Assembly (NCBI GenBank): GCA_026874595.1
Contig: CM049313.1
Location: forward strand, 28,704,008 to 28,768,007
Length of the DNA stretch: 64,000 nucleotides
Direction of reading: 5' to 3'
Source of the DNA: Sipunculus nudus
Taxonomy: Eukaryota; Annelida; Sipuncula; Golfingiida; Sipunculidae
Below are positions 1 to 64,000 of this stretch, piece after piece (the stretch's first letter is position 1; the number at the start of each line of letters is the position of its first letter). The notes under the pieces were generated by a model. The model saw nothing but the letters and a program-made list of their open reading frames with translations. It made no database searches and was not told the DNA's origin. The position numbers were made by a program, and so were the translations under genes.

Positions 1-29
1 TTGGATAGCGGCTGACACTCGCAGTCACA

Positions 30-260
30 TTCAGGGGTCACATTGTTAGTCTCGTCAAATCTCGCGCCGTTTTTCGCCAAACCGCGAAGACCCGTGCCAT
101 CGCCGCAAGTGCCGGCAGGGTCCTTATGGTGGGCGGCCGGCGTGTGCAGCGGTGCGTGTCGGCCTTTCCGGGCCCTGTCTATTATCCTACATGTTGGAGG
201 CACAGTCACAACTTTATTGCTTGCCGGAAATCTTCGATTTTCGCAAGCATGTTGATCACC
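30..260 (+). repeat. Hairpin-segment fragment of the composite repeat
   Basis: This stretch has the TCTCGTCAAATCTCG-type block (about 50-65) seen many times further right. It also has a hairpin with stems CTTGCCGGAAATC and GATTTTCGCAAG around TTC (about 219-248). The same hairpin, inverted, is the core of the 60-bp array at 37.4-37.8 kb. The sequence between is more GC-rich than its surroundings. The short open frames here are not gene-like. Confidence 0.6.
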
Positions 261-264
261 CGCG

Positions 265-965
265 TATGTTTGTTCCTTCATCTTATGTTTTACACTAATA
301 TCTCAAAACTTATGTTTCATTTTCCGGATATGGCTGCTAGGGGGCGTTGCACTAGACACATCCAAACTAATCAGTTTTTGGACATATTTCCGTAAGAGTA
401 AATCTATGTTACACAAACAGTAACTTATTTTCTTTCTCTTGGCCTTCTGCAAAATATGGTAACGTCATCTGGTGTCCATCTTGTGTTACTTTGTCAGTAT
501 GTCTGTCTGTTTGTCAGTTATCTTCAAATTCGCCTACTTGCTGGTTCTTGCATCTCACATATAGCAATCAACAAGCCAGATTTTTTTAGGAATCCTTTTG
601 AAACGATTACATCTTATGCCATTCACTAATATCACGAAACGCATCTGTCGTCTCCAGGATATGTCCACTAGAGGGCGCTGCAGTCGAACATCCCCAATAT
701 ATCATTATTTGGCCATATCTCCAAAACTGGAAACCTCAATTACATAAACTATACCTTATTTTCTTCCTCTGAGTCTTCCCCATGACCTGGTTAAGTCATC
801 TTGTCTTCATCTTGTGTCCCTTTGTCAGTATGTCTGTTTGTTTGTCAGTTGTCCTCAAATTCGCCTGCTTGTTTGTTCTTCCGTCTCACTAATAGAATTC
901 TACAGGCCACAATTTTGAAAGAATCTTTTTTAAACTATTAAATCTTATGTCTTACAGTTATATCT
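265..965 (+). repeat. Two diverged 335-bp monomers with CTCF-like core
   Basis: Two copies of the module that recurs at 3.7-4.0, 7.2-8.3 and, inverted, at 31.2-36.9 kb. Landmarks are a TTTTCATTTTCCGGATATGG-like segment, a CTCF-like core (331-350 and about 661-680), a segment close to CCATATCTCCAAAACTATAA, ATAAACTATAGCTTATTTTC and a GTCTGTTTGTCAGT block. No coding potential is seen. Confidence 0.75.
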
Positions 966-969
966 CGAA

Positions 970-3690
970 ACAGATTATTAGCGAATCTGTGAGCTTATGC
1001 TATAGGGGATTCTTAATATTCCTCATGAATAATTAATCAGCTAGCGAAAGCGAGGCTTACTGGGAATAACAGGGAGCATGTGCTCACTCACCATGGCTAT
1101 GTACAGCAACACAGACCTGTCAGTTGTTCCATTTATCCACTTCAAATTTGTGGATGCTTACAAACATATTTTGTTAAAAACATCTGGAATGAAGTGTAAA
1201 TCCAAAGGAATCTGCTGCTATGAGCACAATGAGAACCCGACTTGTAAGGGAGGTACTTTCCAGTGACTCTTAACATAATAAAGTTAAAGACCCTTAATTG
1301 GGCTCACATCTACTTGGCTCTACGGTCTATGCTAGCTATGAATCAAACCACAGGATGCCATTAATTGCCCGAGGTCAATTACAATATCAAGATATACAAG
1401 TGTCGGGCACAGGTGCTGACTGATACACATTCCAGACGGCACAGAATGAGGTGGTCTGTGCATGGTTCCTCTGATGGTGTACCTTAATACTAAGTTTCTT
1501 GTTTCATGTTCAGTAGGCACCAAGAGACACACACACCAAAACACTTTCGGCAGAACGCTGCTTATACTGCCATTATAAAGTCATTAACTTAATAAAGACT
1601 AATAAAGCATAAATGAAACATGTCTGCCTCTGTGATTGTTAAAAGTGTTCTGAAATGAAATTATGAAATGTTTTCTATTCACAAACCTATTAAAAATATA
1701 GATGTAGGTATGCTGTATCTGGCACCAATGGAAAATACTCTGTATTTTTAGTGGCATAACCAACACATAGCTTTCAAGTGAAACACTATGTCACAGGTCA
1801 TTTTAAAAAAATATATCGCTCCTCATTAGATAATGATATGGTAAGTTCCTGGGCATGGCAAGGATTATATTAGTGCATGGGCAGAAACAGAATTTTATAA
1901 ATGATACCTTTTTCCCGCAAGACTTTACATAATTTGAGAAAAAAATATAAAAATATGTAAGGTATGAATTATGGAATAATATAATCATTTTAATTAATGC
2001 TCAACACTTCACCAGCTCCAATCCTTTTAACTCAGGTTAGTTACTTAAAAAATTCTTTATAAATCGAATATGAAAAGTAATGTGTCATATACTAAAACTT
2101 CATATTTGTTATGAATAAAGAGTTAAAATATACTGACGGCGTGTCCTACAGCTGTAGACATAAACTGCATTGACAAACAATGGAAACGGTGACACAAGAA
2201 TTGCATGAGTTAAATATTCTTTAAATTGCAGTGGGTCTAGGCCGGTCATGTGGGGATATATCTATAATTGTTTCACAATCATGTAATTTAAGGGCTTTAA
2301 AGCTATCCACAGACGCCATCTTAGAGGGCCTCAAGTAAAAATGAGGAAATGATGACATTAAGTTTTGGTAATACAAAAATTAAACCCCTTCAACCAATTG
2401 AGACATATCAATGTATCTATTATCTATAAACCAGTAAGGGGATCAATGCTTCGCTGGTAAAAACTATATGCAGATCTTTGCTAAATGTCGTCATCAAGTT
2501 AAATATGTTGGTAGTCTTCTATCATTATTTATTTATGTTATTTATTTATTTTAATAAAGTACAATTAATTGCATGTGTATGGAAACAGATTTTGTGAAAC
2601 AGCACAGTATTTTAAAATATATTGACACGTACATAATAAAGGTAAGGCAAAACCAAATGAGGGCATGGACCATGTAAAAATGATATTTTAATATGTGCCT
2701 TTATAAATTGATACAGATCATTAAAAATCATTGTTCTAAAATGGTTGTTCATTTACTTAATTCTATGAACAAATATAACAAACAGCAGACCAAACCAGGA
2801 ACATATGAACACACAATCACAAAGAGTCCCTCGTCCAGATGTATGAATTAATTAGTAATTTCCACTGTTTCTTTCTACCTGGATCACTAATGAAAACTAA
2901 TGAAAAATCAAATCTGATGTCCAATTAGTAAATGAGTAGGATGAGAGAACAGAATAGGCTGTGACACGACCTGCCTTGCTGAGCTAAACTGTATCAGCAC
3001 ATGTGTTACTGCTGTGGCAAGTAAGCACGTGTCTTTGTTATTCCCCATTGGCCTCGCTTTTGCCTCTGGTATGTGTGGCATGCATAGAATTTAAGAGTCC
3101 CCTATGGTGCAGCGTCGTCCGTCGTCTGTAGGTTAACCATAGTTATCTCAAAAACGGCAGGAACTAGCATTACCAATTTTTTTTGTAAATAAACAGTACT
3201 ATCGGATTTTGTTTATTTTTTGGCTTTCTGCATTTACTGAGATTTTATAGGGAAAAAGCTAAAAAAAAACTTTAAAAATTTTCTTCTACGAAACTGTCCG
3301 GCCAAATAGGCCAATATTTCTAAGAAATGATCTCTTGATCAATCTATCTCAAGTTTGTTCGATTGGTTTCAGTTCGGAGATTAAACAGGAGGTTGAACTT
3401 AGTCATCTGCCAAAAAAAGCTAACTAAAATTAAAATCTCAGAAACGGCTAGAGCTGTCATTACCAAATTTTATACCTATATTTGTCTCATATGTCATATC
3501 TGAAATTGAGGTATTGGTGGCGCCACTTGCATTGATCTGTTTATTACAAGAAAAAAATGTAATTTTAGACTCCAGGTTATACTCTGTTTTATGATGAAAC
3601 TGTTAAGCTGATTGGTTTAAACTTTACAAGAATTATTCTATGGTAGGTTTCTGCCAGTTTTATAAGAAGAGATTGGGTAAATGCAACTTT
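970..3690. other. AT-rich stretch with no recognised gene
   Basis: Long AT-rich sequence. The longest open frames (62-70 codons at 1078-1266 and 1332-1544) resemble no family I know. From about 3085 to 3690 the text has the style of the AGCTCAG element (TCCGTCGTC followed by a segment on uncertain frames and AT-rich spacers), so it may be a diverged fragment of that family. I see nothing else. Confidence 0.5.
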
Positions 3691-4010
3691 AAAAAAGCAG
3701 TGTAGCCAATTGAAAACTATGATTTATTTTCTTCCTCTGAGTCTACTCGATAATCTGAGTAGGTCATCTGGTCTAATTCTTGTGTCATTTTTTGAGTATG
3801 TCTGTCTGTTTGTCAGTGATCCTAAATTTCGCCTGCTTTGCTGGACCTTGCTTCTTGCAGTTAGCAATTTTCAGGACACAGTTTTGAGGGAATCCTTTTG
3901 GAACTGGAACAACATCTTATTTCTTACATTAAAGTCTTAAAAGAAATTTTTAATGTTTGGGATATGGCCGCTACCATATATTGGCCATACCTCCGACACT
4001 ATAAACTCTA
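3690..4010 (+). repeat. Diverged 335-bp monomer
   Basis: The order of landmarks (TTTTCTTCCTCTGAGTCT, GTCTGTTTGTCAGT, CGCCTGCTTTGCTGG, a segment like GGAATCCTTTTGGAACT) matches the monomers at 7.2-8.3 kb. The CTCF-like core has decayed here (ATGGCCGCTACCATATATTG). Confidence 0.65.
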
Positions 4011-4084
4011 CCTACTAAAACTATAGCTCATTTTGCTTCTATTTACGTTCCCAACTTTTTTTCTGGTAGTCTGTTATCTCAGAT

Positions 4085-4294
4085 GTGTCAGTATATCTGT
4101 CTGTTTTGAGCCAAGTCTACTTTCATGATCCTTGTGTGATATATGTCATTCAACATGCAAAACTTTCCAGCAATCGCTCTGAAAGTCATTCAATTGATAG
4201 AAAAGCGACAGTTTGTCCTGCTTGTTTCTCTGTCTTATTTCCAGCCATTTCCGGCAAGCGCTCGACCTCTGGTCGTCTAGTCTGTTTGTCTGTT

Positions 4295-4325
<31 letters not shown>

Positions 4326-5900
4326 GCTCTACAGGCCACAATTTTTCACCGATCGCTCTGAAACTTATAGATATAGTGTAAGATCGGTTCTCCTCGGAGC
4401 CTATTGTTTTTGGTCATGATCGGTGAAAGGTCAAGGTCAGTGTCACCAAAACACCTAAAATTTTTATTTTCTTCATATCTTCGTCAATAATAATCGTAGC
4501 CGCATAATCTGTAGCTCACTTTACTCCTCTTTATGTTAGCCTTCCAATTGCTATCAAATTTTTCCGGTCAATTGTTACCATGGTAACGTATTTTTGGGGG
4601 AAAATCTGAAAATTCGAAAATTTGACTCCAAATTTCTCATTTTTTAAGTTAGAGAGGTCTAGTTTTTTGCACTGTGTAGCATTTAATATGCTCTATGGAA
4701 AATTAATGCAAGTCTCGCAAAATCTCGTGCCATTTTTCGTCAAACGAGATTTTTCGAGATTTCATTAAATACGATTTTGAGGTGGCAGTTTTACAGCTAA
4801 CGTTCTAAAAGTGACATATTTTCTGTTTTTCTGTATTATCTCGAACTTGTTTTTTCATTTTTCGAAAATAGCCACCAGGGGGCGTGGTACCAGAAACACT
4901 ACAACTTTTCATTTTTCCCCAATATCTAAAAAAATATTAAGCATATAACAATTTTCTTTGTCGCATCTAAAACTAGGATCATTGCCTTATTCCTTCCTAT
5001 ATATAGCCTTGTGCTGCCGTTACCATGGTTACCAAATTTTGGGGTTAAACTTGACGATCTGAAAATATGTAGTTTTGGCTTCTATCTCGGTTAATATTTA
5101 TGCTTTAAGGGTCTAGTTTTTAGCATAAGGCTGCTTTCTCTTGGTTCTAAGCTATTCCATTGCAATTCTCGTCAAATCTCGCTCGGTTTATTGCCAAACG
5201 AGAAATTACGAGATTTCACAGAAATGCTTATAACTTGATCACGGTTAATGCTAAAATGGAGTAGTTTTCGGCATTTGGTAGTATTTCAGAAGCTGGACAT
5301 GATTACACTGCAAATCTCGCCACATCTCGTGTCATCTCCCGCCAAACGAGAATATTATAGATTTCAAACAAATGTCTTTATGTCGGTCATTTTCATTCTA
5401 GATATTTTATTTTTCTATTGTTCAAGAATCATTTGACTTGTTTTAAGTGATAAAAGTGAATATCTCGTCATATCTCGCACCATTTCTTGTCAAACGAGAA
5501 CATGGGACCATTCAAAGAAACGCCTTTAATTGTGTTATTTTTATGTGGAAGACTTATAGTTTTCAGCATTTGATAGCGTCTAACATTCTCGGTCACATTA
5601 TATGATTATATTGTAAGTTTCTTCGAATCTTGCATCGTTTTTCTTCAAATAAAAAAAGTACATCCAATTGCCATGACCATAAGCGATGGCAGTATGTAAT
5701 AGTAAATGTCGGCAGGGGCATTACATTTGACAGTTGGAGCTTTGTTCTATGGATGTGCGATGGTCCATGAAAAGACACAATCCGGATTGATCCCACCTGT
5801 GCTTTTGGTGGTGGCCTCTTTTCATTCTTTGTATGGCCGCACTTTGAGGATTTCAATGCATTGAAAGCTTAATGACCTGTTGTAAAGGATAATCCCTTAA
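4085..5900 (+). repeat. Composite repeat module 1
   Basis: The module starts at CCGGCAAGCG (4251). It continues through a TCTG/TTTG microsatellite (4276-4326), AGGTCAAGGTCA half-sites (about 4427-4440) and several hairpin segments of the TCTCGTCAAACGAGA type (about 4710-4760, 5170-5215, 5320-5350 and 5465-5500). A GCCACCAGGGGGCG core lies at about 4870-4884. The order matches modules starting at 6635, 8575 and 10284. The short frames are incidental. Confidence 0.7.
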
Positions 5901-6088
5901 AAAAAAAACAAAAAAACAAAGAGAGAGGCTCCCCGAAATGTTACGGAATGCAGAGATAGTGTTGCTGGTAAGCACAATCACAACTATAATATCAGGGACG
6001 GATCCCCGATTTGCAGTTGGGTGTGTCAAATCAGGGACGGATATCCGGTTTGCAATTAGGGGTAGGGGTTAAATATAAATTATACATC

Positions 6089-6090
<2 letters not shown>

Positions 6091-6136
<46 letters not shown>
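6091..6136. repeat. (TAA)n microsatellite
   Basis: About 15 uninterrupted TAA units. On the minus strand it reads as a run of tyrosines in a 66-codon frame, which is an artefact. Confidence 0.95.
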
Positions 6137-6138
<2 letters not shown>

Positions 6139-6439
6139 TACTAATAAAATTTCGCGAAGCTTACTTTTATCATTTTGGAAAATTACCACCCAGATGCCGC
6201 TGCAGTAATCATTATTGTACCATATCTCCAAAACTAAAAACTGTCACAACTTTAATTGTAGCATCTGAAACAAGATTTAATGCGTTTATCCTCTTGGTTA
6301 CTCTTTCATATTCTTCCCTTACCATAGTGACCTTATGAAGGTTACAATTCACGAAATTCAAAGTATGAAGAATTATTCGAATAGACTGTGGCTTATTTTA
6401 TTCATGCTTTCAATTTTGTATGGCATGAGTACACGACCT

Positions 6440-7145
6440 TCACCTGGAGTTTTTTTTCTGTCTGTCTGTCTGTTTGTCTGTCTACTCGTCTGCGACTTTT
6501 GAAAATCAGTAAAACCACATAAAGATGTGCTTATGTTTTCCAAACAATAGGGGTTGGTCATTTGACCTGTTCCAAATGTTTTTTTGCCTTTCTACTGTTT
6601 GTTGTCTGTTAGTTTGACTTTCTAATTTCTACTTCCGGCAAGTCCCGACCTATGGTCGTCTAGTCTGTCTGTCTGTCTGTTTGTTTGTTTGTCTGCACTC
6701 TCCTGGCCACAATTTTGCCACAATCACCTTGAAACTTACAGGGATGATGAAAAACATAATTTCTAGGTGCCCTATTGTTTTTGGTTAAAAAAAGTCAAAG
6801 GTCAAGGTCAAGGTCGTCAAAAATTCTCAAAACGGTTTTTTCTTGATATCTTTGTGACTATTAGTCGTATCTACTTCAACAATAGCTCATTTTAATCATC
6901 ATTCCAAGGCCTGTCATCTGGTGTGTAGCTGACTCAAATTTGCCGTAAACATGGTTACAAATTTTGGGGGAATAGTCATGATATTCGAATATAAGGGGTC
7001 TTATTTTTCTAACTTTGTCAGTTTTAAAGCTAGTGTGATCTAGTTTTTTGCATCAGGTAGCATTCAACTAGTACTACAAGATTTTATAACAAGTATTGCA
7101 GTATCTCGTAAAATATCTCGTGAATAGAGATATTTCGAGATTTCA
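6440..7145 (+). repeat. Composite repeat module 2, leading part
   Basis: CCGGCA at 6635 is followed by the CGACCTATGGTCG hairpin, a GTCT microsatellite (about 6660-6695), a run of AGGTCAAGGTCA half-sites (about 6797-6815), and a weakened TCTCG hairpin segment (about 7095-7145). The 335-bp monomers follow directly. Confidence 0.7.
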
Positions 7146-7149
7146 TTCA

Positions 7150-8335
7150 TGTTGCGCCAAAGGCCACATTATTGCAGGAATCTTTCTGAAACTGACATAT
7201 TATAAGTCCTACACTAGTATCTCGAAATAGTTTTTTCATTTTTTGAATAGGGCCGTTAGGGGGCGCTGGATGCGAACCTCCCGAACATATCATATTTTGG
7301 CCATATGTCCATAATTATAAGCCTCAATTACATAAACTATAGCTTATTTTCTTCCTCTGAGTTTTCTCCATAACCTAGTGAAGTCATCTGTTCACAATTT
7401 TGTGACACTTTGTCAGTGTGTCTGTCTGTTTGTCAGTTGTCCTCAAATTCGCCTGCTTGCTCTTGCGTCTCACATATAGCATTCTAAAGGGCACAGTTTT
7501 GAAAGAATCCTTTTGAAACTATTACATCTTAAGTCTTACACTAATATCTCGAAACTAATTTTTCATTTTCCGGATATGGCCGCTAGGGGGCGCTGAACTC
7601 GAACCTCTCCCAACATATCATGATTTGGCAATATCTCCAAAACTATAAACCTCAGTTACATAAACTGTAGCGTTTTTCTTCCTTTGAGTCTTCTCCATAA
7701 CCTGGAGTAGTCATCTGGACTCAATTTTGAGTCACTTTGTCAGTGTTTTTGTCTGTTTGTCAGTTGTCCTCAAATACGCCTGCTTGGTGGCTCTTACGTC
7801 TCACATATAGCATTCTTAAGGCCACAGTTTTGACGGAATCCTTTTGAAACTATTACATCTCATGTCTTACACTAATATCTAGAAATAATTTTTTCATATT
7901 CCGGATATGGCCACTAGTGGGCGCTGCACACGACCCTCACACACATACCATTGTATTGGCCATATCTCTACACCCAAAGCCTCAGTTACATAAACTTTGG
8001 CTTATTTTCTTCCTTTGAGTCTTCTCCATAACCTGATTAAGGCATCTGGTTTCAATCTTCTGTCACTTTGTCAGTGTTTCCATCTGTTTGTCCGTTATCC
8101 TCAAAGTCGCCTGCTTGCTGGTTCTTACGCCTTACATATAGCATTCTACAGGCCACAGCTTTGACGGAATCCTTTTGAAACTGGGTCATCTCATGGTATA
8201 CACTAATGATACGAAACGCATTTGTCGTCTTCGGAATATGTCTGCTAGAGGGCGCTACAGTCGAGCCTCCCTAGTATATCATTAATTCGCCATACCTCCA
8301 AAATTATAAATCTAAATTACATAAATTATAACTCA
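7150..8335 (+). repeat. Tandem array of about 335-bp monomers with CTCF-like cores
   Basis: Four head-to-tail monomers. The repeated core aligns to GGCCGCTAGGGGGCGCTG at about 7251, 7578, 7909 and 8240, so the period is about 330 bp. The best copy (7578-7595) is intact; others have one to three changes. Flanking text (CTTCCTCTGAGTCTTCTCCA, GTCAGTTGTCCTCAAAT, TCTCACATATAGCATTCT) also repeats. The open frames here are by-products. Confidence 0.9.
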
Positions 8336-8339
8336 TTTT

Positions 8340-8950
8340 CTTCCTTTCAATCTTCTCAATCACCAGGTTATGTCATCTGGTGTCAATCTTGTCTCACAAA
8401 GTCAATATGTGTGTCTGTTCGTCTTTTGTTGTCAGCTTTGTCTGCTTGCCTGTTCTTTTGTCTCATATGTCATTCTACGGGCCACATATTCTCAGCAATG
8501 TCCCTGAGAGTCATTCCATTAATAGAAAACCCACAATATGTTCTGTCTGTCCGTCTGTGTTTCACTTCCGAATTCCGGCAAGCGTTCGACCTATGGTCGT
8601 CTAGTTTGTTTTTTTTGTTTGTTTTTTTGTGTGTTTGTCTGCGCTCTCCTTGCCACAATTTTGCAGCAATCGACATGACCCTTACAGAGTTGATTGACAA
8701 CCGAACACCCTGGAACCTTATTGTTTTTGGTCAACATTGCTCCAAGGTCAAGGGTCAAGGTCACGACAGGTGTGGTTAACGGTTTTTGCACTATAACTTC
8801 GCCATAAATAGGCTTATCCTCTTCTGCAATAGCTCATTTTTTTCGTCATTACCTGGCCTATCTTTCGATATGTAGCTTACTTAAATTTGCCGTTACCATG
8901 GTTACATTTTTTGGGCAAAAATCATGGAAATTGGAAATAACACGACCATT
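8340..8950 (+). repeat. Composite repeat module 3, leading part
   Basis: From CCGGCA (8575) this segment matches 10284-10670 almost base for base, including CAATCGACATGACCCTTACA and the half-site run at about 8743-8762. It is joined on the right to the 148-bp array, where other modules have a single hairpin segment. Confidence 0.8.
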
Positions 8951-10110
8951 TTTTGTAACTTTGTCAGTTTTAAAGCTAGGCTGATCTAGTTTTCGGCATT
9001 TTGTTCCACATGACCAGCTTGACACGACAGAACTGAAAGTCACGCCAAATCTCGCGCCATATCTCGTCAAACGAGAAAAAACGAGACTTCGCGGAAATGC
9101 TTATAACTTGGCTACTTTTACAGCTAGAGAGGTCTGGTTTTCGGCATTTCGTTCCACCAAACAAGCTTGACACGACAGAGCTGCAAGACAGGCCAAATCT
9201 CGCACCGTATCTCGTCAAACGAGAAAACACGGGATTTCACGGAAATGCTTATAACTCGGCCAGTTTTACAGCTAGACACGTCTGGTTTTCAGCATTTAGT
9301 TCCACTAGAACAGCTTGACACGACAGATATGCAAGTCTGGCAAAATCTCGCACCGTATCTCGTCAAACGAGAAAACACGAAATTGCACGGAAATGCTTAT
9401 AACTCGGCCAGTTTTACAGCTAGACACGTCTGGTTTCCGGCATTTCCTTCCACATGACCAGCTTGAGACGATAGATGTGAAGTCAGGCCAAATCTCGCAC
9501 CCTATCTCGTCAAACGAGAAAACACGAGATTTCACGGAAATGCTTATAACTCGGCGACTTTTACAGCTACACAGGTCTAGTTTTCGGCATTTCATAACAT
9601 ATAACCAGCTTGACACGCCAGAAAAGAAATTAGGCCAAATCCTGCACCATATCTCGTCAAACGAGAAAACACGAGAGTACACGGAAATGCTTATAACTCG
9701 GCGACTTTTACAGCTAGACGGATCTAGTTTTCGCCATTTCGTAACGTTTGGCCGTCTTGACATAATAAAACTGCTCGTCTTGCCAAATCTCGAACTATAT
9801 CTCGTCAAGCGAGAAAAAAACATGATTTCACGTAAATGCTGATAACACGGCGACTTTTGCAGCTAGACAGGTCTAGTTTCCGGCATTTTGTAATATTTGA
9901 CAAACCTGACATGACAAAACTGGAAATCTCGCCAAAGCTCGACCATTTCCCGTCAAACGTGAAAACACGAGATTTCATGCAAATGCTTATAACTCAGCGG
10001 CTTTTATAGCTAGACAGGTCTAGTTTTCGGCATTTCATATCATTTGGCCAGCTTGACATGACAAACCTGAAAACGTCTCACTGCTTCTTGTCAAACGAGA
10101 TTAACGGGAT
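8950..10110 (+). repeat. 148-bp tandem array, about eight units
   Basis: The segment TTTTCGGCATTT recurs at about 8991, 9139, 9287, 9434, 9582, 9729, 9877 and 10025, which gives a steady 147-148-bp period. Each unit has AAATCTCG, a TCTCGTCAAACGAGA hairpin and CGAGATTT, so an inner stem is nested in an outer one, followed by AAATGCTTATAACTCGGC and TTTACAGCTAGACAGGTC. Because the period is near a multiple of three, long open frames appear on both strands (up to 175 codons), but these are not genes. Confidence 0.93.
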
Positions 10111-10214
10111 TTCATGAAAAAATTTTGAACTTGGTCCCTTTAAACTAGAAAGATATGCAGCTGTTAAAGGTCAGCATGCATAAATAAACATATTATCCGT
10201 TTCTGCTGCCCCCA

Positions 10215-10795
10215 CAATGTTGCTCATTCATATGACTGTTTCTACATGCACTCTCTGTCTATCTGTCTGTATCATTTCCATTTCCGGCAAGCGCGTGACC
10301 TCTGGTCATCTTGTTTTTTTGTGTGTTTGTCTGCGCTCTCCTGGCCACAATTTTGCAGCAATCGACATGACCCTTACAGGGTTGATTGACAACCGAACAC
10401 CCTGGAACCCTATTGTTCTTGGTCAACATTGCTCCAAGGTCAAGGGTCAAGGTCACGACAGGTATGGTTAACGGTTTTTGCACTATAACTTCGCCATAAA
10501 TAGGCTTATCCACTTCTGCAATAGCTCACTTTTTTCGTCATCACCTGACCTTTCTTTTGACAGGTAACTTACTTAAATTTGCCGTTACCATGGTTACAGT
10601 TTTTGGGCAAAAATCCTGGAAATTGGAAATAACACGACCATTTTTTGTAACTTTGTCAATTTTTAAGCTACAGACGTCTGGTTTTGGTCATTATGTACCT
10701 TTTAGGCAGCTTGACATGATAAAACTGAAAGTCTCGCCAAATCTCGCACCATTTCTCGTCAAACGAGAGTCTTGTTTTAATATGGGCCGTTTTAC
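10215..10795 (+). repeat. Composite repeat module 4, truncated
   Basis: This is a near copy of 8575-8950 (CCGGCAAGCG at 10284, half-sites at about 10437-10456), ending in one hairpin segment (TCTCGTCAAACGAGA at about 10754-10768). The 335-bp monomers that should follow are absent, and an AGCTCAG element starts about 80 bases later. Confidence 0.75.
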
Positions 10796-10851
10796 CCACT
10801 TGCGATTTTATTACAATATGGGCATGGTATGGTTATGACAATATGGGCCGT

Positions 10852-12520
10852 TTTTAGCTCAGCTGACTGTAAGTCAACTGAGGTATAGGAATGGCGCTGT
10901 GTCCGTCGTCCGTCCGGGTGTCCGGCCGTCCGGTCCTCCGTTAGCAGGGCACAAATCGTAACTGCTGGTCCTAGAAACTTCTAAGTAAACATCCAGGGAT
11001 GTCTATAAAAATCTCCTTGGAAACCTGAAATTAGGTCACTGCGACCTATTTCCTCCGAGTTATGGGGCTTTAAAGTACCCCCAAGAATAATAAAAATGTT
11101 GATACAAAACCTCCAATATCTTGATAATTAATGTATGGATTGTTATTAACCTTGCCTTGAATATTGACCATGACTAGTTTTGTAAGTTCCTGAAAAGTGT
11201 ATTTTTTGTTATTTAAACGAATATTTTTAATTTTTTTTTTTAACTATAAAATGACAACAATTATGTCAGTATTTCAGCTGTGATTACATCTTGTGTCCCA
11301 AAACCTGGTGTGTTTATTGATCACAAGTGGATGCCATATAGTTATCACACTATCTGTTTGTCTGTCTGTCTGTCTGTCCATCACAAATTTTTTCCAGATG
11401 ATAACTCCAAGTTGTATTGACACATGGATTTCACACTTGACTTACATATGGCCCACCACTAAAGCAAGAACCTATATGATTTTGGGGTCAGGAGTTCAGA
11501 GGTCAAAGTCACAGGACTCACTTTTTTAAAAAGATTACGGCTGCATTTTAAGCCAAGCTTTTCATCCCAATCTTTCCATTTTGCACATTTAGCTGACTTG
11601 CCAGTATGGGGAGAGCATAAATGAATTTTGGTTTACATGGTCAAAGGTCAAGGTCACAGGGGCCATCTGTTCACAAATTAGTTTCCAGATGATAACTCCA
11701 GTTTAGTTTGGCATATTGGTTTCAAACTTAACTTGACTCACCACTAAAGTTAGAACCGTGGGGATTTTGGGGTCCAACGGTCAAAGGTCATGGTCACAGG
11801 ACTCATTTCTTTAAAAGGAATGCATTTGAAACCAAACTTTTCATCCCAAACCTTCCAAGATATTGCTAACCTGCCAATAGGGGAAGATTCTGTTCAATTT
11901 TGGGGTCATGAGGTCAAAGGTCAAGGTCACAGTACCCACTTATTAAGAAAGATTGTGAATGCATTTTAAGCTAAACTTTTCATCCAAAACCTTCTATCTT
12001 GCACATACAACTTAGCTGCCAATAGGGGAAGAAACTGATTGATTTGGGTGTCACAAGGTCAAAGGTCATCGTCACAGGGGCCCATCTGTCCACATATTTG
12101 TTTCTGGATGATAACTACAGTTTGGATTGACATATTGGTTTCAATTTTGACTTATCCATGACCGACCAATAATGTAAGAACCCTTTTGTTTTTTGGGGCA
12201 TAAGGCCAAAGTTCAAGGTCACAGGACCCACTTCTTTAAAAAGATTGTTGATGTATTTTTAGCCAAACTTTCTGTCCCAAACATTCTATCTTCCAGATGT
12301 TGCTCACCTGCCAATAGTGGAAGTAACTGATTGATTTTGAGGTCACAAAGTCAAGTCATGGGGGCCATCCATTCACAAATTAGTTTATGGATGATAACTC
12401 CAGTTTGGGTTGACAGGTTGGCTTCAAACTGATCACAGGACCAATATTTTGGAAAACCTCATAAACATATATCCTTATAGACAAAAGCAGCTGAGCGTCG
12501 AGACCCATGGGTCCCTAGTT
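10852..12520 (+). mobile_element. AGCTCAG element, short copy with nuclear-receptor motifs
   Basis: The left end has CTCAGCTGACT-GTA-AGTCAACTGAG, an 11-bp stem with one mismatch and a 3-base loop, then TCCGTCGTCCGTCCG. The right end has CAGCTGAGCGTCG followed by the palindrome GACCCATGGGTC and CCTAG. The same ends bound the longer copy at 45773-50870. The interior is a tandem of related 280-400-bp segments sharing GATGATAACTCCAG and GGTCACAGGA. It carries two exact DR1 motifs, AGGTCAAAGGTCA at 11911 and 12056, and several single half-sites. There is no coding frame, so this is a non-autonomous element. The class is uncertain; end hairpins and CTAG recall Helitrons, but no proof is visible. 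Confidence 0.7.
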
Positions 12521-13890
12521 CAAAAAAAGGCTCCAAGTTTATGCTAAATACTGTAAATAAAATTAAATAAATTTATTTAAACAAAGGCAGTTAAAACGAA
12601 ACCCTACAAAAAAGACGGTATACGCGGTTGTTTAAATTGATCTGATCAGTTATGGATGGTAGGGACGATTCATCAGAAACCGGCCTGCTCCCAAAACCCT
12701 GTTATGATTGTTACAGAACCGGAGAAATTTCACAATTCTTGCAATAACAAACATCTGATTTGTGGAGACCATGCACCATACATCGTCAGTTGCAGGTTAT
12801 ATAACCTTGCGTCATATAACTCACTGTGCCGCCGGGATCTTAGCTGAAAAAAAATTCCAAACAACCGAAGGCGAAGCGATGTCTGTGAACATTTTCCCGC
12901 CTAAATAATCATGAATGAAGTCAGATGGTGTGGATTTTACCACAAACCTCTTATTAGCTCTCTATCTATGACACTTCATCTCTCCGCAAATCACAAGAAT
13001 GTATGCGTGCATTGGCTAGGCACGGATGTATGCAAATCATCAGCATGTCAATCAACGTGTCACATGGTTTAAATGCCAAGAGGGCCGGATGTGTGGATGT
13101 CGAGAGAACTTTCATTTAATGCAACAGCGATTAACTTGCGCTTTATTTGTAATCCAAAGAGAACGATTTCTTATTGCTCAATGTTCTTTACGCGATTCGC
13201 CTATTTTTCATAAAGTTTGTGCATGTTATAATATGTCAGTTCATGGATCTTTTTCACTCAAGTGACGAAACTTAGGGAGCGGTTTACCGGCAGTTTTTCT
13301 CCTCTCCCCGGGGTACGAGAGTGTACCGATCGTTCCTCGTATGTAGGCACAATCAGATTAATTTAAAGGCTCAAATTAAATGATCGGCTACGTCGGGTTA
13401 TACCTTTCATTATGGAAATAACATATCTCCATGGGGAATACTCTACAGGGAGATTAAAAATAGAGGGGCTAATATTCTAGATGGAGATCTACATGGAGAC
13501 TAAACTACATAGAGATTAAAATAGATTGGCTATTATTCTGGCCCCTGAAGGTAGAATTTTACTGGCCCTTCAAGCTTGCACCTTCACATTTCACGGGAGT
13601 GAGCCAGACAATACAGGTGATTGGCCCGTGGGCCCCCTAAAACTTTGAACCCTGTGGACAAATGAAAGCAGAGTACATTCATAAAAGGTCAAACGTGCGC
13701 GGCCTCGAGCCGACCTCGAACTTGTTTGCACCGAGTCACTGAGACCGGGGGATCGAGTTCGAGTCATGGCCTTCCGAGGCCAAGGCCAAAGCCGTGGCCG
13801 GCGAAACCCGGCCTAGAGACCGGCCTCAAAGGCCAAGAATGGCCTCGAGACCTCCAACACTGGTTAGCGCTATTCTAACATTGAGCTAAA
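12521..13890. other. No gene recognised; GC-rich block at 13.69-13.86 kb
   Basis: Mostly unremarkable sequence. From 13690 to 13860 it becomes GC-rich, with repeated GGCCTCGAG, GACCTCGA and CCGGCCT words. A pol III B-box-like GTTCGAGTC occurs at about 13756, but no matching A box at the right distance and no tRNA fold were found. Short frames at 12656-12847 and 13026-13265 are not recognised. Confidence 0.5.
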
Positions 13891-13892
13891 TA

Positions 13893-16800
13893 GTCTGGTG
13901 GCTTAGCGTCAGATTTTAACCATATCGTTACAGACCGGATAAAAGCACCAAATTTTGTATATGAGTAGAGTACACCAGAATGGATGATTTCAGAGGGGGT
14001 GCCCTCATGGAGTACCTACGAGATTAGTTTCAGAGTCTGAAAACCATCTGTGCCTTGCGTATCACAGTACCCTCTTTTCGCATGAAAATGAAGAGGGGTA
14101 GGGAAGGAAAAATAATCTAAGATCCACTACGATTTAATGAAATATAGTAAATTATATACCAAAAGAAAGCAAAAGAAGTGTTCTTTCCATCATTACCATT
14201 TACATTGTTCTATTATACACCTGTGGCTCAAAATGAACAACAAAATGTGTAGGTAAACGTAAGACAAAGCCCCATTTTCCTGATAGATATATCGTGTTTG
14301 TTTCCACAGAACTTTAGACTTACACTAAAATGGCGGTCTCAGCTTTATAATACAACTTTAGCACATTCACATTCACTTACATAACTTTATAATCATAAAC
14401 ATTAAAAGTTAACTCAGTCGGACATTTCCTCATATGTCTAAACAACTTAGAATGTAAAAATTGGTCTGAACAACGCAAATCGATAATGATACTGGCATTT
14501 ATTTTTTACAGAGACATATTTATTCTAAACGAATAAAACACCCGTGCAGCTGATCTTCATAAATCCTCATTAGCTGAATTTGTATTATAAAGGTATCCAG
14601 TCTCACAGTGCATATAAAGCCACAAGCCAAATTTGTCATTTCAGTTAAATATTATTTTATGAAAAGTGTAAACTAATGCTGCTTTATGTTGCAATTATAA
14701 GAATTGTCTCACTTGCCTGTATATCATTTATCGTGGCTGAAATGCACAGCCCCTCAATGATTAAATATAGGCAGCTCAACAAATTGTTTCAATAAGGCCA
14801 AAATAAAAAAAAGGTATGGTTCTCAGGCACTTTTTTTCAGAAATCAATGCGGGCGGGCGCTTTTTTTATTTTAAATTTTTTGGTATGTTTCGATAAAAAT
14901 GTCAAATGATAAGGGTAAAGCAAGAAAATAACAGTTTTATTTTGCTAAATAAGTAAAAGCACTACAAAACAAAGGAAATTGTATGGTTTTATCTTCTTGA
15001 CAGAAATTTCGGAGCGGCAGCAGCTCATAATTGGAAAATTTATATTGAAAATCAAAATAAAAAGTTTTGATGCGGGGGTTTAAAATTGATGCGGGCGGTG
15101 CCTGAGAACCATACCTTTAATTTTTTTTGGCCTAACCTGTCTTCTTTGTAACTACGAATTTAGACACAGCAATTAAACAGCTAGAATAGACGACGAGTGT
15201 ATGATATGATACACTTAAATTCTTAATCAAAATATGCGGCCGCCAAAATTACTATATGTACAGGTACATGTTGTCCATATATACATATATATACATAGAA
15301 ATATATATATATATATTTCTTAAAAGCCGAGCTGCAATATTTTACCTTTAAAACGTGGGACCTATTAAAGGATGAACGGATGACGTGACTTTGACCTGAA
15401 GCTTGCTACATTTAACTAAACTGGTTTTGGTCATATTTACTGCAACAGATGTTTGATATATTTAGGTGTTCTTAATATGTATATTGATTAAATGAAAATG
15501 AAATATAGATTCAACCGACTTTACCGCATTCCCGTATTTGTTGTAAAGGTCTGATAACGTTTTGTTATCCTGCTATTGTGGACTCTAGCCTGCTGAATGG
15601 GCACCTGAAGGACTGACCTGAAGATACTGCTGACAAAATTTGGTGTTTTTGTTAGATATGTATCGATAATTCTGTTAAGTTAGCTGTCTATTTGGACATT
15701 TGAAAATATAATGTTTTACCTACGAAACTTTAGACTGACGCTAACATGGCGGTCACATCACCATAATACATCATTAGCATATTCATTTTACCTACATAAA
15801 TAATTATAAACAATATTATAAATGTAGTCAGACATTTTCTAAAGTGCAAAAAACATTTAGTATGAACTAGTTTTTTAATTACATTAAATGTAAATAAATA
15901 CCGAATTCTTTGATTTAGTCTTTTCCTGGCAAATTGAAGTTGTAATCAGTAAATAAATTGCAGAATTAATTAGGAATTAGGTAGTTATATAAAATTATCA
16001 GCGATGTAAGTATTTATTAAATATAAGTACAAACCATAATTCACTCTCAACACAAAAAATATACAACAACAGGTGACTAAACGCCACTGAAAGCTCCGTT
16101 GTATTTAGACTTGATCTAAATTGCTATCATCGATAATTTTACTGTAATTTATTAATTTCTTGGAAATGTTATTATTCCAAACATATATTAATACCCAACC
16201 GATGTTCAAGAACCGCCCATTAGCTTGTTATATACTCAATAAGTCCATGGATTTGCTTGTAACTCTTTTCCCTCCAGAAAGATATTATTTTGGATAAGTG
16301 GAAACAAATATTGCTTCATGACACATTTTCATTATCGCATTTACCTTATTTTATAATCGAGATGTATTTGTGCCCTGATAAATAATGATAAAAGGTGTGG
16401 ACAATTCAATGAATTGTTTCAATCACCTTGGTTCTTCGTCAATACGACTTCAGATAAAGCTTTCAAAAGGGATGGTTTCACTAGAAAAATGTATATATAC
16501 TAGTATATTCCCTATATATTTAAATTATATAGGTGTTAAATCTTTATAATCCTTACCATTATACAATATAATTTATTTTTATTGAAATGATATATTTCTT
16601 AACTTCTCCAATATTTTCACTTCAGAACATGAGGGCATTTAAACACACTTAAAGGATACAGTTTCCCATCAATGGATGACGTAACCTTTTGACCTCTTGC
16701 GACCTACAATTATATTTTAAAATTATTTTCATCACAATTTCTAAGATAACTGATCATTATATTTCATGATGGTGTTCTTATTATGTATATTGATTGATTT

Positions 16801-17030
16801 AAAATGAGTTTTATAGAGTCAAATGAGTTTACAACATTCCTTTTATTCTCGTAAACTTGTGAAATTTTACGTAAAATTCTGTTCTTTTGGACTCGGGCCT
16901 GCTGAAAGAACCAGAAACGGAGTTCGGGTGGGCACCCCTCCAGAATGATCAGGATTGACCTATAGATACTTCATACCAAATTTGGTGCTTTTATCCGGCG
17001 TGTAACGATAATTCAGTTAAGCCACCTGAC
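13893..17030. mobile_element. 3.1-kb inverted-repeat element, non-autonomous
   Basis: The left end (13893 to about 14015) and the reverse complement of the right end (about 16910 to 17030) align for over 100 bases. Shared blocks are GGTGGCTTA, ATCGTTACA, CCGGATAAAAGCACCAAATT and GGGGTGCCC. Both sides are bordered by TA (13891-13892 and 17031-17032), which suits a TA-inserting DNA transposon. The interior is a diverged tandem duplication: 14320-14470 matches 15725-15870, and 15365-15690 matches 16660-17030. The first copy holds a MITE. No transposase frame exists. TA could be chance, so the class is not fixed. Confidence 0.7.
14796..15132. mobile_element. 337-bp Harbinger-type MITE
   Basis: The first about 36 bases and the reverse complement of the last about 36 match closely: GGCCAAAA, an A/T run, then AGGTATGGTTCTCAGGCA. 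The element is flanked by TAA on both sides (14793-14795 and 15133-15135). A 3-bp TWA target duplication with ends in GG is the mark of PIF/Harbinger elements. It has no coding frame. It interrupts one copy of the duplicated interior of the surrounding element, so it is younger. Confidence 0.82.
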
Positions 17031-17039
17031 TAAAAGGAT

Positions 17040-20036
17040 GGATCGTTCTCTTGATCCACTTCCTTCTTCCGCTTAACAGCCCGCGTCACACCTGCAGGTG
17101 TTATCTCACTTTGGGGCTGCGTGAGGATTCGATTGGACCCCAGACCGTTTTGATCCGGCGCTCAATTCACATTACCTAGGCTTCGGTCGTATACTGCATC
17201 CTTGATGATCATTGCCTCAATAACACAAAGACTCAACATTCAACTGTATAAACCTGCGTAGGTCCCTATAATTTTGTCAGATTCTGATTTTACATAAATG
17301 AACATCAATTAAAAGCAACCCCTATACTGTTACTCTGTTGACCCTCTGTCAAGCTGCCCTACTGAAGCTATGGCCAGTAATTTACAATTAATCCCTAGAG
17401 GTGGCATCTGTGTGCTCAATTACTGGTTATCCTTACCCTTAGTGATAGTCTGGCCCCATTCAGTAAGAAAGCAGACTATTTGCACCCCACGGAAGGGGCT
17501 AATAGTCAATACATGAATTATAAAATGGTCACTGAAAATTAATAAACGTGATGAAAAAAATATATATTCCTTCACCTGTTTCAGGTCTTTCAACTGTTCA
17601 CTTAACTAATTTACGGTACAGGTTACCAGGCCAACTAGTGTGTCACGAACCTCGGCCGACGGAAAACCTGAGTCGCGCAAAACTTTCCTGGTTGATCGTT
17701 CACATATTTTCATTTTGGCAGAATACTTAAGTCTCCCAGCAAAATCATCCCGACATACGAACCGTCTCCAGTTCACCTATTATAGTTCACCCATCATAGT
17801 CCTGTGTTGGTAAGAACAGTCCACGTGGGTCTGTTGACCATAACGCATGACCAGAGGTCCGACCTTGCGCGTGCGCGACATATACTAAACAAGGAGAATT
17901 AACATGGACGAAGGATAACAGAAGAACTGTTCAACCACGTGATGTACTTCTTGGAAGTCTCAGACGCGCGAAACACACACAGCCCCCTTCCCATTTCCAT
18001 GAATTTTGCGCCAAATCACCAAGAACTGACACCATAATAATTCGTAGGGAACTCGTAGGGATGTGGTAGATGATGTCTTGAACATTTGGCAATGTTCTTA
18101 ACACTGTTATGTGAACCTAGAATTCGTGGCGCTATTTTCCAATTATTCAAAAATTAAGCTTTGTCGTCACAGGTCGTAGCGAACTCGTAACACTTTCTTG
18201 GCAAGTCGTGTAAAAGTCCTCATATTTCGTGGTCATTCGTGATGTGAAACTGGGTCACAAATAGTCACGAACGACCACGACCTTGACACGACTTCAACAC
18301 GACTTCAACAAGAACCACTCAAGAGAAAGCCACGATCATAAAACGTCTGATGAAGCAAAATAGACATGGACATCAACCATGTAGTTGATACACATTCTTG
18401 TCTGAATGACCTCCATATCACAGAAATCCGAGCCCTAGAACTTCCAGTCCAAGTACAGTCAGAGTCTTTCACAGGCATAGTCTGAATCAAACAAATATTA
18501 TGTTAAATTTCCTATTAAAAACAGGTTCAAATATGAACTTTGAATAACCATTCAGGTTTTTTCATGAAGTTTTCCGGTTCATTTCCATTAAAAAATATCT
18601 CAAATCGCTGTCTATTTATAAAACAGCTTCCATGTGATAATAAGTACCACTAAAGTAAACAAACTGGCATTATCTGTCTTTATATATTATCTGGGTAGAT
18701 TTGTCTTTGTAATTTAACGGAAAATTACGATTTCTTAGTTATTTGTAACTCCTTTTCAAACAAACGAGGATGATGGTTTTACATTTGCGAACTATATAGA
18801 CTTGTTTTAAAACAAGACGTGTTTTGTGGATATTTGGTCCAACAAAATTTGAACCAAAATAATTTGAAGAAGCTGAATAAATTTCTTCATACTTAAACAC
18901 ACTGTCAATATGATAAGGTATGAGTTGTTTCCAATTTAATATTCGAGAATAACACTAAGCCGTGGAGATGTTCTCAAACTTGCATTACGGTCGCTCATAT
19001 TCGAGATACAGAGAAACTATTAAAAGAATTATCACTTATCAAATTGAGGGCTGAATCGGTTAGATATTTGAACCAATATTTAGAAAATAGAGATATTTTA
19101 CATCTGATGTGGCACGCTGTCTGTCTGGAGTTAAAGGAGTGGAAACCATATTTGCCACAATAAATATATGTCATAAATGTCTAATTACTCAGATCAGAAG
19201 ATGCCATATATTATTATTTATTTAAACTGGGTCAATTATATCAATTTAAAATAACTGGCGAAGATGAGTATTAAGGTGGGGTAATGGTTTCCTTTCACAA
19301 ATACCTTCCTTGTTTTTATCTAAAAATAGCTAAATATCACGTGTATAGCTATCTAACAATCCAGTAATGCAAATCTGTCGGTCTAGGACGCACTTCTAGC
19401 TTTTTGTAATATTCTGATAACTTTTCGAACATATCAGTCATCATTTTCTTTTCCTTTTTTCAATGGAATTGAGAGGTACTCGGCCTGAGTCCATGTCACT
19501 AACTCTTGAGTCCCATGCTGGGAAAAGTGATCAATATTCCAAGTTTTGACTCAACTTCTCAAGTCCACCTTAACGGCTGGACATTACGCATGATTTATCA
19601 TTGCTCTGTCGCTTTTCAAGAGACAGGAGAGCCACGGCAAGAAATAGATTTTCCTCCCACACGGTAGCTCTAACAATGATTCTTGGTTGCAGACCAGGAA
19701 GCAAAATGCAAAATACCCACTTGATTTATATGGACCTTTATGGCGTTTCAGTATTGAATGCTTGTAGGTGCGTCGGCCACAAGTCGTAGCCTAGTCGTGG
19801 AAAATCGTGCATATGTCGTACCAGTTTCTTGGACGTCGTAACGGAATCGTGTACATTCTTTAAAGTTTCGTTTCATATCGTACTGGCATCGTACTCCTCT
19901 CATACAACTTCGTCATCATAAAGTTTCAACATCGTGGGGATTCGGGGTCTAAGTCTTGAAAGTGAGATGTACGCAAGATGTCAGCCATGTTGACTGTTTA
20001 ATTTCGGTATACTAGCCCGGATGTAGGGCATAAACA
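17040..20036. other. No gene recognised; two TCGTAG-rich segments
   Basis: Sequence of mixed composition without a plausible gene. Two segments, about 18030-18320 and 19770-19945, are rich in TCGTAG, TCGTG and ACGAC words and share GTTTCTTGG-like text. They may be the edges of an old element, but I could not define ends or a target duplication. Open frames of about 60 codons (17548, 18305, 19601) are not recognised. Confidence 0.4.
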
Positions 20037-20722
20037 CAGTGTTCTCCACTAGAAATTCTGATAGGCTGGTGGTAAGCGCGGTCGAACCAGGCCTGGTGCT
20101 TACCTGTTGCGTGACAAGCATTTTTTATTGTCTGATTAAAAATTTAATCTGCATGGCTTTTTTATGCATGTAAGAACATTGTGAGCAAGAGGAAGGGCAT
20201 GTGTAATTTGTTTGTATGAGCTGTCATACAGACAACAAATATAATGCAAATATAGAAATTTATTGTATCAGCCACACTTAAAGACCAGCTGTTATGACAG
20301 CACAATGAGTGAATATACCTTCCTAAAAGCCACAGTCAGAATATGTATCAATGGTAACCAATATCCATGCCAACAGGCATTGTGTAAATAAAAAGCAGTT
20401 AGGGAACAAGGGAGTTGTGGCTCCTCTTACTCTACAACAGTGGGCTGCCTTATACCCATCCAGTAACCTGATGTCAGGGCTGTGATGATAAGATCCCAGC
20501 ACTGACACCAGCTTAATACTCCAAGCTAACAATCACTCAACAAGACCCCTTGCAGGGTCAGTCTGTAAGGCCAGTCCTTGTTACTCCTGACCACTGACTG
20601 GCAGGGACAGGGAAAGGGTGGCGGGGACAGATAAAGGAGTGGCGGGTAACATTAAAGGCTGGTGGTGAGAAATGAAAGGCTGGCGGTGCGCCAGGCTATA
20701 TATTGGCTTGTGGAGAACCCTG
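20037..20722. mobile_element. hAT-like non-autonomous element
   Basis: The left end CAGTGTTCTCCACTAG and the reverse complement of the right end CAGGGTTCTCCACAAG match, and similarity runs on through a GATAGGCTGG/TATAGCCTGG block. CAG(T/G)G ends of this style are typical of hAT elements. The flanking 8 bases (CATAAACA and AAACATAA) do not match, so the expected duplication is lost or the ends are slightly off. Near the right end an about 20-base GGCTGGYGGT motif repeats. No transposase is present. Confidence 0.6.
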
Positions 20723-21875
20723 AAACATAAGTAACATTCCTCCCCAAAAACTTTATCTTATTAATAAAGATATACTACAGTAAAAAAACTAGGAAATTGG
20801 CAGTCAACAAGCGACTACATGTATCCGCCAATTCACAGAGGCATGGGTAAAGTAAGGCACTGAATGTTCCTGACATGACATGACAAGTATTGGCATCAGA
20901 GATGCCTATTAACTCCTCATATATGTGCTATTCTAATCTAAAACAGATAAACAGATGGATACGAGATGAAATTGATTGTGGCCCAAGTAGTCTTGTATAC
21001 AAGATAAACCATTCCAAGATCTATGGATATGCACATTTTCAGGTGAATACATCAAACCACTCTTGAGAAAAAGGTAGGTGGCGCCCTCTGTCTGGTTTAT
21101 GATGGATCGACGCTATGTGAAAAAGATTGTAGGTGGCGCCACTAGGCTTGAGTACAAGATGGAGGTATCCAACATTTGTAGACATGTGGAATACAGGCTG
21201 ATACATTAAACCAGTCCTGAGATAAATGAATGAACGTATTCTACGAATAGGTGTTGCAAATGGTGCCACTAGTCTCGTGAATGAGAAATCTACCCAAGAC
21301 GGATGAACATGCAAAATTTCTGGCCGAGATACTCAACCACCACTGACGAAAAAGTGCATCAATGTATTCTACAAAAACGGAACGGCAGGTGGCACAACCT
21401 GTCTGTTCTACAACAAGCTATCCCAGACGGATAAACAAAAATTTCAGGCTGATACATCCATCCACCCCTACGATATGAGCGATTTTCACCCAAAGCAAAC
21501 GGGCGGATGGACGCAATGCGAAAACGATTACAGATGGCGCCAGTCTTGAGTACGAGATGAAGGTATCAAAGATCTATTGACATGCATAATTTCAGGCCAA
21601 TACGGCGAACCACTCTTGGGAAAAGCCTTGAAAGGGCATCATTGAGTACGAGATGGAGGTATCCAAGATCTATGGACAAGCCAAATTTCAACTCAATCCA
21701 TTGAACTACTCCTGAGATATGAGTGATTTTCACCCAAAGCAAACGCAGGGATGGATGCAACGCAAATACGATTACAGATGGTGCCACCAGTCTTATGTAC
21801 GAGATGGAGGTATCCAAGATCTGTGGACATGCAAAGTTTCAGCTAAATACATTGATCTCATACAAATGACAGAAT
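20723..21875. repeat. Degenerate tandem repeats with GGCGCC motifs
   Basis: Related segments recur loosely: GAGTACGAGATGGAGGTATC (about 21146, 21546, 21650, 21796), AAGATCTATGGACATGCA, and GATTTTCACCCAAAGCAAAC (21480 and 21724, spacing 244). GGTGGCGCC-type words occur at about 21078, 21133 and 21536. The copies are too diverged to fix one unit. No gene is seen. Confidence 0.55.
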
Positions 21876-21879
21876 ATAA

Positions 21880-22699
21880 CAAAGAATATCAGAAAACACT
21901 CTGCAAGCCGACCTCGCAAACATTTGACCGACGATTTCAAACAACATACGAAAACAACCTGCAAGCCTACTGTGCAAACTGTTGACAGAATTTACAAACA
22001 ATATACAAAATCATACTGTAAGCCTACCGCGCACACTGTTGACAGAATATTACAAACAACACGCGAAAACATACAGCAAAGCCTACCGCGCACACTCTTG
22101 ACAGAATATTACAAAGTATATCAGAAAGCCTACTGCAAGCCTACCGCGCACACTGTTGACAGAATATTACAAAGAATATCAGAAACATATTGCAAGCCTA
22201 CTATAAAAACTATTGAAAGAATATTAGAAAACAATATCAGAAGACATACTGCAAGCCCATCGTGCAAACTACTGAAAGTATAATACACACAATATATAAA
22301 AACATACTGCAAGCCCATCATGCAAACTATTGACAGAATAGTAAAAACAATATTTGAAAACAAACTGCAATCCTACCGTGGATATTACTGAAAGAATTTT
22401 AGTAAACATTATCTGAAAACATATTGCAAGCCCACCGTGCAATCTATTGAAAAAAATATTACAAACAATATCTGAAAACATACTGCAAGCCCATCGTGCA
22501 AACTACTGAAAGTATAAAACACACAATATCTAAAAATATACTGCAAGCCCAGCATGCAAACTATTGACAGAATAGTACAAACAATATCTGAAAACATACT
22601 GCAAGCCCATTGTGCAAACTACTGAAGTATAATACACACAATATCTAAAAACATACTGCAAGCTCACCGTGCAAACTATTGAAAAAATATTGCAAACAA
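21880..22699 (+). repeat. 58-59-bp satellite, left block
   Basis: About 14 head-to-tail units with landmarks ACTGCAAGCCCACCGTGCAA, ACTATTGACAGAATATTACA and CAAACAATATC. Late units start at about 22422, 22481, 22540, 22599 and 22656. The array stops in mid-unit at the TA before 22702 and resumes in the correct phase at 30610, so the CACTA-like insertion split it. It is not CRISPR: there are no unique spacers. Confidence 0.92.
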
Positions 22700-23239
22700 T
22701 ACACTCTAAAAACTGGGGACATGTTTCATGTTTCTATTTAAAACACAATTCTGTCCCATTTTTCGAAACATATTTCCAGCATGATTCATGACTCACTGAT
22801 GTTTCAACAGCCAAAACATGTTTTTAATCCTCTTGAAACATGTTTTTATATAAAAGATGTTTTGCACACGGAGAAAATTTCATGGACAGTAAGGTAAAAC
22901 ATGTCTCAGTGTTACATGTTTTTTATACGAAATATGTCGCATTTAAGACATGTCTTAAGACATGTTTCATTTTTCATAAAAAATGTAACTATTTAAAACG
23001 TCTGTTCAGCCTAAAATGTGTAGTTGTCCCATTTTTTTAAACGTGTTTTCCAAAGAAACATGTTTTAACTTAGAGTGAAACATGTCTTAGTATTACATGT
23101 TTTTATATGAAATATTATTCATATGAAACATGCTTAAAGACATGTTTCATTTTTCCAAGAAAAAATATATAACTTTTGCCCATCAAAGGCATATTTGCAT
23201 TTGAATCATGTCTCAAAAATGTCTACAAAAAATATGAAA

Positions 23240-25836
23240 AATATTTAAAGTCACTGAAAATGTTATTTGTTGTTTGCCTTTGTTGTTTGATGTCCCTGTA
23301 ACCATTAAGAAAACCTGACGATTCGCCTCTGATGAAACAACTCACAAATTTACTGGAAAGATAAAATTTATTCCTTGGACAATGCTTCCTAATTTGGAGG
23401 ATGCACTGAACAGGAAACGTTTCAAGTATGGGTTATAAATTATTGGTTTTTATATAAAGCTCTCAGGAACCTTCATTAAATGATTGTCTTCCTCAATAGC
23501 CAGATCAAAAAGACGAAACCTTATCTATCATGATAATAGAAACATATATCAAAACAGAATTACTTATTGTGGGTATAAAACATATTAAAAGTGAATTAAA
23601 ATACAATGTATAAGTCTAAGACTCATTACTTTTCCCAAATCATTTTAAAAGGCAAGAACTCTTGTCTCAAAAGATGAAAAAAAAAAATATTTTATACATC
23701 AGTATATTTAAGATAGGCAATGCTGATAGTCTGATGGCAGTTCCTTGCTTCTACAACATTTTCGTTAGTTTAAAAATGCTTGGAATAAAATGCGGAATAC
23801 ATAATACAGATCGACCTATATCAGAAAAAGTCATGTAAATTATATCTGAAATACACAGTTTTCTGTAAGTCTTCTTTAATAATAGATTCAGTCATGCACA
23901 TCAACAGCAACCTAATTACCATTTACATGCGTACCATGATTAAGTGAGATCAGATTTATTTAGTATCTATTTAAATATCGGTTGTCTGCATGTATTCATT
24001 TATCATATCAATACTGAATGTACCAGTACTGGTACAATTTTGTCTTCTCCATAGCTGTATACACAAATATTATAAACTATGAATTACAACAATAATTAAA
24101 CTAGCAAACCGAATCTGAACTGCTGCACAATGATTAACAAGGGACTTGTGCGTCATGGCGCTCAGCTGGAATTGGTAACGAGAATATTGGTATAAAATCC
24201 TAGTTAATGGGAATGAGACAATATTTTATTATTTTATTAATATATTAAAAATGTTCAGCATATTAATATACACAATATACACAATTTGCTCTACCAAGTT
24301 GTATAACTTACATATTTGGTGTGTTTGGTGTGGACTGTACAATTTTATGGACAACATGAAAGATGCTGGAGCCTCCCATGATCACACATTTGTAAAAGTA
24401 TCAGTATTTCAACTGACTGTAATATGCACGTAATAATACCCACTGGGACTGTATCAAACACTTTGAAATATATAATAAGGAAGAAAGTAGAGGTGAGCTA
24501 AAGTATAATAATACACATTTAATTCAATAACTGTAATAAGGTAAAAAGATTGGTGATGTAAGGATCAATTTGATTAAGAAAAAAAGTTAATAAATATTTC
24601 TAAAAACTGGTTAAACATATTGCCAGTTTAGCTAAAAATGAAATAATATGAACGTTTACTCAATATACCTGATTGCGAGCACCAGTGTTATGCACAGTAA
24701 TGCCCAGCCAGCTTAAGGGATTTGAATGAAATTCTATAAAGTATACAAGTTTTATTTCAATATTTTATTTCAGACATTTAATTTAATTTAGAAAATCAAC
24801 TTAGTTGACAACTCAAGAGAAAACAGATTCAAAACATTTAAATAATGGCTAAAAGTAGCTGCTCTCTTATCTTTAATTTATTATAAATAAGTTTAAACCT
24901 ATTACAGTTTACAACTGAAAATTTCAAATACAGCTTGCAGAAAACTGGCATTTACTTCTAAACACATACAAGCCAAGGAGTCTTAGTCAGCAAGCTAAAA
25001 ACTGTAAAGTTGAACAATTATTTGATAAAAAACTCCTAAAAAGTAGCTCTTGAATTTTCTTATAGCTACAAGAACATTTTTGTGTATCAGTTCAAATTTT
25101 TCTTAACATATATATTTCTTTCTTCTTCCAAAAGAAAACTTGAAACATGCATTTTATTTTATGAGTATTCATTTTTTATATGGAGTATATATTCCTTTTA
25201 GATATATTTTTATGTTGGATAGTTTTCTAGAATCTGACTAAACACATGCTGAAGCAGAAAACAACTTAGGTTTACCAGCATAATATCTTTGTAATAAAAT
25301 GCAAATTATATTAAACGATTCATTAAATTTTTGCAAGCACTGTGTTTAACAACTGCAAATATCGCAATTATATTAAGCTGACTGTATAATATTTTATATA
25401 TTTTTGAAGGTAGCAACACTGATCTCAGATCTTGAATGAGCATTTACATAATTCAGACATGCCAATATATTCACTTCCTAGCATCAGTCCGACTGCAGCT
25501 CATATTTTACAGCCAAAAAGTGTAAAATAAAATGCAGAAAAGACTGGCATCCACAAAGTCTCCCGTGACTGAAGATTTCTCAGCACTTCAGCATAGCTGA
25601 GAGGCCCATCCGCTGCTATATTCAGATTATTGTATCAAAAGAATCTATTAGAGCAATACTGAATGCACTATTATTAAACACCTAATATTTTCATAATACC
25701 AAATCCTTGGTTTGTATCACTTAAATAAAAATTTTAATTTGAAATCCTAAAACAAGGCCTCCATCTTTAAATACTTGAAGCTTCATAAGGTTACAATTAT
25801 GCAATCAACAATGACAATTAAATACTGCAAATAACA
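23240..25836. other. AT-rich interior of the CACTA-like element, no gene
   Basis: Low-GC sequence with many stop codons in all frames. The longest open frame is about 60 codons (24251-24433) and is not recognised. I see no repeats with clear borders here. Confidence 0.55.
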
Positions 25837-25838
25837 TA

Positions 25839-27067
25839 CAGTGGAACCCCGCCTTGCGACCACCCCACAATTGCGACCACCCCACAATTACGACCATTTT
25901 GCTTGGTTCCGAATTATTTTAGTTTATTTATGTTTAAAAATGACTCAAAATTACGACCAGACCCTGAATTCAGAATTACGACCAGATTTCCTAGCCCCAG
26001 CGCTTATGCGACCCCGCTAATGCGACCACCGCTGAGAAGTACTAAAACAACATTTGTCACGAGTCAGTGGCTGCGTCTTGTCACAGGCGCCTTAACGAAA
26101 GATCAAAGCGGGTAACAAGGTTTCTTAACCCGAGTGTTTATCTGGTCCCGCATATCTTCCCGACTCGGTGTCTTCGCTGAGACTCGTTGAGGTGTAGGTA
26201 ATAGATCAAAGAGGGTAACCATCGGCCTGATTACTTAATGAGCCGGTCTGACCTGGGGTCAGATGCTAATTGCCCCTCAGTGATCACCTGTATTACAGCT
26301 ACCCTAAGTGTTGGGTTGCGGGCTTAATGTTTCAACTCATCACACATTGTTCGATCCTCATTGGTAAAATTAACGACCTAGTTAATCCTAAATGTGTTAA
26401 AACCTTACTGAAACTGAGTATTGAGCAGTCAGTAAAATGTATAAATAAAGCTTGCATGGGGGGGGGGGGGGGGAATCCCTCACATTAACTTGCCTTTTCT
26501 GATAGATCGTTGTCAGTTTATTTCTCTACTGGTTTATGTTTGCATTTTAATTGCTTGCTATTAGGCAACCATGCCTCTGAAAGAGCTCTCCTTGAAGGAT
26601 AAGTGGCGTTAATCAAGGCGGCAACACCACGCGCCGTCAGCACCAAATGGCTCAGCAGTTTAGCGTCAGGAAAACTCAAGTGCACGCAATATATACTCAA
26701 GCGGAAGGCTAAATATATGACAGCCACGTATTATGTTCAATATGCATTCAATAGGTTGTAATCGTATTGCCTTAGTGTTATTATTTGTTAATCATCAGTC
26801 ACTACGTATGTCTACGTATACTAATTTTTATCATGAATAAATATGTTCAGCTACACACACACAAAAACATTCATAATAAGGGTTCTCCGCTAAGTAAAAT
26901 ATTTTGTTATAATTCACATTAAAGATATGCAATAGATAAACTCTGATACACATTAAATATCAGCGTGTTATATGCGACCACGGTAAGAGTTTCACAAATA
27001 CGACCACCCCCAAATAACGACCACTTTGCTCAGTCCCCAGGGTGGTCGTAATTGTGGGGTTCCACTG
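25839..27067 (+). mobile_element. pogo/Tigger-type element relic, 1.23 kb
   Basis: The element starts CAGTGGAACCCC and ends GGGGTTCCACTG, and is flanked by TA on both sides (25837-25838 and 27068-27069). Both ends carry several GCGACCACC or TACGACCA words in opposite orientation. This end sequence with a TA duplication is typical of the pogo/Tigger branch of Tc1/mariner. A broken start of a CENP-B-like transposase lies at 26571-26761, which agrees. Most of the coding region is missing, so the copy cannot move by itself. A 16-base poly-G tract sits near 26458. Confidence 0.85.
26571..26761 (+). pseudogene. Broken N-terminus of a pogo-type transposase
   Basis: From ATG at 26571 the frame reads MPLKELSLKDKW, then hits a stop at 26610. 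The frame from 26606 continues with ALIKAATPRAVSTKW and later ILKRKAKYM, until a stop at 26759. The two parts fit together across a one-base loss at about 26608. A start with LSLKDKW.LIK followed about 30 residues on by ILKRK is the pattern of the N-terminal CENP-B-type helix-turn-helix that binds the ends of pogo elements. The catalytic DDE domain is absent. The call rests on this short pattern and on the matching pogo-type ends. Confidence 0.65.
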
Positions 27068-28269
27068 TATTAGATTAACTAACTGTTGAATGTTCACAGT
27101 GATTCATCAAACACTGCAACACTTAGCTTTTCTAAAAGTTGGTAAAATTAAGTTACCATAAAAAAGAGTGAAACATTTTACATATGTGAATACTGAATCA
27201 ACATTTCTTAGAAAATATGTAGAATACTAAGGATGTGACAAAGGAATCAAACACTAAATTATTTTAATGCAGCCACAAACTGTGGAAGAAGCTTGTAAGA
27301 AGTTGACTTGTCCTTGTTTGGCCCTTTATTTTCATGACACTCTTCCTGAGGTGGGTTGAGAAGTTGCATGTATGTGCTGGGTAAGTTATATTAAGAATAT
27401 AGTACCACCCTAGAAGCAGGTACGAGTTTTTCCATACTGAGCCATTCTCCAATAAATATATGTAAATATATGTTCATTGAGTCACTCAAAATACCACCTG
27501 ACCTACCTTCTCCATTGTCTATGATAAAACAGGTGTTAGTTCTGTACGCTCTTGTGTACAAAATGAATCTTCTTTGACATCTTTCTGAAACAGGTGTAGC
27601 AATTTATCAGAAGCTAAATGGTGTTATTTCCATGATCAGTTTGGAGAAAAGAGAAAATAGTATTAACTGTCAGCAACACAGGTGACAGTTCTCACATGCA
27701 GCTGCATGGAATACACTGACATCAAAAGGATATTGACACAAGTCTAGCAAGAATTAATAACAGCTATTTATTTAGAGTTTTTTTTTTATAAAATGAAATT
27801 GTCAACTTCTTAAATTTTATTCAAATACTGTTTACACCTGGTAAAATAATGATGATTTTTAAGAATAAGACCTCTAATAGTTATACCTCTCAAATGGAAT
27901 AATATGAATGTTTACAACAACTGAATCAAAATCCATTAATCAATCAATGAATTAAATCAAAGACCCCTAAGCAATATAAAGCTGCTGGTTAGCATAATCT
28001 GTTGCAAGCATCTGTCACTTATTTATTCAGTGGCATTGATAATAAAAAGATTAAAAAAATCACATGTACCATATATTTAATCGAGGATTAAAAATATATT
28101 ATATGCAAATATGTAAACAAGAAAATGACTGTTCTAAAAAATTCTACAGGTGTTAAAATTTGCATATTTGTGTAAAAATCCAAAATTTGGATAAAGTGAA
28201 GCAATTACTAAATTAAATATTCAATCTCTGCCTGAGTTCACTCCAACTTGAGTAAACTGGAAACCACTA

Positions 28270-29100
28270 AACCACCATTACCATCCATATACCCACATCC
28301 AGCCTTGGTACCCTGTAAACCATACCAATATCAATATTTACCCATCCAGCCTGGGTATCCAGATCAGTCCCACCACTAACACCCATGTACACACATACAG
28401 CTTTGGTGCTGTGCCCCATTCCACCAACACCCTTGTACACATCCAGCCTTGTTACACTGGACCACATTCCACAAACACCTATGAAAACAGATCCAGCCTT
28501 GGTACCCTGGACCCCAGTCCAACACCAGTCATGTATTTACACATCTAGCCTTGGTACCCTAGACCCCATTCCATCAACACCCACATACATACATCCTGCC
28601 TTTGTACCCTGGACCCCAGTCCACCACCAGTCATGTATTCACACATCCAGCCTTTGCACCCTGGACCCCAGTCCACCATCAGTCATGTATTCACACATCC
28701 AGCCTTGTTAGGCCTTCCCTTGACCCCATTCCATCAACACCCACATACATAGATCCATCCTCGGTACCCTGGACCCCAGTCCACCGGCTGTCATGTATTC
28801 ACACATCCAGACTTGGTATCCTGAACCCCATTCCACAAGCACCACCCGTACACATGCATCCAGCACTGGTACCCTGGACCCTATTCCCCTCCACTGCCAA
28901 TGTGCACACATCCATCCTTGGTACCCTAGACCTCATTTCACCAACATCTATGTACACACATCCAGCCTTGGTACCCTGGACCTAAGTCCACAAGCACCAC
29001 AATGTGCACACATCCAGCGTTGGTAACCTGGACTCCATTCACACATCCGGCCTTGGTACCCTGGAACTCATTCCACCACCACCACCCATGTACATACAAT
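28270..29100 (+). repeat. Minisatellite, about 50-57-bp unit
   Basis: About 15 irregular units with the landmarks CACACATCCAGCCTTGGTAC, CCTGGACCCCAGTCCACCA and CACCCATGTA. Unit length varies from about 48 to 57 bases. The array translates into proline- and threonine-rich frames of about 100 codons on the plus strand and others on the minus strand. These shift frame between units and are not genes. Confidence 0.9.
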
Positions 29101-29718
29101 CAGCCTTGATCAGAAGCATAAATTACCATTTTGTTAACTACGTGCCCATGAGGTAGTGTTTGAACCTGCTGCAGATTTTACTCAACACAAATATGATACT
29201 GCACAGTTACAGGTTTTTATTTTGCTAATTTTATCGTTCTAATCACAAATTACTTTTGTCTTCTTTATTCATCTTCGAATTCGAGGTTTCAGTAAAAATG
29301 CCTTGGAAAAATCTAACAAAATTATCTTAGCACAGCCTACTTCTTGAAACAGCAAAATTTTCATCACATGTCACATTTGATCAAGTGCTGTTAAAATAAA
29401 TATCTTACCTACTCAGCAGTCCATACATATAAAACTTGGGTCCACAATGCTCCTTCTGGCATCTATTTTTAAAGGATTCTCAAAGATGTCTAATGGTTAT
29501 GCTGAACTACACTGAATTTTGTACAGTAGTTTCTAATAAAAAGCTGCTAATGATCACTTGCTTTACTGTAAAAAATATAAAACCAACATATCTATATAAA
29601 AGCAACTTTTTAAAATATAAAAACTCTCCAAATTTCAAAGACTGCTACAGTTATTAACATTCCTGCTTACTTGATTGCCCACTCTTAATATACTTACTTG
29701 TAGGAGCATCAATATGTT

Positions 29719-29892
29719 GGGGGGGGGGGGTCATCCCCCACCCTTGAAGATTAACTGATGCTACTGCTTAATTGTGTGCTGTACTCATATGGGAAAAGTG
29801 CACTGGGAAGTCTTATATTCAGTAGCTTATGTGTGTGTGTGTGTGGGGGGGGGGGGTTCCAAGTGGTCAAGACAGTCCCCCCCCCCCCCTTA
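29719..29892. repeat. Poly-G and poly-C tracts facing each other
   Basis: A 13-base G run begins near 29719. A (GT)n stretch then leads into a 14-base G run (about 29845) and, 20 bases later, a 14-base C run (about 29877). The last two can pair as a hairpin, and the G runs may form quadruplexes. Many such tracts occur in this window. Confidence 0.8.
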
Positions 29893-30181
29893 CACTGGCA
29901 ACCAGTGAATTATTGGCTGTATCCCATACGCTTTTGAAAAGTAAGGACTTTTTTTTGGAAATCCCCACCCCCAGGTTAGACCCCCCCACTTTCCGAAATC
30001 CTGTACATATCCCTGTATAGGATTTGTCTCATTACTGTATTTGAATGGTGGTTTGTACTTTCGGATGCATATTAATTCTGTTGAAGTAAAATTGTCGTTG
30101 TAATTTATAAAAGCTTGAATAAGTGTTCTCAATGAGCGGTTAAAACAAGTAAAATGTAATTTCTCTCGGAAAACATGTCTA

Positions 30182-30256
30182 AAGATAAGATAAGATAACA
30201 TTTATTAGCCTTCAGTTCCAGGAATTTGTCGTTGACTTGCAATTCATTACATAAAA
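30182..30256 (-). repeat. Possible retroposon 3' tail with (TTATC)n
   Basis: On the minus strand the sequence ends in GGCTAATAAATG followed by TTATC repeated about three times. A unique-looking 3' end plus a short tandem tail is the style of some SINEs and LINEs. No body of such an element was identified upstream, so this is weak. Confidence 0.25.
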
Positions 30257-30609
30257 ATAAATAAGTAAATAGATAGATAAATACATAAAAATAATACATA
30301 AAAATCACACATAACATATTGACTATGCATGTAAAATTAAGCATGTAAAAATGATAAAACAGATAATTCTGCAGGTAAAACACATAATTCAAAACATTAA
30401 ATATCTAAGAGGGTTGTGAGTTAAAAAGTTTAATACTGTGTGGTACGAGAGATTTTTTAAAACGACATAACATGATGTTTCAATGGACCCGATTTTGAAA
30501 ATAACGGTGAAACATGTTTTGAAACAGGTTTAAATTTGAAACATGTTTGCATACAAAACATGCTAAACATCATGTAAAACATCAGTGAAACGTCATTTTT
30601 TAGAGTGTA

Positions 30610-30780
30610 TCAGAAAACAAACTACAAGCCCACCGTGCAAACTATTGACAGAATATTAGAAAACAATATCACTGCAAGCCCATCGTGCAAACTACTGAAA
30701 GAGTATTACACACAATATCTAAAAACATACTGAAAACCCACCGTGCAAACTATTGAAAGAATAGAACAAACAAGATGACC
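30610..30780 (+). repeat. 58-59-bp satellite, right block of the split array
   Basis: Three units continuing the array that stops at 22699, in phase across the TA duplication. The last unit breaks off at AGAATAGAACAAACA, where the higher-order composite array begins (GATGACCTGAGGTCAGGCGC). Confidence 0.9.
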
Positions 30781-30790
30781 TGAGGTCAGG

Positions 30791-32520
30791 CGCTTGCCGG
30801 AAATGATGTAAAGTTAGTCAGATGAACGAGCAGTGTCAAAGTGAAAGAAAATAATCCATAGTTTGTGAAGAAAGAACCAATATTAAAAAAGTTCGAAAGA
30901 AAATAAAATTTTGATATATTTTGATCACCTTGACCTTGACCTTTGACTTATTGTATAATAAACATAGGACTTCCAGATATCATCACGATATATGACAAGT
31001 GTAATTTACAAAACGATTCCTGCAAAACTGTAGCCAGTAGAATGCTACATGTGAGACGCAAGAACCAGGAAGCAGGCGAAATTGAGGACAACTGACAAAC
31101 ATACTGACAAACTGACAGAAGATTGAGAACAGATGACTTAATCATGTTATGAAGAAACCTCAGAGGAAGATAATAAGCCATAGTTTATGTAAATGAGGTT
31201 TATAGTTTTGGAGATATGGCCAAAAAATGATATGTTTTGCAAGTTTTAGCGCACCGCCCCCTAGCGGCCAATTCTGGAAAATGAAAAATCGGTTTCGAGA
31301 TATTAGTGTAAGACATAAAATGTAATAGTTTTAAAAGGATTCTTTCAAAACTGTGGCCTGTAGAATGCTATATGTGAGACGCCAGAACCGGCAAGCAAGC
31401 GAATTTGAGGACAACTGACAAACAGACGGACACACAGACAAAGTGACTCAAGATTAAGACCAAATGAATACACCAGGTTTTTGGAAAGACCCAGAGGAAG
31501 AAAATAAGCTATAGTTTATGTAAATGAGGTTTATAATTTTGGAGATATGGCCAAAAAATGATATGTTGTGCAAGTTTGAGTGCACCGCCCCCTAGCGGCC
31601 AATTCTGGAAAATGAAAAATCGGTTTCGAGATATTAGTGTAAGACATAAGATATAATAATTTTAAAAGGATTCTTTCAAAACTGTGGCCTGTAGAATGCT
31701 ATATGTGAGACGCAAGAACCGGCAAGCGAGCGGTTTTGAGGACAACTGAGAAACAGACGGACACACAGACAAAGTGACTCAAGATTGAGACCAAATGAAT
31801 CCACCAGGATCTAGAAAAGACTCAGAGGAAGAAAATAAGCTATAGTTTATGTAATTGAGGCTTACAGTTTTGGAGATATGGCCAAAACATGGTATGTTGG
31901 GGAGGTTTGCATACAGCACCCCCTAGCGGCCGCATTCAGAAAATGGAAAAACAATTTCGAGATAATAGTGTAGGACTTACGATATGTCAGTTTCAAAAAG
32001 ATTCCAGCAAAACTGTGACCTCCAGGGCAAGACTACTAAAATCTCGAAATATCTCGTTTGACGAGATATTATACGAGATATTGCGAGACTTTTCAAACAA
32101 TCTTGCAGTATTTGTTGAATGCTACCTGAAGCAAAAAACTAGACCTCTCTAGCTGTAAAACTGCCAAAGTTAGAAAAATAAGGCCCCTTATTTTCGAATA
32201 TCATGACTTTTCCCCTAAAATTCGTAACCATGGTTACGGCAAATTTTAGACAGCTACACACCAGATGACTGGCCTTGGAATGACGTTTAAAATGAGCTAT
32301 GTTTGAAGAAGATACGACTAATAGTGACAAAGATGTGAAGGAAAAACCGTTTTGAGAAGTTTTGATGACCTTGACCTTTGACCTGTATTGCCCAAAAACA
32401 ATATGCTTCCAGGACTTTTGCTTATCTGACAGATGTGTTAGTTTAAAAGCAATTTCTGCAAAATTGTGGCCTCTAGAGAGTACACAGACAAACAGACAAA
32501 CTAGATGACCTGAGGTCACG
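30791..32520 (-). repeat. Higher-order unit 1
   Basis: Monomer cores (GCCCCCTAGCGGCC) lie at about 31255, 31587 and 31917. The hairpin with 9-bp stems and a TTG loop lies at 32049-32069. The half-site block is at about 32368-32383. Confidence 0.9.
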
Positions 32521-34256
32521 CGCTTGCCGGAAAGGATGTAAAGTTAGTCAGATGAACGAGCAGTATAAAAGTGAAAGAAAATAATCCATAGTTTGTGAAG
32601 AAAGAACCAATATTAACAAAGTTCTAAAGAAAATAAGATTTTGATATATTTTGATCACCTTGTCCTTGACCTTTGACTTATTTGAATAATAAACATAGGA
32701 CTTCCAGATATCATCATGACATATGACAAGTGTAATTTACAAAACGATTCCTTCAAAACTGTCCAGTAGAATGCTACATGTGAGACGCAAGCACCTGGAA
32801 GCAAGCGAAATTGAGGACAACTGACAAACAGACAAACATACTGACAAACTGACCCAAGATTGAGACCAGTTGACTTAATCATGTGATGGAGAAACCTCAG
32901 AGGAAGATAAAAAGCTATAGTTTATGTAAATGAGGTTTATACTTTTGGAGATATGGCCAAAAAATGAAATGTTGTGGAAGTTTGAGTGCACCGCCCCCTA
33001 GCGGCCTTATCTGGAAAATGAAAAATTCGTTTCGAGATTTTAGTGTAAGACATAAGATGTAATAGTTTTAAAAGGATTCTTTCAAAACTGTGGCCTGTAG
33101 AATGCTATATGTGAGACGCAAGAACCGGCAAGCAGACGAATTTGAGGACAACTGAGAAACAGACGGACACACAGACAAAGTGACTCAAGATTGAGACCAA
33201 ATGAATACACCAGGTTTTTGGAAAGACCCAGAGGAAGAAAATAAGCTATAGTTTATGTAAATGAGGTTTATAGTTTTGGAGATATGGCCAAAAAATGATA
33301 TGTTGTGCAAGTTTGAGTGCACCGCCCCCTAGCGGCCAATTCTGGAAAAGGAAAAATCCGTTTCGAGATATTAGTGTAAGACATAACATGTAATAGTTTT
33401 AAAAGGATTCTTTCAAAACTGTGAGCTGTAGAATGCTATATGTGAGACGCCATAACCGGTAAGCAGGCGAGTTTGATGAAAACTGAGAAACAGACGGACA
33501 CACTGACAAAGTGACTCAAGGTTGAGTCAAAATGACTCCACCAGGATCTAGAAAAGACTCAGAGGAAGAAAATAAGCTATAGTTTATGTAATTGAGGCTC
33601 ACAATTTTGGAGATATCGCCAAAACATGATATGTTGGGGAGGTTTGCATACAGCGCCACCTAGCGGCTGTATTCAAAAAATGGAAAAAACGGTTTCGAGA
33701 TAATAGTGTAGGACTTACGCTATGTCAGTTTCAAAAAGATTCCTGCAAAACTGTGACCTCCAGGGCAAGATTACTGAAATCTCGAAATATCTCGTTTGAC
33801 GAGATATTATACGAGATATCGCGAGACCTGTAATAAAATCTTGCAGTACTTGTTAAATGCTACCTGATGCAAAAAACTAGACCTCTCTATCTGTAAAACT
33901 GCCAAAGTTAGAAAAATAAGGCTCCTTATTTTCGAATATCATGACTTTTTCCCAAAAATTCGAAACCATGGTTACGGCAAATTTGAGTCAGCTACACACC
34001 AGATGATTGGCCTTGGAATGTCGTTTAAAATGAGCTATGTTTGAAGAAGATACGACTAATAGTGACAAAGATATGAAGAAAACACCGTTTAGAGATGTTT
34101 TGATGACCTTGACCTTGACCTTTGACCTGTATTGCCCAAAAACAATAGGCCCCGAGGACTTTTGCTTGTCTACCAGCTGTATAAGTTTAAAGACAATTGC
34201 TACAAAATTGTGGCCTGTAGAGAGTACACAGACAAACTAGATGACCAGAGGTCACG
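32521..34256 (-). repeat. Higher-order unit 2
   Basis: Monomer cores lie at about 32991, 33322 and 33653, and the hairpin is at about 33787-33807. The stretch from about 33180 to 33790 shares rare variants (CGCCATAACCGGTAAGCAGG, GATGAAAACTGAG, GCGCCACCTAGCGGCTG) with unit 4, so these two are closest relatives. Confidence 0.9.
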
Positions 34257-35632
34257 CGCTTGCCGGAAATGATGTAAAGTTAGTCAGATGAACGAGCAGT
34301 GTCAAAGTGAAAGAAAATAATCCATACTTTGTGAAGAAAGAACCAATATTAATAAAGTTCTAAAGAAAATAAGATTTTGATATATTTTGATCACCTTGAC
34401 CTTGACCTTTGACTTATTTGAATAATAAACATAGGACTTCCAGATATCATCACGATATATGACAAGTGTAATTTACAAAACGATTCCTGCAAAACTGTAG
34501 CCAGTAGAATGCTACATGTGAGACGCAAGAACCAGGAAGCAGGCGAAATTGAGGACAACTGACAAACAGTCAACATACTGACAAACTGACCAAAGATTGT
34601 GAACAGATGACTTAATCTTGTTATGAAGAAACCTCAGAGGAAGATAATAAGCTATAGTTTATGTAAATGAGCTTTATAGTTTTGGAGATATGGCCAAAAA
34701 ATGATATGTTGTGCAAGTTTGAGTGCACCGCCCCCTAGCGGCCAATTCTGGAAAATGAAAAATCTGTTTCGAGATATTAGTGTGAGACATAAGATGTAAT
34801 AGTTTTAAAAAGATTCTTTCAAAACTGTGTCCTGTAGAATGCTTTATGTGAGACGCAAGAACCGGCAAGCAAGCGGATTTGAGGACAACTAAGAAACAGA
34901 CGGACACACAGACAAAGTGTTACAAGATTGAGACCAGATGACTAAACGAGTTCATGAAGAAGACTTAGATGAAAAAAATAAACTATAGTTTTTGTAATTG
35001 AGGCTTATAATTATGGAGATATTGCCAAAACATGATATGTTGGAGAGGTTTGCACCCAGCGCCCCCTAGCGGCCGAATTAAAAAAAATGAAAAATTGATT
35101 TCGAGATACAAAAAGATTCCTGCAAAACTGTGGCCTCCAGGGCAAGATTACTGAAATCTCGAAATATCTCGTTTGACGAGATATTATACGAGATACAGCG
35201 AGACTCTTAATAGAATCTTGTGGTACTAGGTGAATGCTACCTGAAGCAAAAAACTAGACCTCTGTAGCTTTAAAACTGACAAATTTAGAAAAATATCAGC
35301 ACTTTTCCCCAAAAATGCGTTACCATTGTTACCGCCAATTGAGTCAGCTACACACCAGAAAACAGGCCTTGGAATGACGATTAAAATGAGCTACTGTTGA
35401 AGTAGATACGACCAATATTAACACAGATATGAACAAAAAACCGTTTTGTATACTTTTGATGACCTTGACCTTGACATTTGACCTATAATGCCCAAAAACA
35501 ATAGGCCTCCAGGACTTTTGCTTGCCTACCAGCTGTATAAGTTTGAAAGCAATTGCTGGAAAATTGTGGCCTGTAGAGAGTACAGAGACAGACAGACAGA
35601 CAAACAAACAAACTAGATGACCAGAGGTCACG
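34257..35632 (-). repeat. Higher-order unit 3, one monomer short
   Basis: Only two monomer cores (about 34729 and 35060) are present; the unit is about 355 bases shorter than its neighbours, which equals one monomer. The hairpin is at about 35164-35184. Unequal exchange between monomers explains the loss. Confidence 0.88.
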
Positions 35633-37320
35633 CGCTTGCCGGAAATGAAGTAAAGTTAGTCAGATAAACGATCAATGTCAAAGTGAAAGAAAATAATCCC
35701 TAGTTTGTAAAGATAGGATCAATATAATCAAAGTTCTGAAGAAAAAAATGTTGATATGTTTTGATCACCTTTACCTTGACCTTTGACTTATTTGAATAAT
35801 AAACAAAGGGCTTCGAGATATCGTTACGACAAGTATAAATAACAAAGCGACTCCTGCAAAATTGTGGCCAGTAGAATGCTACATGTGAGACGCAAGAACC
35901 AGGAAGCAGGCGAAATTGAGGACAACTGACAAACAGACAAACATACTAACAAACTGACCCAAGATTGAGACCAGTTGACCTAATCTTGTGATGGAGAAAC
36001 CTCAGAGGAAGATAATAAGCTATAGTTTATGTAAATGAGGTTTATAGTTTTGGAGAAATCGACAAAAAAATGATATGTTGTGCAAGTTTGAGTGCACCGC
36101 CCCCTAGCGGCCAATTCAGGAAAATGAAAAATCCGTTTCGAGATATTAGTGTAAGACATAAGATGTAATAGTTTTAAAAGGATTCTTTCAAAACTGTGGC
36201 CTGTAGAATGCTATATGTGAGACGCAAGAACCGGCAAGCAAGCGAATTTGAGGACAACTGAGAAACAGACGGACACACAGACAAAGTGACTCAAGATTGA
36301 GACCAAATGAATACACCAGGTTTTTGGAAAGACCCAGAGGAAGAAAATAAGCTATAGTTTATGTAAATGAGGTTTATAGTTTTGGAGATATGGCCAAAAA
36401 ATGATATGTTGTGCAAGTTTGAGTGCACCGCCCCCTAGCGGCCAATTCTGAAAAAGGAAAAATCCGTTTCGAGATATTAGTGTAAGACATAAAATGTAAT
36501 AGTTTTAAAAGGATTCTTTCAAAACTGTGAGCTGTAGAATGCTATATGTGAGACGCCATAACCGGTAAGCAGGCGAGTTTGATGAAAACTGAGAAACAGA
36601 CGGACACACTGACAAAGTGACTCAAGGTTGAGTCAAAATGACTCCACCAGGATCTAGAAAAGACTCAGAGGAAGAAAATAAGCTATAGTTTATGTAATTG
36701 AGGCTCACAATTTTGGAGATATCGCCAAAACATGATATGTTGGGGAGGTTTGCATACAGCGCCACCTAGCGGCTGCATTCAAAAAATGGAAAAACGGTTT
36801 CGAGATAATAGTGTAGGACTTACGATATGTCAGTTTCAAAAAGATTCCTGTAAAACTGTGACCTCAAGAGCAAGATTACTGAAATCTTGAAATATCTCGT
36901 TTGACGAGATATTATACGCGATATCGCGAGACTTTTAATAAAATCTTGCAGTACTTGTTAAATGCTACCTGATGCAAAAAAACAGACCTCTCTAGCTTTA
37001 AAACTGACAAAGTTAGAAAAATAAGACCCCTTATTTCAGAATATCATGACTTTTTCCCCCAAATTGCGTAACCATGGTTACGGCAAATTTGAAAGAGCTA
37101 CACACCAGAAGAAATGCCTGGTAATGACGTTTAAAATGAGCTATGTTTGAAGAAGATACCACTAATAGTAACAAAGATATGAAGAAAAAACCGTTTTGTA
37201 TACTTTTGATGACCTTGACCTTTGACCTATATTGCCCAAAAACAATAGGCTTCCTGGAATTTTGATTTTTGACCAGCTGTGTGAGTTTGAAAGCAATTCC
37301 TGCAAAATTGTGGCCTGTAG
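35633..37320 (-). repeat. Higher-order unit 4
   Basis: Monomer cores lie at about 36097, 36430 and 36769, and the hairpin is at about 36892-36912. It shares rare variants with unit 2. After the half-site block (about 37208-37226) it changes into the 60-bp hairpin array. Confidence 0.9.
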
Positions 37321-37364
37321 AGAGTCAACAGACAAACAAACAAACAGACAGACAGACATACGCG

Positions 37365-37790
37365 ACTGACCAACCAACTTGCCGAAATCGAAGATTTCCG
37401 GCAAGCAACAAACAAACAATCAGACATACGCGACTGACCAACCAAATCTAAGATTTCCGGCAAGCAACAAACAGACATACGCAACTGACCAACCAACTTG
37501 CCGAAATCGAAGATTTCCGGCAAGCAACAAACAGACATACGCAACTGACCAACCAACTTGCTGAAATCGAAGATTTCCGGCAAGCAACAAACAGACATCC
37601 GCGACTGACCAACCTGCTTGCCGAAATCGAAGATTTCCGGCAAGCAATAAACAAACAGGCAGACATACGCAACTGACCAACCAACTTGCCGAAATCGAAG
37701 ATTTCCGGCAAGCAACAAACAGACAAACAGACATCTGCGACTGACCAACCCGCTTGCCGAAATCGGAGATTTCCGGCAAGCAACAATATA
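37365..37790 (-). repeat. 60-bp hairpin array, about seven units
   Basis: Each unit has CTTGCCGAAATC-GAA-GATTTCCGGCAAG (stems of 12 bases with one bulged C), then CAACAAACAGACATACGC and AACTGACCAACCAA. The unit is about 60 bases, extended in some copies by extra CAAACAGA. One copy (about 37440) lacks part of the left stem. All three minus-strand frames stay open over 130-190 codons because 60 is a multiple of three; they are not genes. Confidence 0.92.
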
Positions 37791-38130
37791 AGAAAACATA
37801 CTGCAAGCCTACCGTGCAAACTATTGACAGAAAGGAGAATCTTACAAACAACACCAGAAAACAAACTGTAAGCCTACCGTATAAACTATTGATAGAATAT
37901 AACAAAGAATATATGTAATCATACTGCAAGCCTACCGTGCAAATATTGACAGAAAACTAAAAAAAAAAAAACAGAAATTAAAATATTACACACAATATCC
38001 AAAAACATACTGCAAGCCCAAAGTGCAAACTATTGAAAGAATATTAAAAAAACGTTATAAGAAGACACACTGGAAGCCCACCGTGCAAACCATCGACAGA
38101 ATATTACAAACAATATACGAACATATAGTG
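37791..38130 (+). repeat. 58-59-bp satellite, third block
   Basis: About six diverged units of the satellite at 21.9-22.7 kb (CATACTGCAAGCCTACCGTG, AACTATTGACAGAA), one with an A-rich insertion. This places satellite on both sides of the higher-order array, which suggests that the composite array lies within a once longer satellite block. Confidence 0.88.
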
Positions 38131-38500
38131 GGCCAGGCAAAGTGGATTTTTTTAAGGGCATTGGTTGTTAATAGCATGATCCATGCTAGATCAATCTCTC
38201 ATAGAGTGAAGAAAAAAATTTTGGTGGATGCCACCTGAAATATTGAATTTCAAGGTCATTTTCAAGGTCAAACTGAAAAAAAGGCCAGCCGAGGTCGTCG
38301 ATTTTTTACTTTGGGGGACAGTGCTTAATTAATATTAAGCATCCCTGTCAGATCAATCAACCAAACAGTGATGGAAAAGTGTAGGTGGATGCCATCCTAC
38401 ATTTTAACTTTTAAGGTCATTTTCAAAGTCAACCTGAAGAAAATTGAACCTGAACGGGTTAGTGTTTGTCATTCAATTAAACCAAGGTACATTCGGTAAC
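38130..38500 (+). repeat. GTGGATGCCA repeat, two tandem copies
   Basis: Two segments about 170 bases apart share GATCAATC, GTGGATGCCA and AAGGTCATTTTCAA followed by GGTCAA. A third copy lies inverted at 59885-60035. Each has two nuclear-receptor-type half-sites. No frame is real. Confidence 0.7.
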
Positions 38501-39700
38501 TTAAGCTTAAGAGATATTTTCGTGTCACGTGCTACGTACCAAAGCCACGAAATAATAATTTTCATAATTCTTACACTTAAAAGTATGAAAAGAACAACTT
38601 AAAAGTGTGTTTTTATTTACTTAGTAACGTTTTTACTACTCTGAATCAAACTCCTTCTCTGGATCCGCTTCTGCAGAAGACCCTGTATGGACGTTTCACA
38701 TTAAAAGTTACAACGCATACTGCAACATTTAAAATCGCTCTAAAAATAGCTGTCACATTGACGAAAAAGGCGATTTCTATCATAATATAATAACCATAAA
38801 ATATAAATGTATTTATTTACTATGTTTAGTTCAAATAGGATCATTCGGCGGCATTTATCGCCAACACAAGCACTTCGAGCATCCGCACGAATATGATCCA
38901 TGGATCATTTCGTAAGGGAATTTGACACAAATAAGACGGTAAGGTGATGGGACGGAGACATAATTTATGCCACCATGCCTGCACCCGGAATTCGAGGAAA
39001 CCAATTGTTCAGGGTTCCCTACACTGTCATATGACGCAAGAATAATTTGAAAAATAATAATTGCCCTGTAAAATCTGAGATAGAAGCAATATACCCAATA
39101 TATATGGTAAAACAGGCTCTTAAATTATCTTTTGATGGTTACATGTACACAATTGTATTAGATGCACTTTAAAGGTCACAGTGTTAATTGTCCTTTTATA
39201 TATTTGCTGATATATAATCAATTGAGAAACACACAGCGGAAATGTGCTCCAAAGCAAGTACACAGTCAAATATGCTTCAGCTAATTAGTATTTAATCCAT
39301 TTGGACCAGGATAGTCGTGTTGTATCTACAGTGCCTTTATATCCTGTATACCGCTTTTAAGAGTGCCCTTTGTTTTATATAGCACTTTTGTTGTAATGAA
39401 AACTTAGAGAAGAGTCCAAGTAAATGTCTCAAAGCCATTATTAAGGTCAAACGGAACAAAATAAGAATGGTAACAAAGCATTTATTTTGTTGAACTTCAA
39501 AGTAGAACACCACATATAAAATTGTCCTTTAAAACATCACAGTACACATCCCAGTGTACATCAAAGTTACACATCCCAGATGAATGATACACAGTACTGT
39601 TGAACAATAGGTCACACATTCGGCCGAACAAAAAAGTTGCATCTCTTGGTTACAGAAAAAAAACACTGAAACTTAATGTAGGAGGCAGCATGTATATACC
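38500..39700. other. No gene recognised
   Basis: AT-rich sequence without repeats I could match elsewhere. A 61-codon frame at 38605-38790 is not recognised. Confidence 0.5.
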
Positions 39701-40603
39701 GTATTCACTGCAAACAGTGGGGGTTAGTTGCCGTTTCAAAGTAGTTGCGACATGTCTCAGTTTATAATATGTTTTAGATAGAGACATGTTTAAAACATGT
39801 GGTACGGCACTTTAATTTATTTTTAGTTGTGAGATGCTTCAACATGTTTGACACGTGTTAAACATGTTTCGCGCACAATCAAATCGAACGGGTGGGCTTT
39901 TTCGGTGTTTTAACGGACACTTGATGACGGAAACGCGCGGTTAACTGAACGGATTGAAGGACAAACTATAGTACAGTGGAAAAATACCTGTGATTGGATA
40001 TGGAAGGAAATAAGGAATGGTCAGTGGACGTAGTCGTAGCATGGGCTCAACGCATATTCATAGTGGAAGAAGCTGCATACAGACTGAAAGGTGAATTACC
40101 GCTGTTCACTCCAACACCCCTATTATCACTCAGTCAAAACCATTATATTGACTGATAATGCATGAAATGACGAATGGATGCATGACAAAACTTTTTGAAA
40201 CAAATACATGTAAATCATTGTTTTTCATCTGCTTATAACTAAGTATATGTCAACTGAGCTCCAGCGATGACCCTGCGTCCGTCACCGTCCGTCTCCTTTC
40301 CGGCGCGTTTGGATACTGTTTGACCTACAGATTATAAATTCCGAGTAGGGGCCGAAGTGCTACCCTGTCCTGTAGTGGTACATTTGTACTACTACAGGAC
40401 ACTGGGCTGTACCAGTACAGGCCACTGTGCTACCCTTTATCTGGCCAATTATGGGGCTTCATGCTTGACTGAGGTATGGGAGAAGAAGGGCTACCAGGGC
40501 AATCAGTGTGTCTGGAGCTGGTGCCAGACCTCAGATGATAAGTACACAGTGGTCAGCTGATTATCTGCTTTGTTTTAACTGAAGTATAAAGATAACAACA
40601 ACA

Positions 40604-40815
40604 ATGGTTATTTCTCTCCCTCTCTATTTCTGTCTCTCATTCTCTGTCTCTATTTCTCTCTCCCTCTTTCTTTCTTTCCCTCCCTCACTTTCTCTCTTTC
40701 CCATTCTTCCCCCCCCCCTCTCTCTCTCCATCTATGGTTCTCTTTTTCTCTCTCTTTATCTCTTCCTTTATTTCTCTTTCTCATTCTTTCTTTTTCTCTT
40801 CTCTTTTTTAATAGT
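40604..40815 (+). repeat. (TC/TTTC)n pyrimidine tract
   Basis: About 210 bases of almost pure pyrimidines on the plus strand. It gives a serine/leucine/phenylalanine frame of 73 codons that is not a gene. Confidence 0.95.
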
Positions 40816-40939
40816 GCTCCTATAGCTATATTCTACAGTATGTAGAATGATCTATTGTGCTCAGATATCCATATTAATAGATACATATACTTGTAATATG
40901 TATACACAGAATAAATATATCTAAAACATGTAAATATAT

Positions 40940-42700
40940 CTGTGGACATTCAGGCCTACATGTTTTATCATTTATTTATTGTGTTTGTAGCTTATTGTAC
41001 ACATCAAACACTGAAGTACTGTGTAAAATTTAATATGCTTGTCTGTGCAATGGTAACATATGTAAGGTTGATTGATTTGCAGAATAATGGAGTGGTTTTA
41101 TTCCAAACTGATTGTGGATTCTTTAAATGGATACAAAATGTGATATAAAAATTTTGCATGATGTCATACATGATCTGTGTAAAAAAAATACAATTATTGC
41201 GTCCCTGTATATATAGTAATACATTAATGGTTGTATAATAAAAGAGGTTATTGCTTTTCTTTATTTGAAAATTAAAAAGAGAATCTTATATGATACATGT
41301 CATCCATAATGAAAATGTTGAACTGGAATTTAGTACCAGAATTGCTATTTGATCTTTTTATATCTTATAACTATTTATATCTAATTATTAAAAAAAACAA
41401 TTTTTATTTTATTTTAACTCATCTTTTGTTGATACAGTACATAGTATCTTAAAATTTTTATATGTAACATTTTAGTGATAGAAAATCTGTTGTATGATAA
41501 AGATGGATGCTGTTCAGAAAGAAGCCATTGTATTAACTGGACTCTGTTCATTTGGACGCTATGAAAATGGACGCTGATCATATAGACTCCATGGTGAGGG
41601 GTAAAAATGGCATAGGTAAAAATGGCACAAATGTAAACTAGGAAAAATGACACACTGAATATGTGATATTTATCTATGATTATCATGTAATATATGTTCA
41701 AACAGCTTTCAGGAAAGAAACATGAAATTCCTCAGGGTTTGCAATTTTTGTTCAATGTGTGACTGTGTGATATCATAAGAACAAAATCAGCTCACATATG
41801 GATGAGAAGGTACTCACCTTATTAAACATTTCAGGGGCACCACCTGCACATTTTTTGGATGGAAATAAGCATTTCCTATTTATTTATGCATTGAATACGA
41901 ATAAATGTACAGCATCAAATATATAGCTCATATCCATAATATTACAAGCAAGCAGAAAATTGTATTCAAGACAACAAAGCGCAATGAAAATGAATGCTGA
42001 TAATACATAGACTTCATTGTATTATCGACGCCATTGTCTGCATGCACACTTCAGAAAGATGCCTAATTACAAGTCATACAGTTCAGATATTTTCTAAATG
42101 TTTCCAGAAAAAAAGACCCGATTAAAATATAATCATGTTAAGTTTCAGATTATATTTTGTTTTATGTATTTCGTGAGAATTGGGGGTCTTTTGTTTCAGT
42201 TACCAAACAAATTAAATTTTAAATTGTCATGTGTAGTTTCAATGAAAGTAATATAAACTTAATTGTATTTTACCATTGTAAAATACTCTATCATTCCTTA
42301 ATATATAGTTAAACTTTAAGAACTTATATAAATTAATATTATAATTCAAAACATGAATAGATTTTTTTTTCAAATATGATTTACTTAATAGAACACTGTA
42401 ATAACAAATTACAAAACATTAAATTTATTATGAAGATTGTTATTTTTTTATAAATAATATATTTTTGACACTCAATATTTTTTTAATTAAACAAATACAT
42501 AAACTTAGGATGCAAAATATAATTACATAATAGGTATAATAATATGTATACACAATGTGTTAAATAATGTTGTGACAATATATTCATATATTCATACAAT
42601 GGCGATCTAATTTGATATTAAATCATATAATACTTGATCATGTGATAAAATACTATATATAATGTATTATTATAATATAATGAAAAATCCTAAAATATAT
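40940..42700. other. AT-rich, no gene recognised
   Basis: Very low GC with many stop codons. A 95-codon minus-strand frame (41414-41701) is AT-driven and not recognised. Confidence 0.5.
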
Positions 42701-42918
42701 AAACCACTAAAAATTATTGCTTGTCGGTAAAAATGGTGCAATGTGATCGACTTCCAAGTTTTATGCATTTTGAGCATTGTCTGTCACTTCCAGGTGACTT
42801 CCAACACATTAAATATACTTCAATTTTCATGGTAGGGTAGCACAGTGGCCTGTACTGGTACAGCCCAGTGTCCTGTAGTAGTACACATGTACCACTACAG
42901 GACAGGGTAGCACTTCGG

Positions 42919-43490
42919 GTACTGTTGTAAATTCCACATAGTACAAACAATTAAAGGCATTTTCCCTGCCCCTGTACACCTGTTTTTTTCGCGTTGATTG
43001 TTTGGTAAGGCAAACAAGCCCAGTATTTTTTGCACCAGGGGCAGAAAGAGGAAAATGCATATATAATTGATATGGAAAACATTGATTTACATGATGTGAT
43101 TTTCCTGCAAACTAGTTAAAACATGATTTGAAAAGAAAGCCTAGACTTGGCGACATTTTCATAACCCCATAAAATGGACATGGCGGACTGAGAGAAAACT
43201 GTTATGACATCATAATAGGATTTTACTTGCAAAGGAGGCACCCATACGTACTGGATCCAGGGGCAACAGAAGGTTAGGTTCACTGTTACACCGAGGGACT
43301 AATATCTTTCCAGAGATCCACAATATTCAGAAGTGGGGAATTACACTTAGGGATTTGTGAGAAAAATTAAGCATTTCCCTCTTTCCAGGCTTGAGTCAAG
43401 TACAAGGCATCTCTACCTCAGTACAAGAATTTTAATGTACAAATACATGTACATAATTTTCAATGCACTCGAGGACAAGTACAGGGGTCT
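42919..43490. other. No gene recognised
   Basis: Ordinary sequence between the inverted-repeat segment and the large element. The last 120 bases hold several GTACAAG and ACAAGTACA words, which weakens the weight of the 9-base flank match of the next element. Confidence 0.5.
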
Positions 43491-43499
43491 GTACAAGTG

Positions 43500-43640
43500 G
43501 GATGTAGGTCAAAAGCCCCCCTGGTGAAAAGCCCCCCCCCCCCCCCGGAATTAAGCCCCCCCGGCCAAACCCCCCCCCCCCCCCCGGTGAAAAGCCCCCC
43601 TACCTTAATGATGAAGAGGACAAAAGCCCCCCTCCAATAT
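43500..43640 (+). repeat. Left terminal AAAAGC(n) array
   Basis: About six units of GG, two or three bases, AAAAG and a run of 6-18 C. The last is followed by TACCTTAATGATGAAGAGGA and another AAAAGCCCCCC. Several of the C runs are long enough for quadruplex formation on the other strand. Confidence 0.85.
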
Positions 43641-43984
43641 ATTTATATCTATATCTATGAATATATAATGTAAATACAAACAATGTGTGTTATCTCATAT
43701 AATTATTTAATTACATTCAAAATTCAAACTTACAATATATTTTATAGTTAACAATAGAAATATCAATCTATACTTTACATAATCACCTGTCCCACACTAG
43801 TAAATTGTTATTCAAGACTTAGGGTACTAAACTGAGACTAATAACAACATAAATGGTCTCAATTATCTGTTAATGAGGAAACCACTCCCATGGGACAGTT
43901 TTACACGACCTGTTTCACCTGAATGATTATTGAAGGAGTGGCTTCATTATAAAGTCCTAGGACCAAAGTCCCCCTCCAATATAG

Positions 43985-44024
43985 AAATATCTATATACAT
44001 CTATGTGTCTCTCTCTCTCTCGCT

Positions 44025-44095
<71 letters not shown>

Positions 44096-44112
44096 TATAT
44101 ATATATATTATA
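43985..44112. repeat. (CT)n and (AT)n microsatellites
   Basis: A CTCT run (about 44008-44061) passes directly into an AT run (about 44062-44110). Serine/leucine and tyrosine/isoleucine frames over this stretch are artefacts. Confidence 0.95.
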
Positions 44113-44519
44113 TTATATTATATTATATATATAGACTATGTAAATATATGTATAATATGTGTATTATCTCATATAATTCTGTTAAGTATGCATGATTAAT
44201 ATAAAGTAGTCATATAAAATATTTTAAAATATATATTATATTATACACAGTATAATGATATATGACTATACAGGATCAATTTCATTAATATCATTGATAC
44301 AAATAATAAAACTAATTTTAGCTCCCAATTTTTAACTCCCAATTCAAGTGAGAAACTATATATATATAGACAAGACAATGTGCTTGTGGCTACTACCCTA
44401 CTTCAGCAAGAGAGGGGCCAGATTCCATGGAAACGTGTAAACACAGCAACTAAACAACTTCAAGAGATGCTGCTAAGGATATGCTCAGATAATTGAGATA
44501 ATTCATGCCACATGACTTG

Positions 44520-44522
<3 letters not shown>

Positions 44523-44610
<88 letters not shown>
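44523..44610. repeat. (AT)n microsatellite, about 88 bp
   Basis: Uninterrupted AT dinucleotides. It ends at GGAGGGGGGGCTTTTGTCC, an inverted copy of the terminal AAAAGCCCCCC unit. Confidence 0.97.
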
Positions 44611-44933
44611 AGGGGGGGCTTTTGTCCTCTTTATCATCAGGGTTGGGTTTTAGGCTGCCCAAAACCTGTTTTCGTCAGGGCAGAGCCTAAAACCTGCCTT
44701 TAACTGCCTAAAATAGGTTATAACATGCCTTAAACTGCCTAAAACCTTACTTACCCTTACCTATGACTTGCAGTTTAATTATGTTTTATTGTTACACAGC
44801 TAAATGCATTACAGAAATATGCTCAACAAATTAAAAGTGAGGAACACTTTATTCAAACTAAACAAATAAAGCATGATACAAACAAAAGCAACAAATGAAT
44901 ACAACACTACTTCAGGTTTTCCAAATGACAGTT

Positions 44934-45745
44934 TTAGCTTGTGATTCCATGCCAGATGCTTCACTCCCGAATGCGCACCTGTCAGATACGCTACTGCCAG
45001 ATGCGCAACTGCCATATGCGCCAAATTCCAGTTGCGCCTCATGCCATATGCGCAACAAAGCTATAATAAGCCAAATGGAGTCATATTACGTTATGCTTAT
45101 TGTAAGTGTGTATCTGTATCACTCGGCCTCTTCATAATTTTATCGAATGCGGTATATTTTGCAACAAAATACGAGCTAAGAAAACCTTTCCATTTTGAGC
45201 GACAATGTGCGGTCACGACACGTGCGTTCAATCACCATGACACATTCGCGTTATCTGTCAATAAAAATTTATGAACATTGAATATTTTTATTTAATCGTC
45301 TCCGTTACTTAAGAAACACTACCAATGAACTATCATATAGATAAAAGGTATATATTTATATAAAGGGCGATATTTATTGTGCCATATTGTCCGGACTTCG
45401 TGGGTGATAGTAAATGTTGAGGCACAAACGTAATATGTGTAAATGACCGGTGTTATTATTGTAACTAACGTGGTCTTATTTGATATGTGATTTTATTTAT
45501 GCCATATTTGACATATAAAATTAAGAATTAGGTCAAATTTGATATATTATAGACACTGGTGTATTACTGATTTACAGGAAACCACTCACCACTATGGCTC
45601 AATTGACCCGGAAAACCCGCCCGGGTTTGGTCTCCGAACTTCAAAGGGAAAGTGTTGCGGCGGTCCATTGTTTATGAGCTCATCAAAAGAATTATGAGCC
45701 GTTTTATACCAGCACTTGCATGTTGAAACTGCGATATATTAACAT
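44934..45745 (+). repeat. Left inner arm of the large inverted repeat
   Basis: About 800 bases that match 53995-54803 inverted. Landmarks are the 15-bp array (44950-45056), GGCGATATTTATTGTG, CCGGACTTCGTGGGTGATAG and CAAAGGGAAAGTGTTGCGGC, then GGTCCGTTGTTAATGAGCTC-like text. The 80-codon frame here has a counterpart in the other arm because the DNA is shared. Divergence (about 10 percent by eye) means that the arms are old. Confidence 0.85.
44950..45056 (+). repeat. 15-17-bp array, TGCCAGATGCGCAAC type, left copy
   Basis: Seven short tandem units built on TGCCAGATGCGCAAC, with variants TGTCAGATACGCTAC and TGCCATATGCGCC. A matching inverted array lies at 54678-54784. Confidence 0.85.
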
Positions 45746-45772
45746 CATCGTCGTTAGGTTTTCATTCCTTTT

Positions 45773-48700
45773 TTAGCTCAGCTGACTATAAGTCATCTGA
45801 GCTATAGTCGTGGTCCATTGTCCGTCGTCCGTCCGTCTGTCCGTCCGTCCGTCCGTCCGTCCGTCCGTAGATGTGGCACGTTTTGAAACCGTAAGACCTA
45901 GGAATCCAAAATTCAGCATAATGTTAGATGTCCCCAAGATCTCCTACCAAGCCGAAAACTTGGTCTTTGCGACTTCGTTCCTTTGAGAAATTAAGGAAAA
46001 ACCTCAATTTTTTATTAAAATCCTATTTTCACACTTCAGGACTGCCTAATATCAAAACCACTCATCTGTTTTTCCTCATATTTACCATAAATAATCCTCT
46101 ATATGGTTCCTATGTACATGCTAGAAATTGGGTCTGTATTATATAATTTAAAAAAGTTATTGGCCCAAACATATTGCATTTTGTAAATAATCAGGAAAAA
46201 AATTTGATCACTTAACAAAAAACTTGTTAAAGCTAAGCACTTTTTTTCCAGTAATATAATTTTTTTTTAATCAAAATTAAATTGTATACCCAAAATTTGA
46301 TCAAAATCTTTTAAATTTTTTGAAATATTAGCAAAAATAAAAAATTGGTACCTTAAACTTTGCCCAACTTTGACCATGGCACGTTTTTTTTCTGAAACTG
46401 CTGTGGATTTAATTTTCAAAGCATGTTTTTGTTAGCATTTCAACTGTAAACATTTAAAATTTGAAACCAGTTGATCAAAAACTGTAGATTTTATTCAAGT
46501 TTTCAAGCACCATGTCACATATTGTTTACATCAACCTAGTGTTATGCAGTTTGCTAGAGCTCAGCTCCCCAGCTTCAGCTTTAAGTTCCTTAAATTAGGC
46601 ATACAGTAAGATGTCTCCAAAATCCCCTACCATGCCAAGAATTTGGTCACCAGAACTTAATTCCTTCGAGATATTAATGAAAAACTTCATTTTTTTCATT
46701 AAAAACCCTTTGTTACACTTCAGGACTGCCTAGTATCAAAACCACTGATCTGACTTTGATCATATATGATATACATATTTTTCTATACATTCGCTATGCA
46801 CATGCCAGAAATGATGTCAGTATTGCGTAATTGTTTTAAGTTATGTGCCCAAACAAAATTGACTTTGTAAAAAATCAGGAAAAATATTTACTCAGGTTTC
46901 ATGAAAATTATTGAAGCTAGAGAATTTTTTTTAAGTATATAACTTTGTTTAATTAAGATTCAATTGTATACCCAAAATTAGATCTGTATTTTGTAAATTT
47001 TATAAGTTATTAGCATAAACATAAAATCAGTACCTGAAATTTTACCCAACTTTGACCATGGCACATTTTTTCCCTGTGAGTACTGTTGATTTAATTTTCT
47101 CAGAATGTAAACATAAGTATTTAATGTGTTTAAATCTGAAATTTGAAACTAAAAGGTTCAAAATTAGGCTAGTTATTGAATTTTATCTTGAGGGTCTATT
47201 GTAGTCACTTGCTTTGTTCCAGATGCAGGTAGGCCACTCCAGGTCACTGAAAGTCAGCTATGCCAGGGTTCCTGATTTGTTTCAGTCACTGGGGGAGATC
47301 CCCTGCTGTGACAGGTGTACAGTTGTTCTCATATCACACCCCCTCCCCCCCCCCCCCCCCCCATGAATATATAAATATACATTTGTATGCATGATGTGGT
47401 GTTACATGACAAGATTGAGATTTATGATGATGCAATTTAGAATTATGAATCAACGTTTATATTCAGAAATTTATGTTATATTGGAAATGTATACAAATTA
47501 AACTTAAAATAAAAAAATGAGGATCTAATACAAACATGTGTTCATTTTTTTCGAGCCTCAGCAGAATTGGAGATCAGGCTTTGTTTGCCCATAATGTTTA
47601 TGCAAAAGTGTTGTTAATCCCATCTCCTCCCCCCCCCCCCCCCCCCCCCCGGCTGTCATTGATCCTTAGCACCTCACCGTCACCTGTGCACTGGGACATT
47701 AGTTAATATTGCAAATGTGTACAATTTTTTCAATTTGAAAGATAATTGGATTAGAAAAAATTAAGATCTAATATTGAAACATATTCTTGCCCCAGGAGAA
47801 TGGAACATAAAGTGATCAGCTCTTGTCTGTCCATCATCTCTCAATTATCATTAAATATATATACTAATTATGAAATTTTTCCTTTAAGCACTGTTGAAAT
47901 AACTTTCATATGCTGTATGTGTATGGATTTAAGCCATTAAAGTCTGAAATTTGAAAGCAACTTATGTATTCAGATGTGTAATATTGCAGATGAAAAACTT
48001 TAAAATATTAAAATATATTATCAGCTTTGTTTGTCTAACAGTCTGTCTGTCCTTTTTTAAATATTATGTAATTGTGAATGGACTATTTAATCCTGTAAGT
48101 ATTGTTGAATTAAATGGAAATCCTATATGTATATACACTATGTTAATACAGAGATGTTGTAACTCCCATCATTCCAGCCCTCCCCCCCCCCCCCCCCCCC
48201 CCAACCACCACCACCAGGTTCTTGCATCTGGGGACTGGAGACATCAGTTATATTTCAACTGTATACATTTTATAAAATAAAAATACATATATTTAATAAT
48301 ATATATTATGTAAAATAGATCCAATTGAGCAAATGTGTAAACTACTGAACTGTCAACAAACTATCAAAAAGCCAGCCAATGATCATGGTAATAATATACA
48401 TCTTATGTTTACAAACTGCTCACATGCTTCAATTTTGACATTAGAGAATGCATGGTTTGGTCACAAAATATTATTTGCAACAATTTCGCACTCATCAATA
48501 CAAACCAATCATGTCAACCAGCCATGGCATATATTACCTTTTCATCTTAGACTTGATCTCCATTATCATTTTAGATTTTTACCTTCAAGGCCAACTTCAG
48601 CTGAGCACAGTGACCCATATTTATAGCACCATGTCTTGAATGTTTACATCAAGTCATTGGTTAACAGTGTTCCAGGCTGTTACATAACACCTTCACTCCT

Positions 48701-50870
48701 TGCCTACTGCTTCTGTGAGTGTCTGGGTCAGGCAGTAATTACCAGAGAGCCTTTCTCCTCTCTCTTTCCCTTTCTCTCTTTCTAGCTCTCTTTCTCTCTC
48801 TCTCTTTCTCTCTCTCTCACCCCTATGCCTCCCTTCCTCCCTCCACCCCATTATGTTGACAGGTACTATAAACCTAATTTATTAGATATATATGTTGATG
48901 CAATTAAGAAATGTGAATCAACTGAAATATTCACATATATGTTATACTCTAAATGTATAGTTACATTTTCAAACCTGGAAAAAAATGATGTTATAAAAAA
49001 GGGAATTTATGTAAAAATTGTTCATAATTTCCTGGCTCAGAAGAATGGGAATTAAAATTATTTGCTTTGTTTCTCTAGCTTTCTTGCCTGTTTTAGATAT
49101 TTAATAATTATGAATAAACTTTTTTTTCCTGTAAGCTCTGATTAATTAAATTTCATATCCTGTACGTATATGCAAGGGTATTGTAACTCCCACCATCCCT
49201 TTCCCCCACCCCACTAAGTCCTTGCTCCTTCGCACTGTCAACAATAGTGTTATTGCTATAGCATAAAATTTAATAATTTGAAGAAAATATATACAGAGAT
49301 TCTGTGAGTGTCTGGGTCAGGCTGGGTCAGGCAGTAATTACCAGAGAGCCTTTCTCCTCTCTCTTTCCCTTTCTCTCTTTCTAGCTCTCTTTCTCTCTCT
49401 CTCTTTCTCTCTCTCTCACCCCTATGCCTCCCTTCCTCCCTCCACCCCATTATGTTGACAGGTACTATAAACCTAATTTATTAGATATATATGTTGATGC
49501 AATTAGGAAATGTGAATCAACTGAAATATTCACATATATTTGTTATACTCTAAATGTATAGTTACATTTTCAAACCTGGAAAAAAATGATGTTATAAAAA
49601 AGGGAATTTATGTAAAAATTGTTCATAATTTCCTGGCTCAGAAGAATGGGAATTAAAATTATTTGCTTTGTTTCTCTAGCTTTCTTGCCTGTTTTAAATA
49701 TTTAATAATTATGAATAAACTTTTTTTTCCTGTAAGCTCTGATTAATTAAATTTCATATCCTGTAAGTATATGCAAGGGTATTGTAACTCCCACCATCCC
49801 CTTCCCCCACCCCACTAAGTCCTTGCTCCTTCGCACTGTCAACAATAGTGCTATTGCTATAGCATAAAATTTAATAATTTGAAGAAAATATATACAGAGA
49901 GACAGAGGCGTTGTTACTCCCATCGTAACCCCCCCCCCCCCCTCCCCCTCCATCAGGTCCTTCCGCCTGTGGAGTGGGGATTTTATAGCAACTGTATACA
50001 TATCATAAAATAGAAAAAACAGTTTAATTAAAGTTTAAATTAAAAAAATTGGATCTCATTAGACAAATGTGTAAAATGTTGAACTGTCAACAGCCTGTCA
50101 AAAAGGTATCCAATGAAAGCGCAAGGTCAGATCTTAAAATATTATTTGCAACAATTTCTTCAATCATATCAACCAACCATAGCCTAGATTACCTCTTTCT
50201 CTCAGACTTTATCTACATTTCATAATATTTTAGATTTTAACCTTCCAGGTGTTTAAGTACTGTTGAATGCTCCCTCCCTCTCTCTCTATCTCCTTTTCTC
50301 TCTACATCCAACCCTCCTTGCTGCCCACACTGTTTCCTTCTCCGAACCCCATCCCAATGTCAGCCTCAGTAAACGAGAACAAGTTGAATCAGATTTTTAT
50401 ATTTTTATATATTGTATAACTGTTTGATGCCTATGTACGTGCCAGAAATTATGTCAATATTGTGTAATATGTAGATGTGGTGGGCATCAATATAATGTAC
50501 CTTGTCAAGACCTAAGAGATATCATGTCATACAGTCACAATTCATAAATCCACTCTTCAGCATAGTTAATAATAACATTATATATGTCAAATTGAAATCT
50601 TGCGGACTTCTATACAATATAGATCCTTCAACAAATAGCCTTATCATCATTCTACCACTGCTTAGTGTACTGTCATTGCATTCATATTTGCTCAAATATA
50701 TTGCTATTTTCAACAGCTCCCAAATAAATAAAAAATAAACCACTATATAGCCAAATAGGTCCATGATATTCATAAGGTTTGTCGACTAAATATAGTATCA
50801 CAATGGTGATACATTTATAGTTCAATCATGATCAGCTGAGCGTCGTGACCCATAGGTCCCTTGTATCATT
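45773..50870 (+). mobile_element. AGCTCAG element, long copy
   Basis: The left end is AGCTCAGCTGACT-ATA-AGTCATCTGAGCT, a 13-bp stem with one mismatch, followed by a (GTCC)n run (45828-45868). The right end is CAGCTGAGCGTCG, then GACCCATAGGTC. This matches the copy at 10852-12520. The interior holds a diverged 700-bp tandem duplication (45905-46560 and 46600-47200), four long poly-C runs (about 47342, 47630, 48181, 49928) and a young 590-bp tandem duplication. No coding frame above 110 codons is present and none is recognised. Confidence 0.7.
48711..49899 (+). repeat. Young 590-bp tandem duplication
   Basis: 48711-49299 and 49300-49899 are about 99 percent identical. The second copy has ten extra bases (a repeated GGCTGGGTCA) near its start; a handful of single-base changes separate the rest. 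Each copy has a (TC)n tract. It may be a real duplication or an assembly join of two alleles. Confidence 0.92.
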
Positions 50871-51004
50871 TATTATATCCAATGTTACGTGAAAGTAAAC
50901 GTTGGATATAATTAACGAGAAAGTAAACGTGGAAATATTTAAATTTAATGACATTATCATTATTATCATCACAAAGTATATAAATAATGATATTATTTCT
51001 GTAC

Positions 51005-51990
51005 TGCATACCGTCGTTTCCCGAATATCGTCAGGATTTTATCGTTGCTAATAATCCATTCTACATTTCAGTATTTTATGTACCTTTGTCTGGAAGATAG
51101 AATGATACCCTCTGGAATCAAATGCTGATTTGATGTTTGGCGATATATTTGTTTTTTCTGTATTACATTATATTTTAATCTCATTAACAAGGAAGGTTGT
51201 GCCATAAATTTTTTTTTATTTTATACATTTATTATGTACAGATGAATATCTGTTTGATAACTGAACACAAAAACATATAAATATCATGCAATGCATGCAT
51301 CGTCTTACCCACAGATTAACGAATAAAGGCATCATGCAAAAGCACATACATAATATCATACAATGTTACTAGAGATTTATTATATACATACAAAACAGTA
51401 TATCTATAATATAGAGTCTGTACAAAAAAAACATGAACACTGTTCCATGTTGTATAGTCTCCAAAGACGGCAAATATTATTGTAGAACTAAATACTATCG
51501 CTATCGAATACGGTCAGGATTTCCGTTGCTAATAAGCCATTCTGCATTCCAGACAGACATTGATACCACACTTTTATTGTACTTATGCCTGGGTTTATAT
51601 GGTTATAATACAGAAGACAGAATTATAATACCCAGTGGATTCACATGCGGATATGATGTTTTGCAATATATTTGTTACTGTATTACATTATATTTTAATC
51701 TCATTAACAATGAAGGTAGTGCCATATAGTATTATTTTATACATTTATTATGTATACAGATGAATATCTGTTTGAACACTGTACAAAAAAAAAACATAAA
51801 TATCACGCAATGCTCTCCATGCATGGTCTCATCCACAGATTAACGAATAAAAGCATCATCTACATTTAAAGCACATACACAATATAATACAATGTTACTA
51901 GAGATTTATTATATACATACAAAACAGTATCTATAATATACAATATGTACAAAAAATCGTGAGCACTTTCCATATTGTATTTTCCAAAGA
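51005..51990 (+). repeat. Diverged tandem duplication, about 500-bp unit
   Basis: 51005-51470 matches 51485-51990, with shared blocks TTAATCTCATTAACAA, CAGATGAATATCTGTTTGA, CCACAGATTAACGAATAAA and CAATGTTACTAGAGATTTAT. No frame is recognised. Confidence 0.8.
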
Positions 51991-52104
51991 CATCTGAGTT
52001 TAACAACTAATAAGATTCCGTAATCAAAAATGATGTACGACGTGCCTAATCTTCCTTAGAAATGTGTTGGTGCTGATTCTCCCGCGCCTAAACACAACCA
52101 AGCG

Positions 52105-53445
52105 GTGACGCTAAAGGCAGTTTCACACCAAACCCGAACAATATTTTTGTTACCGACCGAGATATTTTCGTATTCGAAAGTCATATTGGACAGCCACATG
52201 AGCAATATCTATACCTATATGGTCTACAATATAGGTTTTGTTGGCCCCACGGAAATGTTGAATATTTCTGAACTTGTAAATGATTTTCTCATTCATTTGA
52301 AGTTTATCTCTGAGTTACTGTTTTATTCTGCCCTGAAATGTTATAAAAAATAATTTGCTATCTTAATTTTAATATCTTGCCTTGCTGGTATAATGGCAGG
52401 GTTATACACGCAGGGAAGGGTTGGTTGATTTAAATAATTTGATTACATCACTTATTTACGTTATGATTAAAAAAGCTAAAATAATTAATTTTTTTCTTTT
52501 CCAGAAATATACATTATGTAATTCATGAAAAAATTCTTGTTTGAAAATATATTCCATTCAGGTATAATTTCAAATCAATCGGACTTATTAGTTTTGGTAC
52601 CAGGCTATGGTTCTGTTCACAGCTTACATGCATATTTACCACTGACTGGACCCAGACTCCCGTTTTAAAATGCCTTTAAAAATAATTGCGCAACCAGTTG
52701 TTTCAACAGAAAAAAATACACAGCTCCTATTGATCAGGGTTAAAATAAAGTTTGAATTAATAGTTCAGTTTGATCTGTTTATGATTATATGTGCACTTTT
52801 CCAATCTGATCATTTGTACATACATATATCCATTCATGTTAATTTATCACTTTTCACTTTCTTTTTATTTTTATGCAGGAAAGCATTTGCATTAGCCTTA
52901 TCGGCTACTTTGTTACCCTGTTGAAATAAATATGTTTAAACCAAATCTGTCTATATGATTTAGACGGTATGCGCACATGCACCATAGAAACGTCCGTTTA
53001 TATGCAAAACATTGTACTAAAAAATATACTGATTAACGACACATAAAAAAAGTTATTGTTCCATGAATTGTTCTATATTTATCACGGATTATATTTTTTG
53101 GGAGAAGGGGTGGGGGAATGAACACCAAGTCATAGATAATGTTGCTAAAAGAGGTTTCACACCGGATACGTGAGAACAATATGGCACGAACGAAAATTCT
53201 GTGCCTCCGACCAAAATTCTGCCGCATCCGAAATGATCATTCACACCAAACCCGAACGATGTTTTTGGTTTCCGACCGAGGAATTTTCGTATCAAAAATT
53301 CGTATTAGAGAGTCAAATGAGAAATCTATCGGATGCCAAATATAAAATAGGTTTTTCAGTCCCTACAGAAAAATGTCGAATATTTCTGTACTGGTTAAAT
53401 GATTTTCTTCATTTGAAGATTATCTCTGAGTGTAACGACTGTTTT
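52105..53445 (+). repeat. Two related segments with TTCACACC starts
   Basis: 52112-52330 resembles 53220-53440: TTCACACCAAACCCGAAC, a CCGACCGAG block, TTTTCGTAT, and AAATGATTTTC near the end. The frames in both copies (52105-52353 and 53170-53463) share spaced residues such as PTE, FSY and ISE, but this follows from DNA similarity and neither looks like a known protein. In between is AT-rich text. Confidence 0.5.
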
Positions 53446-53994
53446 TTCCCCTCCCATTGGTAAAATCCTTATAGAGGGAAGAGGACTGATGTCATTTATA
53501 TTATTTACATGCATTCATGAATACATTTTAAAAGTATTTGCACTCACATTCAAATTCTATTTTCTTACCTGATTCTGTATTAGTGTTTGTATTCATTTTC
53601 ATGATCAAACTATTGAATTTTTGTATTCATATTCAAATACAATTATAAAGTATTCACTCAATGCCCGAATTTATGCAGTTTCAGTAAAACGAAACTGTTG
53701 AGAATCAATGATATACAAATTTACAAATTATAGAGATCATAATGAGAACTCCTCTTTAAGATCTGATTTTTTTAGCACATTTAAAATTTTTTAAAACCAT
53801 GTTTCAGAAACAATAAGTAAAGTAATCTCAACTATGAAACTAATTCCTTCTAGAATCATCGAACCGTGCCGCTTCTCTCAAGCCAGATGCTATGTTCAGC
53901 TGTTTATATGATAACACAAAGTGAAAAGATGTGGATTAAATCTGATTATTTTCAGTTTATAGTGAATTCCATTAAAAGTCCAACAAAATATTAC

Positions 53995-54803
53995 AATGTT
54001 GTTATTATATCGCAGTTATGAGGTGCAAGTGCGGGTAAATAACGGCTCATAATCCTTTGAATGAGCTCATTAACAACGGACCGCCGCAACACTTTCCCTT
54101 TGATGTTCGGAGACCAAACCTGGCGGGGTTTTCCTGGTCAATTAAGCCATAGTGGTGAGCGGTTTCCTGTTAATACACCAGTGTCAATTATATCATATTT
54201 GACATAATTCTTTTTTTTAATTCCAATATGGCATAAATGAAATCACATATCAAATAAGACCACATTAGTAACGATAAAAACCCCGGTCATTTACACATAT
54301 TACGTTTGTACGTCAACATGTACTATCACCCACGAAGTCCGGACAATGTGACACAATAAATATCGCCCCTCATTTTAATATATATCTCTTATCTATATGA
54401 TAGTTCAATGGTAGTGTTTCTTAAGTAACGGAGACGATTAAATAAAAATATTCAATGTTCATAATTTTTTATTGACAGATAACGCGACTGTGTCGTGGTG
54501 ATCAAACGCACGTGTCGTGACCGAATATTGTCGCTCAAAATGGAAAGGGTTTATTAGCTCATATTTTGTTGCAAAAATATACCGCATTCGATAAAATTAT
54601 GAAGGGGCCATGTGATACAGATACACATTTAATATAAGCATAACGTTACATGACTCCATTTGGCTTATTATAGCTTTGTTGCGCATATGGCATGAGGCGC
54701 AACTGGAATTTGGCGCATATGGCAGTTGCGCATCTGGCAGTGGCGTAACTGACAGGTGCGCATTTGGAAGTGGCGCATCTGGCATGACACCTAGCTTGTA
54801 TCC
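53995..54803 (-). repeat. Right inner arm of the large inverted repeat
   Basis: The inverted partner of 44934-45745. It includes the 15-bp array at 54678-54784 and ends at GGCATGACACCTAGCTTGTA. Outside it, about 1.24 kb (54810-56050) has no match in the left arm, so one side has gained or lost sequence. Confidence 0.85.
54678..54784 (-). repeat. 15-17-bp array, right copy
   Basis: Seven units in inverted order relative to 44950-45056 (GTTGCGCATATGGCA, GTTGCGCATCTGGCA and variants). Confidence 0.85.
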
Positions 54804-54809
54804 CAAAAT

Positions 54810-56050
54810 CATATTCTGAGGTCTCCTACCTCCATTACTGCCAATTTATAAATGAATGCTAATACAATAAGCTTTTAACCAGATTCTTTGATTGGCTTTT
54901 TGATCACAATGGATTAAATTTTGTGATATATGTGAAAGAAGTTTTTCCCCAATTCAAAAAGTTGTTCCATTTACACTGATGAATAGTCCTTTATGCTGTA
55001 GTCTCACTAACATATTGTGTATGTTTTAAATACGTGTAGCTTCAAATGGCAAAAAGCAAAAGATTGATTTTATAAATAAAAAAAGATCTTTTATGCTAGC
55101 CATAAACTAAAATATGATATCTTTTGCATTATCTGATAATGAACAAGATTTCCACGTTGTTTATGTCCTTAGCTAGGTCATCCATTGTCAAATTTTTAGA
55201 TTTTGTGCACATACTTATTGTCTATATAATGATGGAAATTCTCTGTTAACTGTATGATTAGATTGTGAAAATGAACCCTCATAAAACACTATAATTAGTA
55301 TAAAACTGAAAAAATGCTAAAATATATTGCAGTGAATATGTTGCAAACCACAGAATATTCATAATCACTTTTGGGCCATGTTCATTCTAAAGGCCTGAGA
55401 AACCAACATGTCATGGTCAGGGGCCCTGACTAGCGACAGCTTGTCACCCCAAACGTCGATTTTAGATGAACTGAAGATATCAGTTTATTTCCGAAGGCCT
55501 GAGTGTCATGTTGTCATGGCTAGGGCCCTGACTGCATCACTCAGTAAAAAGTTTGACTCATGAACAATTTTCAGGGCAAGGGCTGTGATTTCATCATCCT
55601 AGTTATGTATGAAAGTTCACATGAATATCTACTATTACACAGTAGTAGGACTTGTGACCATTGGATCTTATCACCCCATTACCCTGATAAATAGTAATTA
55701 ACCGGTCTAATCAAGCATGCCTACCACCCCCCCCCCCCCTGATACACATAGTTACAGGAGGTATACTGGAGGCTCTATTACATCATTTCAGGAAGCAGGG
55801 CACTCATTAGGAAACACAAAGGGTCCTGATAATAACTTAACATTGGCCAATGAAACCATGTGCCACACAAACATGGTCTCATGCTCAAGAAACCTATACA
55901 GGCTCTTTGAAGACTGCATGATGCCAGTCAACAGGAAATCATGCATTACTTGTAATACCTGATACCTTCCAGAAAACAGCAAAGCCTTGTGACTGCATCA
56001 CCCCATCCAGTTTGGTAGTTTTATAGATCTTTAAGTCAAAAATTCAAACA
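54810..56050. other. No gene recognised; segment unique to the right arm
   Basis: Mixed sequence with two related pieces (AAAGGCCTGAGAAACCAACA and GAAGGCCTGAGTGTCATGTT, about 110 bases apart). Includes a 14-base poly-C run near 55727. Short frames at 55717-55962 are not recognised. Confidence 0.45.
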
Positions 56051-56149
56051 AATATAGGTTTTAGGCACTTTTGGTGCCTAAAACCTGCCCAAAACCTGTT
56101 TTAGGCGGGGCAGTTTTAACCAGGTTAAAACCTATGGTTAAAACCTTCA

Positions 56150-56255
56150 TGCCTAAAACTTGCCAACCCTGTTTATCATTAAGGTAGGGGGGCTTTTGAC
56201 TTGGGGGGGGGGGGGGGGGCTTTTGTCCGGGGGGGGGGGCTTTTGTCTGTACCCC
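56150..56255 (-). repeat. Right terminal AAAAGC(n) array
   Basis: Three units in the orientation opposite to 43500-43640, with G runs of 7, about 18 and about 11 bases. GTTTATCATTAAGGTAGGGG at the inner side mirrors TACCTTAATGATGAAGA of the left end, so this part of the inverted repeat is well kept. Confidence 0.85.
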
Positions 56256-56269
56256 GTACAAGTGCTTTT

Positions 56270-57230
56270 CATTGTGCAAAAATAAGATAAACAAATTATT
56301 CAGAGTATTTATTTGTGTAAGTTTTACCAGTATTTTATACACAGAAATATGTTTGTAGTCTGCACTATTGATTTGTATTGATTATTTGTAAATAATTTAT
56401 AGTTTGCATTATAATATAATTGATTTACCTTAATAGCCTCATGAAACTTCCTTTTAAGGTAAATTTGCATTCCTTTGATTCCATAGGAAATGTACAAATC
56501 TTCTCTGTGTTTAACATGACTTTACCCATCTATTCAACATTCCAATAAAATGAATTAATTAAAATGTCTAGTTCTCTCAATACATAGAAAAGACAACTTA
56601 AAAATAAATCCTGCATGGCAAAATTTTCTCAAACCATAAACAGAACAGTGGTATAGTAATTATGATGTTTCATGCCATTTCATGTGACAAAGCAGACTGG
56701 CAGTCTCTTCCAGTATACTGTATCGAGTAACCAATATGTTCCTGCAGACCTGCTCATTTTTGTTTAAAGGTATATTTTGTTGAATGTCATTGGTTTACAT
56801 TATAAGATGAAAAGATTGAAATTCTCACCTGTCATAATTAATATATATAAGCACCTACCATAATAAACTTTTCAGGTATTATTAAGCTCTTTAATTCATC
56901 ATTATCTGGTAGGGTTTGATCACAGAACCCTCCAGTGCCTCGGTTTCCACAGGAGGGCAAAAGATGCTCATTCCATACACCTTAGGGGGCATACATTATA
57001 TATATTCAAATATGACTTGATGAGAGAGAATTGATAAGCAGTGATTAACTGTTGAAGTTTTTCATTTATTGAACAACTGAGCAGAGGATGGAGAAGATTT
57101 GAAAATGCTGCATTGAGTTATTCCTTTTTTTTTTTAATTTTAATTTGGATTTTCAGTTTAACATGAATTGAAGTTACAGGCTCAGTGAATGAAAGAACCT
57201 CAGTAGATATTATACATACATAATTAAATG

Positions 57231-57261
<31 letters not shown>

Positions 57262-57930
57262 TCAAGGTACACCATTTTAAGCCCCTAGTAACAGTAATCC
57301 ACTTTTTTCATTCAATGAATTGTTGAATAAAACTAAAAATTTCAGTTTCTATGTACATAGAATCATGACAGAGAAAAAACAAAACAAAAAACACTTTAAG
57401 ATATTATCATGCAGTGTAATATGAGTTCATTAAAAAGTGGATCACAGTAACTTGGGGCTTAAAAGAGTGAACCTTTAAAAATTTATTTTTTTTTAATGTT
57501 CCAAAATCGTGAAAATGAACGAAAAATTCAAAGAAATGTACACTATAAGGAAGATTACTGTACCTGGTTTAAAGTAATGTATACCATTTGGGGTCTTATA
57601 TGAATATAAACCACTTTTGAATTGAATTTAAAAATAGGGGTTTCAAACAGTGTTCCAACCTTAGAGTTTTTATTTCTAATCTGAGGAAATGTGGTGTTGC
57701 AGGTGAAGTAAAAGATGCTACAGAGTTATAAATGTATTTTGTTTAAATAATGTTTAATACTGATATTCAAAGTTTCAGATTTCATAAATCATAACTTTTA
57801 ACTTCGAGGTATTCCTTATGTGTCATCCCACATGTAGTACACTCCAAGAACAAGATCTAGAAAATTCAAGAAGAAATTAAACCAAATTTCAACAAGTTAT
57901 GTTCTTCATTGTGTTCAGTTTAAACTGAAT
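56270..57930. other. AT-rich, no gene recognised
   Basis: AT-rich sequence with a (CA)n tract (about 57232-57252). No open frame is plausible. It lies between the large element and the subterminal repeats of the second CACTA-like element. Confidence 0.5.
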
Positions 57931-58319
57931 ACAAAGCAACTAGTAAAATGGTGAAACATGTTATACCATTGATCACGTGCTTCAAAAAATTGGACAAAAA
58001 GGCGTTTCAAGATATAAAGAAGTTTCAAGTTGAAACAGGTTTATTAGTTTTTAAAACGTGTTTTGATTGTAAACATATTTCAATACCTAACATGTGAAAA
58101 TAAACACGTTTCAAATAACAATACCATTTGGCAGGGAAAAGTTTTGAAACACGTGTAATAGTAAAACATGTTTAAGTTGAATTTGAAATATGCTTTTAGC
58201 TATTTGAAACACATATTACAGTGAAATATGTTGAGAATATTGTGACGTGTTTAAAAAATTGGGACAAACAGGCGTTTCAATCTAATGCACGAAACATGTC
58301 TTCAGCTTTTACAGTGAAT

Positions 58320-59515
58320 TGGACTATATAACTACTGTTGGTGACTAGTTGAAATGGCAGATTATTAATTTAGTAATAATCCTAGCCTGAAGTATACAAT
58401 CCATCACACTACACCAAGCTCTCACCATGTACAATGAGATAAATAAGGACACAGGTGCCCACATCTGTCTCCTCCTATATGTCTGTGTTGCCTACTAATT
58501 ATGTACCCTTTTTCAATTGCTAATTATGGCACATCAATATTGTTTTCAAAAGGATTTAATTGATTAAAGCAACTGACGGGTACCTCACCTGGCCTAAGTG
58601 TCATGATATGTGAACATGTAAATTACCGTGAAAAAAAAACATCTTCCATCTGGCACGACCCTCGCCCTTTTCTAAAATTAATTCTACAGGTATCTGAACA
58701 GTTAACGAGAAGAAATAAAGAATTAAAATGACATAAAATAATAGACCATTTAAAACATTTATGTCCTAGTTAAGAATCTGTATAACACTTCTTGATCTGT
58801 CATGAAAGCTACATATATAAGCACCAAGGTTTTAATCTCAAGATTTTAACAGCTTATATGAGGTTTGTTTAACTAAAACAAAATCTTACATAAAAAGCAC
58901 ACAGGTCGACTAATAATCAAGGTAAAAAAATAGTGTTTAGTATATACTTAACCTGTTAGATGATATATTTGAATTAACTACTATCTAATAAAAGGTGAAG
59001 CTCATGAGGCAATAGCAGTCTAATTCCCAATTAATAATTTTTTTTTTATTTTTTCACTTTTAATTCATCTTATTTACATATGACCTTAATGGTTCAGAAA
59101 CACCCTAGACTTTCATTCATGCATGCAATTGAATTAGTCATAGATGTTTAATAAAAAAATCTTATTATTGATACACATTATGTCATGATATTTATTATTC
59201 TGTTATTCTATTCTTAACCCTATAGTCGTCATAGCAGCATGTATATGCTACTGTTTTTAGGATCCTCTAGACAATATAGACATTATCATACACGGTGCAG
59301 TTAGCACTATCATAAATGACCAATAATAGTAAGTGCCCACTTGAGACTTAATCTGCTTGGTGACAATAAGAAATAAATAATATTTATTTTAGTTCATATC
59401 ACTGCAATGGAAGGAGTTAACTTAATATTGTTTAAGAAACTGCTGTCAAATTTTCAATACATACACACAAAACAAACGGACATCTATAACAAAAGAAAAC
59501 GTAGCCATGTCATAG
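58320..59515. other. No gene recognised
   Basis: AT-rich sequence to the right of the last CACTA-like end. No repeats or frames stand out. Confidence 0.5.
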
Positions 59516-59519
59516 TCGC

Positions 59520-59538
59520 CAGCGCCCCCTGGTGGCCA
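59520..59538 (-). promoter_or_regulatory. Near-consensus CTCF motif
   Basis: On the minus strand the sequence reads TGGCCACCAGGGGGCGCTG, which agrees with the usual vertebrate CTCF consensus at 18 of 19 positions (last base A in the consensus). It lies outside the repeat clusters, within an open frame of 64 codons that I do not believe. Binding depends on a CTCF protein in this organism, which bilaterians generally have. Confidence 0.6.
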
Positions 59539-59884
59539 CAGTCGAATTGCAAAAAAAGCTTGCTTATGTGGCCCATGAATGATAAAATGACTACGTTTTA
59601 AGTCTGTGCATTCAGAAGTCTCAGAGGTGAATGAGAGACAAACACACAACCCCACGGGCAGGACGATCAGACTATGCACAGTGCAAACACGGTTACAAAT
59701 TCAGTGAAACAACAGTCCCAAACATGTTGTAAATTATCTTAATTTTTTATTCATTACAAGTATATCAGTTATTAATACTAAATTTTCTTTTGCAATCAAC
59801 AAAACAAGATTATATTATGGACATCTTAAATGAAAAAGTAGCCTATTTTACACCAAACAAGGAAAAAACAACATTTTATACCTG

Positions 59885-60035
59885 TTGACCATGATGACCT
59901 TCACAATGACCTTCAAATTTAAATTTCGCTATGGCATCCACCCACATCGTTTTTACATCCTATTACTGGCCAGATCCCACATGGATGTGGGATGCCGTAA
60001 AAAATAATTCTAGAGGACTTTTCAGAGTTTGGCTG
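59885..60035 (-). repeat. GTGGATGCCA repeat, inverted copy
   Basis: Read on the minus strand it has GGGTGGATGCCATAG, AAATTTGAAGGTCATTG and GAAGGTCATCATGG, like 38130-38500. It also contains its own CCCACATCC-ATG-TGGGATG hairpin (about 59976-59994). Confidence 0.65.
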
Positions 60036-60066
60036 GCCAACTAATATATAATATATAATATTTAGG

Positions 60067-60069
<3 letters not shown>

Positions 60070-60134
<65 letters not shown>
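60070..60134. repeat. (TA)n microsatellite
   Basis: About 65 bases of uninterrupted TA. Confidence 0.97.
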
Positions 60135-60138
<4 letters not shown>

Positions 60139-60384
60139 TTGATATTTAATAAGAAGATCTTGATTTTCTTTGAGCATTAAGAAGTTGACATTTTGACATA
60201 ATGCGTAGCGAAGAACATTTTCTGAACAAATTTCTTCAGTGTACCATTTTATTAGCCCTGCCAGGGCTTTAGTATTAGCATTTACTAATAAAATGCCTAC
60301 AATGAAACGTGATTCCATGTACCGATAGACTTAACTCAGTGCCAGCTCTTATCACTAAAGCCCTGTAAGGTCCGTAGGGTGAAT

Positions 60385-61110
60385 CGCTGATATTTGCATA
60401 TCAAGGCGTCACAAGGCTCTTTGAGGACCTGACGATTCCCCCGTATTTGCATATCAGGCCGTCACGCCTCATGTGAGTGGCATCGTTGCTATGAAAACGC
60501 CAACAGCGGTCCCACAGCTCGACCCGTTTGGTAACATTCGCACTGAAATCATGTGTTCAGGTAGTTCACAAATGAATCTTCGTGTTCTATGATATATTTC
60601 TGCTGAACGAATATTATGGGCCATGGGCCAAATGTAAGTGCATATTGTAGACACTATCGCAACAATTTTGTACCGACAGGTCCAGTAAAATTCCTTCTGC
60701 CGAGATGACAAGAGCAGCTGGCAGCATTTGTCTGGACCCGTGTATTAACTGTCAAATTGAGACTCGCGAATCGTGATCGTTTCAGTCAGCCGGTACATTT
60801 TGACTGCGCTCGTCGCGTGGTGCACCTGAATATCTCGCGCTGATTGGCTGAGCCAGAGTTTGGCCTACATTATGTTTAAACTGGCCACCTTTCAAGACTG
60901 CTGGTCCGATAAACGTTAACACTGAGGCTGAGGGTTATAGTGTTTTATAAAGTCTCGCCGAACTCAATTTAAGCGACGGCCTAAAATTATTAAGACAAAT
61001 TAAGTGGGAATATTTGTAACCAATTGGAAGCCCGGAATAGGCGATTACTGAATAAACCATGTTGGTTTTGAAAAAGATTCTGGGAAAGACCATTGCTGAC
61101 GTCACTGGAA
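60385..61110 (+). promoter_or_regulatory. Promoter-like region: octamers, CCAAT, TATA-like, CRE
   Basis: The 22-base segments starting at 60391 and 60444 differ at two positions; both contain the POU octamer ATTTGCAT and end CGTCAC. An inverted CCAAT box (ATTGG) is at 60843, TTATAAAG at about 60945, and a full CRE, TGACGTCA, at 61097. CpG density is higher than in the rest of the window. This fits a promoter for a gene to the right or left, but no transcription start or first exon can be shown. Single motifs of this length arise by chance; the paired octamer block is the best evidence. Confidence 0.35.
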
Positions 61111-62800
61111 AAGACCTTAGTTCAGCGAGGCGGTGATTTGTGGCGCTGACCGTCCGGGAACCGGCAAGACTACCAGTCCATGAAATCAGAGGGTCAGATA
61201 GTGGCAAATTAGTTATATGAGTTGCCGCAAGATGGCGGTACCGATATTAAATGCGACACAACGCATGAACGTTTGATTTCTCTGTCAGAAGCAACAATTA
61301 AGTCAGAACTATTTCATGGACTGGGCCAGTCTACCATTTTATTTGTACTTGGTGACCTCTGCCGGACCTGACATGTAGCCATGTGATCAAGTGTAGTATA
61401 ATTGTTATAATGTATAAGATATCCAATGGCAGGTTATTAGTATTTCAGTATTTGAGGAATCACACAAGTATTACACAGTCCCCATTTTGCATTACAAATT
61501 AGCCCGCTGCACCAGGTTCCAATTCTTTATTTACAATCCCCCATTGACAAGTTAATGTGTAATATGCAGGAATATAATAGCCAATCAACAGTGTCTGGCC
61601 TTTCCTTTAGCATTATACAAACTGTTAAGGTCACCATATTTGATACCATGTGAAAGCAAATTGAAAATGTTTTCGCATAATAGCTCGTTCATACTTGTAC
61701 CCTCAATCATGTTTGGAGTCACAGACAAACGTATTACCCTTATCCACATGTCAGATAACATAAGGGTTTACAGAGTTCCACTTCCTTATTCTTCTAATAC
61801 TACCGCTTATCAGCAGACAAAAATGCAATGGACGTGCATACATGCAGATTACATGCGCTTCCCATAGATAGGTAATTTGTATATTTATTTCCAATATCTC
61901 AAATATTAGGCCTACGTATAGTGTTACTCCAACCCCGGAAAGTGAATGCAAAAGAGTTGTTTTGTTTAGCCAACGGCCTAATTTACTCAGCATCAAGCAG
62001 CAAGCTGAGCGTCTTGACCGACAGTAACCTGTTTAAAAAGGGAACATGATATTACAATGCATTGTTTAATATTCGAAGATGAATATTCATGTTTTCTTAG
62101 CACGGCCTCAGGAACACTACAGTCATATTTGGATTGTGTATGATTCTGGCAAGAACTGACCGTGTGCGATGAAGGCCCGGCGGACCATAGCTAAAATCCT
62201 CACCACACGGCTCTGTTCAACCTTCATATCTACTTTTTATAATGGAAAAAGGCAGTTTCACCGTTCACGCTAACAATCATTTTCACATGGAATTAATATT
62301 ACAAGAAAAGGAGTTACAATAAATCTTTTAGCATGCTTTCCGTTTCATATTGTACTTTTACTAAATGTACTGCACTGTCTTCCAACTCGCCTTAACCCAA
62401 CTTTTCACACTCAAAGTCCCCTCTCTGTTTGTATTGCCTGCTGCCAGTGGTTAGATTATAATTTGCTACAGTATGCACCGCTTGACCATGGTTGTCACAG
62501 TCAGCCCTGTACGGCCTACTACGCTGAGCGCCTACCCCACGAATCCTTGGACAAATCGTGTGGCGTGAAGAAAACAAATGATCCCTACATATTATCACCA
62601 AAACGGTATTTAGACGCCAATGGAAACTAAGTATTGCTAAATAATCAGAATGTCAGAATGTATGGACAATTACTCTTAAGAAAACAGGATGTTGGTTCCT
62701 CTCCACTGGGCTCCTGAAGTCTTCTGGTTTGAACAGCCAATAGGAATGATTCTAAACACCGCGATGTATGATGGGAAGAATGCTTATGAAAATGAGGGCT
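61111..62800. other. No exon recognised; possible 5' or intronic sequence
   Basis: Moderate GC and few repeats. TCTTGACCGACAG after AGCAAGCTGAGCG (about 61998) resembles an AGCTCAG right end but stands alone. Frames up to 81 codons (61640-61867, 61751-61996) are not recognised. Confidence 0.4.
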
Positions 62801-62816
62801 TATCCTTGAAAGGTTC

Positions 62817-62846
62817 ATTTGCATAGATTGCCCACCAAATTTGCAT
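62817..62846 (+). promoter_or_regulatory. Second pair of ATTTGCAT octamers
   Basis: Exact octamers at 62817-62824 and 62839-62846, 22 bases apart, about 370 bases before the first exon-like segment. GGTCCGTAGGGT at about 62998 is also found near the first octamer pair (60369), which hints that the two stretches are related. Confidence 0.35.
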
Positions 62847-63209
62847 GGGATTTCTTTTGGCTCACTTGGCACGGTTTAATATAGCGCATTTACGCGATAT
62901 ATTGATGCAGTTTAATACACAGTATTCCATAAACAATTATAGGAATGAATTTCTATCCCACAACAAGCACATAAATTACATGTCAATGCCCCAGGCCGGT
63001 CCGTAGGGTCGATTCTCACCGGAGTGCCACGTACCATGTCAACCATGGTCAAGCGGTACATGCTGCAGCAAGATTATAAAAACAAGGCGGCTTCAATTGA
63101 CCTATTATTTCCTTTCATTCCACAAACCTTCTTTTCGCTGTATCTGGCATGAGACATTTCGATTGACAAACCCTCCTGGAATAAAGAGATGAGTTCTTAT
63201 CGCCCGCAG

Positions 63210-63285
63210 TTATACCGGCGTGCCAAGTGTCAGGACATCAAAGTGACTCCGATGACGCCTATAGTGAGACAAGGGCTTGGCAAAT
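63210..63285 (+). CDS. Exon-like segment A (homologue of segment B)
   Basis: After a good acceptor (CTTATCGCCCGCAG, ending 63209) the frame reads LYRRAKCQDIKVTPMTPI and then VRQGLGK. The first 20 codons align with segment B, and most differences are at third codon positions, so both have been under protein-level selection. The 3' border is uncertain. A stop (TAA) is met at 63288. The end at 63285 (before GTTAAC) keeps the same phase as B but is a weak donor; GTGAGA at 63264 gives another phase, and GTGAGT at 63293 lies after the stop. So A may be an alternative exon, a terminal exon or a decaying copy. I do not recognise the protein. Confidence 0.4.
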
Positions 63286-63387
63286 GTTAACAGTGAGTAT
63301 AAAGTCCACCTTGGTCATGTCTGTTCACGTAGTGTGTCCACTTCTCCACCCTTTGATGCATGCTGACCCGTTTTATGTGCCCCGCAG

Positions 63388-63490
63388 CTGTACCGGCGTG
63401 CCAAGTGCAAAGACATCATTGTGACACCGTCGACGCACATTGTGAGGCGAACTGTCTTACAACACGGCAAAGTGGTGGAAATTATTAAGT
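63388..63490 (+). CDS. Exon-like segment B, unknown protein
   Basis: The segment is bordered by a strong acceptor (pyrimidine-rich text, then GTGCCCCGCAG ending 63387) and a strong donor (GTAAGT at 63491). It is 103 bases long: 34 codons plus one base. The frame reads LYRRAKCKDIIVTPSTHI, then VRRTVLQHGKVVEIIK. There are no stops in this frame. The residues are basic and hydrophilic with a CKD and a VTPSTH motif; I do not recognise the family. Similarity to segment A, 178 bases upstream, points to a tandem exon duplication, possibly with alternative use. Neither has a visible partner exon inside the window. Confidence 0.5.
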
Positions 63491-63932
63491 GTAAGTACAT
63501 CTCTCCTTACATAACCCTTTACTGTTTACAGGCCACTAAAGAGCACTCAAAATGGGCAACTAGAATGCCATGATATGTATAGATTCTTTCAGGACAAAAA
63601 TATTGCATATTATTTTTACGTTTCAATGATTTTCAATAATCTTCAGCAAGCCCTCTTAGTGGAAACTGTTGAAAATTTGATAAAGATACAAAAAAGGCTG
63701 TTAGTGTAAATATAAATAGTGTCAGAATTTGTCGGAAATCTAAAATAAATGTAAACAGTAAAGGGATAAATAAGAGGTACCATCAGAAGACGTTCAAAGT
63801 TAACATATGATTACATTAACTGGAAGTTACCTATGTAAATAAAGGGGCTGTCACAGATTGTGCATCCCTGTTCAGCTTTATAATGTAATATAGTCTTCAT
63901 ATTTTCATATCCCTAAATATATATATATATAT

Positions 63933-64000
63933 AGAAGGTAGTGTTACCCTCCGATGTAAAGTGCTCTATGGCCTACAGACTAGGCCAGAGCGGTATAACT
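63933..64000 (+). CDS. Possible start of a further exon, cut by the window
   Basis: After an AT run ending in ATAG, two frames remain open to the window end. One reads EGSVTLRCKVLYGL, which resembles an Ig-type strand by eye; the other reads KVVLPSDVKCSMAYRLG. Joined to exon B at phase 1 the first codon would be TAA, which argues against a direct splice. The stretch also has a GGCCTA/TAGGCC hairpin. This is a weak call. Confidence 0.15.

Follow-up and report, generated by a model that had tools for sequence, protein, structure and literature searches.

The CTCF-like cores found in the window, which is the whole stretch of 64,000 nucleotides of Sipunculus nudus DNA analyzed here, lie in modules of an abundant dispersed repeat that has the anatomy of a transposon, comes in paralogous versions and shows reduced change at the motif. 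We lean towards the interpretation, which we hold to be somewhat probable, that this is a HINE family whose modules keep sites for host factors, probably those of CTCF, by selection acting on the element itself. CTCF is our candidate for the binder, and its binding would presumably benefit the element.

CTCF-type cores and their modules

Searching the window with the word GGCCGCTAGGGGGCGCTG at up to 3 mismatches returned 17 matches (5 plus, 12 minus), against a mean of 0.00 over 100 dinucleotide shuffles. Sites were scored with a 19-bp vertebrate CTCF matrix, with a maximum of 31.8 bits; at 12 bits or more this gives 25 matches in the window and 4 in the window read backwards. The scan bears out the approximately seven plus-oriented and eleven minus-oriented cores listed in the first-pass annotation, the seven scoring 13.7-27.2 and the eleven repeat cores on the minus strand, spanning 31252-36757, scoring 23.1-27.4 of 31.8 bits on this vertebrate matrix; two of the plus-strand cores, those at 4869 and 8239, are weaker and were found by the matrix scan and not by the word search. 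The core CCGCTAGGGGGCGC agrees at 13 of 14 positions with the human consensus CCASYAGRKGGCRS and at 12 of 14 with the FII site of chicken HS4, as these two are set out in the available portion of PMC6746451. Judged by such matches, the presence of a strong CTCF-type motif within a dispersed repeat is supported.

Module coordinates come from nhmmer searches with the core masked, together with the matrix scan. On the plus strand these place one B module at 175-506 (core at 331) and another at 507-837 (core at 662), a further module piece that is cut before the core at 839-976, and four B modules, with cores at 7250, 7577, 7908 and 8239, at 7098-7425, 7426-7751, 7753-8081 and 8084-8413. A C module, with the core TAGCCACCAGGGGGCGTGG at 4869-4887, occupies 4724..4942 (+; module search and flank clustering). 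On the minus strand, word search and matrix scan locate three B modules in 31096..32086 (cores 31252, 31583 and 31914), three in 32832..33824 (cores 32989, 33320 and 33651), two in 34572..35202 (cores 34726 and 35057) and three in 35938..36929 (cores 36095, 36426 and 36757). The tandem-repeat period is 331 bp, not the 335 bp given earlier, and the core is not present in every monomer as had been claimed: homologous end modules hold another motif in its place, the piece at 839-976 ends before it, and little of it is left in a copy at 3806-4038. Among these end modules, A2 copies with AGGTCA-type half-sites in the place of the core lie at 30840..31101, 32571-32831, 34374-34569 and 35682-35936 (-; 59-70 bits in the first pass, and clustering), and A1 copies, with AGGTCA half-sites, lie at 35360..35625 and 33996-34222 (-) and at 6654-6924 (+), all from the module search and element map.

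The strongest CTCF-like site of the window, TGGCCACCAGGGGGCGCTG at 59520-59538 (-) with 31.1 of 31.8 bits, lies outside the repeats and has no relatives among the sampled DNA. No genes are obvious by eye among the open reading frames of the window, and the long open frames of two unrelated tandem arrays, at 28287-29040 (units of ~52/102/160 bp) and 21867-22701 (units of ~58/116/232 bp), look incidental.

Anatomy of the candidate carrier element

The repeat monomer described in the first-pass annotation is real, and the transposon that carries it had gone unrecognized there. The 331-bp monomers appear to form the central modules of a HINE, a non-autonomous rolling-circle transposon of the Helentron kind. 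The 3' terminus comprises CCGGCAAGC, a GACC..GGTC palindrome and CTAG, then T, as at 8585..8604 (+) in the window, where the same pattern search also finds termini ending at 4280 (+) and at 35613, 34237 and 32501 (-). The pattern required CCGGCAAGC, the GGTC half and CTAG and left the T free, and T nevertheless follows all 46 of the 3' ends found; beyond the terminus, some copies pass into unrelated sequence. The 5' end reads TT/GCTTGCCGGAA in 58 of 60 matches, and in the window the 5'-end sequence GCTTGCCGGAAATC and its inverted repeat form tandem copies at 37348..37786 (-; tandem-repeat and 5'-end searches), with a further 5' end near 219 (+; 5'-end search). Outside tandem runs most 5' flanks read TATT, TT standing before GCTTGCC in 58 of 60, and an insertion target between A and T is therefore possible besides TT. 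Canonical Helitrons have a 5' TC, a 3' hairpin with CTRR and insertion between A and T; here a 3' hairpin and a CTAG followed by T occur, and the 5' end is not TC.

Subterminal inverted repeats occur at both ends (GCTTGCCGGAA 5' and TTCCGGCAAGC 3'), ATTTCGGCAAGC with variants lies next to the 5' end and is followed by GTCT/GTTT microsatellite runs, and near the 3' terminus the GACC..GGTC stem precedes CTAG in the 46 ends found by pattern. Features matching this anatomy are listed for HINEs in the portions of PMC7492417 and PMC4067079 available to us. Elements run from an end module A through a piece of 148-bp repeats to one to five B modules, often an A2 module, and the 3' terminus, and a second kind has a single C module among 148-bp repeats; in the sampled DNA this order recurs across elements. 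The 148-bp tandem repeat, seen in the window at 8968..10063 (+) by tandem-repeat detection, is a recurrent neighbor of the modules and belongs to this element family as well.

A near-identical sequence, GGCACAGTC..ACTTTATT, stands ahead of several 5' ends, the junctions lying at 219 in the window and, in the sampled loci, at L021 4916, L022 2472, L023 9826, L026 3528, L033 7254 and L034 285. It is as if the junction had been copied inside a larger recurrent element, or a favored target had been hit.

Abundance in the genome

In the genome (1.43 Gb, 153 contigs), exact CTAGGGGGCGCTG occurs 3,467 + 3,138 = 6,605 times and its reversed letters 2 + 2 = 4 times, and a 23-mer from elsewhere in the monomer occurs 1,126 + 778 times and reversed 0 + 0 times. 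The sampled DNA comprises the window and loci L017-L046, with all 20 10-kb loci picked at places of the 23-mer. All 68 exact 13-mers in this DNA, whose 20 10-kb loci were picked for holding the repeat, lie inside modules, and 64 B copies contain the exact 13-mer. Scores of at least 20 bits on the vertebrate matrix are reached by 127 of 178 B copies and 11 of 11 C copies, that is, by 138 modules of the sampled DNA. Extrapolation would put the number of strong CTCF-type sites in the genome at approximately 14,000, which is a rough estimate, given how the 10-kb loci were picked. At least one site of at least 20 bits is present in 61 of 67 B arrays, which by our estimate is no more than independent positions would give.

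Outside the window, 176 of the 199 matches of at least 14 bits fall in monomers, and reversed DNA gives 11 matches. Ten arbitrary 5-kb stretches contained no monomer at E 1e-3, and three of them had a single match each to a second model applied more loosely, at E up to 10. Two variants of the core deserve mention. At L034 3102, AAGCCGCCAGATGGCGCTG, with 21 bits, lies in an apparent further diverged module that was missed by the first model, and would be a third form of the core that is of CTCF type. In one lineage, the core of four B modules (L020 3851-4076; L023 1026-1252, 2300-2526 and 3574-3799) is shortened to CCGCGGGGGCGCTG and has ceased to score as a CTCF site.

Conservation of the core

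Clustering by flanks alone divided 295 modules into 178 B, 11 C and 106 A types, these remaining from 394 matches once L001 and all modules that were gapped in the core, or had under 150 flank positions aligned, had been left out; L002-L016 were unused owing to their overlap with L001 and L017-L019. The flanks of C are 57% identical to the B consensus and differ among themselves by 18% on average and 29% at most, and yet its core, TAGCCACCAGGGGGCGTGG, with 22.9 bits, is identical in 11 of 11 copies. In these 11 copies the 19-bp core shows 0 changes against 15.0 expected from matched site classes, and none of 100,000 resamplings gave as few. Only 4 of 341 windows of 19 columns in C are free of change, each of them overlapping the core, and invariant runs extend to 22 bp at most, with 12 bp for the second longest. 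Five disjoint closest pairs of C copies show 0 differences against 4.5 expected, or 5.4 when G/C content is allowed for, and since these pairs account for only 4.5-5.4 of the expected changes, most of the C signal comes from deeper branches. Further C matches, among the matches listed by BLAST, were cut by locus ends on either side of the core, and the result for C rests on the 11 copies.

These observations bear on whether the motif is a neutral passenger, that is, a CTCF-like word present by chance, alike among copies through recent amplification and needed by no protein. The invariance of the C core amid flanks that differ by nearly a fifth speaks against this, as does its being a strong CTCF-type site although its flanks resemble those of B so little. 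The B modules, whose copies were gathered by a model that masked the core, present a more mixed picture. Identity in 177 near-complete copies is 0.889 in the core and 0.827 elsewhere, but 52 of 314 windows are better kept than the core; the number is 67 of 314 for 37 copies from loci that the flank alone had picked out, and 88 of 314 for the 119 copies that lack the picking 23-mer. On a tree of 165 distinct copies built without the core, the 19-bp core has 3.95 terminal and 2.58 internal changes per site, and the sites outside it have 3.31 and 2.72, respectively. That the B core over all sites is barely more conserved than the rest is what a neutral passenger would lead one to expect, and so is the decay of its CpG sites, which undergo 7.25 terminal changes per site in the core and 7.14 elsewhere and thus decay alike. 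At A/T sites the core changes more (3.75 against 2.52 elsewhere) and at non-CpG G/C sites less (2.82 against 4.19).

With site classes matched, the 14-bp B core shows 90 changes against 119.0 expected (p 0.06), and its non-CpG G/C sites alone give p 0.002, with 20 of 318 windows lower than the core, these p values being two of several, uncorrected for their number. Within three B sublineages, which take in 161 of 178 copies once groups under 6 copies are dropped, 66.4 changes were expected in the 14-bp core and 53 are seen, and at its non-CpG sites 44.6 were expected and 24 are seen, a deficit that again tells against a neutral passenger. By sublineage the core is unremarkable, the windows with less change than it numbering 84 of 317, 93 of 313 and 210 of 318. 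Over all its sites, then, the B core is weakly constrained. The earlier suggestion that the motif is better kept than the remainder of the monomer holds, when core and flanks are compared across copies, for the whole core of C, which is invariant, and for the non-CpG core sites of B; for the whole core of B it is not upheld, the 52 of 314 windows noted above doing better.

Position by position, conservation of the core in copies that are mostly B shows no significant correlation with the information in the vertebrate matrix (rho 0.20, p 0.41), 59 of 313 other registers giving a higher value, and many first-in-array B copies carry C5T, a change that this matrix hardly tolerates. Fixed C5T variants and the lack of fit favor a neutral passenger, an explanation that we nevertheless consider unlikely. 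They also sit badly with CTCF itself, and so lend some weight to the proposal that the motif is required by the machinery of the element, for replication or for being recognized by Rep/helicase, or is the target of some zinc-finger protein distinct from CTCF, as does its position internal to a transposon with which it is held. Against this stands the fact that two diverged modules, B and C, have cores that each match 13 of 14 CTCF consensus positions (27.2 and 22.9 of 31.8 bits, respectively, on the vertebrate matrix). Moreover, central repeats are not counted with the terminal structures that Helentrons are considered to need for transposing, according to the part of PMC4067079 we could draw on, and the end modules hold a different motif in the same slot. 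We regard a role in the machinery of the element or for another zinc-finger protein as rather improbable.

Half-sites in the end modules

The 106 modules of the A types are homologs of B, the four A2 copies of the window having matched at 59-70 bits in the first pass, and where B has its core they contain runs of AGGTCA, such as TATAGGGTCAAGGTCAAGG, which we take to be nuclear-receptor (NR5A/ERR-like) half-sites. End modules with such runs were seen in the window at 30840-37325 (-) and among the A modules of L017-L036. In A1 (50 copies), the least-changed window of 14 columns is TCAAGGTCATCAAA, with 0 of 215 lower, and the other half-site windows rank 6, 35 and 78 of 215. Half-site windows are not the least changed in A2 (31 copies; ranks 55 and 104 of 254) or in A3 (15 copies; ranks 20 to 92 of 202). 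The modules would thus share one homologous slot, filled by a CTCF-type site in B and C and by AGGTCA/TCAAGGTCA half-sites in A. A broader form of our proposal, in which different host-factor sites occupy this slot (nuclear-receptor in A, CTCF in B and C), each is selected on the element, and together they supply a large share of the CTCF-type sites of the genome, is possible but doubtful, and we offer it tentatively.

Orientation of the clusters

The two clusters of the window do point towards each other, with approximately 23 kb between them, as was originally described, and it had been pointed out that such an arrangement marks loop anchors in vertebrates. Elements run head to tail within clusters, and therefore each cluster has one orientation overall. 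On contig 1, where the first 100 listed places of each list were merged into clusters, neighboring clusters are convergent in 8 of 33 cases by the core list and 6 of 30 by the flank list, the lists overlapping and so not being independent, and inner members of some clusters being left out. The chance expectation is a quarter or slightly less; convergence is thus at chance level, as for random insertion, and the facing clusters in the window need no further explanation. Convergent loop anchors were accordingly rejected: the facing clusters are independent insertions and give no evidence of a loop. The same counts weigh on the idea that the host has exapted single insertions as insulators or convergent loop anchors, for which one could cite the facing clusters and the supply of CTCF sites by repeats in mammals (available text of PMC7520972). 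The constraint in C is, in addition, common to the element lineage, deep branches included, and we regard host exaptation as very improbable.

Discussion

Selection on the element, probably for binding by CTCF, could operate as follows. Transposition and tandem duplication would have spread CTCF-type sites by the thousand through the genome, while the site itself would be retained through selection on the lineage of active elements. A protein of the CTCF family may bind this site in germ-line cells or in the early embryo, and elements so bound would stay accessible and be copied more. Retention would be strict where an element has one site, as in C, and loose where it has several, as in B; because of this redundancy, the tandem copies of B may decay and the single site of C may not.

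This bears on whether CTCF shapes genomes outside vertebrates. The evidence on CTCF in spiralians is called scarce or limited in the reviews PMC10658182 and PMC10658181, as far as their available text goes. In the accessible parts of the respective reports, a CTCF-like motif is described at domain boundaries in squid Hi-C data (PMC9023564), with no directionality identified according to PMC10658182, and CTCF motifs are described in annelid open chromatin without clear directional arrangement (PMC7854359). A HINE that spreads thousands of strong CTCF-type sites would, if our reading is true, constitute a natural experiment on CTCF occupancy and genome folding, and would suggest that transposons exploit host architectural factors as they do transcription factors. 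We found no literature on Helentrons that also treats CTCF, and no such element appears in the titles and abstracts on CTCF with Helitrons (among the matches listed), with mollusc transposable elements or with bivalve chromatin, nor in those on CTCF motifs in mollusc tandem repeats.

Several known systems resemble this one in part. With the single-locus insulator site CCGCTAGGGGGCAG, the B core has the first 12 bases in common, including a CpG described as methylation-regulated, and differs from it in the last two bases. By description, and without sequence comparison, the element is like Cg_HINE of Crassostrea gigas, which in the portion of PMC7492417 at hand is a non-autonomous Helentron with a 5' subTIR, its inverted repeat, a microsatellite, a 3' subTIR, a palindrome, satellite-like central tandem repeats and genome-wide dispersal. 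The monomers there are, however, mostly 140-180 bp, compared with 331 bp here, and a CTCF-type motif goes unmentioned in that portion. As with the ISX Helitron of Drosophila miranda, which disperses a dosage-compensation (MSL) motif (PMC6598467), and DINE-1-like elements (PMC4067079), in the sections of these papers we could consult, a Helitron/Helentron-type element would here disperse a motif for a chromatin complex; recruitment of MSL dosage compensation is described there, whereas here the factor is another and a candidate. In mouse, CTCF is found on SINE B2-B4 and NR5A2 on SINE B1 (PMC7520972 and PMC10709309, available text), and the element would resemble these rodent SINEs as a high-copy mobile element that spreads a CTCF or nuclear-receptor site. 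Those are retrotransposons with measured occupancy, whereas this is a rolling-circle element known from its sequence, and, unlike in the rodent SINEs, both kinds of motif reside here in homologous modules.
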